This document shows, piece by piece, positions 1 through 64,000 of a DNA stretch of 64,000 nucleotides. How positions within the stretch are numbered: position 1 is the stretch's first letter; the number at the start of each line of letters is the position of its first letter. Below the pieces are notes generated by a model. It was not told the DNA's origin. It did not search any database and saw nothing but the letters and a program-made list of their open reading frames with translations. A program made the translations under genes and the position numbers. This DNA comes from Neelides folsomi. Its lineage: Eukaryota > Arthropoda > Collembola > Neelipleona > Neelidae. Where the stretch lies: positions 165,619 to 229,618 of the forward strand of contig JAQGBZ010000068.1 of NCBI GenBank assembly GCA_034687125.1. The letters are read 5' to 3'.

Positions 1-938
1 TACCTCATGCGTAATGTAATAATTTCCAATACTATTAAAGGAAAAGGCGAGCATTGATTAAAATGTTAAATAATGAAATATATACCATAGTTATACATAG
101 AGCAATTACGTTGATATTTATGTTTATAGGTATGTAACAGTTAAAAGTCGAGTACTTTAGTCTTTTCTATGTATTTGTATATACGTTTGAATAAATATTA
201 AATGCTTTAGAAATCCTAAATGATTGGATACCTTTGAATCTAATTTTAAGTTCCACTCGACGCTTTTGTGTGTATTTTTTTTTCATTTTAACCATTCATC
301 AGTCCTTATCATCTGAGCATTAAAATTCATTGGAAATTTTTACAGAGAATGGAATAAAGGTAAGATAATGAATTTAGATACCATATTATGAAGATTTAAA
401 TAACGGTAAGACTTGGCGAAAAAAGGTTTAAACGGAAAGTTTATTTGACCAGATTCAAAATTCGGTTAATACAATTATCAATTAACATTACCCGACCATT
501 CAGTCCAAATATTATTAAATGGCGAATATAAAAAGTAGTTCTGTGTTAGTGTTAACCATCAATTTAATTATATCATCAACATCATTGCATTTCTTCAATT
601 TGACAGTAATCTGGAGTTTGTTAAATATTAAGGATTTAATTAAATAGTATCCATATTTATTGTAATTACTAATAATTCTGGATCTATATTTGTTTTACTT
701 CACTTTTAGAATCAACAAAAATAAGTTTTGACCTGTAAAAGTTTAAAAGTGAAAGGGATGAGGTCATGAGGTGAGCAACATAACCTCAGCTCAAGCTTTC
801 CGCTCGCAAGTCACGTTTGAAATCCTCGGCTTCCTTTTTTCTCTGGGTGTGCGAATCATAGCGAATCCGTTCACTTTCTTTCCACAACCGCCAACGGGTT
901 TAAGACCCTATTTTGACACTTAAAGTCCATTAGATAAC
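1..938. other. AT-rich upstream region of the TAF6-like gene
   Basis: No coding exon is recognisable. The first ~740 bases are AT-rich. From about 740 to 938 the base composition becomes more balanced, which probably marks the promoter and 5' leader of the gene starting at 939. No TATA box was assigned with confidence. Confidence 0.5.
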
Positions 939-1910
939 ATGAAGAAAGCCAGGTCAACCAAGAAGAAGCCTTCTAAGAGTAAGAAAGCTCCAGTCAGGTC
1001 TCGGAAGATTAAGTTTGAATTCGATGGGGATGAGAAGCCCAAAGCGCCCGAACCGCCAAAACGGTCCAAACGAAGCGCTGGACTGCAATCTGCTCTGGTT
1101 CTGCATGTTCCGGCTAGCGAATTGCCAAAACCATTCAAACTACCGGTTCGACAATGCCCTGCTCCGATTCCGCAACATCCGGCTTTGACGACTTACTATG
1201 GACAACCAGTGAAGGTCTACCTTCCATCGGAAATCACTCCGACGAAGATTCTCGCTTACACTGTCGTCGACTATTACGATGTCAGCGAAGGGCCATTTAC
1301 GGTTGAGCAGCTCGAGTTCTTGGAAGTCATTTTTCAAGCGGTCAAGTCTGGGGACGGTAAAAAAATCAGAGTAAGAATGAGTTTTTATGATTGCACCAAT
1401 TTATGATCCATTACATTTTTTCCGATTCCTTTTGTCATCAAAATGATATTAATTTTTGGCAGGCTGCGTTTAATACATTGCGACTTGACCCGAATCTCGG
1501 CGAGATGATGCCGAAGATTGTCCAATTCATCACTGATGAGGTTGAAGCTCAAATCCAGGATTTTAGAAACCCCTTGCTTCTCAAAAACATCATCCTGATG
1601 ATTGAGCCCATTTTGAAAAATGAGACCGTTAATTTCAAAATTTTTGTGAGATGATATTCATAATATTTAAATACTTGGTTGTAATATATTATGTGAAATT
1701 CTTATAAATACAATATGGATTTTATAGGCTCGATCGTTCCTCTCAATCTTGTACGAAGTGAATCAGCAGTCTGTGATGCGTGTGGGAGCAACACCAACCC
1801 AAGAAGATCTCCATACGACTGCTTTCAAGATCTTCGCCAAAATACATTCCATCTACGGGAACGGCTTGCCAAAACATATGGAAGAAATAGACGAATTCAT
1901 TTCCTTTTAG
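939..1910 (+). CDS. TAF6-like protein without histone fold (3 exons)
   Basis: Exons 939-1370, 1463-1645 and 1728-1910 join in phase 0 with GT..AG introns to give 266 residues. The N-terminus is very basic (many Lys/Arg/Ser in residues 1-45). Residues ~65-82 contain a PIPQHP segment that resembles the AIPENPP stretch preceding the linker in TAF6. Residues ~125-235 align by eye with the start of the TAF6 C-terminal HEAT region: a VEQ..F helix, then LRLDPNLGEMMPKIVQFI matching the TAF6 pattern DPGLYQMLPRFSTFI. TAF6 is a TFIID/SAGA subunit that pairs with TAF9 through a histone fold. Here no histone fold is present and the HEAT region stops early, so this looks like a short, diverged paralogue or retained fragment. 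A role in transcription is inference. The start is the first ATG of the open frame and follows a stop-rich region. Confidence 0.6.
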
Positions 1911-4086
1911 AAATCCTGTCTTTGGTGTAATATAAATCAAACCTCTCTATTTTAATTATTCTATTCATATTGAATTTTAAGATTACATTTAATTCCGTTT
2001 TCTTTTACCATTTTGCTACTGATAATCATTGTCTTAAATACATTCAATTTTATCTCAAGTTTATGCTAATTCCCTTGATTGTGTTCTTTTTCTTTAAGTG
2101 TAACTTTAACCTGATCTCCATTTTACTAATCATATTAATAATAACTTTCTTGGCATGCAAATTCAAATTTTATCTCTTCTTACCAATTCCTTGATACTTT
2201 TCGTATACTATGTTTGATTCTATTTAGTTCTATACATATTTTTCCAATTTGTTTATTTTATATTCTTATATTAATGTCTAGCTTGTTTGTATTAAATTCG
2301 GTTTGATCTCTGTATTATGCTATTCTTAATGTAATTATGAATTTCGTTTGTGAAGTTTATTAAATGGAGTTTAACAAAATTACAGTTTTTCTGTGTAATT
2401 TTATTTGATCTAAGATTGTGTAAGAATTTGTGTAGTTTCCAGAAAGGGTTGAGAAGAGTGGTGCATTTGTTTGTTTTCATCATTTGGGATTGAACGTGGA
2501 GCAGATGGTGTATTTTTCCGGTGGTGAGAATGTGAGACAAAGGAAGTGGATGATTAGTAAGAAGAGACAAAGAGGTGTGACCTTCCCTGGTTCGTCTTAA
2601 AGAGCATTTGGTAAGGGGATTGTGATTCCTATTTATTTACTGCTCAGATTGAGATCGAGGAGTGACAAAGAGGGTTTTCTGGGATTCGAGGGAAAGTGAG
2701 GATGAGGTGGAAATAGGAATCCTCGTCCCTCGGGAAGAAGCCGTAAATCTTTCAAGATTGAAACAACAGAAGTGGACCCACTTGAGAGGGTCCTTCGAGG
2801 ACCCTGTCTACCCTTCCTCCAAACCTGACTCCACAATGAGGGAAGGAGACAGTGTGAGTTGGACCTCCACCCGAGTCCCCTAAAACTTATTGACTGCCTC
2901 AACAGTACTAACTGAAGAGGATTAGGTGAAAAGAAGTGGGAGAGAACCTCGAGCTCGCCAGTCCAAATCTAACAGTGTCTTCTCCCACACGTTCCTTTGG
3001 GCTCTCCAAGGGATATGTGAAACTCCCCCGTTGGAATCAACAAGTTTTAGTGGCGCAGCCCCGGTTTTATGAAAACATTATCACTCCGACCCTCCCGGAA
3101 TAATTCTCTTAACTCGACTTGGATTCTCACCAACTGCTGGTAATTATTTCATATTTCACATTATTAAGCATTGTAAACTACAATACTTAATAATTAACAT
3201 TTGATATCCCTACACGATGAGAAGTTTTATAACTTTCTTTCTTGTGAAAATACTTTTTTTCAACTTAAGATCTGTTGTTTATTTTTAGTGATCTAGTTAA
3301 AGTTAAAGTTAAAGTTAGCTTGTTGGTGTACATTTAGTTTCTCTCTATCTTATTTTCCAGAGTTCATTTTTAAAATGTAATTTTTAACCCAAATAACTAT
3401 TTAAGTAACTCTAACATTGGACGGATTGACTCCCATTATTTAAAACCACCAGTTGTATTCAAATGAGGAACATGCGGTCGTATAATATTTATGAACTCCC
3501 AATGAAGGCCCAAATATAAAACTGTTTTATTAAAACTAAACATAATTTTACAAGGTGTCGTAAAACTTATGATTTGATTATGCCATAAAAGCATAATTTT
3601 GTTTCAAACGCCTGAACGAAGCCTTGGATGGAAATCCTTACTTACATGTTAAATAGAAACACACTTTCAGGTTTAAATTTAATTCCAAAGGTCATCGTTT
3701 GTCTAGCCTTATTTGCGTGTAAAATGAAGTTATTTGTTTTTGAGTTTCTTGTTTAATTCCAGTAGCAGGTGCGTAATAAATAGCTTGGTAGGTGAAGTGG
3801 TGTCATTAATTAGGGGTAAAGAGCAGGTTAAGCGGAAATGGTAGTTATTAAACTATTAGGGAATTGTATGGGGCGAAGGGCCGAGGTGTCGTGGAAGATT
3901 TGATGGGTGGGAGTTGCTGTCAAGTTTGACAAATGGATGGCCATTCTTCCTCGGGCACAGTTAGGGCCCTGGCACCCTTTCAGATCTCGTCCCATATCCT
4001 TCGAAGGGCCTCCTTGTGACTCTCTCCCTTCAGATGGCTTTCCCAAAAGTGTCTAATTTCCCAAATTTACAGATCCGACCTCTTCG
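1911..4086. other. Intergenic: AT-rich DNA plus two GC-richer islands
   Basis: 1911-2600 is AT-rich with no gene seen. 2640-3130 is a GC-richer island with short open frames on both strands but no recognised domain. 3140-3780 is AT-rich and includes a short GTTAAA tandem run near 3296-3315. 3830-4086 is balanced in composition and is probably the promoter and leader of the FGFRL gene that starts at 4087. Confidence 0.45.
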
Positions 4087-7000
4087 ATGGGGGCAGGAGC
4101 TCTGAAGTGGGTCCTCGCGGTCCTCTTCGCCCACTCTGCTGCCGGAGGAGGATTTCGAGGTTCGTTTTACGATCCACTATGTAACTTTGTGCCATATAAA
4201 CCTCTCCGTCGAGTGTGGCCCTTGGAGGGGGAGGAAGACGTGAAGGGGCATGATAACAATGGCCCTTGAGACCTGCAGAGTCAGAGTGAGAAGACCAAGT
4301 TGATATTATTTTTCGACTCACTCCGTAGACGGCCAAAGAGATAGAATCACGATCCGGACCATCATTGTCCCTCTTTTTCTCTTGTCAAGAAAAGGTGGTT
4401 CATTGGGAAGGTTGAAGCTTCGATTGTTATCATTCATCCACCTTTTCTTCCCTATTCATTACGGACTCCCGACTCTCTTTTCACACTCCATACTGCTCAC
4501 CACATTCCTCGGATGCGAGAGCATTCATCCTGAATAAATAGACCTGGTCACAGATCAAAACACTTGGAGGAGTCGAAACAGGAGCAGCCGAGTCATCCCA
4601 AACCCATACAATGGAAACCTGCCCTCCAAGACTCATATAAATAAATATATAGTAATGGCAGTTCTACCTGTCTCTCCTTCCTCCGCCCCCCATTCTTCCC
4701 GGGATCATATCACTGAAAACCACATCCATCATCCGAGAGCGGAGTAAGGAGATCTCCCAGATTGAGTGTCGATTCACTCTCGTATTCTCCCAAGGTGTTT
4801 GTGAAACTCAAGACGGAGACGTCGAGGGGCAGCCGGACCCTCTCACACTTCAGACCAGGGAATTTGGGCTGGAATGAAATATGTGATTTGGAGCCAGGAC
4901 CATATCCCTCTGTTTACTTTTCCCTTCTATGAGGAATGAGTTTTGGAAAATAATGGAGAATTAGCTGCTGACAGGCCTAGGAACATGAGTCGGACCCGGC
5001 GGAGGCTAATGGGTACTTGATGGCTCCCAGCTTTCCTCAGAGACAGCCGAGGTTTGGCTGAGGGCCAGGACGTCGCCCAGCCCTCATTATCACCCCGCCA
5101 GCCCAAATTAATCGACCTTTGGTCCGCACCACTCACAATGTCTTGGGGCTAATTGCCTGGCTCAACAAGTGAGTCTCGTCAATTCACTCCAAGTGATTCG
5201 CTTCAACCGAGACGGATGTGGGGGGCTGGCGGAGAATATTAATGGCTTAGAATTGAGATATGGATTGATTCCCGGATGAAGATGATAATGATGTATTAAT
5301 GTCTTGCAGGGCCGCCGAGGATTGTGAGTCGAGAACTGAGGCCTTTGCAGGTCGTTCGTCTTGGTCAAGAATTCCGAGTCATTTGCCCAGTGGAGGGCGA
5401 CCCCGCTCCCCTCGTGGATTGGTACAAGGTAGGTTCATGTCCGAGAGAAATCCATTATGAATTAAGGGCCGACAATTAATGATCTCTTCAATGGCAGGAC
5501 GAGGAGCCGATTACCCCGGCTTGGTCTCGCTATCGAGTCACTGCCAAGTCCCTTCGCATACGGACCATTTTCGCTGAAGATGCCGGCATTTATGAGTGCA
5601 AGGGGGTGAATGGATTTGGATCCCAGAGTGCGCGAATCCGTCTCGTCGTTGTTGGTAAGATTTTTTCACTTCCATTTGAAACATTGGTATACCATTGGTA
5701 GATATGTACATGTGGAGACCCGCAATCCACCTCTATTATGTTAAGTACGTGGAGCCATAAACCCTCGCCGGCGTTTCCTTCGCGGCTTTGGCTCAAAGAG
5801 CCAAAGAATGGAGTGGGATGAGTAGATGGGAAATCTCCCCGTAATTTCCTCAATTCACCCTCTAAATGGCAAACCTCGGAATCTCTCAGGAACAGACAAT
5901 TGAATTGAAGCAATTGTGAATCAAATGATCCAATGGATAAGAAGTAGAGAGGGATTTCTGTGGTAAAGAAAACTCTTTTTCCTTCCCTTTTTCTTCCCCC
6001 CATTCTTCCTCATCTTTGGAGAAGAAAAGGCCGAAGAGAAGAAAGAGTGTCACTTCTCCGCCTTTGGAAGAACTGAGCCGGAAAACGGCCTCTTTTTGGA
6101 AACGATCAATTTTGATGGATCAAAGGTGGGAATGATTTGAGGCGGAAAGGTGTGTCACATTCTCCCGGACTTGAATGAGAAGTATCATAAATAATTATTT
6201 GCTTAGGCGAGATGTTGACCATAATGGAACGACGCTTCTTCATTTTTTAGTCTCCGACATCGGACCTAATCTCCTCAATCTCCAACTTCCTTTAGACTCA
6301 AAAGAAAAACTTGTAGACCCTGCAATAAAATGTGCCTCATGAATTTTCTTCGCTCCACCGCACATACTTTTTATATCCAACAGAGATACAGACGACTTTT
6401 GACTCGATCAACCGATATGAATAGCTCCTCAAGTTTCTCTCAAACCCAAATTCCTCATTTTACGCATTGCAACTGTTTTGATCCATTCAGTTGACCATTC
6501 CTTTTTCGACTCTTTGCGGCTCTCTGTGAAACCAAAAGCTCAAGTGATAATTTTGACACTTTAGAGGCTCTAATTCAAAACCAGTTAATTTTAATTTGCC
6601 AATTGTCAATAACTCACATACAAACCAAACAATAATTTTTTCCGTGTTAAGAAAGTTGAGACTAATGATTTTTGTATAGGGATTCATAATTGAAGGACAA
6701 ATAATATTTTCTGGGGATGTCTAAAATAAAGTCTAAATGTGTCCGTGTTAAAGATGTAGGATTCATTCCATGGTGTGAAAGGGTTTGTCCAGGAGGAATA
6801 TAATAATAATAATCTTCTCTTCTAACCATGTTAAAATTGTAGTGTTTGGGAGGGTTTTGGTCCAACGAGGAGTTTCCTCCTTTTGGAGAAAAATTCCAGA
6901 TGAAGGTGACAGGGGAATCCATTTGGTCATATCGAGGATCCTATCTGTCTCGACTCTCTGTTCGAGCTCCAGGAGGTACGGAGACAGTTTCTCGAGCCCG

Positions 7001-9628
7001 CATAGTTTTCCCCATCCCTTGCATCACCACAGCTTTGTTTCATTGTCCTGTGACAATGATGAGTCAATTCATCATTGGACCATGCAGATTCCCGAGATTC
7101 CCTCTGCAGAGGGAATTAATTGCTCAAGGTGTCTGGCGAGACGAAGGGGCAGGAGCCCTTAATATTTAATATTGGGTCTGGTGAGAGAGGGGAGGTTAAG
7201 AGCAGCTCAGGTAATTCCTAATGGCCTCTTCGAACTGTCACCTTTCCTCAATGATAATTTCCCTCGTGTCTCCTTCTATGATAATATTTTCCATTCCCCT
7301 CCAAAGGCCGCCACAAATGACATGTTGACAAAAGGAGAAGTGATAAGAGTTTTGGCACCTGGGCCAGTCCTATTTTCGCCCCTACCCTTCCATTGCATTA
7401 CAAAGATCCCAGACGGCCCTCTCCCCCGCCACGTCACTTGAGACGGATTTATTCGAATAACCACATTCCATCATTTTACCTGCCCCACCACTCCCTGGCT
7501 AAGCCACTCGTTTTCAATTTACGAACAATAGAAGCCCATTTCCTTCACAGTAATCCATATAGCCAACAATCCCCCTTTTCACGCCTTCACTCTACGAACT
7601 CATTCACTCATAATTGCCCTTCAATCACCCACCCTCCAATTATTCATTAATGAGACCCTCTAAAGAGGAATGACAAATGGGGAAATTTTATTTACAAATC
7701 ATTTTACTATAAATTTGCCCATTCATTATGCAAAGGCCAACAGAAACAAGTAAACATAATAAACCATCTTCGGCCCCCAATGAGGCCTCATTAATTATAA
7801 TTTAGTTATTAATGTAATACTAAAAGTTATCACATAATATGTCAAGAAATTCATTACAAAATGAATTCATTTAAAAACGTAAAAGCTCTTTATTGGAAAA
7901 TTATAAAATTAAGAATGGATGGATCATTGTAGATGTGCTGATCATATTTTTTATTTTGTTTTTAGATGACGGGTCCTTCCCTGTGGGAAACGAGGAATCT
8001 CCATTGAAAAGACGAGGGAATTCAATGAGTGCTCCGGTCTTCACAGTCCCCGTGTTCAGCCAAGAGTCTCTCGAACAATCAGGACCTATGCAGCTCTCTT
8101 CAGGAACCACGATCCGATTGCTTTGTGAGGCCAAGGGTTACCCCGCTCCAAAAGTTACTTGGCTTAAAGTACGTCGCATTCCATTTCTTGCATAAATTAA
8201 ATTTAGTACTCACTTAAATTTAGTCAGTTTTGATATAAAATGAATATTTAATGGTTGGTATTTGAACAGGATGGTAAAGCCATTGGGGATAAGATGTGGC
8301 GGCAAAATTCTTGGACACTTTTGCTCTCCAAATTGGCAGCCGAAGACTCGGGGACCTTCACTTGTGTGGCCAACAGCAGCATGGGCAAAGTGGAGTTTAG
8401 CATTAATCTTCACGTCACAGGTTCGTGGGTGTTTTTATCTCTTAACAGGATTACACGAGTAGATGGGTGTACGTAAAAAGAGAAGGGATCTGATCTCTGT
8501 TTTCATTACCTCAATCACATGTTTACTCAACGAGTGTGTTCAATTGACAGAATTGAGAGACAAGAAGAAACCGGAGTTGGTTGAGGGATTTCCGCACGGC
8601 CTGAGCGTTCTCAGTGGCACCGAAGGAGTGTTGAAGTGTGCCGTGAAGACCAGAGGTTTTTCCGCCATCCCTCCTCATATCCGGTGGCTCAAACGCGTGG
8701 CAGGTGAAGATGCAGGAAAACTCGGACGACACAAGCACCGGCTCCTCCCTGTTGAAAATCAACATGTTCTTGTGATCCAGGTAAAAAATGTTCAAAGTAG
8801 ATCCAAGTACATATATGTAGTTCGTCTTCAGAGGAAAATGGGAGGGAGAAGGAAATTAAAATTCAATTTGTTTAAATAGGAAACTCACGACGAAGCAATT
8901 CGGATCAACGAGACCGAGCGGAATGGAACTTATGTGAGCAAATTGATCCTGTCTAAAGTAGAGGCCTCAGATGAAGGGATCTACATTTGTTTGGCTACAA
9001 ACAGTGTCGGCTACACTTTCAAAGAAGCCACTCTCACTGTCATCGAAGGTAACAACTCTCCAAGTTGGAACATAAAAAATCCACGTGTGGCTTTGGAATG
9101 CATATAAACATTTGGTGTATTTTTCTTTCTCGGCCCATGTCATCACCTGCTCAAATTATTTGCTAACATTTCAATTTGGGTATTGCAGGAGCAGAAATTG
9201 TCAGCAGCTCGGCGTCTGTGATTCCTTTCCCTGTTTTTGTGATTGGGACGTCGGTGGCTGTCGCTCTGCTGTTAATTGGAGCGGCTTGGGCTTTAAGACG
9301 ACATGGAGAGCTTCAGCCAAAGCAAAGAAAGTCAACAAGTCCCAGGAAGCATTCGTCCCCGTCGATGAATTCGGGATTTCTTCAAAAGTACGATCAACGA
9401 CATCTTCTCCCGTCCATTCACTCCTCCGGGTCTTCGTCCACCCATCTGAAGACGAACCCTTTTGAGCCAACGATCGAGTTCGAATCGCGGTGTTCTTACT
9501 GTGACCTCGCCGATGGTGACTCGGACGTCTCATCTTTGCCACCAATTCCGACGGCGCCGAGACATTACGAAGAATGCTGCTTCAGCTCACGGAGTCATTC
9601 CCACCAGCACTGTGGTCATTGGAGATGA
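4087..9628 (+). CDS. FGFRL1: FGF receptor-like 1 homologue, copy A (8 coding exons)
   Basis: Exons 4087-4159, 5310-5428, 5498-5654, 7966-8168, 8270-8420, 8551-8780, 8880-9048 and 9189-9628 give 513 residues (human FGFRL1 is 504). Residues 1-20 form a signal peptide. Ig1 is ~25-116 (Cys50, Trp62, Cys98; NGFGS after the second Cys), Ig2 ~145-234 and Ig3 ~245-367 (ICLATNSVGYTF motif). A helix at ~383-403 spans the membrane. No kinase follows. The wording RLGQEFRVICPVEGDPAPL closely matches vertebrate FGFRL1. The ~110-residue tail is rich in Ser and ends in a Cys/His cluster (HYEECC, then HSHQHCGHW), like the His-rich end of vertebrate FGFRL1. In vertebrates this protein binds FGF and heparin at the cell surface and acts in cell adhesion and as a non-signalling receptor. 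Donors of exons 1 and 5 are the weak GTTCGT, but phase and homology support them. Confidence 0.93.
4160..5309 (+). other. First intron of FGFRL copy A
   Basis: This 1.15-kb intron is GC-richer than most spacers in the window and carries no recognised exon. Such a composition in a first intron of a developmental gene could reflect regulatory DNA, but nothing specific can be named. Confidence 0.5.
5655..7965 (+). other. Third intron of FGFRL copy A (2.3 kb)
   Basis: The intron separates the Ig1 and Ig2 exons. No additional exon or inverted-repeat element was identified. A short (TAA)n run lies near 6800. Frames of 85-137 codons are present on both strands without domain similarity and are taken as chance. 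Confidence 0.5.
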
Positions 9629-9696
9629 TCTGGAGTCATAGCCGAACCATTCTCTCACAGATCTCTTTGTATATTATCTTGTAAGCAATGAATGTA

Positions 9697-9702
9697 AATA
9701 AA
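9697..9702 (+). terminator. Polyadenylation signal of FGFRL copy A
   Basis: AATAAA lies 69 bases after the stop codon and is followed by T-rich sequence. Confidence 0.65.
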
Positions 9703-12700
9703 TCTTTCTGATTCTATCTCCATGTTTATCTGCCTTTTTAATTGAGACTGCCATGGGATCTCCGACTTACCCAACGCTATCGCACAATTGTTCAAGATGG
9801 ATGGAGGCGACAGAAAGATGTTTAAAAGATTCGGATATTTTCTCTAATTGAAAAGTATTGGCAATTAGGTTCGAACATTTAGAAGATAAAAGAAGTCAAA
9901 AGTATTATTATTAGTAATTTAAAAAAAATTAATTATTATTATTATATAGTACAATTGTGTAGAGCTCTGTCGCCTTGAAAAATGATCTAGACGTATTTGT
10001 AACGAAAATTGTTTCATGGGTAAATTCCAAAGTGAAAAACTGGACTTTGGTCTCCAAATGTCGAGAGTTGTGCATAAATATCTAATTGTTTGAATTCCTG
10101 GAGTTGACCGTGAAGGCTGCAATTACTCGAATGGCTCCATTCCATTTCACTCCATTGCTCCCTCGACCTCCCACCTTCAACTCCAATTGATCTCACTTAA
10201 ATACTTCTTTTTCTTTCATCCCACAACATTACTATTTACATAGATAGTTGGACAATCGAATGGGGATAAAAAGAACCTCTATTATGTTTACCTATAACTG
10301 CCCTACGTAACTATTAATTTCTACAGCTCAGCTTTTTATTGCTTTAACACCTCTCTCCTCGGATTGGACCAGAAGGGAAGATGTGTTGTAGTGAGGAGAT
10401 GAACCACGTTTGATAGGGACAAAGAAGGGGTTGCCTTGTTGAGATAAAGTTATGCAATTAGGTATACAGAGACTCCAATTGAACGTCCTCGTCTCCTTGT
10501 TCATTTGGGAGAGATGGGGAGATCTCCCTTACACGAATAAGTCCAAAGACCATTTTTTACGCCCTATCTTTTATCTTAGAGACGACTCGAGGACATTCTT
10601 TTTAACGAGGTGGGTCGTTAGTTGAGAGTACCTTTTCTTACCTCACTTTCATTTATCCCATTCCTCAACATCTCCTTCTGGTCAACTTGTTGAAAGGGTC
10701 CTCGAGAGAAAAAATAATCAAATATTTTTCTTTTAATAACTTCATGACCATTCCTTTAAGGGAAATGAAGAAACTATGCAAAAAAGTACATTACAACCAG
10801 TTAAATTTAACTACATAAATATATGTAAATACCTACTATGAATACATACCATGGTACATACAAATATGTGCATCTTACATTAAGTATAACTTAAGCTATA
10901 GAAGTAGAAATGTTTTCTTCATTCAAAAATTCAAAAATGTATATTATTGTATATTATTTTACCACTGACGTAAGGGAGCAAACGAAGAATCATTAATTAA
11001 TTATGTATTTATAGCATATTATGGAAAATAGCGGAAATGTTCCTTCATTGGAATGTTTACAAATAACCGGGTCTGTATGAACATTATTCCTCAAATGTCA
11101 AATGCGGAAGTGAATGGAATCTTGAAATTGAAAAATTGGATGTGAAATTTAAAACAAGATTTTGAATTTGTCAGAGAGTCTGGTCGATATTTGTTGAGCT
11201 TCTTCGTCTAGAGTTACAGAGGAAGTGGAAGAACGGAGGAAAGAGCCGAGGAGTGTGAATGAATGATTTGGAAAACAAACAGAGGATGAAGACGGAGACG
11301 CCAGCACGTGCTATTTCAGCTTTCACCCAAAACTTTGTTTCCACATTATCCCCTCTAATCTCTCAAGCCTTTTTGGAAACTTTGCATGGAATCTGATTGT
11401 TAAATTTGGATCACTTTAATTCTCCCAGAATGAAAATGAACATGGAAATGAGAATTGACACTTTTCCTGTCTTCACCTCAAACTCCTCAACTTGAGCTCC
11501 AAATATTCCCCAACTTTTCTCCTCAGTTATGGTAGAATTTAAAGGAACAAGTTCACAACCCGGGAAGTTGTACACTTGGTGCCAAAGTTTTTGGAAGGTC
11601 AAATGACTCGATGCATCCGAATAACGATAATTGTGTGCAAAGTGTGAGAATGGGACTGTAAATTGGGGCTGATGTGACAAGAGAGAGAATCTGATCGATC
11701 CAAGTCATGGAAAACTCATTGACGATCCATCCCGCTGTCCCATTAAGTCCCAACCGGGAAACCGCATACCATTTCTCTTCCAATAACCGTAAAATCCGTC
11801 TTGGGTAAATTACATTTCCATATCCATGAAATCGACTCAATGTTCTAAACTTAGCTTCTTTCGGGAAAGTTGAGTAAAAAGCGTAGGTCATTCCATTAGG
11901 CTTCTTTCTTCTCCAGCATAAACAACTTATGTCCTCCTCGGGAGTGACAAATATGCTGAGGATTTTGGGGGAATGTTCGCCCACCCCCGTCATTATGAGA
12001 CTTTGGCTTATCCAACTCCTCGAGTGTTTTCCAAAGGAATCCAAGGAAGATGAGGAGATTGGGGAACTCCTGGTTTGAACATCTGCACTCCTTGGTTAAT
12101 AATTTCAACCTGGAGTGAACCGCAATGTTTTCCCAACTCCGCCTCCCCTCATCCGCTCGATATTTGTAGGTAAATATTTGGATTTTCTCTTTGATTGAGT
12201 ACACTTCTAGTCATCCTTTCAATCCAATCCCCATTGTTGGATGAGTTTGGAAAAATGCTGGAAGCCACCCAGGTTTGTCCCTTTGTGCCAACCCCTCGAG
12301 TGTCCCTCTTAGAGGAACCGTAAGAAGCAGAGGAGGAATCTGTAAGTGGAGGACAAAGGGACAGTTGGATGTCCCCTCAAAAACCCTCTACCAACTTTTC
12401 CTCCTGGAATCCTCAACGATCCTTCATTCATTATCTCATCTCACTGTCTCATTGACTCCAAAGCTCCTCAACATTTCAAACTTTTGAACCCTCATGCGTC
12501 ATTCCCAACTCACTTCATGTCATTCGGCGTGAGGTTGCTTGAACGAGATGGAAAGTCAATTGGAATCATTCCATGTTATTCTTCTTTTTCGAAGGAGGTT
12601 TATAAAACCCACCTTTGTATCAAACTCATTGTTTTCAACTGAGTTCATTCAATTCCATTTGGGTATTTATGACATGTGTCAGAAGTCAAATTGATGGATT

Positions 12701-15700
12701 TTTAATGTATCAATGGGCAAAGTGGAAAAGGAATATTTCCCTTTGGGTGGAAATTCAGAAGTTGATCTAATTGTTAACTTGAGCTTTTTAAAATATACAT
12801 TTATATTTTATCATGATGTTAATGACATATGATGGGCATTACAAAGGTAATGGGTGGAATTTGAAGCTCGGAATATTGTAAATGGATTGGTAAATCTCGA
12901 CGTTTGAATTGCTCAAATGAGCTTCACCTGAAAATAGTCGAAATGGGAGCAGTTGGAGTTAAATGAGGAATCCGTCTTCATTTATCATTTCATTTTCCAA
13001 ATGTATAAATAATGCATGGTAATGAGTGAGAGTGGAGAATGTGTACAAATATTATGTAAAAAGATACACACACACAGTTTTTAAATATAGAGCTCCTCCG
13101 GTGAGTTTGAGAACTCTCACTCGTTTTATGATCCTCTCAGGAGAAACTCAGGATGAGACGGAGAAACAACCCCGGTTGGAATCTCAATGTCATTTTCATC
13201 TTTCAACCTCCTTTTTCATCCCTCTTCCTTCCAGAGTTCCCTGTAGGAACATTGTGCTGCACTGAGAGACTCCAAGAGCCCTATTCATGTAAATATAGAA
13301 CCGGAATCCGGATTCATACTCTTGTGATAAGAGAAGACCCATTAAGCAGATGAGGAAGTTAGGAAGTCTCCTCCACGTCAATTTCCCCTCATTTCCTTAA
13401 TGTTTCATTTTTAATGAGAAATTGAGTGAATAATGGACGAGGAGTCCGCACAGAATCCCCAAACAAGGAAAATAACCCAAACTTGACATTTGGCTCTCTA
13501 ACCTTTGTGAGGGCATTTGATATACAAGGCATTTCATTGTAAGAATCCTACATGAGGAAAATACTCGTGGAAATGAAAGTTGTATGGAAGGTTTTTCATT
13601 GACTGACTGACTGAGTTTATTTGCACTCGCTCCTTTCCCTCCCTGCCACAGTGATTTCCCTCTTCGATATTTCCCCAAGACGGCGGGGATTCTTCCTGCC
13701 TTCATCCATCTTCACTTTTCTTCTTCTCAAAAATTAAAAAGATTCATATAGGGCCAAATTCTACTACGCACTCCCCCTCAGCTTAATCCAATTCTTTTCT
13801 TCATCCTTATTCTTCCATTTGTTAATATAAAAACATCGACTCCAAGTTTCCTATCAAAATATCTTCCTGGATCTTCCGAGAGAAATTCAATTCAATATTT
13901 TGAAATCCTTGCTTGGATTGAATTATTAAAAAATGAATTTCAATTTTTGGAATAAATTATTAAAGATAAGGTTTGAGATTAAATATGTAGACAGCTAAAC
14001 TTGAATGTTCAAATTTGCATTTTATCCATTGGGTAGTGTTTATCTTTCTAAGGTGCTCTCACTGCTAAAAGGCACTAGATGTGGAAATGTTAAGTAATTT
14101 AATTTTAAGTGTGAATTTTCCATTCCGTTTTAGCATATTAACGTGGGTTGGCATAATTTGATGAGCAGAGCGGATTAAGTGGTCAAAATGATGTAGGATC
14201 CAGAGACGTGAGAGGTGAGGGAAGGTGCGTAATGTTGAGGTCCAGGAGCTAATTGGAGAGATTAAAGAAGGATCTTCATCAGGCAGGGTGGAAGTTAATG
14301 AGCGAAGATCTCGCCCGTGTGGGAGCGCATATCCCGGAGAGTAATTTGACTCTCGGGTGAGAGTAATGAATGAGCGTGCCTTGGAATGAGTTCTTGGGCG
14401 GATGAAGAACGGCCGAAGAGACGATGATGGGAAGTGAAGGGAAGACCAACCTGCTTTTCCACCTCCCCACACGGACGCCTGTCACAAGGCTGTCTAAAGA
14501 TCTACCTCCTTTATTAATGTCTGTGGGAGAGGAGCTATCATATCTCATTTGATGGGTGTGACGTATTCTTATTCACGGTGGCAATCCGAGATCACGACCC
14601 CTTCTCACTTCCAGACCATCCTATCTGACCCAGTATGGTTTTTTCAAGTCCCACGGCCCTACACAGACCAACTCCTATTCTTCTAATCACTCCTTCGACC
14701 CTACAGGTCACAAAGGTCAAATCGGACAAATTATATTGATTGTCCCTTTCAATGCATAGATCATTATTAAACACTTTCAGCTCCACTCACATTTACTCTA
14801 CATAGTAAACTATGAACTTCATATTGTATACTTCATATTCATACAATATTTTATATGTTATATACTTATATGAATTATATCTGTATATTGAGTATGCATA
14901 TTCATTTATTAATATAGTTTTAATTGTTGTATGCGTCAAGAGTAGCAGAATGGTTCATTGTTTATATTGAGATGAGTGTGTGCAAAAGTGCACAAAAAGA
15001 TGTATGTGGATGTTTATGCCTTTAACTAATTTGGAGCGCTAAAAGGGTTTTTTCTCCTCGGTTTAATTCCTTGATGTAATAAAAGGCTTCTTTTTTCGAC
15101 CCCTGTATTAATAAAATTGTGATATGGTTGAATTATCTTGGTACATGTGTATTTGTATATTGGGATAATTTTAAGTGTGGATTTGACTTGGTCTTGGGGT
15201 TTTTACCCCGGTCGAAGGTGGCAGAGCGTGCGTGTGTGGAAGAAGTATATGAATGAGGTTGGATGAATCAGTGAAGGGGACAGATGGACAGAGAAGTAAC
15301 GTGATCCGGCAAGGGCTACCCGTAAGACGTCGAGGTGGAATAACTTTAACTCGCTGTAGATTTATCATTAGTGGTAAAGATGTTTTTTGTAAGAGACTAT
15401 GAGGGGAAAGGCATTAGGAACAACGTGATTCTTCTCCTCCTCCCCAGTGGGGGTCAGAGGAAAAAGTGTCGAACACTCTCCTGCCCCGATATTAGAGATC
15501 TCCACTACAGATCCAAGGAGAGAAACGGGGGTATATTGTTAATAGAATAAAATATCTCATGCATCCCATATACCCCCAATATCCCAGGGAGACACTCTGA
15601 CTGACACTCGAGAGAGGAACCATTTGGCGGTCTCATCCTATGGAACTATTTGATATTCCCTCGACTTCCTCTCGACTCTTTAAAGGGGAAAGCGGCCCTA

Positions 15701-18700
15701 AGAGCCGCCCATTCCGCGACCACGAAAACGAAATGATTAATTTTTAATTAATCACGGGGGAGGGGAAACGATTCTTCTCTTTTAAAACCTTCTTATATGA
15801 AGATGCTTTCTCCTCAATTGCTCCTTCGCTTCTTTCCTAACTCAATTCACCCCATGGAACCAATCCTCGTTAATAATTTAGAGGATTAAATTACAAGATT
15901 ATTTTCTATTACAATTTCATTAGTTTTGTGTGCAATAAGATTGATTTGAAAGACGTTGATCTGAAAGTAATAAAAAGTACATTTATAAACAGATACAGAT
16001 ACAAATCCATACATGTAAATGCATTACATAAACATAATTAATATTTTTATGTACCCAGTCAGCCCAATTGTTTGTCATTACTTGTCATTGTTTTGACTTG
16101 GATGGAGTAATCCTAAAGAGATGGGCATGTGTTTATAAAGATCAGTCTGTCGGAGTACTTATAATACCAAGAATGGATCAAACATATTGTTAATTAATTG
16201 GAGATCATCCTCTGCATCTCATCTTGGGGAAATTGATAAAAAATGTGTTCTTAATCCGCTTGTTGTTCTCAAGAGATTTCCAACTCACGGAACTGTATGG
16301 GGAGAAACTGTGTAAAAGTGTATGTGTGCAGGGGCAGAGAGACCTTCGCACGCACGACGACTCAACCTGGTGGCTTCAACAGCTCGGCTCTCCCAAACCT
16401 CCAGTTCAACTTCCAGCTTCCTCTACTTCACACACCCGCTCTCTCAAAAAACCTCTTTGCCCCGTATGAAAATTCCCAACAAATAAATATTTCATCCACA
16501 AACCCACTTTGAGACCCACAAGAGCGATCTGATAAGGAACTTTTTATGCCAATCTTGAAAGTGGTGAGAAAATAAATAAATATCTAGTGTATTTAGTACA
16601 GGTGTATAACATATAGTGTTGTATAACATATAGGACTCGGGTTTACAGCATACAGTAAGTTGTAAGTTTAGATCTTGTAGTTCCAAAGAAATGAAGCGGT
16701 AAGATGACTTTAATTAGAAAATAGATCGATTTTTTGGTTAATTGCCGCCGTGAAGTGCTAATTTGTTCCTTGAAAGAACCTTCTTGTGTTCCTTTACCCA
16801 AGGATCTTCCTTGAAAGATCCTATTGAGAATTACGCAAGAGTTGTGAAAATTCTACAGCGGCGTCTGGAAGTCTTTTAATTTTTGGCAAGAAGGCCTTCG
16901 TTATCGTAATGTACGCTCGTTGGTCCAATCGACACGGGGAGTGAGAAGTGATAAAGACGGGGGATCGAGAAAGACGACACTTGTGTCTCAGCTGGATAAT
17001 GCCCTCCGCTGCCTACTGACTCTTAATTGACAATTCTCTATTCACCATTCCATGGATTGAACTCTCATTTTACCAGACAAATTTCAAGTAAGCTCATCCT
17101 CATCAACTTTTATCCTCTACTTTATTCCGACCATTCGGAAGTTATCGACTCGTCTAAAAACTCTCAAACTTTCTCGTTTCCGTGTCTATTACATCTCTCA
17201 ACTCTGGTGTTGAGGAGATGCAAAGGAACTTTCCAGGGGGGATCTGAACTTCTTTATTCGCTCTTCAATCATTTAAATATTCATCTTAGATCCAAAATCG
17301 TTAATGGAAGCCTTCCTCAAAATGATACAGATGAAGAAAAATATGGAAATATTTTCTAAGCACATAAATGCATTTTATGCACAACTATAAATATTTATTA
17401 TTTTTATATTAAATCCTCCATAAGCGTAAGAATAATAAATACTGATATACTGTATACATAAATACTGTATATCAGTATATGTCAAGTTAATATATTTTCT
17501 ATATATTTAATGTAGAGTTTAACATATATTGATAATATTCTATACACTTTTTTTACTCTATATACTCAATGTGGTAAATATAAAAGCATTGTATTGTATA
17601 CAAAACACTATATTATATACAAAAGCATTGTACAAACAAATAAATTCGTATTTGTATATAAAAATTCATTTTGAAGTTGACAAAAAGCTAATTGATTGTA
17701 TGATTCTTCCCATATGACAAATTATCCCCGTTTAATAATGATAATTATGAGCATAATTGTAAGGATGTAAATTCAAACTTTTCTTTGGATCTTGGAAAGA
17801 CAAAAGTGAATGAAAGGTTTCTTTTTGCCAGAGCGGATGATTGTGAACAAATGAGAGTTAAACGAGTGGCTGTATTTATGTTAATGAATAATTGTCATGG
17901 AAATTGTTCTGTGTCGCATATGGCGACCGTCGTCCCAAGAGTTCTCCATCCGTCGTCGAGTAAAAATGGCCGAGAAATGGGTTCAATTTGTAACCTTTGT
18001 GGAGACAGGGGATGAAAAGGGAGATCTGGAGTGGGAGTTTGATGAAGCTGGGAATTGAATAGGTTTCGTTCCATTCAGCCTCGTGTCTCACTGGCGGCAC
18101 GCCGACAAGCCTCACTTACCCTAATACATATATCCACGCTCCTGTTGCTCCCCCGGTCTTTTAATGCACTTTTGATATAAATACAAAGACAGTTTGGAAG
18201 TGGAAAAAAGAGATTGGTAAAACCGGCGGTTCCAAAACTTGAACTTGTAAAGTTGGCCAGTGAGTGAGCAAACAGAAAAGCCAAGGAACATTTTAATAGG
18301 AAAACTCCGGTTTCTACCTTTGTAAACTCACTCTCCCGCATCCAATTTATTCCCGCAAATCTTCATTCTCTGATGAGTTTGGGCTCTTTGGGGCTTTCAA
18401 TTGATTTTCAATATTTGAGTCGGAGGGAAAAAAACAACTTTTCTCATTAACTTCATCTCAAAATGGATTATAGAAAGAGGAGTAATGAGTTTGCCACGGG
18501 CCGATCATTTCTACAACTTGATTATTTTCTTATTTCCCACAACCAACATTCTGACTTTTTTACGAGGCTAAAATCAAGAGAGTGGAAAAGTTTTCATTCT
18601 GAGTCAATGGAACAGATCATTACGGTCCCATATTTCCCCTTTGTGGACTCGCGGAGGTGGAGGGAAAGAGGTTGTAAGTGGAGAGCAGTAAAATACCGAT

Positions 18701-20032
18701 TTCCGTCTTTTATGAACCTCCTTAAACGAGCAATTGTGGCCGAGGAGAGCCACAGAGCTAATTTTGGAAAAGTTGGGGCATTTGGCTTCCTCCTCCTCTT
18801 GCATTGTTCCTTTTTTGAGGAGGATTCCCCCCAGTTCCCTGCCAGGGAATCCGATTCGGCTTGATCCTTTATTCATAAACAACGAGGAGACAGGGAAGTT
18901 TGGGGAAGTTCCCCTATAAACAGATATGAACCGGGATTGAGAATGATGTTCCCTCATCCCTCCACGTCTACTCTCCTCCATATTAACTTGACAGTTGTGA
19001 TGGAAGGCGAGACCAAGGCAGGGAATTGAACATTTTGAGAAGAATGGGAGGTTCACTTACAGGTCTAATTGGGAAACGACACCGGGAAATGAGAACCGAC
19101 TCTCCCGACCCACTCAAAGTCACTCGGGGTGTCATTTAATTCAACTACTTCCCGTTTAATCAAACTAATTAACTTCACAAATTACTTCACAAATTATATC
19201 TACTAATATATACATATTTACTCAAAGTCAGTTAAGCTTCTTTATTATATTACCATATTACCATCTGCATAATTATAGTAATAGATAAGTTTCACTAATT
19301 ATTATAATCAGGAATAATTCAAGCAGCACAAACCAAAATATTCATAATGATAACAATGATAACAATATGTCCATCATTTATTAATTCTATGATTCAATGA
19401 TTTTGTATACAAATAAGCACCCAAATGGCAGCTAAAGATGTCTAGGTACCTATAAAAGTCTTCGATTATACAAGTTTGAACTACGCGTCTTTAAAATGAA
19501 GTATAAAACAATAACAATTGATATAATTAGGAATGAAAAGAAACATGTTTGAGAGCAATAACAAATTATTTTGAGCATAGACAGGTTCTTCCAATTCTTC
19601 AATCCTGAGCCAAAATCAATTTGTTTCCATTTGCAAATAAATAGCTTATTAAAAACTTACCTGACAACTATGAAAATGTCATCTCAATAAGAAGTTTTAC
19701 GATTCTTCGAATACATATAATATTATTATATGATTTAATTTGGCACATGAAAAGAACAATTTGTTATGTCTTACTTACTATTAGGTATGTAATATACTAT
19801 CTGTATAGTATATTCTACGCCATCAGTAATTCAATGTTATACATATACTTAAATAATGTGGCTATATGGAATACTTAAGTATTCGTCCGTATTTATATGC
19901 TTTATTATAGACAAAGCAACCATTTAATTCTTTGTTGTAAGAAAACTCTCAAAGAATGTTCATAAATTAATTTTATCGAGAAATTTTATTATTATTCATT
20001 TGATGAGTCAGCAAGCATAAATATAATATACA
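9703..20032. other. 10-kb gene-poor spacer between FGFRL copies A and B
   Basis: No spliced gene, tRNA or rRNA was recognised. Stretches of ~50% GC (roughly 11.2-12.6, 13.1-13.7, 14.15-14.8, 15.0-15.9, 16.2-17.4 and 17.8-19.1 kb) alternate with very AT-rich DNA. The GC-richer parts contain open frames up to 163 codons (for example 11553-12044 minus) that often lack an ATG, match no family I know and overlap frames on the opposite strand. I treat them as non-coding, perhaps regulatory. Confidence 0.45.
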
Positions 20033-20970
20033 TAACAATAGGATGCCCGCTGTGCTGCACATCCCTCAACGCCGCGCATATCCACACTTTTCTTGTGTCG
20101 AGTGTACTTTTACTAATTTGCTAAGTAGGTAGTTAGGTACCTCCGTCACAAACAACAAGTCTATTTTAAAAGGGATTAACTTTAAACTCAAACTCACAGT
20201 TCTCACAGAGTTTTAGTTTTTCCAATGCAATGCTGAATGCTTATTACATTACTCAATTAACAAGTCTTTTTTCGCTATAAGTGAAGTGATAATGTTTATT
20301 TCTTTATATTTGCAATATTCAAATGAAACAATTAAATAGGCCCATTGCTGGTCTTTATAAAATATCAGAGTATTTTGGTAACCCGTCGACTTTTAGATCT
20401 TATTACAACAGTGTGGGTTGAATTAAAATTGAAAAATTAAGAGCCTTTTAATATGACATAGTGTTTAATTTCTACATTGAATTGTCTTTTCGGCATTCTT
20501 TAAAGAATTTGTAAACAATATCAAAGAAATGAATCTATTTATTGTTAGTGGTCGGTTAAAATGGACTTTTACTCGGAAAGTCGAAAATCTTTGGAAAATT
20601 CGGTCCTATTGAAACATTTGTCAAACTCGCCAACTTTTACAAAATATTTCAAATATTTTGGTGACTCCTCCTTGGCAAAATCCACATTGTCAATAGTCTG
20701 GATGAAATTAATAAAAAGTTTAATTATCAAGTCCTTTAAACAAAAAATATTGAATGTAATAAACCTACAGCATTGGAAAATACTAAAACTCTGAGTGTTG
20801 TAAGTTGCGAGTTGAGTTTAAAGTTAATCCTTTTTAAAATAGCTTTGTTAGTTAAGGAGGAGGGAGGTGGGAGGAGGATAGGAAAGTACAGTCAGCACAA
20901 AGAAAGGTTGATGGTAAAAGGATAGGCGCGGCGTTGAGGGATGTGCGGCACTGCGGGCATTCTATTGTTA
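20033..20970. mobile_element. ~0.94-kb element with long terminal inverted repeats
   Basis: The left end (20034-20090: AACAATAG, then ATGCCCGC, then CACATCCCTCAACGCCGCGC) reappears inverted at 20915-20970 with few mismatches. A second inverted block pairs 20150-20215 (AAAGGGATTAACTTTAAACT) with 20800-20850. The inverted ends are therefore ~180 bases long with gaps. The interior has only a 77-codon frame (20561-20794) without recognisable domains, so this is a non-autonomous DNA transposon, MULE-like or similar. The target duplication was not resolved. Confidence 0.75.
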
Positions 20971-20972
20971 CA

Positions 20973-21388
20973 TACCGTAATGGTTCAAATAACCGCCCGG
21001 GCGCTTAATTAAATTATCGAGCTTGACCCCCGGCGCTTAATTGAATCCGGCGCTTAATTGGGCCCGGCGCTTATTTAAATAATTATATTTAGGAATTGTT
21101 TAATTATAATTTCTGTTGCTTCTCATATGATTCTGGGCATATTTCAATACTTTAAGTTTAAATTTTACTTTAAAATTCCTTTGAGACAAAATCAAATAGC
21201 GTTTTGTTATAAAACTAACTTAATTAAGTATCATATATACCCTATAGCAATGAATAGTGACCGAATTCAATTTGACACGGCGCTTATTTGAGACCCGGCG
21301 CTTATTTAAAATCTCATGTCCTACCCCCGGCTCTTATTCGAGCCCGGCGCTTAATTGAGCCCCGGCGATTATTTGGACCATTACGGTA
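20973..21388. mobile_element. 416-bp TA-ended element with internal GGCGCTTA repeats
   Basis: The ends are inverted copies: TACCGTAATGGTTCAAATAA on the left and TTATTTGGACCATTACGGTA on the right. Near both ends lie about nine short units of the form CCGGCGCTTA(A/T)TT, separated by an AT-rich middle with no coding capacity. The TA at each end fits a TA target duplication. It starts 3 bases after the neighbouring 20033-20970 element. Confidence 0.75.
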
Positions 21389-22014
21389 TCATATATGGTA
21401 CATATTTAAAAGATTTACTATATAAATAAATAGTATAACGAATAAAAGCAAATGAGACGTTAAAAATTATTTATTGACTTTGCTTGGATAATAAAAGTTG
21501 ATATTTTTACCACATTTACAACAAGAGTAAGTTTATTAAGTTAAAATAAACCCAAACTAGTCATTTCCCAAAGTGGTAGTTGTGGATTTGAGAAGAAGCG
21601 TTGGAGGTAAATTAAGAAAAAGAGCCGCCACATATTTATTTAGATGAGACAGGGAATTTGGGATCTGGGCGGTGGGAATGACCTTATTCACCCCCTCCGA
21701 GGAATCTCCGAAAAAAGGGCTTACATATATCAGTAATTATATGGTCAGAATATTTTAATTCATTTGATTAAATCATTTATGGGATTACAATTCTCTCTCT
21801 CACTCTCTTTGATTTACCAACCCCTTGGAGGTAACATATTTAATATTATATGTAACTAACATACTTTCAACACACTACCAATTGTAGCAAGAAGCTAAAT
21901 GTTATAAAAAGTATTAAAAGAAATTAAATTCTCCAGAGTTGCGCTAATCATATCATACCCACTTGGAAATTTTAATTAAAAATGTGTTAATTTTTATTTT
22001 GCAGATAGTCGACT
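21389..22014 (+). promoter_or_regulatory. Upstream region and 5' leader acceptor of FGFRL copy B
   Basis: A pyrimidine-rich tract ending TTTTGCAG at 22004 lies only ten bases before the start codon at 22015. It looks like a 3' splice site, so the mRNA probably has an upstream non-coding exon. That exon was not located. 21389-21990 has no gene. Confidence 0.4.
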
Positions 22015-25000
22015 ATGCCGGCTTTCTTCTTCATTGCGATTCTTCTTCACACTTTTCCAATGGCCATTGTCACAGATTCCGGACTTCAAGGTAAATGTCA
22101 ATTAAAGCTGTCAATTTTAAACATTGGCTTATTTACTTTATTGCATGGTTTAGGAAAAGTGGGGATATTCATTAGTAAGGAATTGGAAAGAGTTAATTAA
22201 AAGTAGCCAATGGGACACTGGGCGTTGGTCTTGAACTATTTATTTGGGTTGGGTAAATTATTGGGTCCCTTTTGAACCATTTGAGAGAGGAAAGAGGGAT
22301 CCCTTGTAACTTGTCCCTTAGCTGTGATTCTCTTCCTGATATTCTTTCAATTTATTGACTCAGCTCCGGCACTCGACTTGGGAAAAGGAGGAAAAAAATT
22401 CCCTCAGCGTCTTCTCACCTTCACTAATTTCCTTCTCTTAAGTGAAATGTTCACTGGTGTTTGTTTATTAGACCATTAATCTCTTATTAGACTCAAACAG
22501 GGTCGTAATGATGTCAATTTGTTTGGTTTGGGCTTCGAAGCCTGGCAGATGGTTTAATACAATATTTTACTACACACATGGATTGACATGTCATGTTTAT
22601 AAAGTATTTAGATACAAAAAATAGAAACTAAGTATTTAGGTAATTTAAGCCTACATCTCTCATTACTTCATTTTAACCATTACTCGGTTACTTTTTAAAC
22701 AACCTTTTTCTCAATACTCAAGTACATGTATATTTTTAAATAGTAATTTATGTAGATACTAAATATTAAGATACTCGGTATTAGGCAAAGTTACATTCTT
22801 TAAGATATTGCGCAGAAATTTAAGTGCATAATTTATAGGGGCGTAGCTCAAAAGTGACTTTAAATTATGGACCATTAAAAGTGCATTAATTGTTTATTTA
22901 TCCTTTGTGTGAATTCGTAAATCAATCATAAGATCTAAAATTCCTGCTTGTTGCGTTTCAAAAATGAACGTCTATTTTAAAATGAAAGTTTGTATTGCAA
23001 CGTGTTGGAAGTTTGCTTGTATGCAGAAGACGTCTGGTTTCAGTGAGGGTTAACATTATACTAAACCCAGTTAGTGCTTTTTAACTCTCCAACTCTCCAT
23101 GTTTGAAAGTGAAATGAAGAAATATTGAGAGAGTTTACAAATTCATAAGTATAAACACAGAGGTAAAATTTAATTTGTGCTGCTGGAGATTTTAATTTGT
23201 AAACAATTCCATTGAAATACTCATAGGTATATTTGAATAAAGCCTTTAAATGAATAAAAGGAATAAAACATTGTAACCATACCGGATGGAATGAATTTGT
23301 CCCCTTTGTTGTCCTCTTTTTTAATTCTTGTCAGCTGGACTCCCCATTTGGAATTTGCCCATGAAGGAGATAAGAAATGGTCTGACTGATTCAATGGTGC
23401 AGTTGATGGGGGATGCATTTGGCCACCGTGGTTCCTAAATACACACATTTGAGCATGGAGCAATCTGTCGAGGGAAGAAATCGCAGCTGGACATCCTTCA
23501 CTTTCATTATCAACCCCCTCGTTTTGATTTCTTTCAAAATCAATCGTGTTTGAGCGTTGAGTGGAAGGGAGGGCAAATTGGGTTACGATCTTCATCTCAA
23601 CCTTTTAAACTCGGGGAAAGAGAATTGAAGGGAGCGGGAGGAAATGGGACAATATTAGATCCAATCTCAAAGTCAAATTGTGCATAAAAGAGAGACGTGC
23701 CTTGATGGCACTTTCAAACATTCAATCTTCATTTTACATCATGGCCCGACCAAAAAACTCTCAAACTTGAATTCCCTCATTTAATCTCATAAATACATAC
23801 AAATATTCCATATCTTGAATACACAAAACGTGCGTAAATTGCTTTTCCATTTCAATGTCACTTTCAATTGCGAACAATTCATCATATTCTATCAACTAGC
23901 AACTAACTTCATAATACATATCTGAATACCTACATTACAAATATAATACATGATAAGTAGAATACAGATACAATGTAGTTAGTTTAGTACATATACACAA
24001 GTGTACCAGTTTCGGTATATTTATATTAAATTGTATATACATAGTTATACCTATGTGCATGTACTATAGAGTATACCTGTATTTATAAGATAATCATATT
24101 AAATGATCAATATTGATAGTTGAATTAAGTAAATTAAAATGAAAAATAAACAATTTATTATTAAATTTCAGCTCCTCCACATATCAGCGGAGATGTCATT
24201 TCAAAATACACGGCCAAAATTGGAGACACTGTTCGCATCGACTGCCCAATCGACTCCCCCACATTACCGATGTACGATTGGTCAAAGGTAAAGTGTAAAT
24301 ATTTATTATTTCTTAACTTGTCAGCGTTGGTGAGAAAGAAATTTAATCAAAGAGCTTTCCACAAAGGAAAATAAATTGAAAAGAGAAATCAAGTTTAAGT
24401 ATCTACTATGGACATAACTACCAAATATACAGATAGTACCTATTTATATACCGTACTTAAGTATATATACAGACTACCTAAATTTAGTATATTCTATGTA
24501 CTATACTAGAATTGATGAGGAAATATGAGCTTAATTTTTAAGACAAATAGTTAAGTATATTGTGAAGATGGGTGGTGAGGGAACAGTTAATGCATGTATT
24601 AGATAGGGTTCTAAATAGATGTGTTCAGTCATTTAAGCCACCCGAGAAAAGAGACAAGTTGACGATGAAGGATTCGGGTAGCGTGTATCCGCAGAGCTTC
24701 CCAAGTAAAATGAGTGATATTGATTGAGGGAAAGAGGAGATTTTGTTTTTCTCTGGAACACATTGCTCGGGATAGGACTTAAGTGATGGTAGGGTTTGAA
24801 GAGACAATGGCAAATTTGAGCCCGGTGGAAGTTCATAGACTCGGAAATGGATAAGAAAACAAAATTTTAGGACGGTGAAACAATAACTGCAGCCTGGGAA
24901 CGGCGGTTTCGTGTGACGGGGAAGAAATTGCGGATCAAAGGAGTTGTTCCTCAAGACGGCGGAGTTTATGTTTGCAAAGCCATCAACGGATTCGGAAGCA

Positions 25001-28000
25001 ATACGATTTCAACGAGGCTCCTCGTATACGGTAACATGAAACCATTTCCCTTCCTAAAGGAAATCTTGATTAAATTAAAGTCGAGGAGTTGTAAAACTTG
25101 AGCCCTCTTTTCGCCTCCATTCAATTCCCTTTCGATTACATCGAGGTTTCTTGTTCCGACCAATCCCACTCCTCCACCATTCCAACATTTTATAGAGTTC
25201 AAAAGTTAATTTGTGAGTATTCAATTGACCACGCAACATTGCAATAAGTTAATCAATTTTAATTCAATTTTTGGGTCAGGCAATTAAACTTTAACTTGTT
25301 TTGGGCGAAGTCATTCGGAATAGTATGGCACAAGGGCACAATAGAAGCTACAAATGCTACAAGCGTGTACAATAGTTTCACGATATTTATCTCTATTATT
25401 TTAGGTTCATAAATACAATCTCTTAAATTTGATTAGACAGTATTAAATATTTATATCAAAAAAATACACATGTATACATTGTATAAATACAATATAAATA
25501 TTATGCTCTATGTAGAGTACATTTATGTATATGTATTTGTAGTTAATATAAATGTATTTATTCAGAGGGTGCACACAAATGGAGTTGTTTCCGAGACTCG
25601 GGTGTACATAAATAAAAGGCATCCGCGGGATGTTAAGAGCATAATATTTAGACGTTTGGGGGGCAGTTGAACTGGGATGAGTCCCGAGGAATGTCGTAGA
25701 ACTAATAAAGGATATTTTTCATCTGGCTCCATTCTTCCACTTCATTAAATTGTGAAGTAACGGAAGGAGGAAAAGGGTGGAAAATGTAATGTCATTCACC
25801 AACCCATTATTCCCACCACCTTTCAGATTCCATAATTTAATAAGGAAGATAAACAATGAAAGTGTTTGAGTGGATGGAGACCCCGAACGTGACTTGGACA
25901 TCATTTGGGAGATTTTGGTTTCCCCCATGGGATCCGCTGGTCCTCATTGATGCCCGGCCAGATGTCTCGCTTTAAATGACAGCTCCTTCACCTTCGGACT
26001 TGCCACGTTCCTCTGGATTAAATACCAATATTATTATTGGTATTTTCTCTTTTTTTCCCCAAAGACGGATCCCAAAGACGGAGGGTGGGAATAATGAAGA
26101 AGGGGAGGATGATGACGTGTATCATACACCTCATCGTGGAAATTTCAATTTGAGAAATGAGGACTCTGCATAATGCGGCTCAAAAATGTGTGATCGAGGG
26201 AAGAAGGAAGTGTTGTGTATGAGGGAGCACTTTGGTTCCCCATAGCTCACAGATGCTCTTCTTCCCAGACCCTTCAATCCAGAGCGAACATCTTCCCGAC
26301 TTCCATGAGACTTTAAAGCCCCGGTGGATGTCAACTGTAAATTCCTTTTTTGATTAACGAGCCCCCCAATTTTCCTTTTTTCTTCCGGAGTCATAGAAGA
26401 AATAATTACCCGCCTCCTCCGCCCAACCTCTTTGATTCCCAATCCTCCTCAGTAATAACAATTTATGAAGAGGCAAAATAGACAGTTATTTATGTCTACA
26501 CACGAGGGGAAAAAGAGGACAATGGAGAAAACATTTTTTTCACTTTCTCTCTTTTGAAATATTAGCTAATCCATTTATCGATGCCACCGAAATGGCACTT
26601 CCCAAAGGAACTCTTTTCTCAATCCTACAAAATGCTTATATTCAAACACGTTCATTCAGTTCATTCACATTGTTCGCACTTAACGCATTTCTCCGCCTTC
26701 AATTTATCATCTCCCATCATTGCCATCATCCTTTTGTAAATGATTTATTCAAGTAATAAAAGTATAAAATAGCCCATATTAAGCATAACTGTAATTATTC
26801 ATGCAGCAGTTAAATACTTATGTGATGAAATTTATTTCATTTAATACCTTTATAATTTGTAGTACTAACATTAAAGATAAATATTTCAAAGACCTTGTAC
26901 TTAAGATATTTTATTTGGAATAAAGAAAGCTCATGAATATAGATATATGGTGAGAATGCATACAGTGAGAATGTGAAGATGAGGGCTCATCTTAAACTTT
27001 ATATCCATCCTATTATTATACATGGAGAGTCTCGGAATTTTGTTAAGAAGGGAAAGTGATGAAATTCGGTTTGATGAAATGAAAGCATGGTATGTATAAA
27101 GGATCTGTGGAGGGAGTCTCCTCAATCTTCGGAATGAAATCCGAGCTGGATGTGAGGGATGAAGTCCATAACAAATTTCCTTTTACCTCTCCCCCTTCTA
27201 GAAGGAAACTCGAGAATGGGATTTTCAAAGAACCTCCCTCAAAACTCACACAACTCTGCTCAATTGTTCCACACAATTTGGAGTCAAATAGCTCAAAAAC
27301 TTTTACTTCAATGAGATGAAAAGAAAATAAGTTAAAGAATAACTAAAAGCCCTCATTTCACAACCTCCATCATAAAGCTAAAAGTTAAAAGTATTGAAAT
27401 TTGAAATGTTAAGAATAAGTTATTATTAGACTTAAAATTCAAAATCTTTCACTCATGTTTAATGTTAAAATATTTATAATGTAATTACATAATGTAATAC
27501 ATTAGAAATTAAGTACAAATTTAATATCCCCTACAAAAATTTATACAATTTTAATTTATACTAAAGTATAAATTTTTGATTGATACAATACTCTACATAA
27601 AAGAATTTTTTCATTGCTTTCTTCATGCTATGAAATATTTTCTTTTTAGTTAAAAAAGTAAAATCTAGTTCAACCCAATGAAATCAAAAAAAGTATATTG
27701 AATCTAAACACTCGAAATGGATTTTTGTGAAACATGGGTAAGATCTAAGAGACGGGGAAGGGGGAAATCCAAATGTTTTGAGGGTAAATGTAAGTAGGAA
27801 TTGAGGGTCGCAACCCTTTTGATGGAACTTTATCATGTCATCATTATTTGAGCCGTGTCATTCCTCCGCCTCCTTCCCTCCTTTCAATCTTCACTTTCAG
27901 AATGCTCGGAATTTGAATATTGAGCCTTTTCCCTCTCACATCTCGGAGTTGGACGGGTGAAAAGGAGATTTAGGGAATTTCAAACCAAACCCTCAGCAAA

Positions 28001-30439
28001 ACTTTCCAACTGGTTGATTTCACATATATTCCTACACAATGCAAAGAGTTATCATAAAAGGAATTTAATAAGGATCTCCATCCACGCCTAAATACACAAT
28101 ATTGCATATACATTGCATATCTGTAGAATGAAATATGCATAGCAGTAGATCATTACAGAGTAACTTTTGCATATACATAATATGTACAAATACATATAAG
28201 CACAATAACCAGTAATATGTTTGATATCCAACGAATGCAGCCTATACAAGTTTTGCATTATTATAATATTAATAAAGATAATACAACATTCCTTTAAGCA
28301 CCCATGATATACTGATATATGAGTATTAATCATAGTTCCTAATTCCTCACTCTCATACATTACAAATATGGATCTTATATAATATACATTGGTCTCAATA
28401 TCGTATTTAGAAATATTTAAAGGAGGAATGTTGTGTGTAGATGAAAAAGGGGAGGTTGTCGGTGGGAACGAGGAGCCGTCGACCGGAGAGAAATCTCCCG
28501 ATGATGGAGTTGTTGGGATTCCCCCCATTTTCACCGAGACGAGCAGACCTCCATCTGGACAAACTTTCCGACAGAGTCTCGGGTCATCACTCACTCTGCG
28601 ATGTGGGGCCGAAGGACCACCCTTTCCTCAAATATCATGGTTGAAAGTAAGATCACCCACGGTCCTTGTTTGGTCTTAAGAGACCCGTTTGTTGCAGGAC
28701 GGCCAAGACCTTCCCGAAGCCAGTGGAGAACAGCAATTCCAAATAAAGGCCATGACTGAGCAGGACGTCGGGACCTACGAGTGCGTTCACAAGAACGACT
28801 ACGGCCAAAAAAATGCATCGTTCGTTGTGGAGCTCGCGAGTGAGTTGGTTTGAGTGCTCCACCCATTAGGATGACCTATTTATTTACATGAGGCGGGACG
28901 AGAGACAAATAACAAATCCCACCCCGTGTATGTAATATGCTAAGTAATACACACCTTGATACAAGTTAGGTATATATATCTTTTTATATATTTAATACAT
29001 CTAACTTATACAAATGTAAGTGAAAACTTATATTTGTATAAAAGTGAAAAGGATGAAGGGCATTTCCGCTTGATAGAACCAATAACAATTTATTATGCCG
29101 TGAGAGAACCCCGTCTTTTAATTCTTAATAGGCATCACAATAGGGAATATATTTTAATTTGTCCGAAAGCCTTAGTTCCCCTCGGAGTTGAAAGCGATGT
29201 AGATGAAAGTCCTGAGGGTCCTTCGTGGATAACGTGGATGATGAATTTCTCAGGAGAAAGCAGATCCAACACCGGCGGCCCTCACATCCTTTCCCTCGAC
29301 CCTTCAACCCTTACTGTTGAAAGAGGAAAGAAAGTGGCTTTCCGATGCAGAATCCAGAGCGATATGCAAGTCAAAATCCAATGGTTCCATGAGGTCAAGG
29401 ATATGGAAACAGAGTCAGAGGGAATCTACCACGTGAGTGATTAATTGCCACTACTCTAAACTATATCCAGAGACCCAAATTTCATTTTTAAATTGTAATT
29501 TTACAATTTTTAAATCGTAATTTTTATATTGTAATTATAATTTCAAAATTTTAAAATTTAAATTGTGAATGTATTGAATTGTTAGTTAGGGGACGAGAAG
29601 TACAAAAGCATCAGTCAGACCAGTTGGAATCTCTTGCTCCGAAACGGGTCTTATTTAAGTGAGCTGAGTCTTGATACGGATTTGGCCGAGTCGGGATCGT
29701 ACGTTTGCCTGGCTGCCAACACGGCTGGTTACAACTTTCAAAAGTCATTTCTCAAAATCGTCCAAAGTAAAAGTAAGTCAGCTCTCATCGCCCTGTCTCT
29801 TTTTGTTTACCGAGAAACTCAATGTTTGGTATTTGTTTGATAGGGATAGGGAGCTACGAGGAAGAGGAGGCGCTTCTTCCTTTTGGTGCTCTCATCGCCA
29901 TCCCGGCCACACTCGGATTCCTCTTCCTCGCCCTCGCCCTAGTTATCTGCTGTGTTCGGAAAGGGCAACCCGACCCCGTCAGCCCCTCGGCAACCTACGC
30001 CACACCAAGAGACGTCGCTCCCCCGCCGCACCCCTTTTACAAACCTCGCAGCTTCCCGCCGTCTCGAACCATCCCACCAGACTTTGATCATCAGTTTTTT
30101 TCGAAGGGACCGCCAAGTCCGGCCTATGCCTCTGTACCTATTTGTGAACCATTTGGGCCGGCGTTCGGGGCGGCTCGACCTCCGCTCCCATGTCGGAACA
30201 ACTTCTCCGTGAGGAATTATACAAATAATGGGAAAGGGCCGCCGGAGCCGGGACTTCTCACCCAACCGCTTCTGACCCAAACGGCTTCTTCGTCTGACTC
30301 GCGGGAATCGCGGCAGAGCGGAGGTTGTCGACCCGAATTCCCTCCGCAACTCCACAACTTCCGGGAGCAGTGTCAATGGGGAAGTTCAGGAGGCTCAGAC
30401 GCATCGTTCGACCCCAAACGACCTCAATACCGCCATTGA
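22015..30439 (+). CDS. FGFRL1: FGF receptor-like 1 homologue, copy B (8 coding exons)
   Basis: Exons 22015-22090, 24172-24287, 24871-25030, 28441-28646, 28698-28839, 29254-29432, 29586-29772 and 29844-30439 give 553 residues with the same phases as copy A. There is a hydrophobic signal peptide (1-~20). Ig1 spans ~26-117 (YVCKAINGFGS), then comes an acidic linker (118-~142). Ig2 runs to 233 and Ig3 is ~245-355 (VCLAANTAGYNF). The membrane helix is ~370-392, ending in CCVRK. No kinase follows. The ~160-residue cytoplasmic tail is Pro/Ser-rich and lacks the His cluster of copy A. Possible N-glycosylation sites include NAS in Ig2 and NGS in Ig3. Exon 7 has two in-frame donors six bases apart; I chose the GTAAGT site at 29773. 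Family identity is secure; ligand and signalling partners are unknown. Confidence 0.92.
22091..24171 (+). other. First intron of FGFRL copy B (2.1 kb)
   Basis: AT-rich with GC-richer patches at 22.2-22.55 and 23.25-23.75 kb. No exon was recognised. The 124-codon minus frame at 23221-23595 has no domain similarity. Confidence 0.45.
25031..28440 (+). other. Third intron of FGFRL copy B (3.4 kb)
   Basis: The intron lies between the Ig1 and Ig2 exons, the same place as the longest intron of copy A. It mixes AT-rich DNA with balanced patches at about 25.6-26.7 and 27.05-27.3 kb. No exon or transposon was identified. Confidence 0.45.
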
Positions 30440-33228
30440 TACGCTTTAAATAATGTCTCTTTTAAGTAATATTTATTATCCACTAACAATTTATTTATTC
30501 TAGAATTTATATTGCTTTATTACTTCATTGAGATCTGTACTATTATAATTATTATATTAATATAACTGCTGTAAAGAAAAGTGTATGGATCTATTTAGCT
30601 TTATGATTTTCTTCAGTTGCTTTTTTTTACATTTATATAAGTTTATTAAGTAAATGAATTCCTTTCATTTTTATTATAATTAAAAAGTTAATATTAATTA
30701 AAATTTTCACTTTCGTTTTAAAATAAGGATTTATGATTTTTCCAAATATGGAATTTTGCAAAAATATTATAAATTACTATGTTTAATAATATAAGTTTCC
30801 AAATATGAATTAGATCCCATTCAAGTACTTATATTGTTAGTTTAAGTCATTTATGCATTGGTGTACATGTAAATATTTATTTGAGATAACATACAAAAAC
30901 AACAAGAGTTTTGATAGCTTGAGTATTTTAGTCAATCAAATATATATTAAGGATATTAGTAACACAAACTCCAATCATGGTAAATGATAAGCTCATGATT
31001 AACTTGTGTTAGAATAACATTTGAGTAAAATAATCACACCTACTTATAAATGATTAAATTTGTAAAATTACATCCATGACTTAAATTATGTTATTTGTGT
31101 TTTGTAGTACAATATGTATATATCATTATACAAATACATTGTACTTTGTCTAACAGTCAAATTATTTAATTATCATTATAAAAGATTTTATAAGCTCCCC
31201 TACAGATGTTTATCCATATTAAGTAATACTAAATTACAAAATGCTTAAGTACAGTGAAACTTTAGATAAAAGAATTAAAAAATGTGTGAATTCCTAATAC
31301 CTACCTATAAGCTTTATCTATCTTATACGTTATCTGTAAATATATTAGTATATTTAAATAAATATAAATTTATTAATAAGGATTTATTAACAAAACGAAT
31401 TACTTATAATATTGACCTTTGAAACCATTCACGTAATTGTCGATTTTTAAACGTTTCTGTGCAAATAAACTAAAATTACATAAATAAGTAAATGTTGAAA
31501 TTGTTATTCTGTGAAGTAGATAATTACTAATATCATTAAGTTAAAGATTTTATATCAGCTTTATACTTTAAGTATAGGAATCATAAACACCCATACCTAA
31601 TATTTTAAGTTTATATACATTTTCTCATCCGAATAGGTATTACAAGTTAAAACAATAAATTAACTTTGAGTGAACTGAATTATAAATTTTCACTTGTTTA
31701 AAATTGCATTTTAAAAATATATTATTTATTAATTACAAGTTTAACCTTTAAATTTAATAAAATCAATAGCGGCATCTCAAAAACGCCGATTGTTGACTAC
31801 AAAGAAACTCATTATGTCATTGTTAAACTATCACGCAAAGATCAAAATGTTTTTTATCATACAACTTGACCGTTCCCAGAGTCATTATAATTACTCATGC
31901 TACGCTAAATTACAATTGACCCTCAAATGTTTCGCAAAATCCAATAATGGGACGGTTCATTTTTTAAAGGGGAATAAAATGGCGACTTTAATCTTCCCGA
32001 CAAGTGGAAAATTGTGAACAACTCACAATATTTATTTTTCATCTTTATATCTCTTCTAACCAGATGTTATGACAAGGAATAATTCATCAATTCCTTGCCT
32101 TTATAAACCCGCTAAAACCTTTGATGTCAGGCGAAGATTTAGCAGGAAAAGGAGTCCTTTGAAGTCTATCAAATTGTCCCCTGACTGTATCTAAATACAC
32201 ATATGTATGAAATATACCTATGAAATATACATTTATATGAAAGCCATATGGTAGAAGGATAGCAATATAGTATATAAGGTACCATAGTAATATGTATTAC
32301 TGCCCATATTTATTGAAGGGAGAATTCGGATGAGTCTTCCAAGTTGCGATAATGGGGATAATAGAAAGTAAAGTAGAGAAAGATGTTTTGAATCTGGTGG
32401 CGAGGGTCACCAGCCCCTCGTTTGATTGATAGGGGAAGATTGGCCGAGAGATGAGAGGACACGGTCGAGAAGATAAAAGGTCTTCGTGTGTGTTCATTAA
32501 GGCCCCGAATTGGAGTTTTATTGAACGTGTCATCCTGAGCCGTCCCCAGCATCTCTCCACCAAGATCAAAAAGATGGGGATGGGGGAGAGAAATAAATCC
32601 CACTTCTCCCCACACTCCTTCACATTTTCATGCATCGAAGCTTCCTTTCATCCTTTCATTATCTCTTTATTTTTATACCAATCCCCCAGTCCAATTTATT
32701 CTCCATTTAAGCTCCTTTTCATATGACAGATATGTAGACACAGTATCCATGGACCAATTTCATATCTCAAACTAACCCCTGTTCTTCTCCATTGATGACA
32801 TTGAAAATTAATTGGAAAATGAGACATCTTTTTCTATTTAATATTCTAGGTTAGGCATACTATGAACGAAAAATAAGAGGACTGATTTTTATTAGATATT
32901 TTTTCATTATGTATTTACGAAATCTCAATTTTACAGTTTAAATTATACAGTCAATTAAAGTATACATGTTCATATAGACTCTATTTATTATGTAAATTAT
33001 TAATTGATTCTAATTAACAAAATTGAAGATGTTTACTGCATAGTATACATTAGAGTAGTTATATTATTATGTGTGATCAAAACATGTTGAACTGTAATTT
33101 CAAAGTTTAAAGTTCTCCGTTAAATAAATATAATAATAATAATAATACACAATAGACATTTAATAAAAATGGAGTTAAACATTGAAGTTAAATACAAAAT
33201 TAGAAGTGTAGAAACAAAGCTTATATGT
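30440..33228. other. AT-rich spacer between convergent FGFRL copies B and C
   Basis: No gene seen. 30440-32030 is strongly AT-rich. 32290-32800 is a GC-richer island with overlapping frames on both strands but no recognisable domain. No clear AATAAA was found close behind the copy B stop. Confidence 0.45.
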
Positions 33229-33406
33229 ACAGGGTGCGTCAAAAGTTGCTTTATTTTTTAAATAGACAATCACATAAAAAGAAAGTAATAGGTATAGTAT
33301 TCAGCTTATACAGGGAGCGTCAAAAGTTGCTTCCTTTTTATGTGATTGTCTATTTAAAAAATAAAGCAACTTTTGACGCTCCCTGTATAAGCTGAATACT
33401 ATACCT
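33229..33406. repeat. Nested palindrome from a mariner-like terminal repeat
   Basis: The end motif ACAGGG(T/A)GCGTCAAAAG occurs twice in direct orientation (from 33230 and 33310) and once inverted (ending near 33388). Arms 33241-33281 and 33334-33374 are complementary, as are 33290-33332 and 33364-33406. The CAGGGNGCGTCAAAAG terminus resembles mariner-type ends. The structure looks like overlapping insertions or an end duplication of a short inverted-repeat element. Confidence 0.7.
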
Positions 33407-33629
33407 AAGTGCATACAAGAAAGGATAAAAAAATAAAATAATTACTAAGATGCTTACTAAAAACGTTAAAATTCTATTTATTTAATAGTACGAGAAAAAT
33501 TAGCTAAATTTAAAATAATCTTAAATAATGAGATTGACAAGTTTGATTGTAACTAAAAGTAAGTAAGGGTATAAGTACATACCTTTAAGTATAATACATA
33601 TTATTTGTAAATACTCTCTTAAATAATAA

Positions 33630-33635
33630 TTTATT
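33630..33635 (-). terminator. Likely polyadenylation signal of FGFRL copy C
   Basis: AATAAA on the minus strand, about 150 bases beyond the stop codon at 33782. A second candidate lies near 33480. Confidence 0.45.
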
Positions 33636-33781
33636 CCATTTGTCATGATATTTGCAATTACATTAATTTATGCATTTGCTATTTACCATATAGTATACAG
33701 TAGTACCATAGTGTGTACTACATATTTACCATAGTACACACCGTAAATCGTATAACTAATCGTATTTTTAATTCAAAGTTT

Positions 33782-36700
33782 TTAATTTAATTTTGGAAAG
33801 TAAAGCTGCTGCTCTTCAAAAACTGACTCTGACTCTGAAGCTGAAGAAGGGAAAGGGCAAGGACAAGGGACCTTTTTATTGTAAGGTGATGAGATTCCTC
33901 TTCGTTTCCTTCGCTCTCTTCGTCGTTCTTCTCTCAAAGCTTCACTTCCCACAGACGAACATTCGGAAGGGAAGTTCGGGACGAGACGTCGGGTCTTTAA
34001 ATAGTTCACTCTCTCGGGAATCGAATTGTGAGTCGAACAAGAAATTTCCGATTCCGCGACCCCTGAGTTGCTATTAATGGAGAAATTCCTCATCGTGGAT
34101 CGGCACTCTGTTGATTGAGCCAAACAGGAAGAATTAAGAGGCGTCATCAGCGGTTGGAAAAATTGGCTTTCACTTGACAAAATCGAGGATCTTTGTACTT
34201 GTTGCTTGATTGCCATTTTTGTCTGGGGAATTGGGTTCCGGGATTTGAGAGGGCTTCTGCATCCATACTGCGAATGTCGACTTATGCAGAAAACAATGAG
34301 AAGTGTCAAAATGAGAAAAGTGATCGCCCATAAAGTTGCCCATTGGATTCGCGCTGCATCTTGCTTGGTAGGCAATACCATATGATCTGGAAAATATTAA
34401 ATACATGGTCAACTTATTTTCAAAATATGCTTTAATACAAATAATGTACTTTGATTCAAATAATATACTTTTGTACAAAGTATAAAATTTACCATGATTA
34501 TGATAAAGATTACATAAAGAATGGTTATTCGTTAGAATTTATATAAAAATGTATTTTAATTTTTTAATGGCATACGTGGCTCTATGAAAACCCTGACTTG
34601 GCTATGATTATATCCCATGAGACCCGCAACAGCACATGAGTAATTCCCCGCGTCGGCCAAACTAACATTTGTGAGACTGTATTCGGCTGAATAGACATGA
34701 TTCCCGTGTTCTTGCATCTTCGTATTCTTCAAGACCTGTAGAAAAGAAGAGGATTACATTTGATGGCAGATTGATTGAACCTTTATGTGTGAAATTACAC
34801 AAACCTTGTAATTGTATCCGTCTAAGTAAATGGTCTCTTTCGTCTTGGCTTCAACTTCTTTGAGCCAAAAAAGCATTTTGTAATCGTCGTTCTCAAAGCG
34901 AGCAATGCAAGTGATGCTGGCGTCTTTGCCGGCTGAAAGTTTCATACTCTTTGGAGTCAGATCTATGATCTCGGCTGCTCCGTGCAAAGCTCCTTTATAC
35001 AGAAAAATCAAATATGAATATTCCATTTAAATATGGTACATAAATATACATAAGTACATACATCCGGGTAATTAATTCTGTTATATTTTAATATGGATAG
35101 TTAGTATTTACATATTATAAGAAATATTATTTTATGTTACCTGTAATTTCAATAAATACAGAGAAAGAATCTTTCCCATATGCATTCGAAGCTTCACAAA
35201 CATAAGTCCCGCTGCTGGTGGTGGTCACATTTGTAAATTTTAATATTGCAACGTTAGCGTTATCCCGAGATGAAACTAAGGTATCATTATCCTAAATCGA
35301 AATAAATTCAGTTATTGTATTTCTAATCATAAGGACAACTTATTTAAGCTTTTTAACTAAACATCATAGGAAACTGAGTGTATTCAATATAAAGTATTTA
35401 TTATTGAATTATTATTATACTTTTACCTTTATCCAAGTTATCGTGGGAAGGGGATTCCCACTTGCTTCACATTTAAGTTGTAGATTTTGACCAGTGATAA
35501 TTTTTAATTCTGAACGAGGCAAGTTATCGCGGATGATTTCGGGTTCAACAACGTCCCCTGTGTGATTGTTCCTTTTGTTTGTCGACGATTTGAGAAGATT
35601 GTCTTTGAAAGGATCTTCACCTAAAGTAAAGAAATTAAAATCATTATCAATTAAAGAATATTCAAAACTATCAAAATATCATAACTATCAATTTAAGAAT
35701 ATAGCTATTTAACATTTCAGTTTAGTTCATGATCAGAATTTCTTATTTTGACCAAAAAATTGTCCATATTTATAAAATTGTATTTTACAATTTAAAAATC
35801 TTATTTTTGTTTCACTTGAAATAGGATCAAAAAAGGGAAAAAACTTCAGGTATTTGGTATGGGACATGAGGATAAAAATATCTTATCAATGATTGACATC
35901 CACGGTTCCAGAATCCATGTCTAACAACCATGTTCCAAATAATTGATAAATTCTGACAATTGAGTGATTACGTGAAAAAGTAGGAGATTAGAGTTTAAAG
36001 GATATGATAAAGAAAGAATGATCTCCCTTTGCACCTGGACTCGTAATCAAACAATTTTATTTATACTTATTATTTATTTATTTATCGATTATCTTTTTCG
36101 ATCCACTTCATCTGCCCAAATCTTTCCAATCCTCTCCCTCGTTTTCAATTTGGAAAAATCAATTAACCTTTCTCCTGTCTGGACATTAAATTCACCTGTT
36201 TTTTTTCTATGGCAAACTCGCATACAAATACTTAAGTACATAGCCTACATAGGAGCTCATGTATCGGGTGGTCCCGAGTTAACGCTCTTTTTTTCAATCT
36301 AATGCCTTGTTTAATTTTTACCCAAATTTTCTTATAAATTGCAATTGTATTCTCTATGCATCATATAATAAGGAAAATAATCTTAATTTGAGACTTGAGC
36401 TCCATTGGCTATATTACAGCCCTTCAAACGACCACATCTTCGTAAGCCCTTTACACATTGGAATGGGTATTTATCTTAAGGCTTCGACCAATATAAACTA
36501 TCCTTTAACAATACTTAATGTATTTTCGGTGTAGTCCTTGTTCATCACATATTTCCAAAGGAAAATAACCGTGTTGAATGAGGTCAGAATAAAGGGGTGC
36601 TCAAGGGAAAGGTACAATTGGAAAACGAAACGAAATGAGAAAATCATACTTTATTGAGGAAAAGCGTCTGTCGTTTAATAATGGTTAAAGCAATTCGGAT

Positions 36701-37434
36701 TAAAGTTTGATACGTAATAGTCAAATGTATTCCCCATCGAACGCCCACATTAAAAGATTTTAATCATTACGCGTGTAAAAGTTTTTCATAATTAAAAAAA
36801 GAGTGTTAACTCGGGACCACCCGATATTATGTAATTCAAATAATGAGCTCCTGGATAATAATTAAATTCTTTTTAAATGCAAGTGCAATTTACCAGTCAC
36901 AGCCAACTGAAGTTCATAGGAACTGGAGCCGAAACCGTTTATGGCTTTACAAACATAAACTCCACTATCAGCATTAATCACAGATCGAATTTTCAATTTC
37001 CCTTGACTCGAAGGCTCAAAACGTTCCCAGAGATCCGTTATCCTTTCGCGCCCCTTTAAATGTTAATTAAACAATTAATAAACTTAATTAATAAATATGG
37101 AGATGAATCTCACCTTAAACCATTCAAAAATAGGCGGGCTGTTACTTTTAATAGGACAATTCAATTCAACATTATCTCTCACAGACGCAAAGAGCTTTTG
37201 ACTTCCTTCGTTTAATAAGACTGGAGGACCTGAGAAACAAAAATTAGTTAAGAATCTAATATAGAGTTTATTTATTTATATTAATTAATGATAAATTGTT
37301 TAAGAACCTCGTCCGGCATTAAGAGATTCAACGGGTATCTTGTTACGACCATTGGCGGTGATTGACTTAGAAGATACGAAAATAGAATGGTAGAGGAATG
37401 TCACCCACAAAACAATTTCCAACGATCTTTTCAT
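33782..37434 (-). CDS. FGFRL1: FGF receptor-like 1 homologue, copy C (8 coding exons)
   Basis: In transcript order the exons are 37434-37308, 37229-37114, 37053-36894, 35620-35427, 35291-35141, 34992-34805, 34735-34576 and 34386-33782, giving 566 residues. Phases match copies A and B exactly. The signal peptide covers ~1-22. Ig1 is ~43-134 (YVCKAINGFGS), Ig2 ~160-249 (CEASGNPLPTITW, later YVCEASNAYG) and Ig3 ~255-365 (YSCAVAGLMGYN). The membrane helix is ~381-400. The ~165-residue tail is unlike A or B, with a strongly basic run (RRERRKRR) near residues 518-527 and an acidic end (SESESVFEE). The third intron holds a transposon (36264-36823). The chosen start follows a 3' splice site at 37442; an out-of-frame ATG lies 7 bases upstream. 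The gene converges on copy B. Confidence 0.92.
36264..36823. mobile_element. 560-bp TA-flanked inverted-repeat element in FGFRL copy C intron
   Basis: The left end TCGGGTGGTCCCGAGTTAAC is repeated inverted at the right end; one mismatch follows before a run of T. TA lies immediately outside each end, as expected for a mariner-type TA duplication. No transposase frame is recognisable inside, so it is non-autonomous. Confidence 0.8.
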
Positions 37435-39125
37435 TTTTCATCTATAAAATAATTTTTAATGATTCACAAAATCCTATTTCAATTATCCCAAATGTCCCAT
37501 GAAGTAAAACGCGACATAAACATGATCATAAAAATTAAGTGTGTCACTTTGCGAAAGAGATTTTAGAATTGACTGAATGGGTTGTGGAGGTTCTAACCAA
37601 CCTTATATTTAAATGCAGTAAACGTCGAGACTCCAGAGTTATATTAAATGAAATGATTGAAGAAATGGGAATTAAATAGGTAATCAATCATTGAAGTTTA
37701 TGTTTGGATAATCAAGTAAACCTCAATAGTTTGATTAAATTGATTAAAACAACAATTTAAATCATTGTTATTTTTGGCTTTCATATCAAAATTTCATTAA
37801 GTGTTCACCTATATAATCTATACATAATATGTACATGTACTCATTGGTATATATCTTCAATTTAATCTAAAATACATTCACAAATGCACATTAACATCGA
37901 TACATCACTCTCAATTCACAAAAGATAAAAAATACAAAAAGAGTGTATACTAATTAGATATATCAATATCTTCCGAGTATCAGTTTCACCTATCTTATTT
38001 ATGTACGTTATATTTTATATACAATTCCCATATTTCATAATTACTGATATTATTTAACTGAACGTTACATTTCCTAATAACTTACAATAAGGAGTGTGTA
38101 TTTAGCGTTTCTATATAATACGTATGAAGAGTACAGATAGGTTTAAAAGTTTAAATACTTAATATGTGCAATAATGTTACTTGTAAGTATGTAGTATAAG
38201 CCAAATACCTATGTTCAATTATATGTAATTATTTACAACTAAATTAATACTTAATTAATTACTTATTAATTAGAACAACCATAATTTACTTCTGGTCGAT
38301 CATATAGCCTCATATAGGTATATTTTGTAATTAAGATAAATACAAAAATATAATATTCTTTATTAATAATAATTGTTTGTTGCATTCACTCATGTTGTTC
38401 TCGTAATGAGAACAAAGTTCACGCTAAAAGGCAAAGCTTGAAAGAAAGTTTATAAACCTAATTGAATAAACTGACAAATTTTATTAAAGTAATAAAGGAT
38501 AAAAACGCCGTTTAATATACATATAGCTTAAATTGACCACCTACAAATACAAATGAATGTACCATAAACCATAACATACGTATAGGATTCTAACCCTGGG
38601 CTCTTACTTAATACTTAATATGCACACGTGTATCCTACGCTTACGTATTTATTATATATTCATATATTTTATCTCATCAATATATACTGTTTACTTCATT
38701 GCAGCTTGGTCAAAACAATTTAATTGTTATTATAGAATAATTTTAATTTTTCTTATCATTATAAATCGTTTTTTCTTGTCACAGTAATGAGTATCAAGAC
38801 GCCTTGTACAGCATTTTATCCTTTATTTTATTGTCTCGATTTGCAATTGTTCTTCTTATGCTCGTTGCTTATTGAGCAGATTAACACAAAAGAATCAAAA
38901 GATATTCAAATGTCTAACATTATTAAATATCATATACATATACTGTATACTTAAATGAAATATGTAGAGTATTTATGTATGGTATATGAGAAAAATCTAA
39001 CAAAATGTAAATAACGACTCAAATCCAAATATTTGATTAATTAATCCATAAGCAACACTTATTTAATTGTAGTCATTTAAAATGAAAAATGAGTAAATGT
39101 TCTATGTATTAAATAATTGACTTAC
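37435..39125 (-). other. Upstream region or leader intron of FGFRL copy C
   Basis: AT-rich throughout, no gene seen. On the minus strand the sequence just before the copy C start (TTTTATAG at 37449-37442) is a plausible 3' splice site. Much or all of this stretch may therefore be an intron in the 5' leader. Confidence 0.4.
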
Positions 39126-39500
39126 CAAGTACTACATATTGTGAACGAGTTTAGTTGATTGAACGTTCAGAACTGCAGTCTTTCACTTTTCATTTTGAAT
39201 GGGATTTGTAAGAATGTCAAGTTGGTGGAGAAGTGAGGCATTGTGGGGAAGGGGAAGAGATTATAGTATTAAAACGTTTGAGGTCAAAAGGTCTCTTGAT
39301 TGAGTTTGTGTGTGAGGGAGAAAGTTTGGTTGTCCAGGAGGAGTCTGCGAGAACTTCTCCGTCCGACTCCTCGCTCTCAACTGGTGATGATGGGAGTTGA
39401 GTGAGGAACGGATTTAAACCCAGAGTCATTTGTCCAGAACCCTCCGTCGCGTGAACGGTGACAACCACACACCCACACACAAATGTCCATTGTTCAATTC
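39126..39500 (-). other. Candidate 5' leader exon of FGFRL copy C, with a 70-codon frame
   Basis: A consensus donor (minus strand TTG, then GTAAGT) ends a balanced-composition block at 39126, inside otherwise very AT-rich DNA and upstream of copy C. If it is a leader exon, it would contain an ATG frame at 39429-39217 (70 residues, Ser/Pro-rich, with an ESEESDGE acidic stretch). That could be an upstream ORF or a small gene. No family is recognised, and transcription is not shown. Confidence 0.25.
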
Positions 39501-42500
39501 ATCCACTAATGTCAATAGGAATTGCAATTTATCTCGACCAAGCTTATGTATGTGTTCCCAATGTTTATTTGACTTCGATAAAGGAAGATAACTTGAATTT
39601 CAACTAAGGATTATTTTAACCTCCAAAAAATGGAATTCGTGGAGATAATATGTAAACATAATATAATATATTATATATACAAATACCTGTATATTTACTA
39701 TATATTGATTACATAAACAAGTAGTGTAATAAATATTGTGTATCAATTATCAAGTTTACCTCAGGAGTTTATAATACATACTTTGGTATTATAACAATTA
39801 ATCGTAATTAAACTAAACTATATTTTTAGTCAAAAACTTTAATACCGATATGTTTAATTGATTGGTTGGTTTAGTTTGGGGTAAATTGACTCCTTTGTCG
39901 CCAGTTGTTTGCGATTTTAATGTACTTATAATATAGAATAAATACATATGTTATGGACTATTCTGCAAATATTAAAAATAAAAAACATTAACTATGTTGT
40001 GTAACATTATACATAGGTAGTAATTGTTTTTTTGGTATTTGTATGAAGCAAACATTTTAATTTGGTATTAAAATTAAAAAAATGATTGTTCATTGTTTAT
40101 TAATTAATAATTAAGAACTGTATCAAAATAAAATTTTTAAAAGATGAATTATATTGATTGCACTTTACGATTCAAGTGTACTGCATAATTGTAAATATTT
40201 AATGGTTGAGGGCAAGTGTTGAAAATGGTTATAAAATGTTTATTCTTATCTTAATCCTATATATCCGCTGTGAATCAAGAAGTCCTGAGCTTATATGAAA
40301 CCATTATGGTTTATCAAATAAGCGTATTGGAAAGGAATAATAAATATTTAATAATCCTCCCTGTTGACACTGTTGGGGAAGAATGTGGCGGGGAAAGTGA
40401 ATGTTTTGACAGAAGTGGAGGGTGAAGATTATCAACGGACTCGATCTCGACAGATTTCATCCTCACTTGACTCGACCACGGTTGGGATTGTAAGAACCAT
40501 TTCCCCACATTTCCAGACGTCCTCTTGTCACATGTCGAGAAAGGACAAAAGGTCCTCGTCTGACAGCCCATTAACTTACATCCCTCACAATGCCCATCTT
40601 TTAAAAATGTTGAGGACACTTGACCTCTGGTATTGAACGGCCCTTCCACGTCAACACCAACAGCTTCAACCTTCCACTTTCATTTCACCATTCGATCCAT
40701 TTCAGAGATAATGTCTCAATTTTACCCATTTGGATAAATTTTAATCTCCCAATATTATACATATGAATATAATATAATATAGTTGAGTATATGAACATTA
40801 ACGAATATAGTAGTGTATAGCATGTGAATATAATATGAGTAAATGCTCACCTTCTAAATACACATTTATAAATAAATATGTATACTCTATGAAACACATT
40901 AAGTTTGAAAAGTAATAAATTTCCTGAAAATGGACCATCTTGAATTGTGACTTTAATGAAACATTTAAATAAATTGTGTTCCCTAATTGATTCCAGCTTT
41001 CATTTCCAAATGTATTTTATTTATTTTTCATTCTATTCCTGTTATCCTCAATTCTAATGAATTTATCAACAAAGTTGAGAAACAAATGAGGGAAAAGCTA
41101 TTGAAATAATATCCGGTTTGTAACGGAGCATATCATTAGCGTCGTTATGACTTATGATTATGGATTTGGAAGGAGAAAAGTTGATTTTTACTTCAAACTG
41201 GCTCTGTGGGTTCTTTTACATGGCCAATATTTCCCCATGGTTGAATTATTGTGCAGAAGTGAGGGAATTATTACTTTTCTGGCTCTTCCATCAAGTCTCC
41301 GGTAAACTCCAAACGGTTGGAGACGGAAGAAAATAAACAGAAATAAATTAGAAAAATTCAAACTTGTTGAATTAAGGTGAGACAATTGATTTACGACAAG
41401 CGGCTCAATTCTTCAAAATGAATCCTACAAGTCAAGACTTTATACATTAACTACATGTAGATATTACCTAGTAAGTATTTATTGCTAGATTAATATACTT
41501 TTAAATGTATTATATTAGATCTAGTAGATCTTTCTCGGATCATCTCCACCATTTTAGATAATATTTCCCGATTGACTTCAACGTGGATTTCCCACTCCTT
41601 CGGAGATCTTATAGTGATTATTATACATGTAGTTGTTACTGGTTGGTAATGGTAGAGTGTGGAGTATCTGTCAGGCAGATAGTTTCAACTCTTTCCACCT
41701 CAACCATTTTAAATAGGAAGTGATCTGGGGGCGAGGATCACAAGCCCGCACTTTACCAACGAGACCATCAATTATGAGTGTTATAAAGAGGGAAGGAAAC
41801 AAATGAGAATGGAACTTTGAGAGGAAACACATTGGACTCGATGATGAAGATATGATCTATACACTATTACATACATTTTCTCCAGTATACCTGTATATGT
41901 ATATGTATATACATATATTATATACATAGTGTATAGTACCAATATGCGGTCAAATAAAGTTACCTCAAAATTTTCACTTAAAGTAAGCTCATACCAAGCC
42001 CATTCAAAAATTTCCATCCCTCAATCAACTCAACCCCAATGGCTTTGATACATCTCATGTTTCTCACGTCTAGTCTGAATAAGTATTTTGGAGACTTTTG
42101 CATAAAAAATATTTACCATACATAAGTAGTACTGTAGTACATGAAAAGAAACATTCTTCAATTAAATAAATGCTTTACTTTATGAATTTTTACTATATGT
42201 TCTTTATTAAGGAGATAAAGTAAAAGTAAATAAATAGCTTTTTATAGTTAATAAACATTAATTTGTTACATAATCGAAAATGGTGAATAATAACTACTTA
42301 TACATTGATATGTATCTTAAGTATTATATTTACACAAGTATTTATGTATGTATTTATATTATTTAGTATGAGCACAAATAATGAGATCTTCAAAACTTGA
42401 ATCAGTCGTGTTGTGCAATACATTGAGACATTGGATCCAAATCTCTTCTTCATTTGTAGCTTCGAAATTCAACGAAATTCGCTAAACATAAATCAACGTA

Positions 42501-43437
42501 CTGTACATGTGCATACATCCCTACAATATATCATTTCAAGATATTTTTTAATCATATAATTTTGAGAGTGAGAATAAATAAGTATGTACCTATAATATAT
42601 GTAGATTCATTAAATACAATGTAAAAACAATTACATAACATAAATATAGAGATGCAAATATGTCCATACATAACAGTAATTTATGTTCATTTTATAATAT
42701 ACGATAAAATATTTATACAAGTTTAAATTTCCGCATCGTTATTTTTTACTTACGCCCAGTGGGATATATTCTCCAATATCTGTTGAATATTCATAAAGCA
42801 AATTCCAATTCATTAAAGTATATATTAAAAGAATTGATTGAAGAAAAACTGAAGTTCATTTAAATTTTATTTGTTCATTTTTTATTACAAAATTCTAAAG
42901 GAATTCCAGCCGTTCTTGAATTTTAGAATTGATGAAAGATTTAAATCTGTAAAAAGAAGGTCAAAAAGGTTTGCAAACTTGCAGAAAAAAGTATTTTAAA
43001 AACATTGAGAACAAAACAGATCATTGATACTTATCTTTAACTAGTGAAATGTATCCAACATAAGAAAAATACAATAACGACGTTTGACCATAAAAACTGC
43101 TTACCAATCTGAGCTTAATTTTAAATGGAGCAAAGAATAATAGTGCTCTTAACGCTTTGTAAAATTCCGCATAACTTGATCCTCTAAAACTTGCCTATCT
43201 CAATGTAATTTAACGGGGGAGAAAGGAGTCAGCAAATTTGATCGTGTGTGAGATGTAAATACAGGGAAACTCGAGATGGGGAAAAACAGTCAATTGAATT
43301 TTAGGATTTTTGCGGTGAAGAGGGTCCGAGTAATTACGTGGAGATGATCAAGGGATTCTTTTCTTCTTGGGCGACGTAATAAATTTTTAGTGTCAAGAGC
43401 AAGTTTGTTTGTTTGAGATTTGAAAATATGATCTTAC
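39501..43437. other. AT-rich intergenic DNA
   Basis: No gene recognised. Balanced patches at 40.37-40.7 and 41.1-41.35 kb contain open frames on both strands without domain similarity. Alternating (TA/TG) runs lie near 41880-41940. Confidence 0.45.
41640..41775. repeat. tRNA-like / possible SINE fragment
   Basis: On the minus strand GTTGGTAAAGTGCGGGCTTG followed by TGATCC resembles the D-arm and anticodon arm of a tRNA. No matching T-arm with GGTTCRA follows, so it is not an intact tRNA gene. The plus strand at 41668-41684 has a perfect short hairpin (TATCTG, loop, CAGATA). Confidence 0.2.
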
Positions 43438-44050
43438 GAAGTGACGTCCCTGTGCACGCCGTCCTGGGCCGCTGACGGAGCCAACATGTTGGGAACGGTC
43501 TCTAAATAAGTCATCGACGCGGAGTGTTTACCCGGAGTGCGGAGAATGCCCGGACCACGTGACGGGGGAGGGGGGAGGGGTTGCTGGGAAACTCGCATCT
43601 CCCCATCCGCCACTCCTCCGGAACAATGGGCCGGGACGGAGGTGCGGAGCGTTTGAGAGTCAGAGGGTAACTAGCCGCTCACTGCATTACCGGATTGCTT
43701 AAATAATTGTCGAGGGCCTGACAGTTAAAAAACGAGTCTGGGAAGGCCTCTCGGCAGAGAGGAGGGCCGGCCACGGTAAATGAGATCCAACGGGGGTGGA
43801 CGGGTCACCCGGAGTCAATGCGAGCGTAGGGCTCCATTCTGAACGGTGCCCACCTGCAAAAAGTCGCTTGACCAGGACGTGAGAGGAAAGAAGATCTTTG
43901 CTCCAACAAGGAGGAAATCTCTCGCATTCCTCATCATCCCTCATTTCAATTCTCGATCCGCGAGTCCTCCGACCGCCCCGACCGCTTCGCCAGAACCCCG
44001 TTCCTCAAACCCCACCTCTCTTTCATTCTCTCAAATCCAAAGATCATTAC
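43438..44050 (-). promoter_or_regulatory. CpG-rich island with a candidate minus-strand first exon
   Basis: This is one of the most GC- and CpG-rich blocks in the window, with G-run clusters around 43560-43580 and a CACGTG E-box near 43557. On the minus strand an ATG at 43487 in good context (AAC before ATG) opens 16 codons that run into a GTAAGA donor at 43437. No following exon could be matched. It may be the promoter and first exon of an unrecognised gene, or a distant regulatory element. Confidence 0.3.
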
Positions 44051-45033
44051 GATGGGAGTTTAATCAATGAACTGTTACAATTTTGTAGTCCAATCAATTC
44101 AAACCTTTTTATCCTCATTCGGCAAAGCGGGATTAAACAGAAAGACCCATAAATACTCAATAATGAATCACATAAATAAAACTATTTCACATTTATCCAT
44201 CCTTTTCCAATTATTTCCTTGTTTGGACCTTTTTCTTTGAAATTCAAACATGGCGAAGGGATGTGATTGTTGTTGATTTTCATTGGACTAGGAGAGGTTA
44301 GGTCAATGTTTTCTCATTGGAATCATATTCATTCCCTTGTGCATAGCATTCATTCTTGATCATTAAAGCTAGGATGCATTGAACCATCCCAATTAAAAAA
44401 ATCATCTTAACAGTAATTCTTTGTATTACAACCCACAATTTACATAATATGGAGCTCTGTAGATTAAAAGCCTTGTTCTTAATAAACACTGTACTAGAAT
44501 TATTATAAACTTAACCATTTCTCAATAAATGGCTAACCAAATATGAACTCTATCAGCTAGTTAATTACACTAAATAATAACTATCCAGAGAATCCAGACA
44601 TTATATTAACTAAAAAATGCCTAGAACTTGTAAAAATAACGGCTTGAAATCTACAAACTATATAAACTGACTGAACTCTAATTACATAACACTCTGAAGA
44701 CTCAGAGCACTTCGTTCTATTGAAACAATAAGTGTCTCTTTGTTGACAGACAGGAAATTATCTTTTAGTTAGCAATCTATGGAACTCTAATGATATATCT
44801 ACGAGCCGGTCACCCGTAACCTACGGATCACTCAATGCTTGGATTTCAGGATACCATTAAGTCACCCGTAATCGTGGATATTCCAATATCTGTAACCCGT
44901 CTATCAGATAGATTACTAAATTGGAATATCCGACTAAAGAATTATCCGATTAGAATAGGTGTTGCTCTAAACGATAAAACGACTCAAGAACTCATTTTTT
45001 TCAGGTTTTTTACTCTCTAAACCTCATGGTTGT
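44051..45033. other. AT-rich intergenic DNA
   Basis: No gene seen. A partial copy of the downstream direct repeat (GGTCACCCGTAACCTACGG) occurs near 44808-44827. Confidence 0.4.
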
Positions 45034-45680
45034 CGATCGCATTAATTGATCAGTCGGATCACCCGCCACATATCATTGAAGGGTGTCTCAATACCTTTGA
45101 CTTGGTAACAAAATTGTATTTACTATTCGTTATCCATAACCAATCACGCCGATCATTAATAATATTTCGTTTTCCTACTATAACTAATCAACAAATGAGT
45201 ATCAACTATGTAAGGTTATCATATCTGTATCCTATAAATGACCCGCTATCGATAACCCATTTTGTATTATCGCAATTACCCAGGTCATGTCACCTGTCAC
45301 ATACGGATCACTTTAAGATTGTAGTAAATGTGTAAAAAAAGTTATAATTCTAATTGGCGTTTTAACCAAATTCGATCACATCAATTGTTCAGTCAGTTTA
45401 CCCTTACCCGTCAATAGTGGGTTTCTTAACTTTGACGCCGATCATTAATATTCAGTATCCACACTACTGCCTAGGAATGACTTTTCCATTATAATATTTT
45501 ACCAATGAGTCTATCAACTACGGTTATCATTAAATCAGTATCCCATAAACTACCTTTGACCCTCTATCAATAATCCTTTATGTAGTATGAGTAATGGTAT
45601 AATTACCTTGATCAGGTCACCCGTCGCCCGTCACATACGGATCATTTGTTATTAGTGAGTGGAATTATGTAAAAAATATA
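45034..45680. repeat. Degenerate direct repeat, ~335-bp unit, two copies
   Basis: Copy one starts at 45034 (CGATCGCATTAATTG) and copy two at 45373 (CGATCACATCAATTG), a spacing of 339. Both then share GCCGATCATTAATA, a TCAACTA..GGTTATCAT block and TCACATACGGATCA; this last motif recurs at a spacing of about 334. The copies are diverged and non-coding, consistent with an old satellite-like duplication. Confidence 0.6.
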
Positions 45681-48430
45681 AATCTATTTGACCCTTCAAA
45701 TGCTCTCGAGTAACCACAGGAGTGAATTTAAATAAATAAACTCGCCAAATTTTCAAAAATATTTCAAAAAATGTCAAAACTCCTCCCCCTGAAGAACCAA
45801 AATTTCGTCTTTGTCGTTGAATAACTCGACAACCAATGAAGTGAAATTAAAGTCACGTGTTATATATATATATGATTTACATCTACCATACATATATTAG
45901 CAATGACTACTTATTGCTATAGTACCAAATTGGTAAAGGCAATGATGTAATGATGCAATTATAAAGAAATCAAAAACGATTATGACGTTATTTATGTATT
46001 TATGAAGACATTTTCAGCACAAAAAACGAATTTGCTAACAAAGTTTTCATTAGCATAAAATAATTTGGCACCGAGTTTCAACAAATAAAAATGATTAAAA
46101 TCATCTGCTCCTTGAGACAAAGATCTGAAAAATGCAATATGTGTTATTTATGTAATAAATACAAATTTTTGATATTTGTGTACGTGTATGTAATATATAT
46201 GTGATATGATAATCCATGTCCACTACATTCAACATAGATATATGAATAATTCATTTTTCATTTCTAATGAAGTGAATTGGTTAAAAAAGAGTTGGGGAGA
46301 TTTGTTTGACGAATCATGCAGAATTACTGTAAAATCCCACATTGGTTCGTTAAGGCTTGGCTAAATTTCTGAGTTAGTTTAATGTGTGAAGGTGAGCCCT
46401 TAACCAACAATTTGCATAAGCACCTTCCATGAAGGAACCTCAGAGAGCCCTGAGTACCAACGAAGAGAAAAGTGAGTGAGGACGAGGGTTCAAAGGACTG
46501 TCGGAAGTAGCAAAGGCCTTCGAGCGATCCCAACAACACGCCACATCTTTAAAAGTGAATATAAGAAAAGCAGTAGGGCGAGTTTTTCCAATCTGCAGAT
46601 ATCTATGCTATATTTTCCGACTCTTGCCCTCTCTGACCAATTCGGATCTTATGTATATTATGGCTCGCGGGACGTTGGATTTTTTTCTCATTTCGACAGA
46701 GACTGGATTGAACCCAAGTCCCGTTGGTTGGCCTTCCTTTTAACCCTCTTGTCCTCCTATCTTCCTACGTGAGTCAGGATGATCAAATCAGCTTCTCCTT
46801 TCTCAATTTAAAATCTCTTTCTGCTCCCCAAGATTCACCAGATCCACAAGATGAAGAAACAACTCACCCAACCTCGGACCAATGAGATGAAAAACACCTT
46901 TGTGATTAAACTAAAAATTGTACTCCATGTGTGACACTTTCGGGACAAGAATACTTTAAACAGTCCTGTTAGGAGGTTACATTACAAGATCTAAGATGCT
47001 TCTCGTTTCAATAATTTCAGAAACAAACAAAGAGCAAAGCCTGAATGAAACATTACAATCCATGTTAATTCTTTAAGACCTTATGATGATTACCTTATAT
47101 ATTACATACTTATGGTATATGAATTTTGAAAATAAAACCCAGCTTCAAGTTGTTTACATTTTACACTTTTATCAATAATACTAACAATTGAATGAATCAC
47201 CCTAAAGGCCATAAACATCAGCAATACTTAAATTAGCATAGCAAAATGAAGTAACATAACAATATCTGATATCTGACCTTTTGCTCTTTGTCAGATATCA
47301 GATTGTCAATGGTTTTATTCCAAATTAGGAGTTATATCATACGATAATCAACACTGACAAATCGTTAATTTATCTTTTAATAAATATAAATTATTGTTTA
47401 ATCATTATACTAAATAGCATTTTATTCATGATGCATGGAAAATTAATTTTTGATATGTTACATTTAATGAAAATAATAATGGTAACAATTGAATAATCAT
47501 AATTAAGTGTTTATTATCTAGTATTTAGTATTAACCATTAAGTATGGTACCCAAGTACTTTAGAGTATACATATTACTTACCAATATTATGTATTAATAT
47601 ACAATACGGTGCCATTATTATCTAAGAGCACATAAGAAAAAATGAAAATCATAGGGAAATCTATGGAAATTTTGTTATCTTTTACACATCTTTATTTACC
47701 CTATGTGTTCTTAGATAATAATGGCACTGTATATACTAGCATTAAGTGTATGTTAGTATAGATGGATATATGGATTTATACCATACATATGTTAATATAA
47801 GTGATACATAATTGTGATCGATATACGATAGTCGAATATTATCAATACTTCAGATTCCGATTCGATTATCAAATTAATCTTAAATTTTATTTTGATTTGA
47901 TTCATCTTGTAATGCATACATATGAAATAAATGACCTTTGTGCCATTCTCGTTTCTACATAAATACATACAATATTTATGAATTACTAATCCATAATACT
48001 TCATATACTTTTAAGTTTATGACAATTAATTTACGTTATTTTATTCGTTTTTACATATATTATATATGCCTATTTCATACCCAATGATTATTAAACAAAA
48101 TATAAAATACGTTCCTTTGTTCAAACCATTTGTTTTCAATTAGAATTAAAATGTGGACTAAGAACTGAAGTGGAACCTAGTGGAGGTAACTCCAAACTCT
48201 TTGAATTGAACAGGAAAATTGAAAAGTTGCCGACGAAATGTAAAAGGGATAATGAAAGGAGGAATTGAGTTAGATGCGGCCACCAACGCACGAGGTTCTC
48301 AAAACCCAATTTCAAGATGATGTAACTTTTGGTTCATTCCTAATTAGTTCTTTAATTCACTTCCCACTCCTATCTTAATTACATTTATAAAATACATAAG
48401 TTAGAATTATTGATCTACGGGTTCTTCACA
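45681..48430. other. Intergenic region upstream of GRPEL1
   Basis: Mostly AT-rich. The patch 46.26-46.94 kb is more balanced and holds a 98-codon frame without an ATG and without recognisable similarity. The last ~300 bases before GRPEL1 presumably contain its promoter; no specific element was identified. Confidence 0.4.
47605..47731. mobile_element. 127-bp hairpin MITE
   Basis: The ends are near-perfect inverted copies: TACGGTGCCATTATTATCTA on the left, TAGATAATAATGGCACTGTA on the right. TA at both ends suggests a mariner-type miniature element. It has no coding capacity. Confidence 0.75.
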
Positions 48431-49650
48431 ATGATTTCCACTATGTCAAGGTTGCGCCAAGTCAGTTTACGATTTAAACCACAACAGTTAATATTCTCAA
48501 AGTAAGTGTTTAAGATATTTATTTATGTGGATATTATAGTACAAAATTATTCTAGTTAACCTGTCGATATAATCTTTTAATTTAATGAGTAAATGGTCAA
48601 GGCTAATTTTTATTTTTTACCATTATTTTTTAAATAGACAATTTTTAACATCTAAACCTGATCAAAAATCGGAGAATCCTACAACGACAATTCCCGAAGG
48701 TGCAACAATTGATCCAAACGGAGAAAATTCTGGAAAATTAGAACAGGAATTAAGAGCAGAATTAACCAAATTTGCTACTGAAAATTCTTCATTGCTTGCC
48801 AAAAGCAGAGAATTTGAGGTAATTTTTTTAATTTAGCGAGTAATTTATAAAATCAGGATATGAAATCAAATATAGAATTTAAACCTTATTTTATAACGAA
48901 CAGGATAAGTATTTACGAGCGTTGGCTGAATCTGAAAATATGAGGACGAGATTGACAAAGCAAATCCAAGATTCGAAACTTTATGCAATTCAAGGATTCT
49001 GTAAGGACCTCACTGAGGTTGGCAAAAAAATATAAATAATATATTCCTTTAGATTAAATCAATCTATCTTTTATGAATACATATTACATGTATGCATTTT
49101 AATCATAATATATTTGTAGATCGAGGATATACTTCATTTGGCAATACAAAGCGTTCCAAAAGAGGAGGTGAATGTTGGGAATAAAGCATTTAAAGATTTA
49201 TATCATGGATTGACAATGACGGAAGCAAGACTACTCCAGGTCATTTATAATTTTAATTCTAAAAAATTCATTCATTGTTTATTCGTGAGCTCAATTAATT
49301 TTTAATTGCTGTAGGTGTTCAAGCATCATGGTTTAACACAACTCAATCCTATCGATACGAAATTCAATCCCAATGAGCACGAAGCAGTGATGCAAAAGGT
49401 AAACAAATATTAACACATCCCTAATATATTTATTTGCTGCTTAAAAGTATAAGTATATCTAATTATTACTAATTAATCACCAAATCATCCAAAAATAATA
49501 AAAACTTTTAATATGCCACTGTTAATTATTCGATGGTACTTTCAGGAGGAGCCGGGAAAAGAGTCAGGGATGGTAATTTTTGTATCAAAACTCGGCTACC
49601 GACTTCACGACAGAGTTATTCGCCCAGCCATTGTGGGAGTAGCAAAATGA
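48431..49650 (+). CDS. GRPEL1: Mitochondrial GrpE-like nucleotide exchange factor (6 exons)
   Basis: Exons 48431-48501, 48638-48818, 48904-49017, 49120-49239, 49315-49398 and 49546-49650 give 224 residues (human GRPEL1 is 217). Residues 1-24 are basic and free of acidic residues, as expected of a mitochondrial targeting peptide. A long charged helix follows (~55-100: EQELRAELTKFATENSSL). The C-terminal beta domain carries the GrpE family signature, FNPNEHEAV followed by GYRLHDRVIRPAIV. The protein releases ADP from matrix Hsp70 during protein import and folding. Donors of exons 3 and 4 (GTTGGC, GTCATT) are poor matches to consensus, but frame and family alignment support them. The gene converges on NELF-A. 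Confidence 0.93.
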
Positions 49651-49663
49651 AGTATTGATGATA

Positions 49664-49669
49664 AATAAA
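49664..49669 (+). terminator. Polyadenylation signal of GRPEL1
   Basis: AATAAA only 14 bases after the stop codon, followed by T-rich sequence. This implies a very short 3' UTR. Confidence 0.55.
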
Positions 49670-51407
49670 TTCACTTTTTTCTTAGTTCAACACTTTCAAT
49701 ACTGCTTTATTTATTATACTCTGTAAGCTATATCTCAATTAGCCAATTATTTAGAAAGGGATTAATTTGGAATCATTAAAATTTAAAATGTATAAAGAAA
49801 ATCGAAAGGAATTTAAAGAAAATAAACTTTTTCGATTAATTAAAGGTACCATAAGGCATAGGGACCCGAATTGTGGGCATAATAATCGTAATCTTTTTAA
49901 ATTGTTCGAATTGGGGTTGTCTAAAGGTAAAAGAAAACAATGAGAGCAATTTTTTCGATTAGTTGAAATGTTTTATAATAAATATTATAATAAATTAAAT
50001 AAGTAGTTTACAGTATGTACGTTGAATTTAACGTATTATATTTTCATTTGGAGTTTTTTTGACTAGACTACCTATAAATTAGATGTACTTAATTAACTAA
50101 CTACCAATCTAATTGTTATTCATTTAACTTTGAAAAATCTTAAGTTTCCTATATTACAAGTCCATTTTCTTGTATTTTGTGATGCAACGTCTTTAAGATC
50201 CATTTTACTAAATGGGAATTTACGAGGAATTTAATTTTAAAATAAACTATCAACTATAAAATTAATCTACCTAACTTAATTTTTGGTACGACTGGAATAA
50301 ATCAACCAAGTCTTTTTACTAGAAATCCTTGTCAATTAAATAAAATCTTATCTTTACAATTATTCAACAATAAATATATTCTAACAACTGTGATGTCTCT
50401 TTAGCTAAAGTCCTTAACTTTTACCAATTATAATATTTTGCATTTAATGCACAAACTGCATTAAAAATATACACCGTTCAATTGATACATACAATTTAAA
50501 CTATAATACACCCCAGTTCAATAAGAAAGACGAATATTATACGCAGGAGCATTATTAAGAACACTTAAGGGTTGGGCGGTTATAAGTAAACTATACTCTA
50601 TTTCAAAACTTATATCCTAAGTTCAAATTTCCGCAAAAAATTTACATGTATTCTTATGGAAATTTTTTTGCGGAATTCAAGTTTTGAAATAGAGTATAAT
50701 AAAAATTTAGCCCAATTTATCCATAAGCAAAGTATTCCTGATATCGTAATGCTAGAGAACGTCTTTCTCATTACATTGAGGTGTATAAAATGTTAATGAA
50801 TTAATATATTTAATACAGAGGGAAAATAACGTTTACTCTTTTACAATTTTAAATATTTTTTGCGACTAATGGAAAGAAATGCTCAATTGCTTGCACGCAA
50901 TAGTTATTAAATAGAAAATGTTTCCATATACTTATATAAGAAAATCTCCCTTTGATTTATACAAAAATATTTTAAAGTTTAAATTAAAAAAAACTTAATT
51001 TTTATTAGTAACGCCTCCCGGTGGGGGCCTCCGTTACATGTATGAGTTAAACTCATAGTTAGTTAATTAGTAAAATGCCCCATAAGTTGTATTTCAGGAT
51101 ATTATTTCAGGATGGATTAATTCTAATTAATCAATTGAAAACAATTGAAAATTATGTAGAAATTGGTCAAAAGTATTTCTATAAAATTAATAGACAATAT
51201 TATCAAAACACATCACATCCCGTTTTAGTACCCTTAATTGTCAAATTAGGGGAAACTTTTCCAACAGCCCAAGTCGAGCTCAATGGATTGCTTTAAATCC
51301 GCAAATTAGGAATAAAAGGTTCAATGTTATTTCCCTCTTTCCAAATCAACTATTCGGAAAAATTGCTCTCAGGGCTATGGGGGGATGGGGGATTGGGGAA
51401 TGAAATC
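49670..51407. other. AT-rich spacer between convergent GRPEL1 and NELF-A
   Basis: No gene recognised. It contains the hairpin element at 50592-50698. A minus-strand AATAAA near 51007-51002 could serve NELF-A but is ~400 bases beyond its stop. Confidence 0.4.
50592..50698. mobile_element. ~107-bp inverted-repeat (MITE-like) hairpin
   Basis: Both ends begin TATACTCTATTTCAAAACTT when read inward. The pairing continues through TTCAAATTTCCGCAAAAAA on the left and the matching TTTTTTTGCGGAATTCAA on the right; the left arm has about 10 extra bases. TA is present at both ends. Confidence 0.65.
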
Positions 51408-53991
51408 CTACATGCTCTGGAAGATCTGGTGCGGTCCCATGGTGTCCACTTTTGGCGGCTTCTGAATCACTTTCCATTCTCCGGTGTTGTAATTCATCTG
51501 GAAATGAGTTTCAACATATAAGGGAATTCCCCGTCCATCTTTTTGTCGCAATTCTTCTTGCTGCTCACTTAATTTGATTGTTACAATGCTTCCCAATTCT
51601 GGACAAGGGTTATCTATAAAGAATATATCATCACTTTTAGATCCTGCATTACATTCTTATTATAAATAAATGATTATGTTAAATAGTTTTTTTCTATTTT
51701 ACCTCTCGTCCCTGCCATGAATTTGAGAATATGTTCTTTTTCCGGACGAGTTGCCTTATTTGCCGTTCTAAATATTTCTTGAGCCTTTTCCATAAGTTCT
51801 TTCTACAATTGAATAAATATATGAACAAATTGTCAAAATGAGTCAAATAGTCGAATAATTCATATTTTTCATATCATCGATAATTAAAATATTATAAATC
51901 TAAGTTGCATAATATTACAAAATCGGAATATTTTAACCAGCTAATTTTTATTTAATTATTTACCACGAAATATTAAGTTGGAAAGAAAAAATGAAAAATA
52001 TACCGAGAGTGTGACAACTTGCTGAGTTTGGTTTTGTGGCACTTGTAGAACGACAGTTTTCGTCATAGTTTGTACTGGAACGATGGTTGTCTAAATTCAC
52101 AAAATCAATGAAGTAAACCATTCACGAAAGAGCAACAAAACAAAAAATATTAAAATGAATCAATAATAATTGAATTTACTTTTTGAACTGGAGTTGGTGT
52201 GATTGAAACTGGAAGATAGTTGCTAATGTGAGAAGGAGTCTGCTGTGCATCGGTCTTGGACGATATTTGGGGCGTAGGTGTTGGTGGTGGTCCTTCTGGG
52301 ATCGAATTGGCCCGTGAATATGTATTCTGCGGCATGAGGGGAGTCGGAGGGGCCGAGATGGCCTGTGGAGTTGGTGGAGGTGGAGTCGGAGCTCTGACCG
52401 ATGCTTGAAGTCCAACAGCGTAATCGGGTGTCTCGGCATTTCCAGCTCCATCGTCTTTCTTTGACTCTTCAAGATCTTGCATCTTTTTCCTCCTCTTGGC
52501 CAAAGCATAGCCCATGGGCTGTTCAGTGATTTCGAGCAATTTAACTCCGCCCTCCTTCTTCCCTGCTGGAGTCCTGGAAAGAGATCTGGAAGCTGTGGCT
52601 GGAATTGGGCGAAGAAGCGGCTGTTGGCTCGGGAGTCCTTTCAGAGGAGCTATTTAAATTATGAAAAATTAGTTAAAAATATTAGTTATAAAATATATTT
52701 AATAAATTCTTTTTATTAGTCAATTTTTAAAAGTTTGGAAATTAAAATATTTTTAATAATATAGTTATCTTTTAATTTTTGTATTACTCGTATCAGTCAT
52801 TTTTCTCGGCATTCCTCGAGTTCTGAGCGGGATGGTTGGAGCTGGGATCTTCTTCGTATTGTTCGTTTTCACTGCCTCCGTCGCCCTCACCATGAGTTCT
52901 GATCTAAGGGCCGCTGACTTTGGTTTCTTCCTTACTGAAAAATGTTTTATGGGTGCTTTCTAAACCAAAAAATTATTAAATTAATGAATTTATCCATTTA
53001 TTTCGTAATTTGAATTAAAGCCTTACTCTCCAAGCGTCCAAAATGACACGCGATTTACCAACCGCATAGCGCATGTAGGATCCTACATGTGTATCTAGAT
53101 AGAGTACGCCAAACAAAAATTCGAGAAGCATGTAGGATCCAACATGCGATTGGGAGTGGAAAGAATTAAAATAACAAAATTAATAATGTTTAACCTGTTG
53201 TCCCACGATGGTGGCTAGCGCTTGTTTGTTCAAGTAATGGCATTCCATTGGCAATAGTAGCAGATCCTTTCCCCTTTTCACTGTTCAAAATTAAGAATAA
53301 TAAGTAAATTAATTTTAAAAATTAGGAGAATTTTTGTAAGCGTCGGCCCCAATAAAATTATGAAATTTTAATGCTTAAAATGCGAGTTGAAATATGTGGG
53401 ACCAATTTCAAATATTTAATTACATTCTTTGGTAATTTCATCGACGAGGTCGTGGAATACGTTTCTATTTTCAACAGCCACGTTAATATTTAAATTGAGC
53501 GAAGCTGAGTGAGGATAAGGTTTCATAATTTCGGCCAAAGTCGCGACCCAAGGCTCGCCATCGGCCTGGGCTATTTCCAGGATATCGTCCAATTCTTGCC
53601 GCCACTATAATCAATAAAACCTTTAAATGATTTGGCTCGTTTAAATTCGTATTTTGACATGTCAAAAAGAATAAACATCTCTAGTTAATTTTTTCATAAT
53701 AAATTGATGAGCTGTAATGCAAAGTACTTGAATAAATAATTAAAGATAATTTACCTCTTCAACGGTTCTTCGAGGTATGTGGAAAAATGATAATAAGAGC
53801 TTGAGCTTAACAGGAGTCCCCAGATCGACGAAATATCTTCTAATCAATTTGAGTACTTCGGGATTTAACTGAGAATTAATTGAAATGCTCGTCCAAGCCT
53901 CATTCGTCCCTAATTTATTTTGCAACCAAAAGAGCGGAGAACCAGGGTCATGGAGAATCCCTAATTTTTCAATCTCCATACTTAAGACCAT
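51408..53991 (-). CDS. NELFA: Negative elongation factor A, NELF-A (8 exons)
   Basis: In transcript order the exons are 53991-53755, 53604-53424, 53280-53195, 52959-52788, 52649-52180, 52090-52004, 51802-51703 and 51613-51408, giving 512 residues (human 528). The N-terminal helical domain shows LFWLQNKLG and GTPVKLKLLLSFFHIPRRTVEE, matching the family. ECHYLNKQALATIVG and PIKHFSVRKKPKSAALR follow. A Pro/Thr/Ser-rich linker spans ~275-400. The C-terminal block includes FRTANKATRPEKEHILKFMA and VETHFQMNYNTGEWK, as in human NELF-A. NELF-A is a subunit of the NELF complex, which holds RNA polymerase II at promoter-proximal pauses. The start is the first in-frame ATG after a stop; a second ATG lies 12 bases on. 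The gene is divergent from Cdc25. Confidence 0.93.
53070..53150. repeat. Short palindrome and repeat inside a NELF-A intron
   Basis: CATGTAGGATCCTACATG at 53072-53089 is a perfect 18-base palindrome. GCATGTAGGATCC recurs at ~53128-53140, followed by AACATGCG. It lies in the intron between NELF-A exons 3 and 4. Confidence 0.6.
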
Positions 53992-54630
53992 AAAATCTAC
54001 CAAGACTTCCCCCCGGGTAGCAACAATAAAAACTCGGGTCTTTTAAAACAGTTAAATTATAAATAAGTAATAAAAAGAAAATTTAGGAATTTTGAGTTTA
54101 TAAAAATTAAACTGTCGTCGATATTTTAAAAAAAGGTTGCCCTTTGAGTAATAAAACACTCCCCAAATCTCCTACCCAACAATGACTAAAAATCTATTGT
54201 GAACAATTTTTATTAAAAATTGTATTTTCCAAAAATATTTTAATCCTCGGTTAGTGCAACTCCCCTCCCAATTAGGGAGATGGAGGGAGATGAGGAAGAT
54301 CTCCGTGAATTCTAAATTCAACGATGTCACGGAGCGTTTGAAAAATTCTGACAACTTGAATGAATTTTCCTGGTGACGTGAGAGGGTTCTTGGAGTTCTC
54401 TCATCAAATCCCGATTTCTTCTCGATCTCGTTGGACGTGAACAAGGATATCTATAAAATCAAAGAGTTATCTGCTTGGAGGTTGATGGTTCTTGGGGCGG
54501 TTGGTTTGCTCTGAGACCAATGCAGGTTTGGGTACACGGTCTGTATATGATCTCTATGTAGTAACGTTGTTCTTTCCCCCTTCAGGCCTTCAGGACATTG
54601 ACAGGAGAAAGAAAGAAAGATATAGGGGAA
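53992..54630. promoter_or_regulatory. Divergent NELFA / Cdc25 promoter region
   Basis: Only 639 bases separate the two start codons. On the plus strand TATAAAA at 54452-54458 is a plausible TATA box for Cdc25, ~175 bases before its ATG. A 90-codon minus frame (54172-54444) is unrecognised and probably chance. Confidence 0.5.
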
Positions 54631-57600
54631 ATGTATGGTGTGAGGAGAAGCAGTCAGCCGCTGGCTCTCACCTATCTCGAGTCTCCGACCCGCTCGTGAG
54701 CGAAGAAGACGAGACTCCCGCCTTCAAAAATCCGATTTTATTCTACCCGGAACGACAGGTACGCTAAGGGAAAACGTTACTTAACACACACATACGAGAC
54801 GGCAGATTCTTCCCCTTAAATATTTCCATTTTTATACATTGTGCAAAGATTGATCCAAGTCGAAGGTCATTCATGCAGGGGCGTTTTCTCTGCTAATTTT
54901 TCAATACTTTCGGACCAATTGTTGCATTTATTCCATTTGATCATTTTTATAATATATTTATATGCATATGTATGTACATGTATTTTTAAATAAATCATTT
55001 TCCCTTTGATATCAATGGGTAAATTCGTTTAGACTAAGGGATTTTGTTTAAAAATGTTCATTTATGCATAATGGCTGAATGTAGATTGGGATTAATATTT
55101 TGAATTTTTTGTGCTTATACACCATACACATACAGTGTATAGAGTATTTAATGTATATATGCTATACACTTATTATGCTTTAAATTAGTCTTTATCTTTG
55201 TCTTTATTTTAATTTACACCTCGAATTTCATTTACACCATTACACCCCAGCTCAGAATGTATTTTAAACTGCTTCATTGTCCTTATACTTATAATATTTA
55301 AACTTGACTAGAATATGCTTAAGTAGGTTATATCTGGTTATAACTTAAAGGTAACCTTTAATTGGGACCTAAATCAAATGATCAAGGAATTATCTCAGGT
55401 CATAAAAGCCGAAATGTATACAATACATGATTTCATATACCTTTGCTTTTATTCCTATATACATATTTGTATATGCATTTACTCCTAAGCATCTTGTCAC
55501 CATAAAGTCGGGATAGAATCCGTTATTAGGTTCAAAAATCTATTTGTAGAGGTTCGGACGCCAATGTTGACTTATTCGGTAAGATTGACTTCAAAATGAC
55601 TTGTGATTACTTAGGCCAAATCCAAGTACCCGACCAACTCTAAAATGGGAGGTTATGTATATGGAGAATACATTAATTGTACTTTAACCATCATTTGGGT
55701 CAGATTTCCTTGAACCATTTGAATCCTTATCAAACGTTAGCTTATAAGCTGGAAATAATAAAGACAATAATAAGTAGTAAAACGGAATTTTAATCAATTT
55801 TAACTGGCGCCAACGGCAGAGTGCAAACAAGAGGTATAAATGCAATCTCACGATTTTAACACTGTCATTGTCCAGTTTAAATAAACATTCAATTCTCCGT
55901 TTATTTCAATCCTTTTTACTTTTTTACATTTTCATTTATATTTAGTGTATTTTAAATACACTGTTATGAATGCACCATTGATGACACATATCAACGTTCA
56001 GATGGAAATAACTGAAACAATCCAGATCGTTTCATCTTTAGAGATTGATTCCCATCAATGGTCTTTTGTATTATTTGTATACCTATACATACATTTTGAG
56101 AATTTTGAAAATTGTATTTGTAGGAATTGGGTGGTGGTTTTAAAATTTTCTTTTCTTGCTGGCCATAAATCATTTCAGTTTCAATTTCCACAATGTTCGT
56201 TAGTTTCTTCCCTTATATCCATGTTTTCCAGAGAGCATAGCACATATATAAAATGGTGAATATAAAGTAATGATAATTCCCTTGGTCCTATACACTATAT
56301 AAGTATATGTGTCTCAATACCGAGGACCGAAGGAAGTCGAGGAGGAAAGTATATAGAGTACTGTACATCAATGCATGTTAAAGGATAAGGAGTCCGGAGA
56401 GGGCTCGTAAATCTAGCCGTTGGGCTGGCGGTGTTCCTTCAGCTTACCTCCGCATTATCCGTTCCACTGAACGATGGAATTTTTGGGGAGGAAGACTCCA
56501 AAAATGTATAATTGCAAACCTCAGCCTTCTCATGGGATCTCGTGGGATGGTTTTTATAAGGCCAGGGGATTACATTGGGGAATAAATGATCCAGGGAATG
56601 TTGATGAAAAGATAAGCCCTCTGGAAAGCCGTTTGATGAAGAGAGCAAGTGGGGGGAAGAATGGGGCTGTCTGGGTGTGTGGGAGAGTTTTTTCGGCTGT
56701 TGGAAGACGGGTGTGGTGTCTATTGAGATTTCTCCAAGTCTCCACCTGTGATCTTTGTCGAAGGTCGTTGAAGGTGGCCCAATGTTTTCCTTTCTTCCAA
56801 GGAGGGTTAAGGGGCAGACTCTTCCGCTTTCTCAGCCCTTCTCTGCCGCTCCTTTGTCCAGGACGAAGAGCAATGGAAGGTTTGACCGTTACGAGAGCCA
56901 TTTCCTCCTTGGAGGCTCATTGAGGGCCCCAAGGAATCCCTCCGAGATTCCTCCCAACGGATCTTCTTCTCAAGGAAACAAGGGCTGAACCAATGTCTTG
57001 GGCTCATTCAATTCTCCAGAGAATCCAACGCCCAACGATCGAATTACAGCTGTTCAAAACATTTCCCCACCTCTAGGTCTTATGATTTCAAACAGCCACT
57101 TACTTTTAAATGGTACAAATAAGTAGACTTCGTTTTCATTCACAATCTTCCCAAACGGACAATCCATGGATAAATTGTAAAAAAAATGTAACCTAACCTA
57201 TGATAGGTATTTAATAATTAGAACTAAAGACAGAAATAATATTTTAGTGTGTATTTATGTATTAATGTAAAATACATACCTTAATGGTCAATTTAACAAG
57301 AACTGATGCATATCTGTATCATACATATCATACATATATATCATCATATCTGTATGCACATATAGGTACAGACTGTGTGTATTAGATATATGAAGTATAT
57401 TTTAGAACAATGTTTGGATAATTGCTTATTTCCCAGGACCCTCCAAAGCCTTTCCATTCCCTGCTAAAGGAATATGAAATGTATCTGTATATTAAATGAC
57501 ATCTCTGTCATGGGATATTAAGGATCTCTTGTTCCAAGGTGGATTTGTCCATAGGTTTCCTTTGAGACTTTTGTAAATCCCCGAATTGTCAGAACCCTTG

Positions 57601-60600
57601 TCTTTCCAACCTTCCCAACTTCCCATATCATAAAGGACTGTGGAAAAATGAATTAAATTTTTGAGACGAATCTCGGAGTGAGAAAGCGACAAGATTTGGC
57701 CTTTTGTGGCACGTGCCTTTTTTCCCATATGACAAAAAATGAGATAGTCGATTTGAGTCGTGTTAAGATTCGCATCTGCTGGGTCTCCTTGGAAGGGTCC
57801 CTTGATTGTTCCTTGGTTTGCCTTCCATTTAGATGTGAATTTGTCCTTCATCTCCCCCGGTAGTTCAATCTCTCCCTGTTGAACTCCCAAAGTTGGCGAG
57901 TTCACGGGCCAGCTGGAGATTCCAACAGGCGTCCCTCTCTCCCTTCGGGTCTCCCCACCACCACATATGTTCCGAGGGACAATGTAGCCTTGCCCTCTTA
58001 ACTCGTTTGTTCATCCGGCCACTTCTCCCCTCCATATTCGCAGACCCTTGACTAACTCCGTACGAATAAACCGAATCCTTATCTCTCCCCTCCTAACCGA
58101 TTTCCCCACTGTCCAACGGCCTTCTTCCCACAAGGGACACGTACACACTTCCAATGTTAATGGATATGGATGGTTCAACTACTCAATTTCGGCATTTTTA
58201 GCAACAGGAGAATTACCAAAGGGTTAAAGGAACATTAGTAGGTTTGGGCCAGTTAATGCGACTATTGTGTCTGCCCCGGCTTCGCACTCTTCCCTTCAAG
58301 TTCCAAGTGTTCGAAGGGACAATTACATATTTACACACATTCCCTGTGTCACACAGGCTTTGAGAACTCTTTATGGGCCAGAGTCCGTATGAGGATATGT
58401 AGGTTAAAGTAGGGCTAAAGTTAACGAGTGGTTGGGAAAATGGTGAGTTTTGGGTGGTTGGAGGGTTTCTCAAATTCCGGATCCCTTCTTGTGACGGTCT
58501 TCGTCTTTCTCCCATCCCCATTGAGGTTGAAGGGGATTTATTCCCTTCAATTCCTCCTTGTCTCTCTGTCTCTGAGTTCGGTGAGTTATTCTGATCCTTT
58601 CCAACGGGAGACCTGCATCATTCTAGTGAAAAAGTGGAAGCGGGAAGTCGTCCCTTTGATTCAACCTTTTCATACCCAAGACTTTACTCACAATGACATT
58701 CGAAGAAGTTCATTATTCCAATTATTAAATAAAGTAAGTTAACACTCCTGGAATAATACAATTAGTTAAATACTCAACTTGTGCATAAGTAGAACTGTAG
58801 AAATTGTCCAACAGAGTGAGAATTAATATTCGTACACCTCAAACAACTAAAGAAATTTTAATAATAAGCACTTTACGTGTATGTAGGAATAAATATGTAT
58901 GTAGACGCTACATATATCAATACATAACACTTACATTTAGGTACGTTATTTAATAGGTTAAAAGTATGTGCTATCTAAATGCAAGATTTTAAGGCTTTGT
59001 GGAGTTTGTACAAGACTCATTTTAGAATGCATTAATTATCATAGGTTTAGATGTGCAGAGTACCATACTTAATAGATATGATAATGTTTCATTCATATAT
59101 GGATATTAACTAGAATTGTATACATATATGTATGTACATAAATATGTGTAATCCTACATAACATGTATGTACATAACTAACACTAACCGTTTGCAAAAAT
59201 GTGCGAAAAATGTTGCTAGCAAGTGAGAAGTATCATCTTCTGTGTTCTGTTTGATTAGCCTATATCCAACTTGAGCCTACTTTTAATGTTTGGCAAGAGG
59301 AGATTAGATTTCAAAGAACAAATAGTAAATAAACATTAAAACTTGTGCGAATCCTACTTTCAATATTAATTACTATCAAAGCAATACTTCCAATTGTGCC
59401 CGAACTGATCACAAATCCTAAAATATAAAGCTATCTAGTTTTTCATCTATACTTCACCATTTTTTTGTAGAAGAGAATTTTTTAAAGCTTCATAAAATTA
59501 AACTATGAGGTCATTTAGAAGCACTGAACTGAGATACTTATTTTTATTATCTTGGCGGATGAGTAATAAATATTCCAACAACAAATACATATATGTTTAT
59601 AATTTATGTTTTAGTAGAGCTAATGCGCATTAACATCGCAGCATGAATTGGAACTTGGGACTTTATTTAATATGGATTAGTCCATTATCATGAATATTAT
59701 CAATTACCTTATTCTTTATCTTTGCTCGTATCTTTCCCAATGGGTCGGATTGTCTCAAAACTCCACTTTCACGCTGTCAATATTCCCTCCTGACATACCC
59801 ACACACATACACAGTTGATCGTACAAAAATGAAAATAGTCCTCTAGTTTTTTACTCATAGAGAAGATAATGAGATAAGGCCAAAACACATACTATATACA
59901 TATACTATACATATGTATGAATAATAGCATTTTTTAATTTATATTTAGGTGTGTATTATTATTTATTATGCATTCATATTTTCTCAATAAATGACTCATA
60001 TTTCCTCAGATGCCTAGTTATTAGTTATCATATATTATGTTATCATATATTGTATTATTTGTTCGGGTTCAAAATACTAACTTTAGTTAATCCTAGTTCA
60101 TCCAATGTATTTTAGTTACCTACATGAAATCAACCTAGTTAAATTTAGTAAAAATGCAAAATTGCAATTTTCCTCACAAGTGAAATAAAAAACGTAGGAA
60201 ACTCATATTTATAACATTACATTATGTGGTATGACACACCTAATAAATAGATATATCTATCAACTCTATTTTCCATCAAAGTAAAGAGTTTAAAGGTTTG
60301 TGTATGTGCATATGTGTATTAAATAATTGAGATAAAATAAGCCTTTGGTTGGTTTCTGAATACGTTTTTATGAAATCAGAACTCCATCTCTTCTTCTAGG
60401 AAACGAACAGGCGAAAAATTGATAAAAAAACTTTTCCGAGAAACCGAAACTATGAGCAAGCCATTTTGCTCTGGTTCCAATAAAAGGTTGTTTTCTTAAT
60501 GGGGAAGTAAGGTAATTGTACAGTATATATCATACCAATATGAGTTAAGACGTTAAGAGTAACACTTCAATTTCCATTTCTTCTTTCTCAACATTCTTAC

Positions 60601-63348
60601 AACTTTTTTTCCACTTTTTTGAATTCGAGTATTGCTTGATTGCTTTTGCCTATTTTGATTCATGGCTAAGCTTTTTTAATAAAATTCCTAGGTCTTTATA
60701 TCCACAAGATTGAATAATATTTAGTCCAAATTCCATACAATTCAATTTGTCAACTATTTTCATACATATCACATCACATCATATCCTTTGTATTAATTTA
60801 TACTGGGTGTTTTTTGCCTTGATGATTTTAACGTTCAATATTTTTAAATTTGCTTAAACTTCAAATTGAGTAAATTGCTATCTATGACTGAATTACTATA
60901 TATAACTCGATTTAGAGATTTGAGCTCCATACGATTTCTTGCATTGCATTGCATTGTTGTGGTCTCGGTTCAACGCCCCCCTTTTCTCATACGTTTATTC
61001 TTAAGCTCTGAAATCATGAACGCTAAATATCCCCATCGAAATAAAAAAAACACCCTGTATAAGTTTGAGGCCTTTGTAATAATTTCTTTAACATCTCATT
61101 TGTTAATTGCAGGTCTGAAATTTTGCTACCAAAGAACGAGTCTATCTGAACAATCAATTTTCAACTAAAGATAACTCTAAAATACAATCTTAAGAAAGCT
61201 TATAAAATGTAAAATTTACCTCAATTTATAATACAATTTTAATACAATTTCAATAAAATTAATACAATTTCAATTGTCCTCTATATAATTACAACAAATG
61301 AAATGTCTTCATTTTATAATTTGATCATTTTTAATAGGGAAAATAGCCAAAATAGCACACCGAGCCTATCGAAATCTCGTTCCAACTTGCTTCGAAACCG
61401 CTCTTTCTCTCATCCGACTTCAAGTTCTCAAGCAAAGCTCTCTAACTATGGGGTAAACCAAATTAAATATTTTATTTAAATAAACATTGTCTTTTAACTG
61501 ATCATATTTAATTTGTGTAACTAATTGGTGAGTAAGAGTCGTTATAAACAATATTCATTTTCAGAGTTTCGGAGGGAGTGAAATAGGCGAAGAGGATGGA
61601 ATGTCACTTGATGTGATTCCTATTGATGAAACGTCTCAAGATAGCGGAATGTTTTCACCGGATAAAGTTTTTTCACCGGGATGTTCACCTTCTAATCTGC
61701 TTTCCAGCTTGAATATAAATAAGAACAATACGCCAAGTCCTCAAGTGCGAAAACTTAATATAATCTTTTTCCTTTATCCAAACTTGAGGATTTTTTGATC
61801 AATTAATGAATGAAATGTTAATTATTTGATTTCAGGTTCCCAAATTGGGTTTTGGAGCTCGGGCAGCTGGAATCACTAAAGGGCGTCATACCATGAAGTA
61901 CTTAAATGACCTTCTCTATAGACCCATCAAGACTTCTTTCTCAGAGTGCTTATCAGTTGTATCAGCCACAATTGAAGGGAAAGAGAATTCGCGGAAAAGA
62001 AAATCGGAAGACTCACTCTGCATGGTATACAATCTATATGATAATTATCTATAGGATAAATACCATTCCAAAATCTGTCTAAATGAATATATTTATCTAA
62101 TTTATTTATATTATGGCTAAATGAATAATATTTTTATATCTAACTTATTTTTATATTAAATATTAATAAAGAATGGTTTATAACTTTATTTTCAGTTGGC
62201 GGGAGACGAGTCATTTAAACGTCCTTGTCCACCTTCTGAAGCGGTCCCTTCGAAGAGATCGAAGGCTCTCAATCTCGACATCGTTCCACTTCAAGACTTA
62301 TTCAACAAGTCTCCACACAAGGGGTTTACTAGAGCAGAGTCAAAATTCGAAACCACGACGGTTGCCCCTCCTTCGCCATTTCAACGATCTCAATCTGAGT
62401 CGAGTCTCTCTATTAAAAAAGCTTTAGATAGGAGTAAGTCTCTTTAATTGTGAAGTTACCAATTCTATATATGTTATCGATTCCTAAATAGAAATCATTA
62501 GAGAAAAAAATCATTTTGTGGATTTGACTCTCAAAAGCTATGTAATTTTCATTAGAGGTCTCTCAGATTGAGTTGAACAGAGCATTATGGGTGTGATTTT
62601 TGATTACAGTTGATAGCGATCCTTTGTTGATTGGTGATGGATCTCGACGGCATGGTCTTCCGCTCTTCGGTGGGAAAAACACTGATTTGAAGGAAATCTC
62701 TTGTGACACCCTTGTTGATCTCATCACTGGAATAAAGAAAGTTGACGGTCGCTTCCAAGTCATCGACTGTCGTTATCCTTACGAGTACAATGGAGGGCAT
62801 ATCAAGTCGGCTCTGAACATCTTCACTCAGAAGCAAGCCTTTGAAGCATTTTTCACCAAGCAGTCCAAAATTCGGATTTCAAATGATGATGAGTTTCGAG
62901 TGAGTGATTCTTGTACTCGATTTGTTTTGATTTTCCATTGCGAGTTCTCATCCCACCGGGCTCCTGATATGTAAGAATCAATTTCTTGGATTCTAATTAA
63001 TTTCTTAAATAACTTAACCTTTTACTTTATTGGCTAATTGTTCAATGTGTTTGAAGGTGTCGGTTCGTTCGTCAGATTGATAGGAACGCGAACACTTACC
63101 CGTTTCTTCACTATCCTGAAATGTACGTTCTCAGCGGGGGGTACAAAGAGTTTTATGAAAAGTTCAATTTCCACTGCGATCCCCAAGTCTATGTGCCCAT
63201 GAATTTGGAGGAGTTTTCAAATGACCATCGGCAATGTAGGGCTCAAATGAAGCAAGAGGTCGTGTCAACAAAAGTAAATTCCTGTGGGAGGTTGTCAAAA
63301 TTTCCTGGACCGGCAAGAGCCAACGGTCTTAAGAAGTTGAATATTTAA
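54631..63348 (+). CDS. cdc25: Cdc25/String dual-specificity phosphatase (7 exons)
   Basis: Exons 54631-54695, 61338-61452, 61565-61744, 61836-62024, 62196-62433, 62610-62970 and 63057-63348 give 479 residues. Residues 1-260 are the regulatory region: Ser-rich, with DSGMFSP near residue 80, a KEN sequence (169-171, possible APC/C degron) beside RKRK (possible nuclear signal). The catalytic rhodanese-like domain starts near 263 (LLIGD), includes VIDCRYPYEYNGGHIKSA and the CX5R loop HCEFSSHR with Cys373 and Arg379, then LHYPEMYVLSGGYKEFY. Cdc25 dephosphorylates Cdk1 at Thr14/Tyr15 to start mitosis. The loop has His where family members usually have Glu. Exon 1 was chosen because its ATG (GAA before ATG) and GTGAGC donor give the phase that exon 2 needs; a different frame uses a donor at 54759 but does not fit. 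Exons 2-7 are secure, exon 1 probable. Confidence 0.9.
54696..61337 (+). other. 6.6-kb first intron of Cdc25
   Basis: AT-rich at both ends. A long GC-richer interior (about 56.3-57.1 and 57.4-58.74 kb) holds open frames up to 149 codons on both strands without recognised domains. A GTAAGT at 58734 ends one such frame but cannot join exon 2 in phase. Non-coding regulatory DNA or alternative leader exons are possible. The 60801-61059 element lies near the 3' end. Confidence 0.45.
60801..61059. mobile_element. 259-bp TA-ended mariner-like short element
   Basis: The left end TACTGGGTGTTTTTTGCC and the right end AACACCCTGTA are inverted partners. Further matches inside are TTGATG and AACGTTC on the left against GAACG and CATCGAA on the right. 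There is no transposase. It sits in the first Cdc25 intron. Confidence 0.65.
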
Positions 63349-63512
63349 ACTCTCCCGATTTGTATTTAAAATCGTTCAACAGACTTACTATATTAGTCAA
63401 CACCCGTTTTATATTTGGTAATAATAATAACAACATAGCAATTAGAAAAAATTACTACGTAAAGTTTATAATTGCAATTTGACGACTTTTATAAAGGAAT
63501 TTAATGATTCTT

Positions 63513-63518
63513 AATAAA
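63513..63518 (+). terminator. Polyadenylation signal of Cdc25
   Basis: AATAAA lies 165 bases beyond the stop and is followed by a GT-rich stretch (GTTGTTC). Confidence 0.6.
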
Positions 63519-63760
63519 GTTGTTCAGCGTCATACTTTTAATAAATCTTTAATTTAATAGGAATAGTTAAATTGTAATAATGAACAAATGCAATATGCGA
63601 TTTAAATATGGTCAAATTCTCAATGCAACCATGTCAATTTCCATTCCGCATATCGATCGAAATATTTATATTTTACTGAACTATTATATAGAGTATATAG
63701 GAAATAAATTATGATTATTCAACTTTTTTATGTACAAATACAAATTTATATATATATATA

Positions 63761-64000
63761 TACAAGGTGGCCCAGCGTTAACTGAGTATTTTTGATCATC
63801 CCTAACTTTTTATATTTTTTAACACAATTTTCTCATAGATTATCATTATTTGCTCAAAGCATCAGACTAAAATAATAATCTCAATATGTGATTGCAGCCC
63901 CATTTACTTCAATACATCGTTTAAAACAACCTTTGGAAGCTTCTCAAGCTATTTTACATAAAGCATAAAGAAGCGGACATTTCACTGAACGCTTGGACAA
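63761..64000. mobile_element. Left end of a mariner-like element, cut by the window edge
   Basis: After a (TA)n run, the sequence GGTGGCCCAGCGTTAACTGA begins an element with the same general layout (GGTGG..CC..GTTAAC) as the TIR at 36264. The element reads out of the window. The matching right end cannot be seen. Confidence 0.5.
63881..64000 (-). pseudogene. Degenerate mariner-type transposase C-terminus
   Basis: Minus-strand reading gives a short frame ending FKRCIEVNGAAITY then stop at 63881. This resembles the C-terminal helix (RCIEVNGG-type ending) of some mariner/IS630 transposases. An in-frame TGA at 63944-63946 breaks the frame, so this copy is probably inactive. The 5' part lies outside the window. 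Confidence 0.4.

Follow-up and report, generated by a model that had tools for sequence, protein, structure and literature searches.

Probable old local duplication of FGFRL1 into three intact kinase-less receptor-like genes in a pancrustacean genome

Introduction

A stretch of 64,000 nucleotides of genomic DNA, hereafter the window (C68:165619-229618 in an assembly of 75.1 Mb and 840 contigs), raises the question of whether three neighbouring genes within it are kinase-less FGF receptors of the FGFRL1 type and, if so, how and when they arose and what they may do. The molecular role of FGFRL1 is still debated between decoy, adhesion, fusion and signalling. Roles ascribed to FGFRL1 and nou-darake in published work are those of a modulator or decoy in FGF signalling, adhesion that depends on heparan sulphate, and fusion via Ig3 and the transmembrane (TM) helix (PMC2754479, PMC12026108).

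The cluster had been considered unusual on the premise that FGFRL1 is usually single-copy in animals and absent from Drosophila, a premise that is not supported as stated. Bertrand et al. (2009, PMC2754479) describe at least three FGFRL1 genes near each other on one contig of Daphnia pulex, one gene each in the other invertebrates with FGFRL1, and two-Ig FGFRL candidates, with weak tree support, in insects including Drosophila. Planarians possess six FGFRL genes, namely nou-darake and ndl-1 to ndl-5 (PMC4865367). Zhuang et al. (2009, PMC2806250) recount a previous opinion by which insects and nematodes lack the gene. An expanded cluster is accordingly unusual only in part, as a clustered triplet was reported in 2009 (PMC2754479). 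The Daphnia predictions are described there as incomplete for all three genes, with FGFRL1A and FGFRL1B listed with signal peptide, three Ig domains and TM helix and FGFRL1C with three Ig domains. Among the papers listed for crustacean FGFRL1 only that one appeared relevant; a mitten crab study (PMC3714283) contains a single mention of the term.

Results

Gene models and domain structure

Gene models were reconstructed exon by exon from genomic DNA by joining exons at GT/AG sites (Table 1). Each of the three genes, referred to as copies A, B and C, comprises eight coding exons with intron phases 1,0,1,0,1,0,1, and each reading frame runs from ATG to stop with zero internal stops. GT-AG boundaries were present at 21/21 introns. 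The splice sites of exon 1 of copy B and those at the starts of its exons 4 and 7 were picked partly by homology and to keep frame and phase, so agreement in phase at these sites is not independent. The model of copy B is least certain at exon 1; a scan for signal exons upstream of B returned 11 candidate rows, and the start chosen has the top hydropathy together with the donor judged best on visual inspection. The models reproduce the outer limits of 4087 and 37434 and the eight coding exons of identical phase given in the original prediction, and the introns retained in all copies support duplication of DNA, as had been proposed, rather than retroposition. GC at third codon positions amounts to 0.54 in A and B and to 0.41 in C, though the stops of B and C are only about 3 kb apart.

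Table 1. Positions of the FGFRL-type genes and of neighbouring features identified in the window
Feature	Position	Strand	Details
FGFRL copy A	4087..9628	+	exons 4087-4159, 5310-5428, 5498-5654, 7966-8168, 8270-8420, 8551-8780, 8880-9048, 9189-9628; 513 aa
FGFRL copy A, domains	4087..9628	+	predicted leader, three Ig domains and TM helix; tail bears the acidic dileucine DQRHLL and ends in a His-rich stretch
FGFRL copy B	22015..30439	+	exons 22015-22090, 24172-24287, 24871-25030, 28441-28646, 28698-28839, 29254-29432, 29586-29772, 29844-30439; 553 aa
FGFRL copy C	33782..37434	-	exons 37434-37308, 37229-37114, 37053-36894, 35620-35427, 35291-35141, 34992-34805, 34735-34576, 34386-33782; 566 aa
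NELF-A gene (exon pieces), candidate conserved neighbour outside the cluster	51411..54042	-	Pfam, PDB
TAF6 C-terminal HEAT domain, left flank of the cluster	1391-1651	+	Pfam TAF6_C E 7.9e-10
Rhodanese domain, CDC25 phosphatase-like by eye	62597-62971	+	Pfam E 2.5e-7

Pfam identified Ig-type domains in A, B and C and listed no kinase domain for any of them, so that none has the composition of a kinase-bearing FGFR. No match on contig C68 was present among the matches listed in the genome kinase searches. An N-terminal hydrophobic stretch, predicted to be a leader and called by hydropathy alone, precedes three Ig domains in each protein. One clear hydrophobic helix was found past residue 60, with 19-residue means of 2.41 (A), 2.66 (B) and 2.63 (C) as compared to next-best values of 0.88, 0.68 and 1.25 elsewhere, and the stop codon of each gene model sits in the TM exon, as is required of FGFRL1. 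Models, Pfam and hydropathy together bear out the prediction of three complete kinase-less genes encoding a signal peptide, three Ig domains and one membrane helix. The Cys, Trp, Cys set of all three Ig domains is invariant in an alignment of A, B and C, which agrees with the claim that these residues are kept in every copy. Phase-1 introns flank the domains at four of the five borders described for human and Nematostella FGFRL1 (PMC2754479); the box-Ig2 intron is absent, and three extra phase-0 introns are present, one within each Ig domain.

Copy number and receptor complement

Searches of the 75-Mb genome with A, B and C as queries (B and C without tails) returned their own exons, sister exons and, with weaker matches, further Ig genes, and no fourth FGFRL copy was found among the best-scoring candidates. 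When the window was searched by tblastn with A, B and C, nothing beyond the three genes matched better than E 1.4. A kinase-bearing FGFR, here called the animal's own FGFR, was located at C4:134600-143600. Over 66 residues its kinase stretch shares 67% identity with human FGFR1; Ig exons lie 5' of the kinase, and a membrane helix was recognised by eye. Out of four frames of its ectodomain compared with Pfam, two matched Ig families, one matched nothing and one matched only a CodY model below the cut-off. By eye its Ig3 seems to lack the first Cys, reading VELEVD where FGFR1 has VEFMCKV. One FGF exon was found, on contig C512.

Other FGFR-like kinases, on C15 (Cad96Ca-like), C92 (Ret-like) and C393 (another receptor kinase), were discounted on visual inspection of their motifs. 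The motifs H(A/C)DLA(A/T)RN and PLPWRWMA were observed in three of the kinase loci read, and the matches listed include many short kinase stretches of similar kind on small contigs, which hint at a receptor-kinase expansion.

Relation to FGFRL1 and FGFR

The sole FGFRL reference in the comparisons was one sequence that we take to be human FGFRL1. Human FGFR1 was verified over its full length, and the sequence of the own FGFR was assembled by eye. The FGFRL1 reference was compared with published descriptions at four features only: its length is 504 and its domain positions fit Table 2 of PMC2754479, residues L281, F303, V304 and L339 agree with PMC12026108, and 10 His within the last 26 residues agree with PMC2806250.

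Alignment scores of A, B and C against this human FGFRL1 reference were 550, 524 and 362, at identities of 39.4%, 35.4% and 29.7%. These are roughly twice the scores against human FGFR1 (279, 271 and 162) and FGFR3 (273, 230 and 165); scores against the own FGFR were 182, 191 and 156. Ig1 is the informative domain, as its identity to FGFRL1 is 51% (A), 47% (B) and 42% (C) while that to FGFR1/3 spans 18-26% and that to the own FGFR 19-20%. Ig2 separates weakly (30-33% to FGFRL1, 20-28% to FGFR1/3 and 28-31% to the own FGFR). Ig3 of A is equally near FGFR1 (34.6%) and FGFRL1 (34.5%), and Ig3 leans to FGFRL1 in B (31.7% versus 24.3% and 27.7% for the FGFRs) and in C (27.5% versus 21.0% and 25.0%). 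The GYxF end of Ig3 in A and B is FGFRL1-like. Among the 27 residues following Ig1, D/E numbered 4 in A, 8 in B, 5 in C, 6 in human FGFRL1, 13 in human FGFR1 and 12 in the own FGFR. Judged by ectodomain sequence, A, B and C are of FGFRL type, being FGFRL-like rather than FGFR-like.

A tree was calculated from seven ectodomains, namely A, B, C, the human FGFRL1 reference, FGFR1, FGFR3 and the own FGFR. It grouped A, B and C with FGFRL1 against the FGFRs at a support of 86/94, A, B and C together at 77/91 and B with C at 89/94, with no branch starred. Two rows are long, those of the own FGFR and of C, the latter having the longest branch of the three copies. Removal of C gave 97/96 for FGFRL and 82/81 for A with B. 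Removal of the own FGFR gave 96/96 for A, B and C together and 100/100 for the split from FGFR1/3, and removal of both gave 100/100 for this split and 91/91 for A with B. The 100/100 splits arise only without the own FGFR and so bear solely on the distinction of FGFRL from two FGFRs of vertebrates. Constraints not rejected in the AU test were A with FGFRL1 (p-AU 0.095), A with B (0.078), C with the own FGFR (0.153) and A, B and C with the own FGFR (0.163). The best tree and all whole-ectodomain pairwise scores concur in a grouping with FGFRL1 against kinase-bearing FGFRs, with these AU alternatives standing. The phylogeny that had been proposed as a check hence favours FGFRL over FGFR in the seven-row tree, but is not decisive with few sequences.

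Alternative origins and age of the duplications

The most probable reading, to which we assign a probability of about 0.87, is that FGFRL1 was duplicated locally, long ago, in the genome of a pancrustacean, which gave rise to three intact kinase-less FGF-receptor-like membrane proteins. Derivation of the copies from the own FGFR by loss of the kinase, which would make them something other than FGFRL orthologues, fits the shared three-Ig plan, the Ig2 identity of 28-31% and the constrained tree left standing at p 0.163. It is nevertheless very improbable, as all three copies score two to three times higher against human FGFRL1 than against the own FGFR, Ig1 is far nearer FGFRL1, and the acid-rich stretch of the own FGFR, with 12 D/E of 27, is like that of FGFR1, as against 4-8 D/E in the copies. 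It is less credible still that the copies are generic three-Ig adhesion proteins of the DSCAM, Robo or neurofascin type that merely resemble FGFRL, even though whole-chain scores of DSCAM, titin, Robo and neurofascin exceeded those of FGFRs in PDB searches. This was most pronounced for C, with neurofascin best at 111 bits (one passing stretch) as compared to 51.6 bits for FGFR3 and 48.1 bits for FGFR1. These high scores are, however, mostly sums of several short Ig matches, whereas the matches of FGFR1 and FGFR3 to the profile, A and B, and that of FGFR1 to C, each form a single colinear stretch across the ectodomain. Ig1, the GYxF end of Ig3 in A and B and the phase-1 domain borders also fit FGFRL1. 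The human FGFRL1 reference itself returned no FGFRL1 chain from PDB at E up to 1e-20.

The remaining alternative, a recent triplication specific to this species, has a precedent in the species-specific tandem duplication suggested for the Daphnia cluster by Bertrand et al. (PMC2754479), but is highly unlikely here given the divergence of the copies. They are only 26-33% identical; A and B are each nearer human FGFRL1 than any sister copy, and C is nearer B (32.9%) than human FGFRL1 (29.7%). NG86 gave dN of 0.80, 0.97 and 0.85 for the three copy pairs with dS undefined, and the third base of shared fourfold codons agreed at 16/51, 12/40 and 13/46 (28-31%), near the 24-25% expected from composition. 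Such identity together with saturated synonymous sites indicates that the duplications are old. The predicted local triplication is therefore right as to position, and old rather than recent. As synonymous sites are saturated, dN/dS per copy is beyond the reach of these sequences, and the support for the proposed selection on each copy consists of intact frames and conserved Cys/Trp. Retention of all Ig Cys/Trp and of intact frames after long divergence is evidence that each copy has been kept.

Neighbouring genes and mitochondrial gene order

Out of ten flanking frames compared with Pfam eight had no match, the other two being TAF6_C and rhodanese, and Rfam returned 0 matches in the window. 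Roughly 14 kb beyond C, 2/5 candidate frames for NELF-A matched Pfam NELF-A_N (E 4.2e-19 and 4.6e-12), with NELF-A also matched in PDB (E 2.2e-20). Human FGFRL1 presumably lies in 4p16.3. NELFA and FGFR3 are placed in this band, and FGFRL1 deletion is discussed in the same Wolf-Hirschhorn syndrome (PMC5867687). One of the three identified neighbours would thus have its human counterpart in the FGFRL1 band, which was noticed post hoc and is suggestive of a possible very old FGFRL-NELF-A linkage.

The mitochondrial contig C742 has the order trnI, -trnQ, trnM, ND2, trnW, -trnC, -trnY, COX1, trnL2(UAA), COX2, trnK, trnD and an ATP6-like frame. COX1 was called by Pfam, the other proteins by eye and nine tRNAs by ARAGORN in invertebrate mitochondrial mode; on this contig no tRNAs were called by ARAGORN with the bacterial code or by Rfam, which gave one sub-threshold Xist row. 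COX1 contains 11 TGA codons and is open under the invertebrate mitochondrial code. Placement of trnL2 between COX1 and COX2 is characteristic of pancrustaceans and identifies the carrier as a pancrustacean, the clade to which the original guess of a crustacean belongs.

Cytoplasmic tails and the segment before Ig2

The FGFRL1 tail is described as barely conserved save for a dileucine, a tandem tyrosine motif and a His-rich sequence (PMC12026108), and the His-rich end is reported to bind zinc in human and, to a lesser degree, in sea urchin (PMC2806250). The tail of A contains DQRHLL, and 4 of its last 12 residues are His. Clustering of His at this end had P 0.010 under random placement of the 10 tail His, uncorrected for the three copies tested. 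The tails of B and C are dissimilar and have neither an acidic dileucine nor a His-rich end, and the tandem tyrosine motif is absent from all three tails. The net charge of the hand-picked segment before Ig2 is -1 in A, +2 in B and +1 in C, as compared to +2 in the own FGFR, +8 in human FGFRL1 and +4 in FGFR1. As the own FGFR reaches only +2, loss of basic charge before Ig2 may be a trait of the whole animal rather than of FGFRL.

Discussion

In comparison with human FGFRL1 the three proteins are alike in signal peptide, three Ig domains, TM helix and absence of a kinase, at roughly 30-39% overall identity with Ig1 at 42-51%. Four phase-1 borders are shared with the human gene by A, B and C, and A in addition has a candidate acidic dileucine and His-rich C-terminus. 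The human gene is single and has the box-Ig2 intron, a tandem tyrosine motif and, by hand-picked segments, a more basic stretch before Ig2, whereas three genes are present here, each with an extra phase-0 intron in every Ig domain. By published description the Daphnia pulex genes FGFRL1A, B and C are alike in forming a clustered triplet and in having Ig domains coded by several exons; the models there are incomplete, while those reported here are complete for all three (PMC2754479). Planarian nou-darake and ndl-1 to ndl-5 are alike as a multi-copy FGFRL family of a protostome (PMC4865367).

Each protein would be expected to span the membrane, to expose its Ig ectodomain to the exterior and to act without a kinase. 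Following vertebrate FGFRL1 and planarian nou-darake, such action could consist of competition with FGFR for FGF, of co-receptor or trafficking effects, or of cell-cell contact. Copy A may retain the canonical FGFRL1 role, being nearest to human FGFRL1 and carrying a DxxxLL motif of the endocytosis type and a His-rich C-terminus that resembles the tail by which the human and sea urchin proteins bind zinc. B and C have probably diverged; their tails are without the canonical motifs, which makes separate roles most likely, for instance in separate expression domains like those of the planarian copies. By this analogy the most likely function of the set would be that of kinase-less receptors that modulate FGFR, divided over different expression domains. 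A wider scenario, which is tentative and on balance doubtful, is that the triplet has been conserved in Pancrustacea as a cluster of ancient origin, common to this animal and Daphnia and near NELF-A since before the split of arthropods and vertebrates, in which A stayed canonical, B and C gained new tails and reduced heparan-sulphate binding, and all three serve as decoys or co-receptors to one FGFR.

The cluster is a second clustered FGFRL1 triplet and of a known kind, clustered triplication itself being already in print. New are the complete models of the triplet in this pancrustacean, the candidate canonical tail motifs in A and not in B or C, and the NELF-A neighbour that echoes human 4p16.3. 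If the animal is not a close relative of Daphnia, the cluster argues against the Daphnia triplet being species-specific. Three old, intact and strongly diverged copies alongside the one kinase-bearing FGFR recovered by the searches constitute a natural test of which protein parts can change independently.
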